This document shows positions 1 through 64,000 of a DNA stretch of 64,000 nt, piece by piece. Both the position numbers and the translations under genes were made by a program. Numbering within the stretch: position 1 is the first letter of the stretch; each line of letters starts with the position of its first letter. The notes beneath the pieces are model-generated. The model had not been told where the DNA came from. It saw only the letters and a list, made by a program, of their open reading frames with translations, and did no database searches. Source of the DNA: Begonia masoniana (lineage: Eukaryota > Streptophyta > Magnoliopsida > Cucurbitales > Begoniaceae); NCBI GenBank assembly GCA_022432975.1, contig CM039508.1, positions 19,991,779 through 20,055,778 on the forward strand, written 5' to 3'.

Positions 1-994
1 CCCAAACAAAAAATTTATTGTCCAAGCAATAAGTTAACCCAAAGATTTATTGTTTGAAAAGTTTAATTATTAATATTTATTTATTGCATCAACGTATCAC
101 TTACAAGTTGATAATTTATATATAGAAAACTATTTGACTTAGAAGATCATAACCATTAATTTCAAAAATCGTATTATAGTTGATTTCATGGATTCATATA
201 TGTTCTACATTTAATTTATTTTGACGAAAATAACATAAAAATTACAATTTTAGACTTATAAACAATAAAGATTATGGATTTGAGTATAACATGTTGTTAA
301 AGCATATACTGTTATGGTTTAGTTAGCTTAGTTGTAGTTATATTTTTGTTTGTACGGTTAGTTACTTTGTTCATCATTACAATTTATAGATGCTATGTAA
401 AACGTCAGTGGAGTTGTAAAACATAATAGGTTAACCCAAACAAAAGATTTATTGTCCAAGCAATCAGTTAACCCAAAGATTTATTGTTTGAAAAGTTTAA
501 TTATTAATATTTATTTATTGCATCAACGTATAACTTACAAGTTGATAATTTATCTATAGAAAACTATTTGACTTAGAAGATCATAACCATTAGTTTCAAA
601 TTCGATGACAAATTTCAAAAATCGTATTATAGTTGATTTCATGGATTCATATATGTTCTACATTTAATTTATTTTGACAAAAATAACATAACAATTATAA
701 TTTTAGACTTATAAACAATAAAGATTATGGATTTGAGTCTAACATGTTGTTAAAGCATATACTGTTATGGTTTAGTTAGCTTAGTTGTAGTTATATTTTT
801 TTTTGTACAGTTAGTTACTTTGTTCATCATTACACTTTATAGATACTATGTAAAACGTCAGTAGAGTTGTAAAATATAATAGGAAAAATCATTTTACTGA
901 GATAGTGTACTTCCTTTCTCTCATCACCACCATTCTCATTTCTTCTTCCTTTCTCCGATCACCGGCGTTACTTCCTGCCTTGCTAAATATTAAC
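1..994 (+). repeat. Copia 5' LTR remnant with a 434-bp tandem duplication
   Basis: Position 1 onward matches position 435 onward over roughly 430 bp with scattered substitutions and one short insertion near 600, so the segment is a tandem pair. The second copy runs into a pyrimidine-rich stretch (910-960) and then a primer-binding site, which places the LTR 3' end just before 996. The LTR start lies outside the window or was lost. Neither copy has obvious TG...CA ends, so this is a duplication inside one LTR and not a pair of LTRs. LTR identity rests on the adjacent PBS and gag. Confidence 0.6.
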
Positions 995-995
995 G

Positions 996-1008
996 TGGTA
1001 TCAGAGCC
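996..1008 (+). other. Primer-binding site, Copia fragment 1
   Basis: TGGTATCAGAGCC is complementary to the 3' end of plant initiator methionine tRNA, the usual primer of Copia and many Gypsy reverse transcriptases. It sits 7 bp before the gag ATG at 1015. Confidence 0.8.
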
Positions 1009-1014
1009 AAATAG

Positions 1015-1519
1015 ATGGCTTCTTCCAGCTTTGTTCCCTCCTCCCCTTTAGCGCTACCCTCTTCCCCTCTTCCTCCACTTTCATCGGTGAATCAAACGCT
1101 GACTATCAAACTAAATGCCACTAACTATTTACTCTGGAAAGCTCAACTACTCAATATAGTGATGGCCAATGGAATGGAAAATATTCTCGATGGCTCTCTC
1201 TCCCCACCTACACAGTTTCTCGACTCCTCCTCATCCCAAATCAACCCAGATTTTAGTACCTGGCAGAGATATAACCGGCTGGATCTTCTCCTCCATCTCT
1301 GAAGATTTGCTCACACAAATTGTATCGCTCACCTCCGCTAGTGACGCTTGGAACGCTTTGGCCAGAATTTTTGCTTCCTCCTCACTAGCGAAAATTACCG
1401 AGCTGCGCAGTCAGCTCCACTCTGTGTCAAAAGAAGGCATATCAGCATCTGCGTATATACAGACAATCACAAATTTGTGCAACACACTGGCAGAAATCGG
1501 CGAGCCCGTGTCTTACTAG
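1015..1519 (+). pseudogene. Copia gag fragment, frameshifted and truncated
   Basis: The ATG at 1015 opens a Ser/Pro-rich N-terminus followed by a block with LNATNYLLWKAQL, typical of the N-terminal domain of plant Copia gag (binds element RNA and forms the particle). Near 1270 the frame shifts by one base, and homology resumes in another frame with ISEDLLTQIVSLTSASDAW and the helical stretch after it, ending at 1519. No zinc knuckle, protease or polymerase follows. The shift fits one extra G near 1279. The element is a dead 5' fragment; lineage unresolved. Confidence 0.78.
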
Positions 1520-4109
1520 GATCGGATGAAATGCATGTTCACTCCAATTTTGATCTTCACTAACTACAACCAAGTCATCACGATACAATCATCAATAAAA
1601 ATAATGAAGCAACATAATTCACCTAAATTTAGAAATTTGGATGAACTTCTTACATGAAAATATTTAAATTAGATTATTCAGGAATACACATTGAATGCTA
1701 AGATTACGCATTGAATTTCTGGTAGTAGATCCATAATCAAAAAAATGTTCAAGGAGGGAGAACCGAAGCATAATGCGGATTCAAAGTACTAGTGAGGGTT
1801 ATAGATTCTTCTCCAATAATTGAGGTCTTGTTTTCATTGAAGTAGAAACAATTTTTTGTGTGGATGGTTTAAAATGGTTACTTTTCTAGGATCAAATTTC
1901 ACACACATCCATGTAGTATTAGAAGCATAAATGTTGAAATATTAAAAATTGTACAACAATTTTCTTTAACTGCTAACAATAACGACACCTTTTCCACAAT
2001 TTAATCGTTGTTATTTGTTTCAATGACACCAACAACAAACGATTTCTTACAGTTTTTTAGGAAGAACGACCATGGTAACACCATTACAAATGTCCCACAA
2101 GTTTATGGCAACGATCATTGGTACAACTATTCTGCCCGTCATGGGTGCATTTATGGGTAGACTCAAATGCACTATTGTCTTTGTGGAACCTTTTTTGAGT
2201 CATCATTGTTGCTACTTCAAAACTTCAAAACTCTCATTTTAGTATTGTACGAAGTACTTACTCTTGTTGAATTTCCAATTGGAATATTTATAAGATAGTT
2301 TTACTTATTTGTCATACGAATGAAGATATACAACATGTATAGAGAACAATAGAGCTAGAAAATAGGTAACTCTAAATTAGGAAACACAGTAACTATAAAT
2401 CAAGAAAAATAAAATATGTCACAACTCAACAATATCTAAAATTAAGAAGAGACAATCTCAATAGGACTCCATTCTTCCATTTTTTAGCAATAGTATATTG
2501 TTTCATGGAGTTAAGGTTCAAAATATAGAAAAAAAAAGTGCTTTCACTACTCAACTATTCTGTCAATTCTGTTCCACTTAATCCTTATTTCATGATCACA
2601 TATTTTTCCGAAAGTGGCGTCAAAAAACATAACTAGAGTGTCATTAAACAGTAACTTAAGGATCAAAATTTGGTGTTTCTAATATGTACACATGCGTTCA
2701 TTTTGCAAACCTTTCTGACTAATTAACTATGCTTTCCAATTATCCTTTGACTTTAAAGATGTGTATTTTATAATTAAATGTCAAATACTCTATAGTATTA
2801 GTTAAGAGTGACTTTCCCATCACATAATCCAATTTTACCTTTTTTAAACGATACATGACATAAAAGTTCTAACACACAACATCTTACCATGCAACCTCAA
2901 AGTTTAGATGGCAATAAAACTTGCTTATATCCAAAACTTGCTATTTAACTACTAGTAGCAGAGTTGCAAAGTTGAAGACCAAATAAATTATAGTTGTCAA
3001 TGGATATATCACGTATTCGTTGGATTTTTATTAATAAGAGGTGAAAACAGGCAACCAAAAAAAAAAAAAATGACACGTGATTTAATCTCTAAAAGCTTGA
3101 TGTCCAACTCGATCACCTATATTATTGTTCTATAAAATTGATACTTGGAATTATCAAAATTATCGTCCTACTTGATGTTGATTCGTTTTTTCATTTGGAA
3201 GAAAATGAGATTCTTATGTAACATCAATTAGTTCTTAGGAGGGCATCTTTGCTCTATGCAAGTTGAAGAATCTCTAGGAGTCTTCTATGTATTCTTTTTC
3301 ATTTAATAATTGCTATAATCATTTGGAATTTTGGCTGTAGTGAGAGTCCTTTTTTGTTCTATCTATCATACATTAGGGACAACAATTACATCTTTCTTTA
3401 ATCCTCATTAGTTTATTAGTGGATTTTCTTATCTTGTTTTTAGCTAATTCCATAAATTTTAGTGCAAAGTCTTTGGTTTGCAAAAACAATGTTATAATTT
3501 TCATAGTTTTTATTTTCTCAATTGAGTTTAGTAGTCAATTTTTGTCAACAAATTTAATGATCGGAGTCTTAGTTTTATTCATGTTAATATGTTCATATCA
3601 ACAAAAAACATCTAATTTTTTATAAAAATTTAATTAATCAACTTGGACCTTATTAATATTCAATGAAATCCTTGCGAATTGTTGAACCAATAAAAAATAA
3701 TTAGTCAAATGTGATGTGTTTATTAGTGTTTCCATATTTACGTGGATGTCATTATATTTACTTATGAAAATTGATTGGAAAATCATTTAAAAATAAATTA
3801 AAATCATTTAGAAATAAATTATGAATATATATATATTTTTTTAAATCAATCTCAAATAATGAAATTCGTTCAACTGACGCCCAAAACTTCTTTTGAATAA
3901 CATGAAAATAAGTTTCTTTCTTTTGTGCTTAACCAATAATGTAGGCGCTTGGAAATACCGCCAGCTCAGCGGTTGCACCAAGTATAAGATACCTGAACTC
4001 ACAGGATTCGAACCGTTTCGTGTTTTGGTTCTTTCTTTTAGACTCTTTCTCGGTAACGCAACGAAGCTCTGTAGCAGGACGGAGAAGCTTTGATTTGTGG
4101 AGGATTGCG
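1520..4109. other. Intergenic, AT-rich, upstream of YKT6
   Basis: No convincing coding region on either strand. A short poly-A run lies near 3058-3070. The last few hundred bases hold the YKT6 promoter and 5' UTR, but I see no clear TATA box to place the start site. Confidence 0.5.
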
Positions 4110-6698
4110 ATGAAGATTACAGCGTTATTGGTGTTGAAGTGCCATCCAGAAGGATCCGATCCGATTATAGTAGCGAACGCTTCTGATGTTAGCCATTTTG
4201 GCTACTTTCAGAGGTCTAGCGTCAAGGAGTTTATTGTCTTCGTCGGCCGAACCGTCGCCAAACGCACCCCTCCCGGCCAACGCCAATCTGTTCAGCATGA
4301 AGGTTCTAATTTTCGGACTAGAGTCGATTTTTCCTTTTCTTAGCTTCAAATATTGATTTCGTATTCATTTCTTCGTCGTGGGTTAGTTTTAGGGAGACGT
4401 TGTTTAGTTTCTGATCCTGTTTTTGTTTGATCGGTTCAGTGCGCTTTATTTATTTTTTATTTGATTAGTCCATTTGATATTCGTAGATTTGATTGTTCGA
4501 TTTGATAGAAGAGACAGAAGTCCGATATCCTAATCGGTATTGCCATATCCTGTATTGTAAATTAAGGATATATGTTAGGTTTCTGGCTATGCGGAATGCA
4601 AATTGTCTTGAGATTTTCTAGCAACTATCTTGTATCAGATGCATGCGGAAGTTTCGATTTGGCAGTTTTGATTATTTTGAGCTTGTACGCCATGAACCAG
4701 TAGGATTCCAAGTGAAATGTGTCATATCATGATTGTATTTCGACCTTGAGTGCTCAATCAAAGAATTTACTTTGATTAGAAAAAATTTCGTCCAAATTTT
4801 GATTTTATTGTCTCTGGAAATTGAAAATGTTTTTACGTAACCTTGCATGTATTTTGTTTCTGATAAACAGAATACATGGTACACACATACAATAGAAATG
4901 GTCTTTGTGCACTGGGCTTTATGGATGATCACTACCCAGTTCGAAGTGCATTTTCTCTGCTCAACCAGGTAATCTCAACATTCAACATATTTTTATACCG
5001 ACTCAGAATTTGTGAGGTGAGAATGACATTTGAAGAGCAGCAGTGTACAGTATACAAGGTTAAGTATAATAATCTAACGTATATACATTGTAAGTTGTGG
5101 AAGCCATAATCGTCATGTACTTTGATGTGATGAAATATTAGGACACAAATAGGAATGAACAAAAACTGAAAGCATAGAATTTACTTTTCAACACCATTCA
5201 CTTTGAAAACCATTAAAATCGTAAGGATGAAGATAACATGTTGCAGTGTGGTTGTTGGGTCTGTCTTTAAAACTCTTACTCGAGCCAGCTGCTTAGTCAT
5301 CCTTCTTACATTTCCTTCAGCAGCAGCCTTTGCTGCGCTCTGAAAATTTCATGTAGGGATCCAGATATATATAGATGAGAATTTGATCTGATTAAACATA
5401 TGGTGAACATCAACAAACTATTGATATTAAAATCATCACCACAACTTTTTTGCTCCCTAAAATAGCTTTGCTACTGTTAACAAATGCTTAAAGTCAGTTC
5501 TTTATAGGTTTTGGACGAGTACCAGAAACTTTTGGTGAGTCATGGCGAAGTGCACAGTCAGATAGCACTCAACCGTGGCCTTATTTGAATGAATCTCTGA
5601 CTAAATTCCAGGTATATCTATTATTTTAGACCTCATATGAGACCATGGAACAGCAGTTTTCACATAATACTTTTTGCTATGGAACTGCATTGATCTCCTT
5701 TTCCTTTTTAGTATTATTTTTAATTTTGAGATTTTATGCGTGATTTTTGTACTTTGGTTTCTTGATCCCTCATATGTCCAGGATCCTGCCGAGGCCGATA
5801 AGTTGTTGAAAATTCAGAGGGAGTTGGATGAAACCAAAATTATCCTTGTGAGTTTGATTTATAAGTTAGAAAAGTAGCCAGTTCTTGTTTGACTGTGCTC
5901 TGTCGTTATATTATGCAAGGCACATTATAATTTATATTTAATATGTTGTTTATTTTAGTGGAATATGTTAATGTTTGAGATCTCTCTCTCATTCTTGGAT
6001 AAGTTCACCAGACAAGGTTTTTCTTTCGTGTAGCACAAGACCATTGATAGTGTGCTTTCAAGGGGTGAGAAGTTGGACAGTCTAGTCGAGAAGAGTTCTG
6101 ATCTTAGTGCAGCATCACAGGTAAGCATTCTGTACATTACCAGTGTGAAACTATACACCAATCGGCAAAACTTTACTTATTATAGAATTGTAACCGCACT
6201 TCACCTTTAAGTTGAAAATAATTAGCTCAAAAGAAAAATTTTCACACCATTTATGAATATAAGGCAGGCGCATAAATACTTTGAGTGCATGACCAACACT
6301 TGACGTTTGGAATCTATCACACTAGTATTTGGTTAATTTTTAGATGACAAATTTAATTGTAATATTCAGGAGTATAATGTGTACAATTTGGGCACAGTTC
6401 ATTTAAACTTTGATGAAAAAATGTCATTTCCTTGAAAGAGCAAATGCGTCGTTTTGAAGTAGATTAACTTTTTACTGTACAATTGAATTTAATATGTACA
6501 TTGAAAGTGATGAATGTATTTTGAAGAAAATGAGTACTTCACATGGCGATTACACTAATTTTGAGACCTTATAGCAAACAAGTGCCGAATCAGTTGAATC
6601 ATGGATTTAAAACGTGTTGCTAATGAGAGTCTGATGCTTTGAAATAGATGTTCTACAAGCAAGCAAAAAAGACAAATCAGTGTTGCACCATACTCTAA
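4110..6698 (+). CDS. YKT6: YKT6-type R-SNARE, six exons, one 1-nt frameshift in exon 3
   Basis: YKT6 is a longin-domain R-SNARE that cycles between cytosol and membranes by lipid modification and drives fusion in ER-Golgi, endosomal and vacuolar traffic. Exons: 4110-4302, 4871-4968, 5508-5611, 5782-5847, 6034-6120, 6648-6698, all with GT-AG introns. The start reads MKITALLVLKCHPE, then a longin domain with HFGYFQRSSVKEF and YNRNGLCALGFMDDHYPV. The SNARE helix (exons 4-6) has the zero-layer Arg in SRGEKLDSLVEKSSDLS, about residue 164. The C-terminus is CCTIL, a palmitoylation plus CAAX prenylation signal. Expected length is 199 aa. In exon 3, near 5530, a run of four T where five are needed shifts the frame between YQK and GESWRSA; everything after it is otherwise intact. 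This is a sequence error or a recent disabling mutation. Family call is very secure. Confidence 0.95.
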
Positions 6699-8189
6699 GC
6701 TTGGAAGGCAACAACCGGCTACTTGGAGATGGCTTCACTAGTAATCTTATGGAAGGTGATGGATGGAAGAGGTGATTGTAATATGTTTGTCTTTGTCATT
6801 TATCATTTGTTTGCTTGGCTGAATTTTGTCCATCTTTCTAGTTGGGAAACGAAAGTGTGGCAGAAGTTTATTTAAATATAGTAGTATATTGTGCTAATTC
6901 AAAGCTCTCTGCTGCTAGGTGTCTTGCAGTGATTCTGCAATTCATATCTTCCCTCATTAATGCCAATGGAGGGTCACGATTGAAAAAGTTGGACAGCCGA
7001 TTTTAATCAAGTAATACTAATTTTGAAAACTAGACATCGTACTGCATACAATTATTTATTTAATTTGGTTTAATTAAATATTGACATCTACTACCTTTTA
7101 CTTATTTAAGCAACCAAAAATATTTTTTTGATAACATAAATTTCTTACTTTCCTTTTCATTTCTTCATCCATGTTTGTGATCCTGTTACGACCTCAAAGA
7201 CACTCATGGCAGAATAGGAAACGATCAGACTCAGAAAATTCAGAACGTCAAACTCTTAACGGCAATTAATTCACAATGTTACAACGAAAGACTTGTAAAT
7301 AACAAAAGAGGTCAAAGCCCAAACTGCTGGGTTTAAACAGAGTTCCAACATTGACATCTAGATTTGGACAACCTTTTACTCAGGGTGTGACAAAAATACC
7401 CTCCAAATATCAAAGGAAGAATGCAAGGGGATAAAGAGTCATGCACGAAATGGTCCGAGGAGGTGCTACGACTGCACTTCTCAAGTTCTTTGTCTCTCTT
7501 TAAAGATGAGCTCTCCAACTTGTTTCAAGAGAGTTCCTTACACCATTGCTGAAGGTTTTCACCTCAAGAGAAGAGTGTGGAGAAAAGAGTAATACTATTG
7601 GAGTCCACTTGCACTGACAAAAAATGGATCCAAGAACACACATTCACACTCAAATATCACTCACCAAGAAGACAGACGACACTTGAAGAGAGAGAGCTCT
7701 AAAGTTTGAATTTTTAACTTCAAAGTGTTCGTTAGTTGTTGCCCTCAACCTTAAGGATGACTTCAAAACCACCTTCAAGAAAAATTAAGGTTACAAATAT
7801 AAAAGAGAGAATATCACATGCAAAACTAACAAAAAGGAAACAAGTACTCGACTAGTTGATAAAGCCAAGTACCTAAACTAGCCTATTTTTTTGGCAATGT
7901 TGACTTCTTAATCCCAAAATGCATCCCTCTACCATCTAATACATCAAGGCCATACATATTATATTATATGGACTACAAAAAGGTGCAAGGTTCTCCACTT
8001 ATGATTTCTCCATGTACGGCCGAGTCGATGCTTTGTGATGATGGCTCGGTTTTTGAGTTACTTAGCCAACATATTGTATGCGGCCTATCTTTATCATTTG
8101 CATTAGGGATCAACTCCAAGCTATTAAAGAAAGATGTTCTATGAAACAATTAATTTGAGAGCTAAAATTTTAGTTGGTGAAATTGAAGT
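6699..8189. other. YKT6 3' region and non-coding repeat-like DNA
   Basis: The first few hundred bases should hold the YKT6 3' UTR. At about 7189 a TGTTACGACC block resembles the reverse complement of a Gypsy LTR 3' end, so 7189-8100 may be a minus-oriented LTR remnant, but no TSD or partner was found. No coding region supported. Confidence 0.35.
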
Positions 8190-8485
8190 ATTCTCTATTG
8201 TACCTGAAAAAGAATTAAGATCTCTTGCAGATTGGTGGTTCCATATTGTAAATTTAAAAGAAGAAATCCTAACATAATATCATTGTTCCAAATTCGCTAT
8301 TCATCCTAGTAACAATGGATAGGAATGAATGGTGACGTTACTAAATATGTATCAAAATGTTTAGTCTATCAGAGAGTTAAGTCAGAACATAAAAAAAAAA
8401 TACTAGGATTACTAGAACCTTTATCGGTAGTAGAGTGGAAATGGGAGCATGTGAGTATCGACGAACACATGTCGTCGCCTAGTTG
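8190..8485 (+). pseudogene. Gypsy integrase zinc-binding domain relic
   Basis: Translation in shifting frames gives recognisable integrase N-terminal pieces: HCSKFAIHPSNN, then a block like the family's KYVSKCLVYQRVKSEHK, then EPLSVVEWKWEHVS. These are the H-H-C-C zinc-binding region and the linker into the catalytic core of plant Gypsy integrases. The first Cys of the CxxC pair and several codons are lost, and stops and frameshifts are frequent. It resembles the better preserved domain at 50520-50750 but is more decayed. Confidence 0.65.
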
Positions 8486-9399
8486 GTAGAAAAAAGAAAC
8501 TCAATTTTGATAACAATATTTATCTATATTTTTAAGTGGATTCAAATGCAGGTAGTCTATTAGAAAAAAGTGTGTCATTAACTTGATAATGAGTTAATTG
8601 TAAAATTTACTATTATTAACTTGATCTTGAATAAAATTGTGGGTAGAAACTTCATCGATTAAAAATTGCACTGCCTTCCCTGCAATTGATCCTACCCTTG
8701 CATAGTTCTGGGAAGTTGTTGTCCAGCTAATGCATGTATACTTATAAAGCAAAATCCTCTTCATCTATTAACATTAAGACAAATAATTTGGATTTGCATT
8801 TATGATTTTTATTGAAATTTTCATCACAATCGTAACAAATACATTTTTCTCTTCATTCTAGCATTTTGGTTGTAGTCAACCATTTAACAAGAATGCTTGA
8901 AGATTCGACATTCAATAGCAGGGGATTCACTTTAAATGGTTGATTATACTGAACTTTTTGAGATAAATTTCTAATCTCTTGATAATTCAGCTTATCTTCC
9001 ATCAATTTAACAAAGCTAATAGCTTGGTCTAATGACTAAGGATTTAAAGCACATACCTCGTATATCACTTTGCAACCCGGATTCAAAACAGCTTTGTAAG
9101 AATAAGAAACTCCAACAATTTGATTCATTAGCATCTCGAATCTATTCTAAAAATTGAGTATCATTGTTGTTTGTGTTAGAATAGACAATTCACTTTGTAG
9201 GTCTCTGTATTTCGATAGTCCAAAGCGAGTTATCAATGCCTTTAAAAAAGCCCGCAAGTTGTTACTATTCTATTTCTACACATCCATTGAAACTATTTCA
9301 GAGCCGGTCCATCCAAATAAAACAAAGCAATATTCAGTCGCTGTAATTAAAGATGTTAGTTTATATGTATTAGCTTCAAGGTCCTTTTAGTAATTTATT
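8486..9399. other. Intergenic, no supported feature
   Basis: AT-rich sequence with only short chance ORFs on both strands. The last part (after about 9300) may already belong to the LTR that ends at 9504. Confidence 0.4.
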
Positions 9400-10310
9400 T
9401 TACTTGTTTATTAACCATAACTGTATAATTCTTTTAGGTTGTATTATTCTATTGATTTTTTATTCTTTCAATAAGATCTCCGTCTTCCTTTTTCAATTTC
9501 AACATAGGTATCAGAGTCACCCTATAAATTTGTTTGATGTTTTTGAGGGACTGTAAATCCAGTCTATAGTTCTCGCAGATCGAATTCATTTGTTTTCTCG
9601 GATTTGAAAAGAAAAGACGAGGCAAAAAGGGATTTTCATTTTTTCCAAGAGTAGCGAGTCGAGAATTGCGATTTCTCGAGTTTTAGCCGTTTGGATTATC
9701 TTGAAAAATTGACAGTTGGTTTTCAATATACTGAGGTAAATTCTGAACAATGGATATCTTCGTTGTTTTTGTTTTAAGGTTGTTCGGTTAAGGAAAAACA
9801 GGACTGCAATTTAGATCTTGTTTTATTTTCGTTTTTTCAAGAGCAGCGAGTCGAGAATTGCAATTTATCAAGTTTTAACAGTTGGATCATTTTGAAAATT
9901 TAACAGTTGGTTTACAACATACAAAGGTAGAGGTACATTCTGAACGATGAAGATCGTCTTTGGGGTTTTGTAAGGCTGTTCGATTAGGGAAAAATGAGAC
10001 TGCAATTTAGATCTTGTTTTGGAAATTGGGTTTCGTTTTGGGAGGACAGTTTGATTTGTAATCATAGCTAGTCGTAAAGAAGATTCTTTTCTGTCAATTA
10101 ATGTTCAATTGGACGGGAAAAACTATTCGTATTGGAGCTATGTTATGAAAAAAATTTTGCAGGACAAATCGATGTGGGAATATATTACTGGTACTCTCCA
10201 AACTCGTTTCTAGGTCAAACCAGTTGATCATTTCTCTGGGTTCGGGCAGAACGATGGAGAAATGAATGCAAATATTTATCGAAAAACTATGTTTCATCGA
10301 ATTTGTGAGA
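9400..10310 (+). mobile_element. Copia fragment 2: LTR end, PBS and gag start
   Basis: A pyrimidine-rich stretch ends TTTCAACA at 9504 and is followed by AGGTATCAGAGTC (9506-9518), a slightly mutated Met-tRNA primer site. After a leader of about 580 bp, 10096-10230 encodes VQLDGKNYSYWSYVMKKILQ and a following WEYITGTLQ block, the start of a Copia gag. A stop and frameshift follow, and homology is lost by 10310, where the duplicated hAT region starts. Two similar leader segments (about 9655-9750 and 9838-9950) look like a diverged duplication. The LTR start was not located. Confidence 0.65.
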
Positions 10311-12035
10311 GGGAGAAAGAGAAAGCATGAGGATTAGTGTGGTTGTTGAACAACAGCGTCGGGCCGCGTTCTTATTCCCCCCCGCTCTTCTATAAATATC
10401 ACCTTTCTCCTTTGACTTCTTTTAGTCTTTTAATTAGGGGTGGGCACGGTACAGTCCGGTTCCCGCTTGGAACCGAACCAGACTGGACATTTTGGAATTT
10501 TAAGTCCTAGAACTCGAACCGGTCCCATGAGGAACTGGTACCAAACTGGGACCGGACTGATTTTTCGGTCCGGTTCCCGGTTCGGTACCGGTTCCTACTG
10601 AATTTTTTTTAATTTTTTTTGTTTTGCTAAAATTGCAAAATGCAAAAACACTCTCAAACAGAAGCATTCATAAATCTAATTATAATAAAACCACCTTAAA
10701 CAGAAGCAATCGAAACAAATGAGAGACGTAAATAGGAATAGAAGAAGCTACAAGCAAAGAAACGAAACAGAATAAACTGGAAAGAGAGTGCCCAGGAAAA
10801 AAAGAACGAGACATAAGAGAAAGAGAGACACTGAAAATTGCAGAATCGCAGAGAACAAATGCAAACAAAATAGATGATAGACGACGCAAAATTTCGAAGA
10901 ACAAATGCAAACGACGCAAAATTCCAGAGAACAAATGCAAACAAAACAAAACCAGATGACAGACGACGCAAAATTTTGGAAAACAAATGCAACCAAACAA
11001 ACCCAGCCAAGCGTCGAACATGAACAAAAAAAGGAACAAAAATAGCAGGAAAAAACTAAAGGAACAAGAAGAGGAGAAGAGAAACTTCCCAACGACGAGT
11101 CGCAAAGCAAAATGGAAAAACGAAGGAATGAGAAGGGGAGAAGAGAGACTTACCAACGCAGAAAAAAAATGAAACCATGATCGGCAGCGAGAAAACCTCC
11201 TCACTGAGGAGAAATTGTAAAATTTATTTTAAAACAAAGAGCAGTCACCACTCCAACTCCAATTTTAAGGCTCCTGAACTTGAAGCAGAGATTGGAGAGA
11301 GAGACAAAAGTCGAAAAGGGATTCAGAGTTAGGACAACTCAGACAGTTTCAAGAGAGAGAGATGGGAGTCGGGAACTTCAGACTTCAAAGTCGGAAGGAT
11401 GAGGTTCGAGCGAGTTGTAGTCGCCAAACGGGACTCGGGACTACTCTGCTAAGAAAATTGCTGAACTGAACTAAAGCCAACAGGGAAGGGAACAATATTC
11501 AACCGACCCATCGGTCGGTATTCTTGCGGTTCATGATTCTGTGATCAACATAATTGGGACCGAAACCGCTATCTACGGTCCCATGGGTCCGGAAACCGAG
11601 AACCAAGAACCGGTCCCATAACTCAAATAACTACCCAAGAATCGGATCGAACCGACAGTCCAGTCCGGTTCTACCCACCCCTACTTTTAATATCTCCTAT
11701 TTCAACTAATTTTTATATTCTTTCAGTTCATTTAAGGTGCATTTTAATTTATTTTTTATTTATATATATTATAAAAAAATTTGAATTATTTTTTATAAGT
11801 TTCATAGATGTAGAGTTGAACAAATTCACCCTACCTACGAGCTAGGGTTGATTTTTTGGTATCAATTTTTTATTTAAAATTTATTTTAGATATTTAATTT
11901 TAATAATTATGAATGCTCACAACTATAATCTTGAAAATATTAATAATGATGTTGAACAAATTAGAGAGTTAGTTCCTGCATTTTCAATTAGACAACCATC
12001 TCCATAAGCACTACATCTTTACCTAAAAAAATGTC
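10308..12035 (+). repeat. Segmental duplication copy 1 (hAT 5' region)
   Basis: This segment recurs at 13342-15085 in the same orientation. It holds a leader with TTGTTGAACAACAG, a nested non-autonomous hAT (10435-11683), and the first codons of a decayed hAT transposase. Copy 1 is the cleaner version: its hAT termini and 8-bp TSDs are exact. Confidence 0.85.
10435..11683 (+). mobile_element. Non-autonomous hAT element 1 (1249 bp)
   Basis: The left end TAGGGGTGGGCACGG and the right end, read in reverse as TAGGGGTGGG, form a short terminal inverted repeat. An exact 8-bp duplication CTTTTAAT flanks the element (10427-10434 and 11684-11691), the hAT superfamily signature. The subterminal regions are rich in CCGGTTC/GAACCGG words on both strands, likely transposase-binding motifs. 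The core (10680-11190) is purine-rich on the plus strand with repeats such as GAACAAATGCAAAC. The 174-aa minus-strand ORF there is low-complexity and not taken as a gene. Its ends are shared with the elements at 13470 and 27173. Confidence 0.9.
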
Positions 12036-13290
12036 TGATTTATGAAATCATTTTGAGTTAAAAAGAAATTAAATTTGGTGGAAAAATAAAAATTAGAGTT
12101 CAACTTAAATATTATATTATAAATTATGCACATGTTTTGATAGTTAAAGTAGCACAACTGGTAGACATTGGAAAAATATCTGTTAATAAGCAAGTTAGAA
12201 ATCTTAAACAAACACAATTAAATACCATTGGTAGTGACACTTTTACACATTCAGAGATTATAATGAAACAATTAATAATAAAAATAGTAGCACAATATGA
12301 TCACAAAAAAGAGTATGTTACTCCTAGTTTTAAATGTGTATTTAGAAATACAACTAAAAAAATACAATATTAAAATATTTTATGATATAAAAAATAAAAT
12401 AATTATATTTTTTTTGCAAATGTTCCTTCAATGTCTATTTATATTACGTCTGATTTATGAAATGCACATAATGTTGTAGGTTATATAGTTATAACGTCCC
12501 ATTTTATTGATAAATCTTAGAAATTAAATAAAAAAAATTTAAAATTTCGTAACTGTAAATATCCATACTAGTATCACTATATATAGATATATAGTGCCAA
12601 TATGACAAGAATATTATATTACATATAAAATTTTTAGTATAACACTTGACAATGCTAGTGCTAATGATGTTGTTACTTCACATTGTATATATTATTTTGA
12701 GTTTAATATTACTCATGATTCTCACTTTTATATGAGATAAAGTATCCTATTCTAAATTTGATTATAAAGATGATATAACATATATTTTATCTCATATTGA
12801 ATTAATTAGATCTGTAATTTCTTGCAATAATGGAAAAATTCGAGACAACATGAACAAAAAGAATTTAATGAAGATGTCCAACTTATACTAAAGACATTAA
12901 AAACTAACATAGATAATAGATGAAATTCAACTTTATCAATATTGTAAATTATTATGTCATAATGATAAGTTATTTGTGCTTTATTAATAAAAAACTCAAA
13001 GTATTAATATTGATAAATCTACTTATGATATTACTAATATATTTCTTGATTTTTAAAACTTTTTTATATTCTACAAATGAATGTTCGAGAATTTATTATC
13101 TTGTTTCTCATCTTGTTCTTCTAATTTTTGTACATTTAACATGTAGTTTTTTACAATATCGACAAATAAATGAATTTAGTAATATTTTTAATAAAATAGA
13201 AATAAAATTTAAAAAACATTAGTACAACATTTCTCATATTTTTTGTTATGCATGTATCGTAGATCTTAAATATAAATGAAAATGAGTTTT
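11909..13290 (+). pseudogene. Decayed hAT (Ac-like) transposase
   Basis: Shifting frames give ordered hAT transposase landmarks: a start block MNAHNYNLENINN (11909); NHFELK-like sequence (about 12043), typical of the BED-finger region; SFKCVFRNTTKK (about 12330), matching the family's SRNT block; TLDNASANDVV (12644-12676), which carries a catalytic Asp of hAT enzymes; and ACIVDLKYK (about 13242-13270), matching the LDPRYK block. The dimerisation domain was not found. Stops and indels are frequent, so it is a long-dead copy. It is probably the body of the element into which hAT element 1 inserted. Confidence 0.7.
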
Positions 13291-13341
13291 TCCTATATTT
13301 AATAGAATTTCTATTAATTATCTACTATTTTAATTACTAGT

Positions 13342-15085
13342 GGGGAAGAAGCAGGAAAGAATGAGGAAGTAGTTCGTGGTTGAACAACAGAGTCGGGCAG
13401 GTTCTATTCCCCACCGCCTCTTTATAAAAAATATTCTACCTTTCTCCTTTGACATTCTTTAGCTTTAATTAGGGGCCTCTGGGCACGTACAGTCCGGTAG
13501 GTTCCGCTGGAACCGAACCAGACTGGACATATTGGGAGTTCAAACGTCCTAGAACTCGAACCGGTCCATGAGGAACTGGTACCAAACTGGGACGGACTGA
13601 TTTTTCGGTCCGGTTCCTGGTTCGGTACCGGTTCCTACTGAATTTTTTTAATTTTTTATGTTTTGCTAAAAATGCAAAATGCCGCAAAAACACTCTCAAA
13701 CAGAAGAATAATAAATCTCATTATATAAAACCCTTAAAAGAAGAAGCATCGCAACAACATGAGAGACGGTAAATAGGAATCGAGGAAGCTACGAAGCAAA
13801 GAAACGAAACAGATCGAATGGAAAAGAGATGGCACCAGGAAAAAAAGACGGACATAGAGAAAGAGAGACACTGCAAATTGCCAGATCGCAGAGAACAAAT
13901 GGCAAACAAAAAGTATGTAGACGGACCGCAAAATTTCGAAGAACAAATGCAAACGACGCAAAATTCCAGAGAACAAATGCAAACAAAAACAAAACCAGTG
14001 ACAGACGACGCAAATTGGAAAACAATGCAACCAAACAAACCAAGCCAAGCGTAGAACATGAACAAAAAAGAAAGGAACCAAAAATAGCTAGGAAAGAAAA
14101 CTAAAGGAACAAGAAGAGGAGAAGAGAAACTTCCCCCCGACGAGCGCAAGCAAAGGAAAAACGAAGGAATGAGAAGGGAGAAGCGACGAGAGACTTACCA
14201 ACGCAGAAAAAAAATGAAACCATGATCGGGGCAAAGGCGAGAAAACTCCTCACTGAGGAGAAATCGTAAAATTTATTTTAAAAAAAGAGCAGGCACCACA
14301 CTCCACCTCCAAATTTAAAGGCTTACCTTGAACTGAAGCAGAGATGAGATTAGGGAGAGAGAGACAAAATCGAAAAGGGATTCAGAGTTAGGACAACTCA
14401 GCCGTTTCAAGAGAGAGAGGGGAGTCGGGAAACTTCAGGACTTCAAATGTCGGAAGGATGGGTTCGGAGCGAGTGTAGCGCCCAAACGGACAGGGACCTT
14501 GCTAAGAAAAATGCTGAAGCTGAACTAAAGCCAAACAGGGAGTGGAACAATATTCAACCGACCACGGTGCGGTAGTATCCCTGCGGTTTCACGATTCGGC
14601 ATCAACATAATTGGGACGAAACCGCTATTCTACCCCGGTCCCATGGTCCGGAAACCGAGAGAAACAAGAACGGTCCCAGAAGCTACAACTAAAATACCCA
14701 AAGAATCGGATCGAACCGACCTCCAGTCGGTGCTACCCACCCTACTTTTAATTATCTCCTATTCAACTAATTTTTTATATTCTTTCAGTTCGTTAAGGTG
14801 CATTTTAAACTATTTTTGATTTATATATATTATAAAAAAATTTGAAATTATTTTTATAAGTTTCATAGATGTAGAGTTGAACAATTCACCCTACCTCCGA
14901 CGCTAAGGGTTGATGTTGGTATCAATTTTATTTAAAATTATTTAGATATTAATTTGTATAATATGGAATGCTAACAACTAATCTTGAAAATATTACTCAT
15001 GTGTTGAAAAAGTTAGAGGAGTAGTTCCTGAATTTTCAATTAGACAACCATCTCATAAGCACTACATCTTTACATAAAAAATGTC
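13342..15085 (+). repeat. Segmental duplication copy 2, indel-rich
   Basis: Same order and orientation as 10308-12035: leader, nested hAT (13470-14744), start of the hAT transposase, then an abrupt end near 15085. Differences from copy 1 include very many one- or two-base insertions and deletions spread evenly through unconstrained and TIR sequence alike. Such a spectrum is commoner in unpolished long reads than in natural drift. The 1.3-kb transposase body lies between the copies and is not repeated. Confidence 0.85.
13470..14744 (+). mobile_element. Non-autonomous hAT element 2, copy within the duplication
   Basis: Counterpart of the element at 10435-11683. The left end reads TAGGGGCCTCTGGGCACG, that is the usual TAGGGGTGGGCACGG with small insertions; the right end reads ACCCACCCTA. 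The right TSD copy CTTTTAAT (14745-14752) is intact, and the left is GCTTTAAT, missing one T and keeping a neighbouring base. Since the flanks are duplicated as well, this is a copy of the same insertion event and not a separate transposition. Confidence 0.85.
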
Positions 15086-15842
15086 TGGTTATTTGTATTG
15101 GCAGAAAAAGTACTATAAAATGTGTATCTTATTTTTTCTATAATGACACGTAATCTACTAACACCTTTCGTCTCTATTATACTATCAAAATCTGCTTTTA
15201 GTGCAAGTAGACATGTGTACGACGAACGAAGAGTACAAATTGCACCTGACATCGCGGAGGCACTCATTCGCATCAAATATTAAAACGGCACCAAGACAAG
15301 ATATCTTCTCATGGAGGCATTATCATATTTTCATATTTAGGGATTCGAAACCCAAGCAGTGCGTCATCGCTGCTCTATTACGTATTTTCGTAACGTACAA
15401 ATAAAAATCTTATCGCAGCAGAAGATGTGTAAAGATAATCTTATGATGTTTTAACACTGAGACCGTCCAAAGCATTAAAAGGATTCATCCTTCAATATTT
15501 ATATTACAACAATATGAAAATATTATGTGTCAATGGAAACAATGCAAAACATACATACATATAGGTAAAAAAAGACATGTTAGCGACATGGCCCATTAGG
15601 TTTTCTATGGTGAAGACTCACCAAATTAAGTTTATAAAACGATACAATGCAATGCAAAAAGAATAAACTCTCTACCTCAACGACGATCGTCTTCTTATGC
15701 ACATGAGCGACAACCTCTAATATTGGCTCGTAACTCACAAACTTGTCCAAGTCTAAAACAAAAGTCAAGGTCATGAACATCTCACTCAACACAAAGCAAA
15801 GTCATGGATTGATCCTATACCGTGACTAGGAATCCAATATTA
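15086..15842. other. Intergenic, no supported feature
   Basis: No homology recognised on either strand. This is the left flank of the Copia insertion; the last five bases before the element (15843-15847, AACAC) are its target-site duplication. Confidence 0.5.
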
Positions 15843-16054
15843 AACACTGTTGACTTAAATAGTGTTTAAGTCTAAATATGTTTTTGATGATGTTTTTAGA
15901 ATGTCAAGTATGTAATTTGATTATGTTTATTAATAGAGAATAATGAATTATTCATGTGATTTAATTTGTTGGAAATACCCTCGAAAAAGGGTATTTTAGT
16001 AGTCTAATAATCGGGTTGAGTGTACAGGGCTAAAAATTGATAAACAAAGGGTAC

Positions 16055-16645
16055 ATCTACCGATCGCGAAATGACATAGAAGAGTTCCTTCTGCCGATCG
16101 CAAAACGACAAAGAGTAAAGTCGTTTAAAGGCTACTCCTACCGATGGCGGTTCAGAGTTTAAAACATTATTCCTGCCGATACCGGTTCAAGCGTTGAAGT
16201 GTTGCATCATCCGATAGCGTTTCAAGATGCATCTGCCGATGAAACCTTCAAGATGCATCTGCCGGTGAAGTCTTCAAGGTGCATCTACCGGTGAAGTCTT
16301 CAAGATGCATCTGCGGGTGAAGTCTTCAAGATGCATCTGCCGATGGAGTCTTCAAGATGCATCTGCCGGTGAAGTCTTCAAGATGCATCTGCCGCTGGAG
16401 TCTTCAAGATACATCTGCCGAAGGCATTTGAAGATACATCTGTCAATGGTGTTTTCAAGTTGTTTCTGCCGATGATTTTTCAAAATGCATCAGCCGATAG
16501 TTTTTCAGTATGCATCTGCCGATGGAATTCAAAGCTTGCATCTGCCGATGACTTATCATGTTACATCTACCGATGGCGTTTTGAAGATACTCATACTGAT
16601 AGCTTTTAAAGCTGCTTCCACCGATGATCTTCCGCCAGAATTCAA
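16055..16645 (+). repeat. Array of CATCTGCCGATGG words in Copia U3
   Basis: About twenty loosely spaced copies of a word around CATCTGCCGATGG, most on a spacing near 27 bp and linked by GAAGTCTTCAAGATG-like sequence, after two longer units with CCGATCGCGAAATGAC and CCGATCGCAAAACGAC. The 3' LTR carries the matching array at about 24520-25105. The reverse complement, ATCGGCAGATG, is the word arrayed in Gypsy solo LTR B (46430-46970) and repeated in this element at 21053-22210. Confidence 0.85.
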
Positions 16646-16828
16646 AATAGCCGCGAAGCTACAGTGACGTCGTTTTCAGTATTAACTCCAGAACTTTAAT
16701 GACGACGACGACTTGCAACTACAGACGGCAACGGCTACCTGAAATTGTACGAAAGCTGCTCCAACGGTAACAAAGTTTCCATTATTGGATGAGGAGCATT
16801 GAAGTCAAGAGCCGATTAACTTACAGAG

Positions 16829-16835
16829 TATTTAA
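16829..16835 (+). promoter_or_regulatory. Candidate LTR TATA box
   Basis: TATTTAA in the context ACAGAGTATTTAAGCC, also present in the 3' LTR near 25290. It is the best TATA-like element between the word array and the U5 end. Inferred from position only. Confidence 0.4.
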
Positions 16836-17316
16836 GCCAAGGTTAGAGCACGATGGAATAACTTTTGCGAATTTTACTCTTGAACCCTAATCTGCAAAAT
16901 CATTCATACTCTGTATTTCTTCTACACCTCTCGATTTTAACTTGAGATTTAACCATTGTGAGAGTGTAGTTTGAGCTTATAATTTACGAACTCAACTATC
17001 TGTATAAGGCAGTGAATTGACGCCCGTGAAGTTCAATCCTGAATTGTAAAGGCAGTTGATCGGAGCCCGGAATTCCGATCTATTTTTTTCACTAAGGAGA
17101 AGGTTAAGGATCTTCAAGGGGTGAACCTTGAAGCGTGGATGTAGGCAAGGTTTGGCCGAACCACGTAAAAAATCTTGTGTTGATTTTTCTCTCTCTCTCT
17201 GTTATTTGTATTATTGTGTTTGCTTGGTGATTAGTTTAAGAAAAAATTTGCTGTTAGGTTAATATTTTTAAAAAGGTCTAATTCACCCCCCTCTTAGACA
17301 ATCTCGATCCTACAAT

Positions 17317-17328
17317 TGGTATCAGAGC
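17317..17328 (+). other. Primer-binding site, SIRE-like Copia
   Basis: TGGTATCAGAGC, a perfect match to the initiator Met-tRNA 3' end, two bases after the LTR end. Confidence 0.92.
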
Positions 17329-17386
17329 AAGGTTTGTCACTGTCTACGTTTGGGCTTAAACTCTCTGTGAAATATATATATCTACA

Positions 17387-18950
17387 ATGACATTCAACAC
17401 TAACTTCACACACATAGAAGGTCAAGCTACAAATAGACCTCCTTTCTTTGATGGTAGTGATTATGTTTATTGGAAGGCTAGAATGAAAATATTCGTTCAA
17501 GCCATGGACTATGAGACTTGGTGTATTATAGAGAATGGTCCTTTTAAGGCCATGGAAACTGTTGATGGGAAAAGTATCCCTAAGGACTCTACTGAATTAT
17601 CTGAGTCCGATAAGAGAAATCTGAGCCTTAATGCCAAGGCAGTAAACACCCTGTACTGTGCTCTGAATAGAGACGAATTTAATAAAGTACAAGGGTGTGA
17701 GAGTGCTCAAGAGATTTGGCACCTATTAGACGTCACACACGAGGGCACAAATCAAGTGAAAGAGAGTAAATTAAATATGCTCATACACGAGTATGAACTA
17801 TTCTCTATGCCTAAGGATGAGTCTGTTTCTTCCATGTTTACAAGATTTACTAACATTACTAATGGTTTGAAAGCACTTGGTAAATCTTATTCTAGTGAAG
17901 AACAGGTCAGGAAGATCCTCAGATGTCTTCCAAGAAGCTGGCAGCCAAAGGTGACTGCCATATAGGAAGCAAAGGATCTCAAGGTTCTAAAACTTGAGGA
18001 ACTCATTGGATCTCTCATGACACATGAGATCACAATGAGGTCAAACGAGAACGAAGACCTCAAGGAGAAAGAGGTTACAAAAAGAAAGGATATTGCTATG
18101 AAAGCCTCGTCCAGTAAACAAGAAGTATCTGAAGAAGAAGAAGAAGAAGAAGACGATGAGGATATTGCCCTCATTACAAGGAGGTTCAGCAAATTCCTCC
18201 AAAGAAAAAGAATGCAAGGAAGGAAATTTCCAAAGGGTGAGAAATCTCACAAGGAGAAGGAAATCACTTGCTTTGGGTGTGGAAAGCCTGGCCACATGAA
18301 GGCAGATTGTCCACAGGCCAAGAAATATCCCAAGAAATTTAAAAAGAAGGCTATGAAGGCTACTTGGGATGACAGCGAAGGCGACACTTCTTCTTCAGAA
18401 GATGAGGAAGTAGCCAATCTGTGCTTCATGGCACACGAAGATAAAGTCAGTCATTCCTCTAATGATAGTGAATCCGATGAAGATGATGGTGATATGGTTG
18501 ATGCTTTTAACGATTTGGTTAAACAATTTGGCATACTTAAGTCTAAGTATAACATGTTGAAAAAGGAAAATGCAAATATAGTAGAAATGCATGCTAAGAA
18601 GTGTAATCTGCATGTCAAGGAGATTGATGAGCTTAAAAGCAAAAAACGAAGATTTGAATCATATTATTCTGAAATTTACTAATGGCACTAAGTTATTTAA
18701 GATGTTATTAGAAAGTCAGAGAGCAAATTGTGACAGAACAGGATTAGGTTATGACAAGCCTAATAAAAAGAGAGTTTTTAAGAATTTCTTTGTTAAATCT
18801 TCTACCTGCCATGCATGTAATGAGATAGGACATAAATCATATGAATGTCCCTTGAAATTAGGTAAGAAGTCAGGTGAGAAACTTCAATGGGTTCCTAAGG
18901 GAACCAGACCTAACACTAACACTAGACCCAAAAGATTTGGGTACCTAAGA
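17387..18950 (+). pseudogene. Copia gag with zinc knuckles, broken
   Basis: ATG at 17387 opens MTFNTNFTHIEGQATNRPPF and the Copia gag core with FDGSDYVYWKARM, then an EIWHLLDVTHEGT block and LRCLPRSWQPKVTAI. A TAG at 17963-17965 replaces what is usually Gln. The same frame continues through a Glu-rich run encoded by GAA repeats (18129-18155), a CCHC knuckle CFGCGKPGHMKADC (about 18271-18312), and an acidic coiled segment to 18682. Near 18650 the frame shifts and a second knuckle, CHACNEIGHKSYEC, follows (about 18807-18848). Gag packages the RNA and forms the particle. The stop and the shift make this copy non-functional. Confidence 0.88.
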
Positions 18951-18964
18951 AGACTGCTTGATCT

Positions 18965-19905
18965 TTGTTTTTGCAGGATGATGCGTCTCCAATAAGGAAT
19001 CAGTGGTACCTGGACAGTGGTTGTTCTAGGCACATGACTGGAGATACATCCATGTTTGCTGTTGTCAACAAGAAGAAAGGAAACGTCACTTTTGGTGGAA
19101 ACCAGAAGGGTAAAATTGTTGGCATTGACAACATAGGTAATCCTGATAACCTCATTATAGAAAATGTTCTGTTAGTTGAAGGTTTAAAATATAACCTACT
19201 AAGCATCAGTCAATTATGTGATAAGGGTTATAAAGTAGTTTTCAAGAAAAATTCCTGTATAATTAAGGATATAACCAATTGCAAGGTTCTCTTTACTGGT
19301 TTCAGGAAAGAGAATATCTATATCATTGACTTAGATAATATCGTTTGTGATAATAAGAAATGTTTTGCTGTTAATTCTTCCCATGATTCGTGGATTTGGC
19401 ATAGGAGATTAGGACATGTAGGGATGGATACTTTAGCTAAGATTACTAAGGAGAATTTAGTTAGAGGAATCTCTAAGATATCCTTTGAGAAGGATAAGAT
19501 CTGTGAAGCCTGCCAAATGGGTAAGCAGATCAAGAGTTCCTTTGCATCGAAGAATGCAATTTCAATTTCTAAGCCTTTCCAACTCCTTCACATGGATCTC
19601 TTCGGTCCTTCTAATATAGCAAGCTTAGGAAGCAAATTATATGCTTATGTCATTGTTGACGACTTCTCCAGATTCACCTAGGTATTCTTTCTGAAGTCTA
19701 AGGATGAGACTTTTGATACCTTTTCTAGTTTTAGGAAAAGAGTTCAAAATGAAAAGGAGCTCACCATTGTTGCTATTCGTAGTGATCATGGTGGAGAATT
19801 TAAAAATGAGAGATTTGAACTCTTGTGTCTCAAGTATGGAATTGAGCATAATTTCTCCTCTTCTAGAACCCCTCAGCAAAATGGTGTTGTTGAGAGGAAA
19901 TATAA
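18965..19905 (+). pseudogene. Copia protease and integrase, truncated
   Basis: The protease part has WYLDSGCSRHMTG (about 19006-19044), the Asp-protease active site in its usual plant Copia form. The integrase zinc-binding region follows (WHRRLGHVGMDTL ... CEACQMGKQ), then the catalytic core with MDLFGPSN, VIVDDFSRFT, IRSDHGGEFKN and TPQQNGVVERKY. A TAG at 19679-19681 replaces the Trp after SRFT. After VVERKY (about 19905) the sequence jumps directly into RT, so the integrase C-terminal region and the front of RT are missing, roughly a kilobase or more by comparison with the family. Confidence 0.9.
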
Positions 19906-21010
19906 ATTAAGGAAAGCTCTCTATGGTCTTAAACAGGCTCTTAGAGCTTGGTATGATAGGTTGAGGAACTTCCTTGAGGAAAGGAATTTCAAAAAAGGTA
20001 ACACCGACTCAACTCTATTTACCATGCAAAAGGATAAGGATATTTTGTTAGTTCAAATTTATGTCGATGACATTATTTTTGGATCAACTAATGTCAACAT
20101 GTGTAATGAATTTTCCTCCCTCATGCAAAGTGAATTTGAGATGAGTATGATGGGAGAGTTAAAATTCTTCTTAGAATTTCAGATTAGTCAATCTCCTGAT
20201 GGCATTTTCTTCTGCCAAGAAAAATACATCAAGGAGCTCTTAAAGAAATTTGGTTTAGATTCTGTCAAATCTTCTAGAACTCCCATGAGTACCACTACAA
20301 AATTGGACAAAGATGAAAGTGGATTAAGTGTGGATATTAAAAAGTATCGTGGTATGATTGGATCCTTGTTATATCTGACTGCAAGTAGGCCAGATATTCT
20401 ATTTAGTGTTTGTCTTTGTGCTAGATTCCAAGCTGCTCCTAAGGAATCTCACTTAACTGCTGTCAAAAGGATTTTTAGGTATTTAAGTGGGACTTATGAT
20501 TTAGGATTATGGTATCCAAAGGGTACTTCTTTTAATCTGATTGGATATTCAGATTCTGATTATGCAGGTAGTCTAGTTGATAGAAAAAGCACTAGTGGCA
20601 CCTGTCAGTTCTTAGGTGAATCTTTAGTCTCCTGGTATTCTAAGAAACAGAATTCTGTTGCATTATCAACTGCTGAGAGTGAATATATTGCTACTGGCAG
20701 TTGCTGTGCACAAATGCTTTGGATGAAACAAACTCTAGAAGATTATAATCTATTTTATGATAGGATTCCTATTCGGTGTGATAACACCAGTGCTATCAAC
20801 ATCTCTAAAAATCCTATTCAGCACTCTAGAACTAAGCATATTGATGTTAGATATCACTTCATCCGTGATCATGTTCAAAGAGGTGATATATCCTTAGAAT
20901 TTGTATATTCTGTAGATCAATTAGCTGACATATTTACAAAACTTTTGGACGAAAAGACCTTCAATAATATTAGAATAAGGCTAGGTCTCATTCGGTTTGA
21001 GAAAAACTAA
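19906..21010 (+). pseudogene. Copia reverse transcriptase (3' part) and RNase H
   Basis: Begins in RT at KLRKALYGLKQALRAWYDRL, passes the catalytic YVDDIIFGS (about 20060-20087) and the FFLEFQI block, then RNase H with GYSDSDYAG, KSTSGTCQFLG, ALSTAESEYIA and RTKHIDVRYHFIRD, ending at a stop at 21008-21010. This stretch has no internal stop, but the N-terminal RT motifs are deleted, so the enzyme cannot be complete. The reading frame is fused to the integrase remnant upstream. Confidence 0.9.
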
Positions 21011-21052
21011 GGTTATCCCTCTGTCGGTGAATCTTGAGTGTTAGCTGTGAAG

Positions 21053-21180
21053 GCATCGGTAGATGTTTTTGTTTTCTATTGGCATCGGTAGATGCTTTAT
21101 GTTCTATAGGCACCGGTAGATGCATTGTTTTCAATAGGCATCAGAAGATGCATATCTCTCGATAGGCACCGGTTGATGTA
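21053..21180 (+). repeat. Seed of the 29-bp repeat, 3' of pol
   Basis: One full 29-bp unit (21053-21081, starting GCATCGGTAGATG) followed by related units with GCATCGGTAGATGC, GCACCGGTAGATGC, GCATCAGAAGATGC and GCACCGGTTGATG. It lies in the spacer between the pol stop and the third ORF. Its first unit is identical to the units of the large array at 21712-22210 and is the likely source of them. Confidence 0.8.
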
Positions 21181-21355
21181 ATTTTAATCTGCCGACACGT
21201 GTAACCCATCGGGCTGATCGGTTTTACACGTGTGATTACCTCTCGTCGGGCGATGTCCTATTCCATTTAAACTCTCTCTTCTCAGAGACGCTTCACCTTT
21301 CAGCGCTCTCTCGAATTGTTTTTCTCTCTAGGTTTTCCTTCTTCGAATCGCACCA

Positions 21356-23884
21356 ATGGCTTCATCATCTTTCGCTGTTCCTCAACCAGCCAAGAAGAAG
21401 GCTAAAGTCTCAGCTCGTCCTCCACGAGAGATTCCTCGTGCCAAAGAGTGGCCATCTCTCTTTTTTCTCTCTAAAACAGCTGAGTTAAGGTACCATGAAG
21501 ACTTTAAGTTCAAATCTTTAATTCCTAGTCGTGGGATTTACTTTGATGACTTAGCTAGAATGGACATTATAGAACCCTTGAAGGAACTCGGGTTATTAGG
21601 TCTTTTTGATGTAGAATCCTTCTATTACTCGGAAGCGATCAGAATGTTTTATGCCAACCTGAGTTTTACTTCTGATCTTTCCACTATTAAGAGTTTTGTG
21701 TATGAGAGAAAGCATCGGTAGATGTTTTTGTTTTCTATTGGCATCGGTAGATGTTTTTGTTTTCTATTGGCATCGGTAGATGTTTTTGTTTTCTATTGGC
21801 ATCGGTAGATGTTTTTGTTTTCTATTGGCATCGGTAGATGTTTTTGTTTTCTATTGGCATCGGTAGATGTTTTTGTTTTCTATTGGCATCGGTAGATGTT
21901 TTTGTTTTCTATTGGCATCGGTAGATGTTTTTGTTTTCTATTGGCATCGGTAGATGTTTTTGTTTTCTATTGGCATCGGTAGATGTTTTTGTTTTCTATT
22001 GGCATCGGTAGATGTTTTTGTTTTCTATTGGCATCGGTAGATGTTTTTGTTTTCTATTGGCATCGGTAGATGTTTTTGTTTTCTATTGGCATCGGTAGAT
22101 GTTTTTGTTTTCTATTGGCATCGGTAGATGTTTTTGTTTTCTATTGGCATCGGTAGATGTTTTTGTTTTCTATTGGCATCGGTAGATGTTTTTGTTTTCT
22201 ATTGGCATCGGGTTATTAGGTCTTTTTGATGTAGAATCCTTCTATTACTCGGAAGCGATCAGAATGTTTTATGCCAACCTGAGTTTTACTTCTGATCTTT
22301 CCACTATTAAGAGTTTTGTGTATGGAAAGAACATTGATATCACTCCACAGTTCATTAATTCCCTTTTAGAGGTCTCCCACTTAGATAGCTGCCCCTTCCA
22401 GTTTGTGTCCGGCACTGAGCCACCGTTCTTTGGAACCTCTGACGGTCAAAATTTTCTTCAGATTATAGCTCTAGACCCAAATCATTTCATTGATCATCTT
22501 AAGGGCAAACACCTGACCGCAAGGGCCAGGTTATTTCATCAGATGATAGGGTACAATATTGTCCCTAAGGGTGGTCATCATGACGAGGTGAGTGCCATGG
22601 AACTTGCTACCTCTTTACCTTACAACCTGCTCCTCATGAAGATATTTATGCAGCTTGATGTTGTTTTTCCAGAGGATGAAGACCCCTTCTGTCTTCAACC
22701 TTCCAGTTATTATTCCCAAACCACCCTGAGAAAATGGGAATTAAGAGAACAAGAACAGGGAACCTTGTTTTGGACGCTTCTAAGCAAAATACTGCTAAGG
22801 CAGCAGTTGCCAAAAAGGGGAAGAGAAAACTTATCCTGTCAGAGGAGTCCATTGCTGAAGGAGGGGATGACTCTGAGATACCAGCATTTAATAATTCCCC
22901 TTCTCAATCTCAGGCTTCTAGCTTCCAACCTCCTCCTCTAGTGCGAAGGTGTCGTGCCCCTTCTTCACGAGCCCATGTTTCAGAGGCCATCTCTACTCCC
23001 TCATCTGTGCCCCTTCCCTTTCCAGAGAATCCTCCTTCTCCTCCTCCTACACTCCTATTGCCTTCTCTGCCTCCACCAGTCCAACCACCTCCTACAGACC
23101 AATTACCTCCTCCAAGTCCAATTGCTTCTCCAGTCCCAATCTCTGGTCCTCCACCTGCATTTTTGATGCCCTCAATACCTGCCCTTCCACTTAACTCTCC
23201 AGTTCTTCCCACTCCTCCAGTCCAAGCCTCATCACCCATCTTATCCAATGCTCCTGCCACTCTATCTTATCAGAGGAGATTCTCGTTGAGTGAGGCTCAG
23301 TTAATGAGCTGAAGGCCTCTATTGACAGCATTGGGACAGCTCTCAGTTCCCTTGAAAGAAGGCTTGAACTGACTCTTGATGTCAAGCTAGCCAAGGCTCA
23401 AAAAGACATGAGCACAGATTTTGATACTGGTCTTGGTCTGCTGGCAACCAAAGTGGAAGGTCATCGCCGCCTTGTTGTCCGGGAACTTGAGTCACTCAAA
23501 TCCTCAATTGATAATCTGACTCCCGAACCAGCACCGGCACCGTCCAGTTCAATCAATGTCTCCGAGGCTTGCTATGAAGATCTCCTTCTTCCATTTTTCA
23601 GGCCTGCAGTTGACGAAGATGTGCGGTTCATGTCCCTACATATTCATGAAGCTGAGCGCCTGTTCTCTCCTTCTGTTGTTCCTACTGATGGTCCTTCTGT
23701 CGAGCCTCCTCCATGTATGGACATGGTGGTGTTCTCAGATCCTTCTCCATCTCCGGCTCCCTGCTTAGATATGGTGGTATATCAAGGCCTCTCTACCTCT
23801 GCTGCTCCTCAGCCAGCGCCCACTCCATGCCAAAGTTTAGTGCTCTATCATCCACCCATCCCTCAAGCTATTGCTTCCCTCTAA
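21356..23884 (+). pseudogene. Third ORF of the Copia element, env-position protein
   Basis: ATG at 21356 starts MASSSFAVPQPAKKKAKVSA, a basic, NLS-like N-terminus. Then comes a domain with EAIRMFYANLSF and IKSFVYGKNIDITPQFINSL, resembling the putative plant transposon protein domain often found next to plant retroelements. A Pro-rich segment (about 22920-23260) and a coiled-coil-like segment (ELKASIDSIGTALSSLERRL) follow, ending in a second Pro-rich tail at 23884. The frame is broken by the 620-bp minisatellite insertion (21588-22207), by an A-run indel near 22735, and near 23300. I see no signal peptide or membrane helix, so an envelope role is not supported. Function unknown. Confidence 0.72.
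21712..22210 (+). repeat. 29-bp minisatellite, 17 identical units
   Basis: Seventeen head-to-tail units of 29 bp starting GCATCGGTAGATG, with no visible difference among them, end at GCATCG (22205-22210). A 117-bp piece of coding sequence is repeated on both sides (21588-21704 and 22208-22324), joined at the right by the microhomology TCGGG. The whole insertion is 620 bp and interrupts the third ORF. Unit identity points to a very recent event or to an assembly loop. Confidence 0.95.
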
Positions 23885-24296
23885 ACACGTGGAGGCTTAC
23901 TTCTCTTCAGACCTTGTAGTGCCTGCTTGGATTAACCAAGCTTTTTGGAATTATTTTATAGCCTTTTTTAAGTAGCTGATACTCTCTTTAATGTCTCAAC
24001 TTTTCTTAATTTACTAATGCAATTACTCTGATGTGTTTTCTGAATTGTGTTGAATGCTTCTGTTGTCTCTCTGCTTGTTTTGGATAATGTCAATGGGGGA
24101 GAATGGTATAAAAGTATTTGATCAATTATTTATGCTTTGTGCCATTGCTGAATATGTTTTTTGGTTGTTGTGTGTTTTTGAAACTCTGGTATGCTCTGTG
24201 TTTCTTTCTGGAAAATATGCATTTACTATGGGGGAGCTAAGATTATGGGGGAGAGCAATGTTTAATCAAATTTTATACTCATAATTTGTCATCATC
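23885..24296 (+). other. Copia 3' untranslated spacer
   Basis: AT-rich spacer between the third ORF and the polypurine tract. It contains several GGGGGAG-type purine runs (about 24095, 24230, 24248) resembling partial copies of the polypurine tract. No coding region supported. Confidence 0.55.
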
Positions 24297-24310
24297 AAAA
24301 AGGGGGAGAT
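24297..24310 (+). other. Polypurine tract
   Basis: AAAAAGGGGGAGA lies immediately before the 3' LTR and would prime plus-strand DNA synthesis. Confidence 0.9.
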
Positions 24311-25782
24311 TGTTGACTTAAATAGTGTTTAAGTCTAAATATGTTTTTGATGATGTTTTTAGAATGTCAAGTATGTAATTTGATTATGTTTATTAATAGA
24401 GAATAATGAATTATAAATGTGATTTAATTTGTTGGAAATACCCTCGAAAATGGTATTTTAGTAGTCTAACAATCGGGTTGAGTGTACAGGGCTAAAAATT
24501 AATAAACAAATGGTACATCCACTGATCCCGAAATGACATAGAAGAGTTCCTTCTGCCGATCGCAAAACGACAAAGAATAAAGTCGTTTAAAGGCTACTCC
24601 TACCGATAGCGGTTCAGCGTTTAAAACATTATTCCTGCCGATACCTTTTCAAGCGTTGAAGTGTTGCATCATCCGATAGCGTTTCAAGATGCATCTGCCG
24701 ATGAAACCTTCAAGATGCATCTACCGGTGAAGTCTTCAAGGTGTATCTGCCGATGAAGCCTTCAAGATGCATCTGCCGGTGAAGTCTTCAAGATGCATCT
24801 GCCGATGGAGTCTTCAAGATGCATCTGCCGGTGAAGTCTTCAAGATGCATCTGTCGATGGAATCTTCAAGATACATCTGCCGAAGGCATTTGAAGATACA
24901 TCTGCCGATGGTGTTTTCAAGTTGTTTCTGCCGATGATTTTTCAAGATGCATCAGCCGATAGTTTTTCAGTATGCATCTGCCGATGGAATTCAAAGCTTG
25001 CATCTGCCGATGACTTATCATGTTGCATCTACCGATGGCGTTTTGAAGATACTCATACCGATAGCTTTTAAAGCTACTTCCATCGATGATCTTCCGCTAG
25101 AATTCAAAATAGCCGCGAAGCTACAGTGACGTCGTTTTCAGCATTAACTCCAGAACTTTAATGGCGACGACGACTTGCAACTACAGACGGCAACGGCTAT
25201 CTGAAATTGTACGAAAGCTGCTCCAATGGTAACAAAGTTTCCATTATTGGATGAGGAGCATTGAAGTCAAGAGCCGATTAACTTACAGAGTATTTAAGTC
25301 AAGGTTAGAGCACGATGGAATAACTTTTGCGAATTTTACTCTTGAACCCTAATCTGCAAAATCATTCATACTCTGTATTTCTTCTACACCTCTCGATTTT
25401 AACTTGAGATTTAACCCTTGTGAGAGTGTAGTTTGAGCTTATAATTTACGAACTCAACTATCTGTATAAGGCAGTGGATTGACGCCCGTGAAGTTCAATC
25501 CTGAATTGTAAAAGCAGTTGATCGGAGCCAGGAATTCCGATTTGTTTTTTCTCACTGAGGAGAAGGTTAAGGATCTTCAAGGGGTGAACCTTGAAGCGTG
25601 GATGTAGGTAAGGTTTGGCCGAACCACGTAAAAAATCTTGTGTTGATTTTTTCTCTCTCTCTCTCTCTGTTATTTGTATTATTGTGTTTGCTTGGTGATT
25701 AGTTTAAGAAAAAATTTGCTGTTAGGTTAATATTTTTAAAAAGGTCTAATTCACCCCCCTCTTAGACAATCTCGATCCTACA
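24311..25782 (+). repeat. Copia 3' LTR (1472 bp)
   Basis: Starts TGTTGACTTAAATAG and ends GATCCTACA, then the target-site copy AACAC (25783-25787). Compared with the 5' LTR, the CATCTGCCGATGG array (about 24520-25105) is partly rearranged, with some units changed, while the U5 half is almost unchanged. Confidence 0.93.
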
Positions 25783-27172
25783 AACACTACAAACAATCGC
25801 GAACTTCATCGAGGCGAGTAATATAGTGTGATCGACTGGACCCTAAAATGGTTGACTGGAACTGTCATGACCCAGATGTGGACCTAAATAGTAACGTCGG
25901 GTTGAGCGACCCAATCCTCAGATAGTACCTGACCACCCAGCTCAATGCTAGGTTTTTACTGCGAAAGACTTTAAAGTAAACTAAACATTGACCCACTAAG
26001 AATGGACTGAAATCCACATAATGATCACATAATAATATGATAGTGTAAAACTTAAATAAAACAATGAAATACTGTGCAGGAAATAAAATACCTAACACCC
26101 AATAATTATTACGGACCAAAGAACAAAATAATACAACAAAAGAATTTCCTCAACAGAACAACGATCAATATGGGGTGCGAAATGCATTGCAGAGGCCGAT
26201 CGCTCCAAGCAAGGGTTGATCATTGCCCCACACATGACACAACAGAGGTCGACACTTTAAGTAAAGTGTCGACCTTTGTTCACTCTAGACAAAACAAAGT
26301 TTAATCTTAGCGGTCGACACCTCATGGTAGGGGTCGACACCTTGACCAAAGAGTTGACCCTCGCTGTTCTCCAGTGTGCAGGGGTCTACAATTTGAGAAA
26401 AGGCGACCCTTGACTCTTTCGGGTATAGCAAGTGTCGGTCGGCCAGTCAAAACTTACACCCTATAGTCTGCCGGGGTCGACACTTGCCGAGGTGTCGATT
26501 CTTACTTGGCTTTGCCATCACCACCGGTCGATACCTGCTTGACAAGTTATGATCGCTGCATTGATTTCCAGTGACGGGAAGCGGGAAATCCGGCTTCCCT
26601 CACCGATTTCTGCTTCCAATCGAAGCTATAACCTGCATAGAACTCAAATGTACCAAAATATCACAAAAATACCCCAAGGCTTCGAGTTTACAAGCTCGGA
26701 TTCGAAATCAACAAAAACCTTAACTTAAAAGCAGGGTTTAAATTTGAATTACACGCAGCAAACCTTCACAAAAATAGAAGATGAGAGTGACACAAACACG
26801 ATCTTAGCATCAGAAACCCTCCATTCTACGCTCGGGATCTCTCACCCTCTCCCTTCACTTCTCTAGGCAAAGGAATGAAGAATTTCTTTCTTCCTTCTAT
26901 GACTAAAAAAAGAATTAATTAAAATTAAAATAAATCAAAAATAAAATTATATATATAAATATAATATATAATATTATATTAAACCTATCTTCGAATTAAA
27001 TCCTACACAACAGAACACAACTCCTAGAATAATTATCCAAACCCAATCAGGAAAATTTACAAAGTCTAAACAAAATTTCACTTGCAAAAATTTAATCTAC
27101 TTAATCAAATCTCGAGGCTCAACTACGTAGAAAATTCTGAAATTCACTGTTTCACGAATTTCCTCCTAACAA

Positions 27173-28150
27173 TAGGGGTGGGCACGGTCCGGTCCGGTCC
27201 AATTTCCGCTTGGAACTGGACCGGACCAGTCATTTTAGGATTTTAGTTCTTAGGACCGGAACCGATTCCTCCCGAATGATTTTTTAATTTTTTTTTTTTT
27301 CAAAATGCAAAAACACATCAGAACTCAGAATCATTCTGAATGCTTCTTTTCTACTACGTTTTCTCTCTCTCTCTAGAAAACAGACAATTATACTTCTTCG
27401 GAGAAAAATATTTTCTCTTTGGCTTTTTTCAAAGGCTATGAAGAAGGTTCACCATCTCATCGAGTTATCAGCAATGGCGGACCAGCCAATTTTTGAGTCG
27501 GAGTCAAGCTGCACAAACCCTGCTTCATCTTCCTCGCCTTCGCCATCCTTGCCGCCGGAAAGATTTGACGGGTCAGTCGATGCAGAAACGATCAGCTTAT
27601 GATACCGACAGTAAACATCCCGTTTTCCGTGGAGTTCGAAAGCGAGCTTGGGGAAAATGGTGTTTGAAATCCAAGAACCCAGAAAGAAAAGTCGGATCTG
27701 GCTCGGTACTTTTGCCACGCCGGAAATGGCTGCTCGAGCTCACGGCGTCGCCGCTTTAAGCATCAAAGGAAAGTCCGCCATACTCAACTTCCCAGAACAC
27801 GCTGGAGCTCTTCCCCGCCCGGCTTCCAACTCTCCTAGAGATTTTCAAGTCGCTGCTGCTACAGCAGCTTCAATGGATTTTCTCGTTCCTTCATCACCAT
27901 CCTCGTTGACGCCGCAGATCTTAGTCTTCTTCGGGAAAATCACTGAACTGAACTAAAGCCAACAGGGAAGTCGGTATTCCCGCGGTTCCCGGTTCTGTGA
28001 TCAACAGAACCGGGACCGTGGATCGCGATTCTGGTCCTATTGTTCTGGAAACTGGGAACCGGTCCCATAACTAGAAAATCGCCCAAGAACCGGACGAAAC
28101 CGACGGTCCAGTCCGGTCCACCGGTTCCGGTCCGGTTCTGCCCACCCCTA
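27173..28150 (+). mobile_element. hAT element 3 carrying a captured ERF fragment (978 bp)
   Basis: Left end TAGGGGTGGGCACGG, right end GCCCACCCCTA, flanked by an exact 8-bp duplication CCTAACAA (27165-27172 and 28151-28158). The subterminal regions share CCGGTTC/GGACCGG words and the block ACTGAACTAAAGCCAACAGG with hAT elements 1 and 2, so all three are one family. The interior of this copy is different: it holds an AP2/ERF gene fragment on the plus strand. There is no transposase. It is a gene-capturing (Pack-type) non-autonomous hAT. Confidence 0.92.
27474..27956 (+). pseudogene. Captured AP2/ERF transcription factor fragment
   Basis: ATG at 27474 opens MADQPIFESESSCTNPASSS, ending at TGA (27600). 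The next codons in the same frame give [16 protein letters not shown], the first half of an AP2 DNA-binding domain. A frameshift at about 27660 leads to [20 protein letters not shown], then [21 protein letters not shown] and a short tail. Intact AP2 domains of the DREB/TINY-like group have this layout, with YRGVR and WLGTF contacting the GCC-box/DRE DNA. The stop and the shift make it a pseudogene. Being enclosed by hAT ends and TSDs, it was carried here by the transposon, without visible introns. Confidence 0.88.
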
Positions 28151-29590
28151 CCTAACAAGTCCAAAAATAAAATATTAATCTACCTAATGCAAGCTTTTGG
28201 AATTTTACTATGAGCAAGCTTTTGGAATTTTACTACACAAGACACGAAAATCGTTGATTTGACTAAAAATTTACACGTGGCAAAAAACCAATGAAACATC
28301 AAACAACAAAAAAAATTTACTTGAGAAAGTTATGAATAGAAAATTGGTAGATATTACATGCATGGGTCAACCAGTCCCCAGCAAGGGTTGACTCTTTGAT
28401 TCTCTTGGATTTTTCCATGGGTTGACGGGTTTCCAAAATGATCTATCATTGACCCCCCTCGGATCTAGCTTGTGGGCGACTGATTACCAAAGCGATCGAC
28501 CCTTCAAGATGTCAACCGAGAGGTTGACATCTGATCATCTCTGTTTCCAGCAAGTGTCGAAGTGTCAGCCTCACATAGCAGTCGATACTTTAGCAATTTC
28601 AATCGCATTTCTTTGTCATTTTTCACCTCTAATCACACAATCAACTTACAGAAATCCTAAATTTACTTAGATAACACAAAAATAACCAAGATATTGAAGT
28701 TTCCAAACTGGATTCCAAACTAACAATAAATCCTAAATTTTAAACTCGAAAACAGAGGTAAAAACTAACTTACCCTCAAAGCTCATTCACAAAATGTTGG
28801 TGCTCGAAGTCTCGCTAATACGTCTTTAGCCTTGGAACTCAATGGATTGTCATGCAAACGCAACGCACCTCTCTCTTGGCTGCCGCGCGGTGGTGTTTGT
28901 GAAAAGGAAGAAAACATTTCCTTTTCTAAAACAATAATTGATTTTAATAAATAAAAATCCTTACATTCCGAGTCGAAAAAACCTGAATATTTTTAAAAAA
29001 TTTACACGAGGTAAGATCCAAATTACTCAACATTATTTCCTTAAATTTAACTACACTGTAATTTTTCAAATTTCTGAAAATCCAATGTGGCCATGAAACG
29101 ACACGAGTCAAACCAGAACACATTGATCGTCAATAACGCAAAAAAAAAATTAACACGTGAAATTTAATTAATTAAAAAATACAGTGATTTTACAAGATCT
29201 TTTTATAAATTTGTATTAAATTTTGAAGTAATTATTTTTATGTATTTTCACTCTTCCTATAACCGAAATCACTCCGGCCGGGAGGATATGCAACCCTAGT
29301 TCTTACAATGTGTTCATGATTCCTCGTGAAAAGGAGGAAAAAGAAGCAAAGAGAACAAAAAAATAGTGACCAGCGCCAGAACAAGTAGATTAAGGCAAAT
29401 ATACAGTCTCCTGCTTCAAGCTCCACACAACATTCCTAGTAAACCTTAACCCTAAATTTAATGTCTTCTTCTTTTCCTCTTTCCTAAGAACAAGCTCACT
29501 ATTAATAACATTTAACAACACAGATGGTAGAAAACTAAAGACAAAGAAGAAGAAACTAGCCAAGTAGTACAGACTCTGAATGTTTTGCCC

Positions 29591-32500
29591 TTACAACCCG
29601 AGGGAGTAAGTGTTGAATCCAAATCCTCCCTCCATCATCGACGTCTCGTTCTGTTCCTGAATTTACGCAACAAAAAATCCTTCAATTAAAAAGACAGCAA
29701 ATAAAAATAAGCACTTCTATGATTATGTCCTATCTAGTATATTATATGATTTATACAACTTCTCAGCACCCATTACAGATCTTCCATCAGTTCATACAAA
29801 AATGCATTGCGCCCAGAACTTGTATCAATATTCGATAAAATCCCGAAAATTCAACTTGTACTATGTTACAAAGATAGATTTATGTTCGAAATTAAAGAAA
29901 AAAGGTGTCATTCACATCACAGCTTCAACTACTTTCAATCACAGCAATATCATATACTCATTTGCTCAAACTTACAAGTATTTGAAATTATATGTTATCC
30001 AAAAACGAACGTTTTTAATTTGATATTTAAGCCAAATATTTGACCATACCTGTTTGATCATTGCATTCATGACATCATCAAATGATTCATAATTGCTTTG
30101 AACGGCTCCATCCTGCGATTTAGTTTGATGTAAGAGACTGTTCCCATGCTGAACATATAAAGGAGTTCCGCCCGTTATTAAATGATTACTGAAAGAAAGA
30201 TCAAACACTTTACGACCGGCTGTATTATTTTGGTCCATAATCGACCCTAAGAAACCAGAAGAACCCATACAATCTACAGCTGTGTAAGAATGATTCATAT
30301 TCTGATGGAAACCATGCCTATTTTCGTCCAACCTTCGTTTTGGTAGAACATTCATCGTTTGAACAATATTTCCGATTAACCCTTCTTGGTATCGATCCCC
30401 ACTTGAATCCTGCTTAGGATCCAAAACGGCACCAGTCGAAGAGTAATCAATAGGAACTCTCCCAATACTAGAATGGGTAGTAGAAATACTCATGTTATTT
30501 GAAGTCAATCGATCATGAGCGTAATTCTCAAACGGATTTAATGAGAAACTGGACATTTGAACTGCGTGATTCCAGTTTTCATCGCATCGATTGTGATCTA
30601 AGTTATTAGAACCGTTGATGCCAATATCGAAAGAATCTTGACTCGATGAAGCCACTTTTGCAGAAGATTCAGCTCCAAATCCTCTCCTACTTGGTATTTG
30701 AGTCGTATTACCTTGTAATACCAAAGACGAAGTGGACATAGAATTGTTCGATAGTGTAAAACCCGATCCACCATTAATGGGGTTAAACTCTTTCATCACA
30801 GTACTGGGTTTTCCTGGCTGCAACTGACTGATCTGTAATGAAGTTGGAATCCCTTGAAATATGCTTGGAGTTTGATTCGTAGAACACATTCCGGCCTCGA
30901 CTTTACCAAGGGTAGTCGCCGGATTATTTAAGTTTTGGGAATTGCCTTGTTGGACGAGCCCAGAAGAAGCGATTCCATGAAGGGTCAATCCGGCTGGTGT
31001 ATTCAATCTTCCGAGCATTCCACTGGGTGGATATGATGATAATGGTGTGTTTGAAAATCTTCCATTTCCGGCTAAGGAGCACAAGTCTCCAAATCCATCA
31101 ATGGTCCCAATTCGCATGTAAGAGGCATCTTTAACTCCCAAAGCAGCAGCAATATTAGCTTGCTGGGTTGCCACACTGCTGATTCTTTTCAGGTAGAGCC
31201 TGTATTTCTGCAACACAGCATTACAAAGATAAAAGACTTTTTTTGAACATGAGGACAAAACCAAGACTAGTTTGCCTCGATTACAAGAAATTATTTGGCC
31301 AATTCAGATGTTCTAGAAGTGCAGCATAGTAACTTCCCTTTTCAAATATGTTGATTTTCACTGCTTGAAAGTACAATTTCATAGTCATTTGCGCCAAAAT
31401 GATCCATTTTTACTGTGGGGACTATAAAATTTATTCAATAATGTGAGGGTTAACCTTCTCATTTTCCACATTTACATCACATCTTTGATCTAATATAATC
31501 ATATTCAACAAAAAGGGAGAATAGTAAATAAGATCGTCACATCGCACGGTAACTTAAAATTTGGTAAATAAGAAGACGACTCTAGATTATTCGTTTTACT
31601 TCCATATGAAACAAATTAAACAGGTTTTTACTAAGTTCAAACAAAAAGACACAAGATCAAAATATTTGAATTCAAAACACAGAGGCGTAAGAAAGATTGC
31701 TAGATATAGATCAGAAGGCAGAGATCTACAGATAAAGAGATTAGAAAGAACAAAGAAATGAGGAAAGTAAAAGACATGGGAAGGACTCATAATGTCAAAT
31801 TTCTATATTCAATAATAAGATTACATTTAAATTATGTAATATAAATAATAGGGCTCAGTAAAGCAAACAAGGATTTATACCTGCAAATGGCTGGCTACAT
31901 TTTCTCGTGTGAGTCCTTCAACATTCATGAGATCGAGTATCTTCTTCGGAACAGCCTCTGCATTAAAATGATAATAACAAGGCTTTAGAAAATGCTTCAA
32001 ACCAAATGAACAATACTTTAATTTATCAAAAAACTCACTATCGAGGCCGAGCTGATGAACAGCTGCAACGAATTTCCGGTGCAACTCGACCGACCAAACT
32101 ACTCGAGGCTTCTTCTGGGTTGAAGGGTCTTCGTTCTCATGTTCAATCTCTTCCCCTTCCTCTTCTTCATCTTCGTTTTGATCCTTCCGCTTTCTGTTCA
32201 GTTTCCCATTTTCTCCATTTTCGGTTGAGGAAAAAGCTTGTTCGCTTTCGCTGTTTCCTTGCTGATAAATGTTTTGATTGGTGGAATTGTTTTGTTCTTT
32301 CAAATCAAACTTCCTTCTTCGAATCACGTGTTGCCATATGTTCTTTAGCTCCTCGATTCGAACAGGTTTCAGCAAATAATCGCAAGCACCATGAGTAACG
32401 CCCTTCATTACAAGCTCGGTATCGCTATGAGCTGACAACACTATAGTGATCGTATAAAACAAAACACAATCAGGAGAAATCGAACTAAGATCTCTTCTGG

Positions 32501-33106
32501 TAATAAACTAAGCCCCAATTGGATGAAGAAGAGAGTGAGGTAACGGAGAAGATGCTCAGACTTACTGATAACGGGTAAGTCCATTTCGAGCCCCACATGC
32601 TCAAGGAGTTTAAATCCATCCATGTCCGGCATATTTACATCACTGATAACAAGGTCAAACATATTTCTGTTTTCCCTCAACATTTTCAGAGCCTGGACCG
32701 CCTGATTTGTAGTGGTAACTACAGAAGCAAAACCAAATTAAACCTAATTCCTATAGGAATCAACAAATTATCACCAGACTTTGACCTACTGGTAGGCAGA
32801 CTGATGGGTTTTACAGGACTCGTGAAATAATCAGCTAAAAGGAGGACATAGGAGATGGATACGAGGTTAAAAAGAAGCAATTGAACGAAAAGTGAGAGAG
32901 GGAAACAAAATTTGAGCAGAATATTTTAAAAGTGAATTCGGAGAAGAAGGAAACGGACCGTGATATTTGCATCTGCGAAGTAGAGTCTCCAAAACTTTAA
33001 GGCAAATAGGGTCGTCGTCGACGGCAAGAACACGCATACCAACCGGGAATCCGTCGGCGGATCCATTTTCAGCCGCCAAACCACTTCTTTGATTTTCCAC
33101 AATCAT
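29591..33106 (-). CDS. Type-B response regulator, ARR10/ARR12-like, six exons
   Basis: A nuclear transcription factor at the end of the cytokinin phosphorelay: histidine phosphotransfer proteins phosphorylate its receiver and it activates type-A ARR and other target genes. Exons (minus strand): 33106-32959, 32718-32566, 32440-32039, 31957-31881, 31207-30050, 29656-29591; all GT-AG; 2004 nt, 667 aa. Receiver: acidic pocket DDD at 30-32, phospho-acceptor Asp76 in [12 protein letters not shown], Lys125 in [13 protein letters not shown] basic stretch NRKRKD and an acidic run precede the GARP (Myb-like) domain at about 211-269, from [16 protein letters not shown] to [16 protein letters not shown]. 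The long exon 5 is the Gln/Asn/Ser-rich activation region; the tail ends NTYSLGL. Start chosen at MIVENQRSG; the DDD and MRVLAVDDD context is closest to ARR10/ARR12. No break seen. Exact orthology not resolved. Confidence 0.96.
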
Positions 33107-33330
33107 GGCGAATCCAAAACTCAAATACCCAGATGAGATTTCAGAGGCAACGGTTCAACTTCGAATGTTTGAGCGAAGTTTTTCGATGCTTTTCTACTTA
33201 CCCAACTGGAAAATGGCATGAGGAGAGAGAGAGAGAGAGAGTAAAGCTGAACAAATGAAAAATGATGGTGATGGGCAGGGCTGGGCAGGGCAGGGAGGAG
33301 GAATTCAACCAAACAAAATGGAAAAACCTT
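33107..33330 (-). promoter_or_regulatory. ARR 5' leader with GA/CT microsatellite
   Basis: Upstream of the ARR start lies a (GA)n run on the plus strand (33220-33241), read as (CT)n in the gene's sense, and further CT-rich tracts at 33350-33370. CT-rich leaders are common near plant transcription starts. No clear TATA box was identified. Confidence 0.45.
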
Positions 33331-35579
33331 TCTATATTTTAATGGAAACTCTCCCTCTCTCTCTCATCTCCCTTCACTGTACTAATTTGTCTTAACCTTT
33401 TTTCTGTCTCTCTCTAACAAATCAGCTGATAGACGCAGAAAGCAAATTGTTTTTAACTTGGAATTATACATCCAAATTCATTATTTTAATTAAAAGCTTT
33501 CGTCTTTCCATACCATCTTCCTCCAAAGCTTCCATTTTTTTAATCCACCCTCTCTCTCTCTCCTCTTTCTCTCTCTGCACCCCAATATTCTATATGAAAG
33601 TGGAAGACTTTTTGGGTTTTGATAGTGCATGTCGAATGTCCACAACAATTCCTGGATTTTACCATCACCCGTCGCATTTGCATCATAGGTCAGCAACATC
33701 AACGGTCGAAATCAATTATTTCATCATGATCTCACCAGGAATGTACGGTGATAAGCAATGAGGGTTCATTTAGAATGATAAGCATCAATCCCATGAAAAT
33801 GATTAGGAGTTACCATATCTTATATTAATTGAAAATCTTCCTTAGAATCCATTATTTATTCATTGATTTCCATGCTAATCTCAATTAATTTCACCCATGA
33901 AATCCCTTAATAATTAATGAATATTACCAATATTAAATTTTCATAATAATGTCTTAGAAGTGTTCATAGATGCAAATTCAACAACGACAAGGCCTAAATG
34001 GAAATTATAAGCATTACGTTCATTCATAACTTTCATAACAAGGTCAGCATGGTTAATAATATATACTCAAATATTAATTACACGACTTTAACTATCAACT
34101 ACAGATTTGTTAAAATTGAAACTAGTTACAGTGCTAATACCTAAAGTGGTGAACCAGAGTTAGTTTCTTATTTTACTCTCTAAATATATTTGTTAACGTG
34201 TCAAATAATGATTGATACAATTTATATAATAAATTATAAATATATAAATTGTACAAATTATTATTTGATACGTCATCTAGAACATTGAGAGAATAAAATG
34301 AGAAAATAAACTGTAATATTATTCTTTATAATTTATCACATTAATTGAAAAAATGATTAAGAGATTAATCAAATCAAAGTTTGTAAAAGTAGAAAGGTTT
34401 GTTAGGCATGTGTTAATTAGCTAATGAGAATTAAAGTAGAAATAAATCATAATTAATAGTGAGTTAAGCAGCGGTTGAGGTACACGCGCTTGAATAGTTT
34501 GGGAGGGGGTTTGGTCTATGGACACTAGGTCAGGTTGAAGGTTCTCTACCTAGTTCTAACTAAAAGTACCAAAAAGGGTACAATCCCATGTGAGACAGAA
34601 CCATGAGGTCCACTGCGGAACTCACCAGCTACCGCCACGTTTCGATTTGTGATTGGGTTGTCATCGGACCCGCTTCAGATTCCAGACCCAGAAAGAAATG
34701 CAGCCTTTTTGTGAATATGAATACATTAACCCCACGCCCCTCCCATTACATTTGGAAATCGGATGGGGGCCCACGTCAAAGGCTAAATTCATGATAATGC
34801 CCCAATTATATGATCTTCTAAAGCATCAAGGTCGTAGATTTTCAGTAGAAGATATTATGATTAAGTGAGAGATTGTATTTTGGGTGTTTATGTTTATAGA
34901 GTTACGGTATATAGACACGTCGCTAAATAGAATTATTGATGAGCCGCCTTAAAACTATCTGCAGTTCATAATATCTGTAAGTTATAAATTATTATAACTA
35001 TTACGTCAGTCAATAAAGTTATTGCAACACTACCGATGTTAATGTAATAATCTCTCGTATTTTGAACTCGGGCTTCAAGAGAGATCAGTGCTTGAAGAAA
35101 AGTATTTTGACCATTATTATTTCTAATTACAAGACAATGTAAATGTGGCTCATAGAGAAGCGCTTCGACCATATCGATCTCTAACTATGGAATGTTACAA
35201 ATTGCGGTTCATGTAGAAGTGCTGTGAAGATAAGTGTTGTAACATGCTCATGTTTTGGATTTAATACCATTAGTAAGGAATCATGTTTCAACATAAAATT
35301 AATTAAGCGACGTCAAAATGCATAGATTTTCCTGTATTTTCTAATTCAGCTAGAAATATTTTGAAAATTTTGATTTTTGACTATCTTGATTAATCCATAA
35401 CTATGACTAGTGACTTTTCACGCTGATATTTACATTTGTTTTTTTGCTCTGTAGTATCTTTAGTCTTCTATTTGAAAAGTCATATCTTGTAAGAAATATT
35501 TAGTCTTATAAATCATAAACTTATTTCTTTATTTACTAAGATAATTTTGTGTCAAAATTATCAATAGAATAGAAAGATA
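33331..35579. other. Intergenic upstream of ARR, no supported gene
   Basis: Contains CT-rich tracts at 33350-33420 and 33535-33580 and AT-rich DNA. A 55-codon plus-strand ORF from the ATG at 33594 has no family resemblance I recognise. Nothing else supported. Confidence 0.45.
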
Positions 35580-36720
35580 TTGATACGAATCAAGATAGGT
35601 CTAAGCCCAATGTCAAGGACAATAATTCATTTAACAAATGAGACCCTAATGTGAATCAATGTGCGACCAAGCTCAAGCCTAAAGACAAACATTAATGTCA
35701 AAATATTGTAGTTCATCATGGAAGAACATACTTTAAGGAGATCAACATCTTCAATTCAGCATCCTCTTATACTATGACATTCTTCAAGGTGAGTCATAAA
35801 TGGAGGATCAAACACAGGTTCAAAGATTATTGGATTTTCCAAGAAACTGCCATCAAACTAACCTTTGAGGTTTCATTGGTATATTTGATGGTCTAGCCAA
35901 CCTTATTACAACAAGTGTGCTTCATAAAGAATTTAGCTGACTTCTCAAGGTTTCTATAGTGGGCTAGATCGCATAATTTGGACGTCGTTTGCTTAGTCAA
36001 CAAGGCCAATTACAGATAGGCTCATTCCCAGAATATTTATGGAAGGAGAAATTTGTTTTCCTTATGACAAATAATTGTAATATTTCCTAATTATAGTTTT
36101 AGAAAGTTTCTTAATTATAGTTTTAAAAAGCTTTCATAATCATAGATTTAGAAAGTTTTCCTAAGTATTGTTTTAGAAGGTTTCCTAATTATTGTTTTAG
36201 TAATATTTCCTAATTACTTTCTTGTTAAATTAGGATAGTTTGTAGCCTATTTAAAGGCATATACCTTGCAACATTAGAGAAACAATATACATGATTTTAA
36301 GTTACTCTTTGTGAGAATTTTCTCTTTGGGTTCTTTGTGAAGAACTAAATCTTCTTCAAGTCAAAACTTGAAAGATCAACTTGATAGCTTTGGTTCTAAC
36401 TATAAGTTCGGTTACGGGTCAAGCTCATTGATTGATAATTTTGGTTCCGTCGACAAGGTTCGATTAGGGTCAAGTTCCTTATACTTGATTTCAAAGGTTT
36501 TCCTGAGTTTCTATTCCGCATTGTTGAAGGATCTCGGGTTTGATATACCCGTGGTTCTCATCAGTAATGATCGTGGTTCCCGATCTGAAGACGCAACGAT
36601 TCTCACTTTCAAAAATCTCTCTCCCCCACCTCTCATTCTCCTTATTCTTCTCCTTCTCACACAAGGAAACAAGAGTTTCCTTACCCCATTTAAAAATAAT
36701 AATAAATCTAATTCATGAAA
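35580..36720 (+). repeat. LTR-like sequence with 25-bp repeats and a TATA-like box
   Basis: About six diverged units of roughly 25 bp, consensus near TTTCCTAATTATAGTTTTAG, span 36080-36220. They are followed by CCTATTTAAAGGCATAT (about 36247) and a leader with repeated CTCTTTGTGAGAA. The combination of a repeat block, a TATA-like element and a leader resembles a plant retrotransposon promoter. No PBS, TSD or coding region was found, so the element type is unknown. Confidence 0.35.
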
Positions 36721-37290
36721 TTTACCATTATGCCCTTCATAGCTAAATTAGATTATTTAATCCACTTAGCAAGCTTAATTTAAGCAAAACCCAACTTCTG
36801 AGTATTACTCAAATACTAAAAAATTATCGACTTTACTCTAAATTACCCAATAACTTGACGTGACAATTACAAGAAAAATAAGTCAACCCTTGACACATCG
36901 TCAGTCAATAAATGAAAAATTGACATGTGGAAATTAATTAACTTAAAAATACTAGTTTTTATAGTTGTGATAGCCCAGTCCTGAACAATATCTAAGATAA
37001 ACACTTTTTTTGTAGCGCAGTCCCGAACATATGTTTGAGAAGCAATCCTTGCAGTTGACCTGGGGACATCTGTAGTAGCCGAAGCCAAAGCATGCATTTT
37101 CGAAGTGTAAAGTGCAAGCGATCGGACCTAGATTGCGGTAGACTGCAGTGGACGCCCAGTGAAGCCTTGCTAGACCAAAAAAAAAAAATATCACACTTCT
37201 CTAGATATTATCAAAATGTCCTAGATGTTGTTCCCTTGATTAGTTATATTGACCATAATATTCATCTACAGAATAAGACCTGATAGTTTT
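36721..37290. other. Intergenic with a short A-tailed segment
   Basis: 36960-37190 ends in an A run (37177-37189) and reads on the minus strand as a Cys-rich chance ORF. I saw no pol III boxes. Left flank of the Gypsy element at 37291; no gene supported. Confidence 0.35.
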
Positions 37291-38271
37291 TGTAATGGTT
37301 TGAATCTTCAATACTCTATTGTCTATAATGTATTGTGGATATCTATTATGGATGATATATGAATATAAGTTATGAAAGTTGTATTGAAGAAATGGTACAA
37401 AGTCCTTGTGAATACCAAGAATAAAACTGTTTTGTAGGAACAGACTTGATAGTAAGTGTAATAAATTTTGCTGTGATAATTGGACTTTTATGAAATTTGA
37501 CAATCTTAAACTATACATGTAGAGGAAAAGAATGGCTTTGGAATGAAAGAAGTTGGATGTATGTAGCCAAAGTTATTTACTTTTTAATCTGATGAATGCA
37601 GTTTACATTTTAAACTGCACTATTTTTGTTAATGGCTTTAAACTATATCTTAGAGTTGAAATTTGGAGAAAATTAAAGAAGAAAAAATGTTTCTAACACT
37701 TTGATCCTATATGGTGTTAATAGAGTTTGGATTAGTTATTCCATGTGTTAGATTTATTTACTGGGCTAAAAACTCATTATGTGAATTTATATTTTTCAGA
37801 TATTGAGAACGTTCACCGAAAGGAAAAAACACAAGGCAATATAAAGTTTGTAAAGAGGCATAGGTGAACCATCAAGGTAGTTGGTCTTTTTGTTTGGGTG
37901 GGATGTTTGGTTTTCATTTGTATAAATCTTTTTGAAAGGTCACATGTAGTGACCTACTTTTGTAGTAGCTTCCGTGTTAGTACTCTGATTTTCTTGTAAA
38001 TTTTCAATGAATAAAATGTATGTTGATTTTCTTCTTGCAATGGTACATATTTTATATGTTTTATGTTTTAAATGCTTTTATTAAAAAAATAATTTTAAAC
38101 AGAGCATCCTAATTTAAGATACCAAGTTAAAGAAGTATGTTCCATTAATTCATAATGATCTATGCATGTGAGAGGTGAATGCTAATGAGAGCATCCCTTC
38201 GATATTCGACTCCTTCCTACTTTGGGATCCTCTAGCCGTCGAGGTCCGGTTGGTGGAATCGGGTCCTGACA
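37291..38271 (+). repeat. Gypsy 5' LTR (981 bp)
   Basis: Starts TGTAATGGTTTGAATC and ends GGGTCCTGACA, five bases before the PBS. Its first 400 bp match 55225-55637 (the 3' LTR) at a level that indicates considerable age, with many substitutions. Its 3' end (37993 onward) is repeated at 39402 as part of a tandem duplication. Confidence 0.8.
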
Positions 38272-38275
38272 GATT

Positions 38276-38286
38276 TGGTATCAGAG
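38276..38286 (+). other. Primer-binding site, decayed Gypsy
   Basis: TGGTATCAGAG just after the LTR end; a second copy occurs at about 39685 in the duplicated unit. Confidence 0.85.
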
Positions 38287-38394
38287 TTATACATAATAGT
38301 TTTAACTGGTTATGCAGTTTAGTAACTATGTTTAGAATGCCTCTTATATTGCCTTGATGGTAAATGTTTTTCTGATTAATATATGATTTGCTAT

Positions 38395-39310
38395 AGATAG
38401 TGAGAGGAGAATCTACTCATAGTGATGATAACCAAGCTGATGAGATAGTTGAAATGCAAAGAGATATCATAGCTTTAGCCGATATTGTTAATAGAAATGT
38501 TGTCAACAGACTAATGAGATAGTTGAAAGTTTGGATTCAATGGAAATGAAATGGTTGGAGAGGTTTTGAAAAGCTAAACCTCCGATGTTTAATGGAAAAA
38601 GTAATCCATCCATAGTTGAGGAGTGGCTGAGACAAATGAAAAAGAAGTTTGAAATGGTGGGAATTCCAGATGAATTCAAAGTCAAGTTTGCTTTAAATCA
38701 ACTTAATGATAAGGCGGATAAGTGGTGGGATCAGATTAAGGTATCCCTAGGTGGCCAATTTGGTTGGGAACAATTTGAAAATGTCTTCTTGGAGAGATTC
38801 TTTCCCAAGTATATTAGACAAGCAAAAGTTAAAGAATTCTTGGAGCTGGTTCAAAAAACATGAGTGCTTTGGACTATCAAACAAAGTTTGAGGAGTTATC
38901 AAAGTATGCAGGAGATTTTATTCTCAATGAAGCTGCTAAAGTCCAAAGGTTTGAGCAAGGCCTTAGATCGGATATTTCTAATAGACTCGTAGCTTTAAAA
39001 CTTGAGTCACATTCATATATGGTGGAGAGAGCCATGCTAATTGAGCAAATACTTGGGGTGAGCAAGAATGAATGGGAATCAAGAAGAAAAACAAAGGGAA
39101 AGAATCAAAAAATAATAAGTGGAGAAGATCAAAAGTTCAAAAAGACAAGATTACTCCACCTCAATCTCAAACTCAAACCTCATATCAAGGTAAATCAACT
39201 AAAAGTGAGGGTGACAATTCACAAACAAATGATACATGGAATAAAACGTATTATTATTGTGGTGAAGTGAGTCATATAAGAAGAAATTGTAAGAAATGGC
39301 AAGGCTGAAA
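38395..39310 (+). pseudogene. Gypsy gag copy 1
   Basis: Contains the retrotransposon gag domain: FNGKSNPSIVEEWLRQMKKK, then DKWWDQIKVSLGG and ENVFLERFFPKYIRQAKV, with LDYQTKFEELSKYAGDF after a frameshift near 38856 and a zinc-knuckle remnant YYCGEVSHIRRNC (about 39250-39290). Gag binds the RNA and builds the particle. The first knuckle Cys is not evident. Upstream, the N-terminal stretch from 38398 contains stops. Confidence 0.82.
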
Positions 39311-39802
39311 ATCCTTACACTCAACAACGGGGTCACATGAGTCCTCCTTCATATATAAGACTAAATTAGCAAGTACTAAGACAATTTTGGAGGAAATGTC
39401 TTATAAATTTTCAATGAATAAAATGTATGTTGATTTTCTTCATGCAATGGTACATATTTTATATGTTTTATGTTTTAAATGCTTTTATTAAAAAAAATGA
39501 TTTTAAACAGAACATCCTAATTTAGGATACCAAGTTAAAGAAGTATATTCCATTAATTCAAAATGATCTATGCATGTGAAAGGTGAATGCCAATGAGAGC
39601 ATCCATTCGATGTTCGATTCCTTCTCACTTTGGGATCCTCTAGTCGTCGGGGTTCGGTTGGTGGAATCGGGTCTTGACAGATTTGGTATCAGAGTTATAC
39701 ATAATAGTTTTAACTGGTTATGCAGTTTAGTAAATATGTTTAGAATGCCTCTTATATTGCCTTGATGGGGAATGTTTTTCTGATTAATATATGATTTGTT
39801 GT

Positions 39803-40920
39803 AGATAGTGAAAGGAGAATCTACTCGTAGTGATGATAACCAAGCTGATGAGATAGTTGAAATGCAAAGAGATATCATAGCTTTAGCTGATATTGTTAAT
39901 AGAAATGTTGTCAACAGACTAATGAGATAGTTGAAAGTCTGGATTCAATGGAAATAAAATGGTTGGAGAGGTTTTGAAAAGCTAAACCTCCGGTGTTTAA
40001 TGGAGAAAGTAATCCATCCATAGTTGAGGAGTGGCTGAGACAAATGAAAAAGAAGTTTGAAATGGTGGGGATTCCGGATGAATTCAAAGTCAAGTTTGCT
40101 TTAAATCAACTTAATGATAAGACAGATAAGTGGTGGGATCGGATTAAGGTATCCCTAGGTGGCCAATTTTGTTGGGAACAATTTGAAAATGTCTTCTTGG
40201 AGAGATTCTTTCCCAACTATATTAGAGAAGCAAAAGTTAAAGAATTCTTGGAGCTGGTTCAAAAAGACATGAGTGTTTTGGACTATCAAACAAAGTTTGA
40301 GGAGTTATCAAAGTATGCAGGGGATTTTATTCTCAATGAAGCCACTAAAGCCCAAAGGTTCGAGCAAGGCCTTAGATCGAGTATTTCTAATAGACTCGTA
40401 GCTTTAAAACTTGAGTCACATTCATATATGGTGGAGAGAGCCATGCTAATTGAGCAAAAACTTGGGGTGAACAAGAATGAATGGGAATCAAGAAGAAAAA
40501 CAAAGGGAAAGAATCAAAAAATAGTAAGTGGAGAAGATCAAAAGTTCAAAAAGTCAAGATTTACTCCACCTCAATCTCAAACTCAAACCTCATATCAAGG
40601 TAAATCAACTAAAAGTGAAGGTGACAATTCACAAACAAATGATACATGGAATAAAACGTATTATTATTATGGTGAAGTGAGTCATTAAGAAGAAATTGTA
40701 TGAAATGGAAGGCTGAAAATCCTTACACTCAACGAGAGGGTCACATGAGTCCTCCTTCATATATAATACCAAATTAGCAAGTACCTAGACAATTTGGAGG
40801 AAATGTTTCACAAGTTGCTAGTTCACAACCAAAAGTACATGCCTTTGGTGCTTTTGGTGAACAAACTGATAATACTATAATTGAAGGCACTTTCTTACTT
40901 TACAATTTTGTTTGATTCCG
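39803..40920 (+). pseudogene. Gypsy gag copy 2 and protease start
   Basis: Same gag domain as copy 1 but unbroken from 39993 to 40688, including FVNVFLE-region residues and LDYQTKFEELSKYAGDF. The knuckle Cys is replaced by Tyr (YYYYGEVSH), followed by a stop. Downstream a shifted frame gives HAFGAFGEQTDNTIIEGTF and then, around 40910-40935, a decayed DSGATHSFV-type protease site, in which the nucleotide sequence still spells the Asp-Ser-Gly-Ala-Thr core. Confidence 0.82.
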
Positions 40921-43772
40921 GAGCAACACATTCATTTGTGCCAGCCTCTATTGTGTATGCATTGATATTGAAAATAGTGTTATTACCATATGCTTTGGAT
41001 GTGGAATCACTGTTGGGTGGAAATGTTGCTGTAGATAAAAAATATGTAAATCTTGTGTAGTGTGGATTAAAGACTATGAGTTAGTGGTAGACCTTATAGT
41101 TGTGGAACTTGATTTGTAACACCCGGGACTTTTCTCTAACATACGTAGCCTTAGATTAGGTCATGTTATGATAGTTTAATCGTAATCCTAGGGTTATGTT
41201 AAGTATAAAAGTGAGAGAGTGAAAGTTGGAAGGTATTTGGTGAGAAACTTAAAAGTTGGAGTCATTTAGTGATGGTTATTGTTGAATTTAATGTAAAGGA
41301 AATAAAGTGAAGGAAAAGAGTGGAGGAGGAAACCTTCAGGTAGGAAGAGATGGAAAAGTGTGAGGGGGAGGTTGATAAATTATAAAGTTTGTGGTTAAAA
41401 ATTAAAATAGGAAAAAGTGGAGAATTAAATGTTGCAGGGTTTAGGATAAAAAGACAACTTTGTGTCTTCTTCTCCACTCTTCTCCCTCGATATTTCTTCA
41501 GAACCTCAAGGCCTCCATTTTGGATTTCAGCTCCTTCTTGGTAAAGATTAGCAAGGTTTTTGTGGTAAGTTGGTAAAAGCTCGGTTGTAATGGGTTTTTT
41601 TTTTTTTTTTGTGGTTTAGTGGTGTTATGAATGAGTTTTGATGAAGTTTGGGAAACCCTAAAGTGAGGGCACGAGATTTTGATTGCCCTTTGCTGGTTTT
41701 CCTTCCTACTTTTGATGATTTTGAACTATAGATAGATTAGTTGAGATTATTTAGGTAGTTAGATGTGGGAAGGTGGTGAAAAACTGGTTTTGAATCAACA
41801 TGGCCGCCCGGTTCTGTGTCTGCATATTGTATCGGCCATGGTGGTATGTGTTGCTAAAATTGGTTTGATTACCAGTGGATAGTGAGACGTGTGTAGGAGG
41901 TTTACGGAATGGAGGGGTGGATTGTTGAAATCTGATAAATAAACAAAGTCAAGTTTGCTTTAAATCAACTTAATGATAAGACAGATAAGTGGTGGGATCG
42001 GATTAAGGTATCCCTAGGTGGCCAATTTTGTTGGGAACAATTTGAAAATGTCTTCTTGGAGAGATTCTTTCCCAACTATATTAGAGAAGCAAAAGTTAAA
42101 GAATTCTGGGAGCTGGTTCAAAAGACATGAGTGTTTTGGACTATCAAACAAAGTTTGAGGAGTTATCAAAGTATGCAGGGGATTTTATTCTCAATGAAGC
42201 CACTAAAGCCCAAAGGTTCGAGCAAGGCCTTAGATCGAGTATTTCTAATAGACTCGTAGCTTTAAAACTTGAGTCACATTCATATATGGTGGAGAGAGCC
42301 ATGCTAATTGAGCAAAAACTTGGGGTGAACAAGAATGAATGGGAATCAAGAAGAAAAACAAAGGGAAAGAATCAAAAATAGTAAGTGGAGAAGATCAAAA
42401 GTTCAAAAAGTCAAGATTTACTCCACCTCAATCTCAAACTCAAACCTCATATCAAGGTAAATCAACTAAAAGTGAAGGTGACAATTCACAAACAAATGAT
42501 ACATGGAATAAAACGTATTATTATTATGGTGAAGTGAGTCATTAAGAAGAAATTGTATGAAATGGAAGGCTGAAAATCCTTACACTCAACGAGAGGGTCA
42601 CATGAGTCCTCCTTCATATATAATACCAAATTCGCAAGTACCTAGACAATTTGGAGGAAATGTTTCACAAGTTGCTAGTTCACAACCAAAAGTACATGCC
42701 TTTGGTGCTTTTGGTGAACAAACTGATAATACTATAATTGAAGGCACTTTCTTACTTTACAATTTTGTTTGATTCCGGAGCAACACATTCATTTGTGCCA
42801 GCCTCTATTGTGTATGCATTGATATTGAAAATAGTGTTATTACCATATGATTTGGATGTGGAATCACTGTTGGGTGGAAATGTTGCTGTAGATAAAAAAT
42901 ATGTAAATCTTGTGTAGTGTGGATTAAAGACTATGAGTTAGTGGTAGACCTTATAGTTGTGGAACTTGATTTGTAACACCCGGGACTTTTCTCTAACATA
43001 CGTAGCCTTAGATTAGGTCATGTTATGATAGTTTAATCGTAATCCTAGGGTTATGTTAAGTATAAAAGTGAGAGAGTGAAAGTTGGAAGGTATTTGGTGA
43101 GAAACTTAAAAGTTGGAGTCATTTAGTGATGGTTATTGTTGAATTTAATGTAAAGGAAATAAAGTGAAGGAAAAGAGTGGAGGAGGAAACCTTCAGGTAG
43201 GAAGAGATGGAAAAGTGTGAGGGGGAGGTTGATAAATTATAAAGTTTGTGGTTAAAAATTAAAATAGGAAAAAGTGGAGAATTAAATGTTGCAGGGTTTA
43301 GGATAAAAAGACAATTTTGTGTCTTCTTCTCCACTCTTCTCCCTCGATATTTCTTCAGAACCTCAAGGCCTCCATTTTGGAATTTCAAGCTCCTTCTTGG
43401 TAAAGATTAGCAAGGTTTTTGTGGTGAGTTGTAATGGGTTTTGTTTTTTTTTTTTTTTTTTGTGTTTTAGTGGTGTTATGAATGAGTTTTGATGAAGTTT
43501 GGGAAACCCTAAAGGTGAGGCACGAGATTTTGATTTCCTTTGCTGGTTTTCTTCCTACTTTTGATGATTTGAACTATAGATAGATTAGTTGAGATTATTT
43601 AGGTAGTTAGATGTGGAAGTTGGTGAAAAACTGGTTTTGAATCAACATGTCGCCGGTTCTGTTTCTGCATAATTGTATCGGCCATGTTGTATGGTTGCTA
43701 AAATGGTTTGATTCAGTGGATAGTAGACGTGTAGAGGTTTACGGAATGGGGTGGATTGTTGAAATCTGATAA
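40087..43772 (+). repeat. Tandem duplication, period about 1857 bp, spanning the left LTR A junction
   Basis: 40087-41943 is repeated at 41944-43772. Each unit holds the gag 3' half, the protease start and the first about 800 bp of solo LTR A, beginning TGTAACACCCGGG at 41115 and 42972. The units are almost identical except for the last 400 bp of unit 1 (41520-41943), which carries many extra single bases relative to unit 2. The join at 41940 is abrupt. Confidence 0.92.
41944..42780 (+). pseudogene. Gypsy gag copy 3, 5'-truncated
   Basis: Third gag segment, starting inside the gag domain (KVKFALNQLNDKTDKWWD) because the duplicated unit begins there. It continues to HAFGAFGEQTDNTIIEGTF. A one-base deletion near 42378 shifts the frame relative to copy 2; otherwise it is nearly the same sequence. 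Confidence 0.8.
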
Positions 43773-45029
43773 AAAACGAGTAAGTTATAGCCGATTGAAG
43801 TTTGAACACTAAAAATGTGGGAATTTCGGGTTTTAGGGTTATAAACTTTAGAGTTAGTTTAAATTGTTGTTAGATTTACTTTAGGCATTCCTTAGAATTC
43901 CTAGAATGTTACTAAGTGAATTTCCCTATATTTGTTAGGTTGACGAGCGAGTATTTGAGTTTGACGAAGTGAACAAATACGTGCAGCGTAACAGGTAAGT
44001 AGTGAAGTGTGTGTGTTTGCCTTCGGGCCTACACCATGGAACGGTATTGTTGGTTGTTGGTTTGTTTTGAGTTGGGCATTGTGTGACATGCATCATTGTT
44101 TTTGAAACACAAAAAACGAGTTTTGTGCATGGTTTGAAATGTGAGCATGAAATGTAAAAAGAGAAGAAGAAACGAAATGTGGTCTCGAGTGGAGTCGCCA
44201 AGTCGCGTTAGGGTGCTAGGGTAGCATTTGCGAGGGGCTCTACGAGAGACGTATCGCTGAAAATACGTAAGTGTCGTGAGTATGAACGCCTCGTCGTTGA
44301 GGTACAAGTGAAAAAACTAGAGGGTTTTATGATCGATGTAAGAGGAGATCGTGTTTGGTTGTCCAATGGGCGGGGCTCGGATGTGAGCTGTCCGATCTTG
44401 CTCTGCTGAGTCAAGGTGTGGCCGTCTAATGAGCGGGGCTCGGATGCGTGCCTACTTGATTCACACCGTAAAGTGAAAGATTAATGAAACGAAAACGAAA
44501 CGAGAACAACAGAGCGAGTAGAAACTGCATGTGTTAGGAGTTGAGTGTGCATTGTGTTTTTACATTCGTTATTCCCTACTTGCTAAGCATTAGACTTACA
44601 TTTTGTGTTCTGTGGTGTAGGTGACGACGAGATACCTGGTGAGCTTTTTTAGGGAGGCCATAACTAGGATGCAGTCGGCGACGTACATGGCTTACCGGTG
44701 CAGGTATTTGTCGGGGCGTCGTGACCATTGAGTTGCTGGGAGGTGGGGTAGTAGGAAATTTGTTGGGATTTTGATAACGTACGTGATGTTGGTTTTATAA
44801 ACTTTTTTGGTGTGTACTTTGAATGTGTTATATAAAACATTGGGTTTTTTTTTATTTTGGTTTTTAGTGGTTTTTATAGCTTTTATGTTTTTGTTTATGT
44901 GTGCGAGTTGGGTTTAGGGGTTTTAATGTTTCTAGAAGTTGAAAATATTGGAAGATGAGTTGGGAGAGAGTTTTAGGTGAAATGTTGATGAAGTGAAGAA
45001 AATTAGAAAATGGGTAATCGGTCGAAGTT

Positions 45030-47156
45030 TGTAACACCCGGTTATATCGAACCAGTTCTCAATTCTTTTTAAATTAATAGCACACTTTAAGTGACAATAA
45101 TAATGGTAGGGTTAATGGATGACTAGGCAAGGGCATATGGGTAATTGGAAATTTAAAAGTGGATAACGTATTTAAGGAGAGAGGTTTGGGATTAATGCAC
45201 TGTAGCCGCCACTTTTCTGTCTATCATTCCTCTTTCGGCCTTCAGCTCTCCAGCAGAACCCTTTTGGCGATTCTCTTGCTTGATTCTCTTTCAATCTAGG
45301 TAAGTTTTCCTCGTTTTTCTTGTATTTTAGCAGTTAGGTAACTGAGGGAGTACAATGTGAGAAATTTCGAGGATGCTATGATTGAGAGTAGATTCGGGTT
45401 TTGGAGATAAATAGGAATGCACGGGTAGCAGGGTTTCAAACTGGTTTCTTCAAACTTCCGATTGATTCTTGGTGAAGTTTAGTGAAGGTTTGATTAATGT
45501 ACTGTTATGACCTTAGGTGAGCGAGCTTCTAAAGTAGCTTACAGCCGAGCAATCTCCAGAAGACCAGATAAGTTAAGTATGCTTGTGCCTTCGGGCCTGC
45601 ATCACAAAACAGTAGGATTTATGTGTGCTTGAATGTGTTTGTAAGTCATGTATCATATTTTTGAAAGTATGCGAAAATGAATTTACATGAAATGACATGG
45701 TAAGAAATGAATAGACCGTAACAGTTGTTAAGGGAACTAATCCGCCCCTTAATCGAGAGAGAGAATGTATGACTTTGGGAGAAGTGATTCCAAATCCCAA
45801 TTTTACAAGGGGATCTGAACAGTTTGTTAAGGGAACTAATCTGCCCCTTAATCGAGAGAGATGATGTATGACTTTGGGAAAGTGATCCAACTCCCAATTT
45901 CACAGGGGGATCAGATCAGAAACGAATGCATATACAACTGAGATGAGAAAGTAGAAACTGCATGTTTAGGAATTTATGTTTCAGCATTTCATTTCATTAC
46001 TGCTTTACTTACTTAGCATTAGGCTAATAGATGAGTTTCGTGGTGTAGGTGAAGAAGTGACAGCAGGTGTGTTCTTTGAGTTTGCTGAGGACTAGGCAGG
46101 TTGGAGGGGTGCATTCATGTACTGATCTGGCAACTGATGGGGCGGTTTAACTGGTGTCAGTAGATGAGAAGGTTTAGTGAACCATGATTCAATTTAAATA
46201 TATTGAGAGTTTTAATGACAGTAGTAGTTTTGATGTTTTGAATGCAATTTGAGACTTTTTCTGATAATGATACTCTGTTAGTTTTAATAGTGGTTTTTAC
46301 CAAATTTTGGAGTAGTACATGAATTTAAGTAGTTTTGAACGGTTTTAGTAAAATGCTCAAGTTCTTTTGGTAGTCGGAGTTTTCTTTGTTTAGAGTGAAA
46401 TTGTTGCTATATCGTTTTTGTTGAGTGTTTTGATCTATCGGTAGATGATGTCTATCGGCAGATGTTGAGTATTTTGATCTATCGGCAGATGATGTCTATC
46501 GGTGGATTTAGTCTATCGGTAGAAGTCGAGAATTTTGTCTATCGGTGGATGTAGTCCATCGGTGGAAGTGAGTATTAGAATTTGTCGTTTTGTGACCGGG
46601 TGATGTCGAATATTATATCTATCGGAAGATGTAGGAAGAATTTTGTCGTTTTGTAATCGGAAGATGTGTTCAGTAGAAGCCATCGGAAGATGTCTCCAGT
46701 AGAAGCCATCGGTAGATGTTTTCGACATAAGTCTTTAGTAGCCTTATCGTTTTGTAATCGGAAGATTTAGGCTGAGAGTGTTTGTCGTTTGTGAGCGGTA
46801 GACATCGTTTGCCGAATTATTACAATCGCATGGATATCACGTGGTTTGTGCGGTAAAGGTGTTTTGTCGTTTAATGACCGGTCGAGGTGTTCTGTTATGT
46901 TTGTAAGTAAAAGACTTTTGTCGTTTAGTGATCGGTCGATGTGTTCTGTTTTCTTTTCTCTTTCAACCAACTGTCTTGAATATTTTAACTATTTAATAAA
47001 TATTATTTTTATACGATGATTTTTCCGCTGCAAGTTTCAACGTTTTAAGAGTCAAATCTTGATCATTGAATGAAATTTTAAAATTTTCTCAAAAAGCCAT
47101 AGTTCGGTTCAGTATTTTGTGTAGCGAACCGGGTTCAGATAACTTAGGGCGTTACA
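45030..47156 (+). mobile_element. Solo LTR B, Gypsy (2127 bp), nested in LTR A
   Basis: Begins TGTAACACCCGG and ends TTAGGGCGTTACA, with an exact 5-bp TSD AAGTT (45025-45029 and 47157-47161). Gene-like skeleton in reduced form: donor at 45300, exon-like block 45517-45567 whose second donor is mutated to ATAAGT, UUCG tag at 45587, 18-nt block 46049-46066. A near-duplicate segment (about 45728-45800 and 45829-45905) lies in the second intron-like interval. The 3' part carries the ATCGG word array. Confidence 0.92.
46430..46970 (+). repeat. Array of CTATCGGTAGATG and TTTGTCGTTTNGTGATCGG words in LTR B
   Basis: Roughly a dozen copies of ATCGGYAGATG-like words (CTATCGGTAGATG, CTATCGGCAGATG, GCCATCGGTAGATG) followed by six longer units of the form TTTGTCGTTT, a short variable link, then CGGNNGATG. 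Unit spacing is irregular. The same two word types, inverted, make up the Copia LTR array at 16055-16645. Confidence 0.85.
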
Positions 47157-47317
47157 AAGTTGGTGTGAAGTTTATGCGGAGATGTCGACTGATTAGTACT
47201 GAAATCGGTCAAAGTTGGTGTGCTGTATTCGGTCGAAGTTGCTGTGCTGTAATCGGTCGAAGTTGGTTTGGAGATATCAACTTAGTAGAAAACGTCGACC
47301 TATTCTGTAGTAGAAAA

Positions 47318-49190
47318 CGTTGACCGATCAGTAAGATATTGTCGACCGATATTGTCGACCGAAATTCCCAGCTGTCAATTTGGCATATGCCAGTTTAGCA
47401 GATGTTGATTCGGCATATGTTAATCGGCAGGTATGTTTGTAAATTTTCTTCGGCAACAAAAAGGTTGCCGACCGATTGGCCCAAGAGTCGATCAATCGAC
47501 AGAGTGAATGGTAACCGAGTTTGATTTTTTTTTATTATTTTTGGTTTGCGAATATGATTTAATCTAATTTTTTCAGACATGTTTTGTATGTATTTTAGAC
47601 ACGTTACTCCATCCGCTTTCAAGGGTTTGAAAAACCCGAATATTTTATTGAAAATTTTATAAAAAAAAAAATTCCATTTTAAATAGTGTATTGAGTGAGC
47701 ATGTAGCGTATCGAGCCGGAATGGGTGTCGGGGGCATTACATGATTGGTTTGATGTTTTTTGGGGATGAATTGGTTATCCAAGTACAAAGCAATTATGAA
47801 TTGTTATCGAAAGAAAATACGTATGTCTTCCGCAAGGAGAAACATTTTCATTTTATGGTAAGGGAAATGCAATTAGATGCCACTTCCCTCGAACTTCTTT
47901 TAAGTTTAAAGGATGGATAGTTACCTTTTGATTGAGCCGAATATGATAACAATGTTAAATCTATTGAAGTGGTAAATGAATATATGGATGTTTTTCCAGA
48001 CAGGACTACCAAGAAGAGAGATAAAATTTGTAATTGAAGTGTATCCAGTACAAATCTGATTTCCATTGCTCCTCATCATATGACAACACTAGCTGAATTA
48101 AAAGGAATTGAAAGTACAATTAGAGAAATTAATGGAGAAAGGATTTATAAGGCCTAGCACATCTCCATGGGGTGCTTCAGTCTTGTTTGTTAAAAAGAAA
48201 TATGGTACATTAAGATATGCATTGACTATTGACAATTGAATAGAGTAATAGTAAAGAAAAAGTTGACCGATCAGTAAGATATTGTCGACCGATATTGTCG
48301 ACCGAAATTCCCAGCTGTCAATTTGGCATATGCTAGTTTAGCAGATGTTGATTCGGCATATGTTAATCGGCAGGTATGTTTGTAAATTTTCTTCGGCAAC
48401 AAAAAGGTTGCCGACCGATTGGCCCAAGAGTCGATCAATCGACAGAGTGAATGGTAACCGAGTTTGATTTTTTTTTATTATTTTTGGTTTGCGAATATGA
48501 TTTAATCTAATTTTTTCAGACATGTTTTGTATGTATTTTAGACACGTTCTCCATCCGCTTTCAAGGGTTTGAAAAACCCGAATATTTTATTGAAAATTTT
48601 ATAAAAAAAAAAATTCCATTTTAAATATGGTATTGAGTGAGCAATGTAGCGTATCGAGCCGGAATGGGTTCGGGGGCATTACATGATTGGTTTGATGTTT
48701 TTTTGGGGATGAATTGGTTATCCAAGTACAAAGCAATTATGAATTGTTATCGAAAGAAAATAACGGTATGTCTTCCGCAAGGAGAAACATTTTCATTTTA
48801 TGGTAAGGGAAATGCAATTAGATGCCACTTCCCTCGAACTTCTTTTAAGTTTAAAGGATGGATAGTTAACCTTTTGATTGAGCCGAATAATGATAACAAT
48901 GTTAAATCTATTGAAGTGGTAAATGAATATATGGATGTTTTTCCAGAAGGACTACCAAGAAGAGAGATTAAATTTGTAATTGAAGTGTATCCAGGTACAA
49001 ATCTGATTTCCATTGCTCCTCATCATATGACACTAGCTGAATTAAAGGAATTGAAAGTACAATTAGAGAAATTAATGGAGAAAGGATTTATAAGGCCTAG
49101 CACATCTCCATGGGGTGCTTCAGTCTTGTTTGTTAAAAAGAAATATGGTACATTAAGAATATGCATTGACTATTGACAATTGAATAGAGT
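47318..49190 (+). repeat. Tandem duplication, period about 941 bp, spanning the right LTR A junction
   Basis: 47318-48258 recurs at 48259-49190. Each unit holds the LTR A 3' end (ATTACA at 47741 and 48683) and the first part of host Gypsy pol. Unit 1 has numerous single-base gains and losses that break pol, whereas unit 2 reads cleanly. The join near 48258 falls in AAAAAGT followed by TGACCGATC. Confidence 0.92.
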
Positions 49191-50813
49191 AATAGTAAAG
49201 AAAAAGTATCCACTTCCTTAGATTGCTGATCTATTTGATCAGTTGAGAGGTTCATATTGGTTCTCAAAAATTGATTTAAGGTCCGGATACCATCAACTAA
49301 AATTTTGGGAAGAAGATATTCATAAAATTGCTTTTAGAACTGATTATGGTCATTACGAGTATTTGGTTATGCCCTTCAGTTTGACGAATGCATCTGCAGC
49401 ATTTTTGGACTTAATGAACAGAGTGTTTAGACCGTATCTTGACAGTTTTGTGATTGTATTCATAGATGACATTTGGATATATTCTTCTTTAAGACAAGAC
49501 CATGAGAAACACTTGCATTGTGTTTTGGACCTGTTGAGACAACACCAATTATATGCCAAGTTAAGTAAATGTGAGTTTTGATTGGAGGAAGTCAAATTTT
49601 TGGGATATGTGATTTCTAAGAATGGTATTGCGGTTGATTCTTCAAAGACCGAAGCAGTACAGAATTGGGAACAACCAAAGTCAATTTCAGAAATAAAAAA
49701 TTTTCTAGGATTAGCCGAATACTATAGAAGATTTGTTGAAGGATTTTTTAAAATTTCAATGCCATTGAACATATTAACCAAAAAAAGTGTGAAATACAAA
49801 TAAGATGACAAATGTGAGGTAGACTTTTAGTTGTTAAAAAGAAAATTAGTGTCTCCATCGATTCTTATAATTCCAGAAAGAAGAAAAAGTTATGTGGTAT
49901 ATTGTGATGCATCCTTAAATGGATTGGGATGTGTCTTGATGCAAAACGATCAAGTAGTTGCATATGTTTTGAGGCAATTGAAACCACATGAAAGGAATTA
50001 TCTGGTTCACGATTTGGAACTCGCTGCAGTGATTTTTGCTTTATAGAATTAGAGGTATTATCTATATGGAGAGACATTTGAAGTATTTTCGGATCACAAA
50101 AGTTTAAAATATTTATTTACTCAAAATGAGTTAAATGAAAGACAATGGTGTTGAATGAAATTTTTGGAAGATTATGATTATACACTCCAATACCACCTGG
50201 GTAAAGCAAATGTGGTAGTAGATGCTTTAAGCTGAAAATCAAGAGTGATGGCAGCCCGTCTTGGTATTAAAGAATATGAAACGTGGTCTAAGATTGAAAA
50301 ATTCAATTTACAATTAAGAGAAGGTAATGAACAAGTATACCTTCAAAATGTGAATGTGAGACCTAACTTGGTGCAAATGATTATGGAGGCACAAAACAAA
50401 AGTGTTGAAATAGCTGAATTGAAAACAAAAATTGAAGCAAAGGAAATTGAAAATTTTTCCATGGATATTAATTCGGGAGTAAGATATCAAGGTCGTTTAG
50501 TGATTCTCGATGACCAAGAATTGAAAGAGAAAATTTTAAAAGAAAACCATTGCTCAAAATTTGCCATTCACCCCAGAAATAACAAGATGTACTAAAAACA
50601 TGAAGAAACAATATTGGTGGAAGGGAATGAAAGCTGAAATAGCCAAGTTTGTTTCCAAATGCATGATTTGTCAAAGGATTAAAGATGAGCATAAGAAACC
50701 ACCAGAATTACTCATTCCATTACTGGTAGTTGAATGGAAATAGAAATATATAACGATAAATTTTGTAACGGGATTACCTAGATCGTCAAAAGGAAATGAT
50801 ACTATATGGGTAA
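48684..50813 (+). pseudogene. Gypsy protease tail, RT, RNase H and integrase N-terminus
   Basis: Protease tail and linker (WLSKYKAIMNCYRKK), then RT with [33 protein letters not shown], the catalytic [10 protein letters not shown] (about 49457-49486) and KFLGYVIS. RNase H follows with [17 protein letters not shown] (catalytic Asp) and [13 protein letters not shown]. The integrase zinc-binding region has HCSKFAIHPRNN, then after a frameshift KQYWWKGMKAEIAKFVSKCM. Stops at about 49174, 49221, 49579, 49801, 50044 and others fall mostly where Trp, Arg or Gln is expected. The core domain is cut by LTR C after GNDTIWV. Confidence 0.9.
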
Positions 50814-51041
50814 TGTAACACTCGAGATTTGTTTAAGAAAGAAAAATTGGAGAGAAAATAAAATGATAAGGTAATTGTTTAATAATAGGTTATTTTAATT
50901 AGTTTAAAGAAAAAGTGAAATTTCTAATTTAAGTTCGGGTCCTAGTGAAATTAAGCCGGGGGTTATGATTTAAGAACGAGAGGTAACGAAATTTGAAATG
51001 GTTGAAAGTACGGAAGGGCAAAATGGTTTTATTGTTATTAA

Positions 51042-51043
<2 letters not shown>

Positions 51044-51084
<41 letters not shown>
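51044..51084 (+). repeat. (ATT)n microsatellite
   Basis: About thirteen uninterrupted ATT units in the 5' part of solo LTR C. Confidence 0.9.
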
Positions 51085-52084
51085 TTAATTTTATAAAATA
51101 AAATCAACAGAATAGCCGAAGCTATTCTGTCGAGCCCGACGCCGAGAGAGCGAACAGGGGTGAGGGGAGGGAGAGTCGCCGATCCACCGCCGCGATTTCC
51201 GGCGTTCTCCGGCCAGCTCCGACCAGACGACGGCGGCGAATCAAGGGCTAGCATCTCCGGCTGTCTTCGCGCACGAACCAACCCGGTAAGTGTGTTTTTT
51301 TGCCCTGTTTTCGGTTTGCTTGAAGCTGAGAGCGACGAGCTTGTTTTGGCTCCAATCGCTAGTCATTTTTAGCTGCCCTTAGCGTCAGATTTCCGAGCTC
51401 AATGCCGGCAATGATTGCCGAGCAACAGGGAGCTCGGATTGAGCCAAAAGCTGAGAACCCTATTTTATGAGTTTCGGGTTTCTTGTGTGAATTCTTGATT
51501 TTTCGTTAGATTATGTTAATTGGATGTTAGGGGAGTTGATTGGTGAGGAATTGGTTGATAATTGATGAAAAAGTAGAAAAGGGGAAATTCCGGGTTAAGG
51601 GGCAGTTCGGATTTTTGGATATTTGACCTAGCTACGGTCATTCGTTGTAAAATTCATTTTGGCACGTTAAAATAGGTTATTAGGGGAGTACGTGGCCGCT
51701 GGAATCGTTCGATTCCGTTAACCGACGCAGAAGTTATGCGCGTTTGAGTTTCGGGTCAGTTTTTACCGAACCCAAATTAGTGGCCCGTTTAATTAGGTTT
51801 TAGTTGGATTATACTAGAAATAGTAGTTTGAGAGTGATTGGTGAATGTGGGCTTAATTTGAATGAAGTTTGAATATTTGTAGTTGGAGTTAGCTTAAATA
51901 TTCTTTAGAAGTGAATTGTGATGCTTAAGTGACTTTTGTTAATGTGATAGGTTACCGAGTGGGGAAATTTACATAGCCAAAGCGAGTAAGTGCGGTGCAA
52001 GAGTTCAGGTAAGTAGAGGACGTTTGTGTTTTGCCTTCGGGCCTACACCACGGAACGGTAGGATTTATTTTATGATAATTGTTG

Positions 52085-52345
52085 TTTGGTTGTCTTCTTC
52101 GTTGGTTAAGCATTGTTGGTTGTTTATTGTTTGTTAGTTGGTTGTCTTTTCTGTTCGTTAAGCATTGTTGGTTGTTTATTGTTTGTTGGTTGGTTGTCTT
52201 CTCCGTTCGTTAAGCATTGTTGGTTGTTTATTGTTTGTTGGTTGGTTGTCTTCTCCGTTGGTTAAGCATTGTTGGTTGTTTGTCCTTTGTTGGCTGGTTG
52301 TCTTCTTCGTTGGTTAAACATTGTTTGTTGTTTGTTGTTTGGTTG
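52085..52345 (+). repeat. 52-bp tandem repeat, about five units
   Basis: The anchor GTTAAGCATTG recurs every 52 bp (about 52104, 52156, 52208, 52260, and a weaker GTTAAACATTG at 52312). Units are GT-rich (GTTGGTTGTTTATTG). It sits in the second intron-like interval of LTR C, upstream of the 46-bp array. Confidence 0.85.
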
Positions 52346-52549
52346 CTTTGCTTCACTCTGAGTTATGGTACGGTAGGGCTTTGCTTGTCGTTTGATTGTT
52401 ATGTTTCGGTTTAATGTTGGTTAAGCTTCGGTTGAATGTTGGTTAAGCATTTGGGTGTGGCATTTCAGTGTTTTCGAACTACGAACCCTCTGAGTTTCTA
52501 GCATGGTAGTGGGTGGTGAGCATGAAAGGAAATGTGAGTAGAGTGAGAC

Positions 52550-53370
52550 AGTCGCCCAGTCGCGTTAGGGTAGCACCTGCGAGGGACTCCAGGGGACTTG
52601 CCGAGTCGCGTTAGGGTGGTACCTGCGAGGGACTATTGTTGAGTTGCCCAGTCGTGTTAGGGTAGCATCTGCGAGGGACTCCAGGGGAGTTGCCTAGTCG
52701 CGTTAGGGTGGAACCTGCGAGGGACTATTGTTGAGTCGCCCAGTCGCGTTAGGGTAGCACCTGCGAGGGACTCCAGGGGAGTTGCCTAGTCGCGTTAGGG
52801 TGGTACCTGCGAGGGACTATTGTTGAGTCGCCCAGTCGCGTTAGGGTAGCACCTGCGAGGGACTCCAGGGGAGTTGCCTAGTCGCGTTAGGGTGGTACCT
52901 GCGAGGGACTATTGTTGAGTCGCCCAGTCGCGTTAGGGTAGCACCTGCGAGGGACTCCAGGGGAGTTGCCTAGTCGCGTTAGGGTGGTACCTGCGAGGGA
53001 CTATTGCTGAGTCGCCCAGTCGCGTTAGGGTAGCACCTGCGAGGGACTCCAGGGGAGTTGCCTAGTCGCGTTAGGGTGGTACCTGCGAGGGACTATTGCT
53101 GAGTCGCCCAGTCGCGTTAGGGTAGCACCTGCGAGGGACTCCAGGGGAGTTGCCTAGTCGCGTTAGGGTGGTACGTGCGAGGGACTATTGTTGAGTCGCC
53201 CAGTCGCGTTAGGGTAGCACCTGCGAGGGACTCCAGGGGAGTTGCCTAGTCGCGCTTGGGTGGTACCTGCGAGGGACTATTGTTGAGTCGCCCAGTCGCG
53301 TTAGGGTAGCACCTGCGAGGGACTCCAAGGGAGTTGCCCAGTCGCGTTAAGGTGGTACCTGCGAGGGACT
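52550..53370 (+). repeat. 46/92-bp tandem array, about 18 units
   Basis: Alternating 46-bp half-units form a 92-bp higher-order unit. Both contain GTCGCGTTAGGGT and CCTGCGAGGGACT; one continues CCAGGGGAGTTGCC, the other ATTGTTGAGTCGCCC. About nine 92-bp periods, with rare substitutions (for example 52611, 53172, 53257). Homologous single-copy sequence with GTCGCGTTAGGGT exists in LTR A (about 44204), so the array expanded from an ordinary LTR segment. Confidence 0.95.
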
Positions 53371-54187
53371 AGTAGGGTGGTGGTTTGGCATCTTTCGATG
53401 CAGGCAGTCTTATTCGTGTTGTGTTGCGTTGTTGTGTTAAAGCTGCGTGAGAGTTGTGGTGCATTGTGCATGTTTAACTTTATTTATCCCCTACTTGCTA
53501 AGCGTAAGCTTACGCGTGTGTGTTCTGTGGTGTAGGTAATGATGCGGTTACAGGTGAGCTAAGCGAGTGAGACAGGACTTGGCAGCAGTCGGAGGAGTAC
53601 GGGGCATGCCGGTGCGGGCAGTTGTCGGGGCGACTCCACCATGGTCTTCGGGAGATGTGGGACTTTGTATTTTGATAGCGTATTGTAGATGTCTGTTGTT
53701 GTATATAGTTAAGTTAAGGGTGATGTGTCGCCCTATATTGTGGACTTTCTTTACTTAGGAATGCTCGTATTTAGTTTCCTCTTTACTATTATTTGGAGGT
53801 TTTTATATGTTGGATTGTTGAGTGGATAGATGGTTAGGAATATTCTGGATTGGTTGAGGATTGGGTTTATGCTGGTACCTAGCATTTTGGAGGCGCCATT
53901 TTCAGGCGTTACTTTGCCGAAATTTTCGGGAAGAACGCCGTGGTGCTGAAAGGTTAGGGGTAAGGGAATTGGTGAGTCTAGGCAGTTAGGTATGACGTAA
54001 GAGAGTTTCGAGAGACTTAGCTTTGAGAGAGCTTGAGGAGGTTTTGTTTTAAATTTTGTTGTAAATTTTGTTGTGTCCGTTTTATTTGTTATGTTTTGGG
54101 AATTAGAAAATTATATTAAATTATGTTTAATGTGGGATGAGTTAGCAAAGTAGCGCTCCGAGCGAGGGTGGGTTCGGGGGCGTTACA

Positions 54188-55200
54188 GGTAATGAATGAT
54201 CGGCTTACCAAATCAAGTCACATTTTACCCACACGTAGTACTCATTCGATAGATCAGATAAGTAAAATGTATTTAAGGGAAATTGTTAGACTTTATGGTG
54301 TGCCTATTTTCATAGTTTTCTGATCAAGATCCAAGATTCACTTAGAAATTTTGGCAAGGTTTACAAAAGGCTATGGATACAATGTTGGATCTTAGTACTG
54401 CTTATCACCCACAAACTGATGGCCAATTTGAGAGGACAATCCAAGTTTTGGAAGATATATTATGAGCATGTATTATGGATTTTCAAGAAAGTTGGAAAGA
54501 TTATATTCATCTTATGGAATTCACCTATAACAATAGTTACCAAGTAAGTATAGGTATGACACCATTTGAAATACTTTATGGGAGACCTTGTAGATTTCCA
54601 TTGTGTTGAACCGAGATAGGTGAGAAGGTCTTATTGGGACCAGACTTGGTACATGGAAGTAGCGAAAAGATTAAACTTATTAGGCAACGATTGGAGACTG
54701 CTTAAAGCCGTCAAAAGAGCTATGTTGATAAACAAAGAAAACCTCTTGAATTTAATAAAGGTGATCATATGTTTGTTAAAGTAAGGTCGTATCGAAGCTT
54801 GAGTAAATTTGGTAAAAGTAGTAAATTAGCTCCAAGATTTGTAGGACCTTTCTAGATACTACAAAAGGTAGGTTCCGTAGCCTATAGAATTGCATTACCT
54901 CCTCAATTGGTTGGAATATATGACGTCTTTCGTATTTCAATGATAAATAAATATAAACCTGATCCCTCACATGTTTTGGATTGGAAAAAATTGTAATTTC
55001 AACCAGATATGACAATAGTGGAAGAACCAGTTACTATACTTGATTCACAAGATAAAGTGCTAAGAAATAAAGTGATTCCTATTGTTAAAGTTTTGTGGAA
55101 GAGAAGGGGATCGAATAAGCTACATGGGAACTAGAACATGAGATTAGATAAAAGTATCCTAAACTTTTTAAGAACTATATTAGAGATAAATTTCGGGACG
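54188..55200 (+). pseudogene. Gypsy integrase core and C-terminal region
   Basis: Resumes after LTR C with MNDRLTKSSHILPTRSTHS, then YLREIVRLYGVPIFIV, a frameshifted STAYHPQTDGQFERTIQ block with the catalytic Glu region, YGRPCRFPLC, and a C-terminal part with FNKGDHMFVKVRSYR, KLAPRFVGPF and VFRISMINKYKPDPSHVLDW. Stops and frameshifts are scattered. The tail includes RNKVIPIVKVLWKRRG, common at the pol end of plant Gypsy elements; no chromodomain recognised. Confidence 0.88.
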
Positions 55201-55224
55201 AAATTTTATTAACGGAGAAAAAAA

Positions 55225-55637
55225 TATAATGGTTTGAACCTTCAATATTCTATTGTCAATAATGTATTGTGGATATTTATTATGGATGATGTATAAATAT
55301 AAGTTATGAAAGTTGTATTGAAGAAATGGTACAAAGTCCTTGTGAATGCCAAAAATGAAATTGTTTTATAAGAACAGACTTGATAGTAAGTGTAATAACT
55401 TTTGTTGTGATAAATAGATTTCTATGTCATTTTACAGTCTTAAACTAGACATGCAGAGAAAAAGAATGCCTATGGAATGAAAGAAGTTGGATGTATGTAG
55501 CAAAAATTATTTACTTTTTAATATGATGAATGCAGTTTACGTTTTAATCTGCACTGTTTTGATAAATGACTTTAAACCTCATCATAGAGTGAGAATTTGC
55601 AAAAACTTTAAGGAAAAATATTTTCAACACTTTGTAG
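55225..55637 (+). repeat. Gypsy 3' LTR, truncated
   Basis: Begins TATAATGGTTTGAACC (the expected TG changed to TA) after the purine run GGAGAAAAAAA and follows the 5' LTR for about 410 bp, then homology stops near 55637. The rest of this LTR and the TSD are missing. Confidence 0.78.
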
Positions 55638-56071
55638 CATGTATCTATGCAATAGTTTTGGACAACCAATGGAGTTAGGATACGTGGCAATCAGCATATG
55701 TTGTGTAAGCTATTTGCTTAAGTAATTAATTAAGTTAATTAAGTATGATTAAGACTAATTAATCATACTTAAACATAAGTATTCATAGGATTTTTTAGAA
55801 TATCCATAAAAGGAAGGACAATTTTGTACAAAGGCATGAAGAAGTTAGGTTAAAAAGGGAAGTTTATCCAAGAACCATCTAGAAATAAGGGACAAAGGCT
55901 GAAGAGACAAAGTCAATTTCGTGGGATTCAGATTGAGAAGAGATAAAAAGGAGAAAGAACATAGAAAAAGTAGAATTTTGGACTGTTCGTCAAACGAAAA
56001 TTACTCAACTTGGGAAGTGATTCTATAGAACTAAAAATCAGTTCATTAGGTAAAAAAAATTTGGGAGAAGA
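55638..56071. other. Spacer between the two Gypsy elements
   Basis: No coding region. It contains a palindromic AT stretch (TTAATTAAGTATGATTAAG and its inverse, about 55730-55770) and a purine-rich segment at 55900-55970 that looks like a promoter-leader of an unidentified LTR fragment. The last five bases, GAAGA, are the expected left TSD of the next element. Confidence 0.4.
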
Positions 56072-57379
56072 TGTAACACCCGGGAATTTCCGTTAACGTA
56101 CATAGCCTAGTTATGGAATGTCGTGAGAGTTTAATGTTAGTCTTAATGTTATCTTAGCAAGTTGAATTAGAAAGTGCAATTGGAAGAGGAATTTGAGAGA
56201 AAATCCTAGGGTTAAAGTAGAGTAGAAGTTTGTGTCGAGTTGAATTAATTTAAAGGTAATTAAAAGTGATAAAATGGGAGGGAAATAGAAGCTTTCACGT
56301 TGGTTTAAGTGTGAAGGGAGAAAATGAGGCTATTTTATAAAAAACTGAAATTTGTGGTAAAAGTTTAAAAGGTGAAAAATATTTTTTTTATAAAAGGAGA
56401 AAATTTAAGGGTTGAAAGACAATTGTATTGTCTTCTTCCCCTTCCTCTGTAACACCCGAGAATTTCATTGTATGGATTTTCTCATATGCTTAGTAATGAA
56501 AGTTAAAAATATTATTTGCTATTAGTTAAAGATTTTGTTTTAGAAGTCAAGCAAATAAATTAGAAGAGAATTTATAATTTTCATGGAATGAATGAGTTAA
56601 CTATTGATAGCAAATGATGATTCTTTCACGTTAAATGAGGAAAAAAAAAGAAAACAAAAGAAAACAAAGGAAAGAATGAAAGTAATATGAAGTTGTTATG
56701 GCATTTGATAAATGAAGAAAAGTGGCAGAAGAATAAAAGATAAATGGACGAGTCAAATGGATGGTTTTGTTGAAAAGTCAACAAAACCAAGTGGAAAGTG
56801 GAGTGTAGTCGTTGCCTTGAAATTTAATGTGTAAAATTACATGTAGTAAGCAAAAGCTACACGTAGCTTGGTGGTGTAAAGTGAAGGACAAGAGAAATTT
56901 AACCCTTGGTTTAAAAGTGGCCACATCATCACTTTTTATTGTTATTACTTTTTCCTTAAGACTTTTAAGTGATAAAACTAGCCATAATCTTCTCCTTCCA
57001 CGAAAAAGTGCTTTCCTCCATTGTTGCATCAAAGTTTCTACGCCAAGCTCCTTCCTTTTGGGATTTAAGGTAAGAAAAAGTTAGGTTATGATTTATGCTT
57101 GTAAAGGATAAATAATTATGAGCTTTAGTGTTTTTGAATGAGAATTTGAAGGTGGGTTTTTAGATGCAAGAAGCTACGATTTCTTGCTGAAATCTTCCTC
57201 TATTTTGTTGCTCCATCATGTTTTAAGACTAGATTATGACCATGGATTGTATGGATTAAAGAAATTTCATGTTGGATTATTATTTGGAATTGGGTTGTGA
57301 AAAATTGACAAAAAAACAGGGGGCTTCAGGTTTGACCATTTTCGACCAAGCTAATTGTCCTGGTTTGTTAAACGGATTT

Positions 57380-58050
57380 TTCTAGGAGAAACTAGACACT
57401 TTGAAGTTTCTATAACATCTTGAATCATCAAATTCGGACCTATATTCGATTTGTTACGAATTTTTGAAATTGATTGATGTTTGATGTAAAACTAGAAATT
57501 TGAGAAATTGATAAAACAGGGCAGGTCTAGGTTTCATTTATTTATCCAAATTGTTTATATTAAAGTGATAAATGGATTTCAACAGTTGAAAATGGACATC
57601 CTAAGGTTTATGTAGAATTTTGAATCGATGAGTTCGGATATGTATACGATTTATGGTGAATTTTTGAAGTAGTTAAAGTTTAATGAAATCTGGAATTTTT
57701 GAAATAACAGAACAGTTTGGTTTTTGGCAATTTCTGTTATGCTATTGGAGTGGGTCATAAAATAGATTTGAATATTAGAAACTAGACATTTTAAGGTTTA
57801 AATAGCATCTTGAATCATTGAATTTGGATGAGTATACAAAAAGTTATGAATTTTCAAAGTTTAGCCTAAATTGTAAAACGAAATTCGGGGCGGGTTACTC
57901 TTCCGATGCTTTTCACCCTCCTTTCGATTTTAGCTTGTCAAATTGTTTTAATGGGGTAAAATAGACATTTTTCTGAATCTATGGGCTTTGAAATCAAAGC
58001 GTTTCGATATGTATGGAATTAGCTATGGATTTTTAAAGTTGGTATAATGT
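57380..58050 (+). repeat. Diverged module repeated four times, period about 190-200 bp
   Basis: Four segments (from about 57386, 57590, 57782 and 57962) each contain a GACATTTTAAGG-like start, then CATCTTGAATC, then TTCGGATATGTATACGA and TATGAATTTTTGAAG-like sequence. LTRs A and D have one such module (around GTTTACGGAATG ... GAGTAAGTTATGGCC). Confidence 0.65.
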
Positions 58051-58784
58051 ATTGTGATACAATCCGAATTTTTATTAGTAAAGGAAAACCACGTGGATTT
58101 GGATCCTTAACTTGAGTTATGTATGATGCCACGTTTTTGAAATTTTGGAATAGATAGTTGTGTAAATTATTATAATGGACTTTGGCATTGGTTTTCTTTG
58201 GATAGTATGAATATGTTGGATTGGTTATAGTTATGATCAAAGGTTTTGTTGTGATAAATGTGAATATTGATTTTTAGTTGACATGTTGTAGGTTTATCAA
58301 ATCCTAAAAAAAATTGATCAAGTGCTATAATTATGCTAAGGACGCGAGGTAAGTCTTCGTGATTTGTTTGGTCGTCTTGGCCTACACAATAAGAATGAAC
58401 GTTAAATTGAGGAATTGGAGATATATTGCGTTTGAGTAATTAGAACGAGTAGTTAGTTTTAGGTTTGGTTAGGTTGTTAATTGTTTAGTATATTGTTTGT
58501 ATGATTCTATTTCGTTCATGGCATAATATTGTTCACGCATCATTGTTTTCAAAAAGGGCATGAAAAAGAATTTTTATGCATGTTTTTACAAAACGAAAAG
58601 GTAAACGAATGTAATAAAGGTCACGTCGGTGGCGGTGGTTCAGACATGGCTGTCAGGTGAAGCATGTTTTCCCCCCTTAGATACGAGGGACTATCCAATC
58701 GATGGATGTGCCGCTCCTATCTAGCGAGAGTGAAGCCCCGGTGACATAAATGAAATGATTAGCGAAAAGATAGGATGCATGATT

Positions 58785-58888
58785 TATGAACTGTACATGC
58801 ATAGCATTCACGTACATTCACGTAGATTTACTGAGCTATGAACTGTACATGCATAGCATTCACGTACATTCACGTAGATTTACTGAGC
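58785..58888 (+). repeat. Exact 52-bp direct duplication
   Basis: Two adjacent copies starting TATGAACTGTACATGC, each with ACGTACATTCACGTAG, in the second intron-like interval of LTR E just before its acceptor. Confidence 0.92.
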
Positions 58889-59444
58889 CTCTAGCTCACA
58901 TTTTTATTTTTATGGTGTAGGTGAATTTGAGACAGGTGATGAAGACGTCCCTCTGCTTCAAATTATGAGCACATTGAAGAACAATGCTCGTGGGGGTGTG
59001 CTGGCGTAGTCGGTGCTTAATTTGACCCGTGGGGACGAAGGTAAACGTTTTGGGAAAAATTGATGGATAGAAAGATAGGAAAAACTGTATAATTAAATCA
59101 TTTTAGGATGCTTGGATCTGGATAGATATTGTATAGTGTTTTTGGTAGATTGATACTATTTTGTAGTGTTTTGGATGTTTTCAAACAGGAGAAAATGTTA
59201 AGTTTTTAAACGGAACCACGCGGTTCGTTTTTATAGAATTTGGTTATATTTTAAATGTGTTTTGAATCAGTAATGGGGGATTGATAGAGAGTGAATTGTA
59301 TGCGAATGGTAGGTTGTTATGAAATGTTAAGAGTGGATTTGATGAGAGAAAAATGGTGAAGTGTTTAGGCGTGTTTATGCAGGAAAATAGAAAGGAGAAA
59401 GGAAGAGAGGCAGCTCTCTGGAAAAAGTGGATTCCAGAGAGCTT

Positions 59445-59650
59445 GCCAATCGATCGCCATGGAGGGCGATCGATCGGCCCTCTTTGGTCATGCTCTGGAA
59501 GAAATTCCAGAGCGTGTGCCGATCGTTCGCCTGGTGAAGGGAACGATCGGCCATGGTTGATCGCCGAAGGGCGATCGATCGCCTGCATGAGGGGCGACGA
59601 TCGCCCCTCAGTTTTTTTCACTGGCGATCGATCACCTGTTTTGGGCATTC
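59445..59650 (+). repeat. CGATCGATCGCC word cluster in LTR E
   Basis: Nine or more CGATCG-containing words (GCGATCGATCGG, CGATCGCC, CGATCGGCC) in both orientations within 200 bp, including the near palindrome AATCGATCGCCATGGAGG and its surroundings. It lies in the 3' part of the LTR, like the arrays of A, B and D. Confidence 0.8.
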
Positions 59651-61554
59651 GATCGCCCCTGTATTTTGTGGGACAATTGTCCTTTTTGCCCCCTTGAGTT
59701 GTGGCCGATGGTTTTATTTGTTTTAATTGTTTTATGGTTTTAATCTAAATTGCCACATCCTCCTTCGTAGGGCAGCCATTTCTAGGGTTCTTCTCCTTCT
59801 CTTCATCAACTTTTGCAAAGTTTTAAGGTAAGTTTTTATGGGGTTTTGATGGTAATGGATTTAGGTGGTGGTTTTTGATGTTTTTAAGGTATTTTTGGGA
59901 GATTTGGTTAGGGTTTGGGAAACCATAATTTAGGGGTCAGAAATTTTGAATACTTTTGCTAGTTTTCTTCCCAAATTTGATGGTTTAAACTTAGAATATG
60001 TTGGTTTAGGTTATTTTTAGAGTTAGATTGGAGAATAGGTGAAAGTTGTGCAAAAATTGAATTTTGTGTTATGTGCACCAATTCTATTTCTGAGATTTCG
60101 AATTGGCCAACTTATTTGGTTACTTCAATGGATTGTATACGTGTAGAGGTTTACGGAATGAGGTGGAACGTCTCAATCCGTTGAAAAATGAGTAAGTTAT
60201 GGCCAATTGAAGTTAGGTGATAGAAATTGTGGGAATTTCGGGTTGAGGGTTAAACTTTAAGTTGTTTTGTTAGTTTTAGTTTAGGTAATTCCTTAGAATC
60301 TTTTAAATTGGTACTAAGTGAATTTCCTTATAATTGTTAGGTTGACAAGTGAGTAGTTGAGCGTGGACGAAGTGAATAATTACGTACGGAGTATCCAGGT
60401 AAGTAGTGGATTGCATTTATTTTGTCTTCAGGCCTACATCACAAAACGATAGAGTTTAATGTTTGCTTGTTGTATGGTTGTGTTTGAGTATTGTGTGATT
60501 GTCATGCATCATGTTTTAAGCTACGAAAAGAAAACGAGTTTTGTGCATAATTTGAAATGTAAGAAAGAAAAGTAAAAGATAAAAAAATAAAAAATAAGAT
60601 AAGATGTGGTTTCGAGTAGAGTCACCAGGTTGCGCAAGTTGCCGGAGAGGTACTTGTGACTTGCCGGAGAGGCGTTTGTGAGAGACTCTACAAGAAATAT
60701 ATTATTGAAAATACGTAAGTGTCATGAGTATGAACGCCTCGTCGTTAACGTGCAAGTGGAGCACTAGAGGGTTCTATGATCGATGTGGGAGGAGATCGTG
60801 TGCGGCCGTCCAATGGGGAGGATCCAGATGTGTGCTACCTGATCTTGCTCTGTGGGTTAAGGTGTGGCCGTCCAATGGGCTCAGACGTGTGCCTACTTGA
60901 TTCACGTGTAAAAGTGGAAGATTAATGAAACAAAAACGAAATGAAAACAACAGAGAGAGTAGAAACTGCATGTGTTAGGTGTTCGTGCATTGTATGCATT
61001 TACATTCATTATTCCCTACTTGCTAAACGTAAGCTTACGTTTTGTGTTCTGTGGTGTAGATGACGACGTATATACAGGTGAGCTTGATGAGGAAACCCAA
61101 GACTAGGATGCAATCGTTGACGCACGGGGTACGCCGGTGCAGGCAGTTGTCGGGGCGCTTCGACCATGGATTGCGGGGTTGAGAGGGGTGAATATTTATT
61201 TTGGGTTGTATGTAGGTATTTTGTTAAAATTGTTTAGGTGTGAATGTTGGGGTTTATCAACTTGATGGATGTCATTTTGGATATGTTTTATAAATAGTTT
61301 GATTTTCAGGTTTATGGTTTTCGAAACTTTAGCTGTTGTTTTTTTTTAAGCAAACAACGTCGGGTTTCACTTGTTTCTACATTTCTGATGATGTTTTGGA
61401 GTCGGTTTTTCAAAAATTTTACATGTCAAGGAGTCGGAGATGTGGGGAAAAGTTTGGGGTAAATTGTAGGCAATTTGGAGTGTGGTTTAAAGAAAAATAG
61501 AAAAATGAGGAAGAAGGGCGCTAGTGGCCGAGAGAGGGCGCGAAGCGCGCGGAT

Positions 61555-61700
61555 TGGGCGCGCACTGTAGGCGCGCGCAGCAACCAACGCCGATCGATCA
61601 ACGCGCAGCGCTGATCGATCGGCACATTCTACTGTCCCTCAATCGTGCACCCGAGAGGGTGACGATCGATCAGTGCCTGGCGCCGATCGATCGGCACCAG
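61555..61700 (+). repeat. CGCCGATCGATCGG word cluster in LTR D
   Basis: Four CGATCGATC words, alternating ACGCCGATCGATCAACG and GCGCTGATCGATCGGC types, then CGCGCGCG-rich sequence to 61745. Strikingly CpG-rich for this window. Same relative position in the LTR as the arrays of A, B and E. Confidence 0.8.
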
Positions 61701-61978
61701 CACGCGCGGGGTTCCGCGCGCGGTGCGCGCAGCTGGCGCACGCGTGGCATGCATGCCAACTTTTATTTTATTTTTTTAAATTTTCCTATTTCTACTTTGT
61801 TTTAACCCGATCTTTTCCGACACGTTTGACACGTATTTTGTGCACGTTTTTCAACAAATTTTGAGGGTTCAAAAAACCTGAAAATCGAGTCAAAAATTAT
61901 TTTAAACATCGTTTTAATTGGGGTATTAGTTAGCAAAGTAGCGCACCGAGCCGGAGTGGGTTTGGAGGCGTTACAAGT

Positions 61979-61990
61979 TGGTATCAGAGT
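61979..61990 (+). other. Primer-binding site, second Gypsy element
   Basis: TGGTATCAGAGT, three bases after the LTR end; complementary to the initiator Met-tRNA 3' end. Confidence 0.9.
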
Positions 61991-62134
61991 AAAGTGGTCG
62001 AGTCATTCAAAGAATTACCCGACAATGCCGGCCGCCATGCAACGTGTTTCACCGACTGTAAGTATTTTTCTTCTTTAGTTAATTTATATATCTAAGATTA
62101 AATTATTTTAATCTTGTACATGATTAGAATTAAA

Positions 62135-63595
62135 ATGCCGAGGAGCCCAGGATGACCCGGGTGACCTAGAAATGAACCAGAACAACCTAGAAATCCGCTT
62201 GAGGAGTCGGTTAAGCAGCTTGCAGATTTGGTCACAAGACAAGCTGAGTTGTTTGGCTCGCTGATAGGGTAGGGAGGACCGGAGAATGTTGAAGCTAGTT
62301 CTAGTGGGGACAAGTTCTGGAGGTTGAAGCCTCCAGCGTTTGAAGGCCGATTGACGGATCCGACAGCGGCTAAGAGATGGATCTACACAATAGAAAACAT
62401 GTTCAAATACGCAGATGTGGAGGAAGGGAATAAAGTAAAGTGTGCCACCTTTCACTTGATTAATAACGCCCAAAGCTGGTGGAAGACGGTGGAGGCTACC
62501 ACCGGTGCTCAAGGCCTGACATGGAAAGAGTTTAAGGATTTGTTTTTCGATAAATACTACAACCGGAAAGTTCAAGCTACCAAGAGGCTGGAGTTTTTAC
62601 AATTAAAGCAGACTGGATCAGTTGGGCAGTACATTAGGAAGTTCGAAACTTTGTCACGGTTTTCTAGCCACATGATGAGTAGGGAAGAAGACAAGGTGCT
62701 CCAGTTTGTGCAGGGCCTAAAGCCGGAGATCTATAAGTTAGTGAAGACTTTTGGAATTGAAGGAGTATCGTTTATGAGAGTGGTGGCTAAAGCACTGGAG
62801 GTGGAAGAGGCCAATGACAAGTGTCTTAAACCAGTTGAAGCCCCGAAAAGAATGTTCAAAGAAATTACAGGCCAAATGATCAGAGGTGGATCGTCATCAC
62901 AGTTTCAGGGAACTAAGAAGCGGGGTGGTAATTTGAATGATCAGAGAGGAGGGAAGAAGCCACAACAGCAACCAAAGAGATTGTTTCCACAGTGTCCGAA
63001 ATGTTTGAAGACTCATCCCGGTGAATGTGGACAGTATGTTAGAAAATGTTTCAATTGTTTGGAACCTGGCCATATAGCCCGTGATTGCACAAAGCCTCGA
63101 GTCACCAGATGTTTTAAATGCAACGAGATTGGTCATCTAGCGAAAGACTGCCCTACAATGAAGAAAGGACCAGTCAAAGCTACACCTAGGATTTTTGCTA
63201 TGATCGAGCCTGATGGTGAGGACCATTCTGCTGTGATCTCAAGTACTGTATTTGTTAATTTAGTGCCAGCACTTATGTTGATAGATTCAGGCGCATCACA
63301 TTCATTCGTAGCTATAACTTTTGTGGTAAAACTGAATCTGGAAGTGAAGCCTGCGAGTTGTATGTTTGATGTAAAGCTACCGTTTGGCGAGTGTCTACAT
63401 TCTGATCAGGTGGTGCAGGATGGTCTGATATCGGTCGGAAGGAAGCAATTGCCAGCTACTTTGATTGTGATGGGAATAATCAGGTATGATGTGATACTCG
63501 CTATGGATTGGTTGTTCAGTCGTCATGCTACAATTGATTGCCGAGCAGGAACAGTTAATTTTCAACCCCCGAACGGTGAGAAGCTTTCACTGTAA
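62135..63595 (+). pseudogene. Gypsy gag and protease with in-frame stops
   Basis: The frame from ATG 62135 (MPRSPG) meets TGA at 62153 and 62162 and TAG at 62270, then is open from 62273 to the TAA at 63593-63595. Gag domain: AFEGRLTDPTAAKRWIYTIE, AQSWWKTVEATTG and FDKYYNRKVQATKRLEF. Two CCHC knuckles follow: CFNCLEPGHIARDC (about 63049-63090) and CFKCNEIGHLAKDC (63112-63153). The protease active site is LIDSGASHSF (about 63278-63309), then DVILAMDWL. All four stops fit single C-to-T changes. Length and order are normal for plant Gypsy elements. Confidence 0.9.
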
Positions 63596-64000
63596 TCTTT
63601 AAGGAGCGTAAAGAAGCTTTCAGTAATGGCACCTTTAGATGCTCGGGGATCTCTATTGGGTGAGTTTGTTTGTTTCCTTGCAACCATTGTAGATTCCCAG
63701 TCTTTGGTAGAAACTAAACCTCAGGGCATATCAGTTGTTTGTGATTTTCCCGAGGTGTTCTTAGATGATTTGTCTGGTCTACCTCCGGACCGGGAAATCA
63801 AGTTTGTAATTGACACTTATCCTAGAGCAGAGCCAGTGTCGAAGAATCCTTACAGATTGGCTCTGCCAGAATTGAAGGAACTAAAGAAGCAACTGGAAGA
63901 ATTGGTGGATAAGGAGTTTATACGCCCTAGTATTTCGTCATGGGGAGCGCCTGTTTTATTTGTCAAGAAGAAGGATGGATCGCTCCGGATGTGCATTGAC
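63596..64000 (+). pseudogene. Gypsy RT N-terminal part, cut by the window end
   Basis: Same frame as gag-protease. It reads through the linker ([20 protein letters not shown]) and the RT start with [38 protein letters not shown] and LRMCID. No stop up to position 64000. Called a pseudogene only because the stop at 63593 separates it from gag; the domain itself looks intact as far as visible. Confidence 0.88.

What the first reader, a model, noticed from the sequence alone, without database searches (positions are those of the whole stretch)
42972..61975. Five Gypsy LTRs share a spliced-gene-like skeleton with an 18-nt microexon-like block
Seen directly: LTRs A, B, C, D and E differ greatly in length and sequence, yet each has in order (i) a donor-like GTAAG/GTAAAG (43400, 45300, 51296, 59828, 57070); (ii) an acceptor-like TTAG, ATAG or GTAG followed by an exon-like block of 56, 51, 58, 58 and 57 nt (43939, 45517, 51951, 60341, 58292); (iii) a consensus donor GTAAGT at the end of that block (ATAAGT in B); (iv) an acceptor GGTGTAG (ending 44620, 46048, 53535, 61059, 58920); (v) an 18-nt block (15 in E) followed by GTGAGC or GTG. 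The intron-like intervals vary from about 0.2 to 1.5 kb. In A, D and C a CTTGCTAA branch-point-like word precedes acceptor (iv). No reading frame is conserved. Inference: LTR transcripts are spliced, so the LTR encodes a small structured or non-coding gene-like unit kept through family divergence.
Basis: partly seen in the sequence, partly recalled or inferred. Interest (0 to 1): 0.86.

Follow-up and report, generated by a model that had tools for sequence, protein, structure and literature searches.

The report
Retrotransposon LTRs with clamped hidden introns
Five plant retrotransposon repeats that otherwise look different keep the same promoter and splice-site layout, and the end of the second intron is predicted to be clamped by RNA pairing, which could let the element divide its RNA between protein-making and copying.

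Summary
In detail: all five LTRs carry the skeleton near the stated coordinates (C's first donor is 51286, not 51296). All 6 matches on the + strand lie in these LTRs, none on the minus strand, and at most 2 of 1000 shuffles per LTR match. Evidence for spliceosomal signals: 7 of 7 donors scoring 9 or more in the LTR pieces are skeleton donors, and 4 control LTR regions have none. Exons 1+2 hold 1 ATG against about 10.5 expected, while introns are at expectation. CTNAY lies 21-23 nt before the last acceptor in 5 of 5.

New: a box 28-34 nt after donor 2 pairs with the acceptor GGTGTAG in 5 of 5 LTRs, across 422-1463 nt, burying the AG. LTR pieces from contaminant contigs repeat the exon-1/donor layout (2 of 2 long enough) and the branch-point/acceptor layout (1 of 2).

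Best reading: these LTRs encode a multi-intron 5' leader. Splicing gives an ATG-poor gag mRNA; the clamp keeps some RNA unspliced as genome. No transcript data were available, so splicing itself is inferred. New variant of a known kind.

The parts
42972..47741 (+). LTR A (solo LTR, TSD TGATT), interrupted by LTR B
45030..47156 (+). LTR B (solo LTR, TSD AAGTT), nested in A
50814..54187 (+). LTR C (solo LTR, TSD GGTAA)
56072..61975 (+). LTR D (5' LTR; PBS at 61979), interrupted by LTR E
56448..59757 (+). LTR E (solo LTR, TSD TCCTC), inserted in D's putative exon 1; 3' end less certain
43330..43399 (+). A putative exon 1 (start estimated), weak donor at 43400 (alternative 43424)
43939..43994 (+). 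A exon 2 (56 nt), donor CAG|GTAAGT at 43995 (rank 1 of 203)
44028..44043 (+). A clamp helix, 5' strand
44595..44599 (+). A branch-point-like CTTAC (branch A 22 nt before the AG's G)
44606..44621 (+). A clamp helix, 3' strand, covering acceptor GGTGTAG|G (AG ends 44620)
44621..44638 (+). A short exon-like block (18 nt), donor CTG|GTGAGC at 44639
45205..45299 (+). B putative exon 1, donor TAG|GTAAGT at 45300 (rank 1 of 177)
45517..45567 (+). B exon 2 (51 nt), donor position mutated (ATAAGT)
45596..45611 (+). B clamp helix, 5' strand
46034..46049 (+). B clamp helix, 3' strand, over acceptor ending 46048
46049..46066 (+). B 18-nt block, donor CAG|GTGTGT at 46067 (rank 2 of 177)
51115..51285 (+). 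C putative exon 1, donor CCG|GTAAGT at 51286 (rank 2 of 337)
51951..52008 (+). C exon 2 (58 nt), donor CAG|GTAAGT at 52009 (rank 1 of 337)
52042..52057 (+). C clamp helix, 5' strand
53521..53536 (+). C clamp helix, 3' strand, over acceptor ending 53535
53536..53553 (+). C 18-nt block, donor CAG|GTGAGC at 53554 (rank 4 of 337)
59763..59827 (+). D putative exon 1, 3' piece (5' piece 56425-56447, split by E), donor AAG|GTAAGT at 59828 (rank 2 of 191)
60341..60398 (+). D exon 2 (58 nt), donor CAG|GTAAGT at 60399 (rank 1 of 191)
60433..60448 (+). D clamp helix, 5' strand
61045..61060 (+). D clamp helix, 3' strand, over acceptor ending 61059
61060..61077 (+). D 18-nt block, donor CAG|GTGAGC at 61078 (rank 3 of 191)
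56990..57069 (+). E putative exon 1, donor AAG|GTAAGA at 57070 (rank 2 of 219)
58292..58348 (+). E exon 2 (57 nt), donor GAG|GTAAGT at 58349 (rank 1 of 219)
58381..58396 (+). E clamp helix, 5' strand
58906..58921 (+). E clamp helix, 3' strand, over acceptor ending 58920
58921..58935 (+). E 15-nt block, donor CAG|GTGATG at 58936 (rank 10 of 219)
62058..62127 (+). Candidate final acceptors (62078, 62127) and a donor-like ACT|GTAAGT (62058) between D's PBS and the gag start; speculative

Best explanation
Each LTR carries a Pol II promoter and a spliced 5' leader of the retrotransposon's own RNA: short ATG-free exon 1, intron 1, a 51-58 nt exon 2, intron 2, a 15-18 nt exon, and probably a last intron that removes the rest of the LTR and the primer-binding site up to near gag. 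Spliced RNA would be a translatable gag mRNA with almost no upstream AUGs and, if the last intron is used, no primer site. Unspliced RNA would be the genome, which must keep the introns because they are part of the LTR. The acceptor of intron 2 is suboptimal and is predicted to be locked in a helix of up to 16 pairs with a box just after donor 2, so that a share of transcripts stays unspliced. Shown by computation: the conserved signals, their strength, the ATG depletion and the pairing potential. Inferred: that splicing happens, that the last intron exists, and that the helix restrains (rather than helps) splicing.
For: Skeleton in 5 of 5 LTRs; 0-2 of 1000 shuffles per LTR; 6 of 6 + strand matches in the window lie in these LTRs. 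By a plant splice-site matrix recalled from memory, the top donor is a skeleton donor in 5 of 5 LTR pieces; 7 of 7 donors scoring 9 or more are skeleton donors, against 6 in 42.9 kb of background and none in 4 control LTR regions. Exons 1+2: 1 ATG in 784 nt against 10.5 expected (P 0.0002), intron 1 79 against 79.3, intron 2 83 against 79.2; stable when the estimated exon-1 start is moved by -40 to +20 nt (1-2 ATG against 9.8-15.5). Intron 1 is T-rich (38% T, 10% C), exon 1 C-rich, exon 2 purine-rich. CTNAY at 22, 21, 23, 22 and 22 nt before the acceptor. Acceptor block most conserved. The acceptor is the best partner of the box among all other LTR windows in 5 of 5; the helix is in the minimum-energy fold of 5 of 5; 93.8% of 80 cells paired, slid controls at most 52.9%; searched from the acceptor, the box is again the best upstream partner in 5 of 5, reached by 0, 0, 0, 0.03 and 0 of 60 shuffles, while the intron-1 acceptor shows nothing (fractions 0.20-0.88 of 40 shuffles). 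Other elements: L017 and L021 have an ATG-free stretch after a TATA word ending in the strongest donor of the LTR piece (ranks 1 of 77 and 1 of 114); L022 has a stem TGAGC..GCTCA, CTCAC 24 nt before an acceptor, and a 13-nt block followed by GTAAGT.
Against: No RNA evidence. B's donor 2 lacks GT; A's donor 1 is weak. Acceptor ranks are only moderate (1 to 32 of 141-265). A and D are close relatives. Block of 18: 3 ATGs against 1.9 expected, so no depletion there, and the following 400 nt are not depleted either (59 against 50.6). Covariation is modest: dealing the 3' strands among the LTRs kept as many pairs in 24 of 120 permutations, and two-sided changes were matched by 51 of 500 shuffles. 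The helix is only 0.44-0.59 probable in D (inner 10 pairs). Overall folding of intron 2 is not unusual (z -2.3 to +0.9). L022's short-block donor ranks only 15 of 98 and its best upstream partner for the acceptor is matched by 0.08 of 60 shuffles; L018 shows neither hairpin nor well-placed branch point. Acceptors near gag are weak or inconsistent. The splice matrix is recalled, not from a call.
Confidence: 0.68

Rival explanations
1. The conserved blocks are splice sites, but of a stand-alone non-coding RNA gene carried in the LTR: promoter, three exons and a poly(A) site inside the LTR, so that solo LTRs are small spliced genes.
For: Promoter, exons and the last block lie all inside the LTR and would be complete in solo LTRs; conservation continues about 80 nt past the short block (second-best window 0.536).
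Against: Exon sequence is poorly conserved while length and signals are; the ATG depletion fits a translated leader; a strong donor follows the short block in 4 of 5 (ranks 2-6), which points further downstream. No poly(A) evidence was sought or found.
Confidence: 0.12
2. The helix and blocks are conserved for another RNA step (packaging, dimerisation, reverse transcription or ribosome shunting over the looped region, as in the leaders of plant pararetroviruses), and the splice-site look of GGTGTAG is incidental.
For: GGTGTAG is conserved beyond what an acceptor needs and is fully paired; pararetrovirus leaders use one structure for several jobs (PMC5902531, passages).
Against: Donor strength, ATG depletion and branch-point spacing are explained only by splicing; no short ORF ends just before the helix (0 ATG between donor 2 and box in 4 of 5); intron 2 as a whole is not unusually structured.
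Confidence: 0.12
3. The pairing helps splicing instead of restraining it: it loops out the long intron 2 and brings donor 2 to within about 33 nt of the acceptor.
For: Box lies 28-34 nt from donor 2 in all five while intron 2 varies from 481 to 1527 nt; long-range pairing is known to bridge distant splice sites (PMC11802352, passages).
Against: The AG itself is inside the helix, next to its end, which should hinder its recognition.
Confidence: 0.3
4. Chance or mere shared ancestry: relics of one ancestral LTR without function.
For: All five descend from related elements; A and D 73% identical.
Against: Mean identity over the whole LTR alignment is 0.20 while the acceptor block is at 0.71; shuffles and control LTRs do not show it.
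Confidence: 0.05

Closest known systems
Maize CRM4-derived transcripts (chromovirus LTR/UTR cDNAs; PMC3648361)
   Same: A plant chromovirus LTR with a TATA box gives cDNAs that splice out most of the UTR, one with an extra splice in the LTR (passages).
   Different: Those are transcripts of CRM-derived tandem repeats; no conserved multi-exon layout or helix is described in the passages seen.
Spliced plant LTR elements Ogre, EVADE, BARE1
   Same: Partial splicing divides RNA between roles; BARE uses distinct pools for translation and replication (PMC3735527 passages; review PMC12786077 passages).
   Different: Their introns lie in the coding region (Ogre between gag-prot and RT, PMC6317226 passages; BARE after gag), not in the LTR. 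The review says plant LTR elements generally lack introns apart from exceptions such as these.
Plant pararetrovirus leaders (CaMV, RTBV; PMC5902531)
   Same: Structured, ATG-rich leader with a splice donor; splicing regulates how much unspliced RNA is left (passages).
   Different: One donor in the leader joined to a distal acceptor; ribosome shunting around a hairpin; no LTR.
Retroviruses with a splice donor inside the LTR R region (foamy and deltaretroviruses; recalled)
   Same: Donor in the transcribed part of the LTR; unspliced RNA is the genome.
   Different: No internal exons and acceptors inside the LTR; recalled, the passages seen do not state the donor's place.
Long-range RNA pairing in splicing control (e.g. 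Dscam1; PMC11802352)
   Same: Distant pairing bridges or hides splice signals (passages).
   Different: Host genes; not in a transposon LTR.

Membership tests
Ty3/gypsy LTR retrotransposon | gag, CCHC knuckle and retropepsin in the element behind LTR D | tested here: met
   Retrotrans_gag, zf-CCHC, RVP_2 and Ty3_capsid in the 440-aa open frame 62273-63592
Ty3/gypsy LTR retrotransposon | TG...CA ends, 5-bp target duplication, tRNA primer site | tested here: met
   TGTAAC starts in 5 of 5; GTTACA/ATTACA ends in A-D, CCACA in E; TSDs in A, B, C, E; TGGTATCAGAG at 61979 after D; that this word is the initiator-Met primer site is recalled
Tekay/Del chromovirus clade | chromodomain after integrase | not testable with these tools
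   D's pol runs off the window. Relatives L017, L019, L021 found with D's RT piece have a chromodomain-like end (Pfam Chromo E 6.8e-6, 6.5e-5, 5.8e-4; only the first passes the curated cut-off)
Tekay/Del chromovirus clade | position in an RT tree | not tested
   only 86 aa of RT in the window; no tree built
Spliced plant LTR retrotransposons (Ogre/EVADE/BARE type) | spliced transcripts observed | not testable with these tools
   no transcript data
Spliced plant LTR retrotransposons (Ogre/EVADE/BARE type) | intron in the gag-pol coding region | tested here: not met
   the signals studied lie inside the LTR, before the primer site; the coding region was not screened for further introns
Spliceosomal intron (U2 type) | strong GT donors, AG acceptors, CTNAY branch point at fitting distance, U-rich intron | tested here: met
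   exceptions: B donor 2 lacks GT, A donor 1 weak, acceptors moderate, intron 2 not U-rich (31% T)
Rfam RNA families | match to a curated family | tested here: not met
   window 42900-62200: one match at E 0.16, below its gathering score, to a bacterial sRNA

The most novel reading that the evidence does not exclude
An RNA switch inside a retrotransposon LTR: an intron-spanning helix locks the 3' splice site of a leader intron and, by opening or closing, sets the ratio of translatable spliced mRNA to packageable unspliced genome; kept in length-divergent LTRs because it solves the conflict between translation and replication.
Probability: 0.35. Interest if true: 0.85.

Novelty: new variant of a known kind. 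Interest (0 to 1): 0.7.

Why it matters
How plant Ty3/gypsy elements with kilobase-long, ATG-rich LTR leaders get gag translated, and how they keep translated and copied RNA apart, is largely open: the review seen says plant LTR elements generally lack introns. A conserved multi-intron leader with a predicted acceptor clamp would make that question testable with existing RNA reads. It would also mean that solo LTRs scattered through genomes carry ready-made promoters, exons and strong donors that can be spliced onto host genes.

Tried and rejected
Coding block: rejected; exon 2 lengths 56, 51, 58, 58 and 57 nt share no frame and there is almost no ATG. Known RNA family: none. Intron 2 as a large, unusually stable structured domain (packaging-signal idea): not supported, z -2.3 to +0.9 on the + strand; several minus-strand or neighbouring segments had lower z. 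Branch-point hairpin TNAGC..GCTNA: seen as the predicted fold in B, C and E, but not in A (-0.6 kcal/mol, irregular) or D (other pairing), and z between -2.5 and +0.6; kept only as suggestive. UUCG hairpin after donor 2: predicted in A, B and C, a variant in E, not in D, none with notable z. Ribosome shunt: no short ORF before the helix. Pairing at the intron-1 acceptor: none beyond chance. Relatives in viral contigs: none encode one; the 16 motif matches have no other LTR feature except scattered GTAACAC words and look like chance. Plasmids: none. Protein search: 2 proteins at E <= 1e-20 of 2539 candidates, in Primulina and Juglans, which agrees with a flowering-plant host but does not name it. 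Of 13 loci I read LTR stretches of 5 (L017, L018, L019, L021, L022); the other 8 were only scanned for motifs. L021 and L022 are 99% identical over 5.76 kb and count as one family. L019's LTR piece is 463 nt and too short to judge. Paper searches: ten; none of the listings named conserved LTR introns in Tekay-like elements; most papers were seen only as listings, and eight were searched for passages that were shown. PMC3059260 held none of the words intron, spliced, splicing or untranslated.
Full report
WHAT IS THERE. The finding's stretch holds nested Ty3/gypsy insertions. LTRs A (42972-47741, with B inside it), B (45030-47156), C (50814-54187) and E (56448-59757, inside D) look like solo LTRs with 5-bp target duplications; D (56072-61975) is the 5' LTR of an element with a primer site at 61979 and a gag/CCHC/protease frame behind it.

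IS IT MORE THAN CHANCE? The skeleton matches all five LTR pieces. It is seen in 0, 2, 2, 1 and 0 of 1000 dinucleotide shuffles of A, B, C, D3 and E, and not on the minus strand. The whole + strand has 6 matches, all in these LTRs. The LTRs are so divergent that a global alignment has a mean pairwise identity of 0.20 (gap columns counted), yet its best 40-column block (0.71) is the acceptor with its upstream hairpin-like stretch and the short block. With the close pair A-D left out, three windows exceed the best of 24 shuffled alignments (0.461): 0.694 at the acceptor, 0.536 just downstream and 0.511 about 100 nt upstream; the exon-2 window (0.422) does not.

DO THE SIGNALS LOOK LIKE REAL SPLICE SITES? 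I scored every GT and AG with a plant splice matrix recalled from memory. The strongest donor of the LTR piece is a skeleton donor in 5 of 5. Donor 2 is rank 1 in A, C, D and E; donor 1 is rank 1 in B, 2 in C, D and E, and 31 in A; the donor after the short block is rank 6, 2, 4, 3 and 10 (A to E; of 203, 177, 337, 191 and 219 GTs). Acceptors are moderate: ranks 8 and 5, 32 and 8, 9 and 2, 11 and 15, 5 and 1. All 7 donors scoring 9 or more in the 13.1 kb of LTR pieces are skeleton donors. Background (+ strand 1-42900) has 6 such donors in 42.9 kb, and the two copia LTRs and two regions of the older gypsy LTRs have none above 7.5.

Exons 1 and 2 hold 1 ATG in 784 nt against 10.5 expected from their own composition (P 0.0002); intron 1 has 79 against 79.3, intron 2 83 against 79.2, the short block 3 against 1.9, and the next 400 nt 59 against 50.6. 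The exon-1 start is my estimate from TATA-like words, which are clear in B, C and D and weak in A and E; moving it by -40 to +20 nt leaves 1-2 ATG against 9.8-15.5. In D, the 3' part of the unsplicd leader from 59763 to the gag start holds 48 ATGs, one of them in the short block and none in exons 1 and 2. A CTNAY branch-point word lies 22, 21, 23, 22 and 22 nt before acceptor 3; other YTNAY words also occur in the last 60 nt in B to E.

THE CLAMP. The conserved box just behind donor 2 (CCTACACCAC-like; 33, 28, 33, 34 and 32 nt from the donor) is complementary to the acceptor GTGGTGTAGG. Among 1994-3310 windows per LTR, no window pairs better with the box than the acceptor, in 5 of 5. Searched from the acceptor, the best upstream partner is the box in 5 of 5, at -27.3, -21.0, -29.8, -17.3 and -16.5 kcal/mol; fractions 0, 0, 0, 0.03 and 0 of 60 shuffles reach that, while for the intron-1 acceptor, as a control, 0.20-0.88 of 40 shuffles do. 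The helix is in the minimum-energy fold of all five RNAs; pair probabilities are 0.95 or more over the inner pairs in A, B and C and over most pairs in E, and 0.44-0.59 in D. Over 16 pairs 93.8% of 80 cells are standard pairs; partners slid by 1-3 columns give at most 52.9%; four pairs show two-sided changes. Covariation alone is not decisive: 24 of 120 permutations of the 3' strands keep as many pairs, and shuffles reached the paired fraction 10, the two-sided pairs 51, the two-sided cells 21, the further pair types 252 and the covariation score 19 times of 500. The strands lie 562, 422, 1463, 596 and 509 nt apart, so the pairing has survived large length changes of the loop, which in C include a 92-bp tandem array. 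The whole of intron 2 is not unusually stable.

OTHER ELEMENTS. A scan of prokaryote assemblies with an 86-aa RT piece of D's element gave 13 loci that look like eukaryotic contamination; three tested ends are chromodomain-like. L017 and L021 hold LTR starts long enough to judge: each has a TATA word (5204, 6065), an ATG-free stretch of about 110-130 nt, and then the strongest donor of the whole piece (5345, rank 1 of 77; 6224, rank 1 of 114). L022 and L018 hold LTR ends: L022 has the stem TGAGC..GCTCA, CTCAC 24 nt before an acceptor at 1166 (rank 3 of 60) and a 13-nt block followed by GTAAGT, though that donor ranks only 15 of 98; L018 shows no such layout. L021 and L022 are one family. A clamp partner in L022 is not significant (0.08 of 60 shuffles).

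HOW IT MOST LIKELY WORKS. The promoter in U3 starts RNA at exon 1. Splicing exon 1 to exon 2 to the short block, and from its donor to an acceptor near gag, would remove nearly all upstream AUGs and the primer site, giving a gag mRNA that cannot be reverse-transcribed. The last acceptor is the weakest step: D offers 62078 (score 6.26) or 62127 (2.56, 8 nt before the presumed gag ATG); in L018 the best acceptor lies 2 nt before the ATG, in L021/L022 it does not. Since LTRs are regenerated from unspliced RNA, the introns persist only if unspliced RNA is exported and copied, so splicing must be incomplete. A 3' splice site with a poor pyrimidine tract, its AG in a helix, is a natural brake. The opposite sign (looping to help a long intron) is a live rival.

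WHAT IS KNOWN. Seen as passages: a review saying plant LTR elements generally lack introns with exceptions Ogre and EVADE (PMC12786077); BARE's separate RNA pools (PMC3735527); CRM4TR cDNAs with UTR splicing and one LTR splice (PMC3648361); pararetrovirus leader splicing (PMC5902531); long-range pairing in splicing (PMC11802352). In ten paper searches I saw no description of conserved introns in Tekay-like LTRs or of this helix; the library lacks most subscription papers, so this is no proof of novelty.

Noticed in passing
37992-40806, 40085-43776, 47312-49207: Abutting direct duplications of 0.95-1.86 kb at 95-98% identity inside the older gypsy element, ending almost base to base; could be true tandem duplications or assembly artefacts.
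   Followed up: no
52550-53371: Tandem array of a 92-bp unit inside intron 2 of LTR C, apparently related to a single-copy stretch of A near 44190-44250 (the relation seen by eye).
   Followed up: no
44500-44530 and 44640-44720 (LTR A): Two further blocks (GTAGAAACTGCATG; GGTGCAGGCAGTTGTCGGGGCG-like) conserved above shuffles on either side of the acceptor, without explanation.
   Followed up: partly
44019-44031, 45586-45599, 52032-52045: GCC-TTCG-GGC tetraloop-type hairpin directly before the clamp box in A, B and C; altered in D and E.
   Followed up: partly
L017-L028: Ty3-type retrotransposon pieces of eukaryotic look inside prokaryote genome assemblies, i.e. contamination.
   Followed up: partly
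15848-17315 and 24311-25783: LTR pair of a copia-type element, 96.5% identical, with a primer-site word at 17317.
   Followed up: no
21712-22211: Perfect 58-bp-step repeat array within the same stretch.
   Followed up: no
29972-32507, minus strand: Frames that look like a type-B response regulator gene (by eye, recalled family).
   Followed up: no
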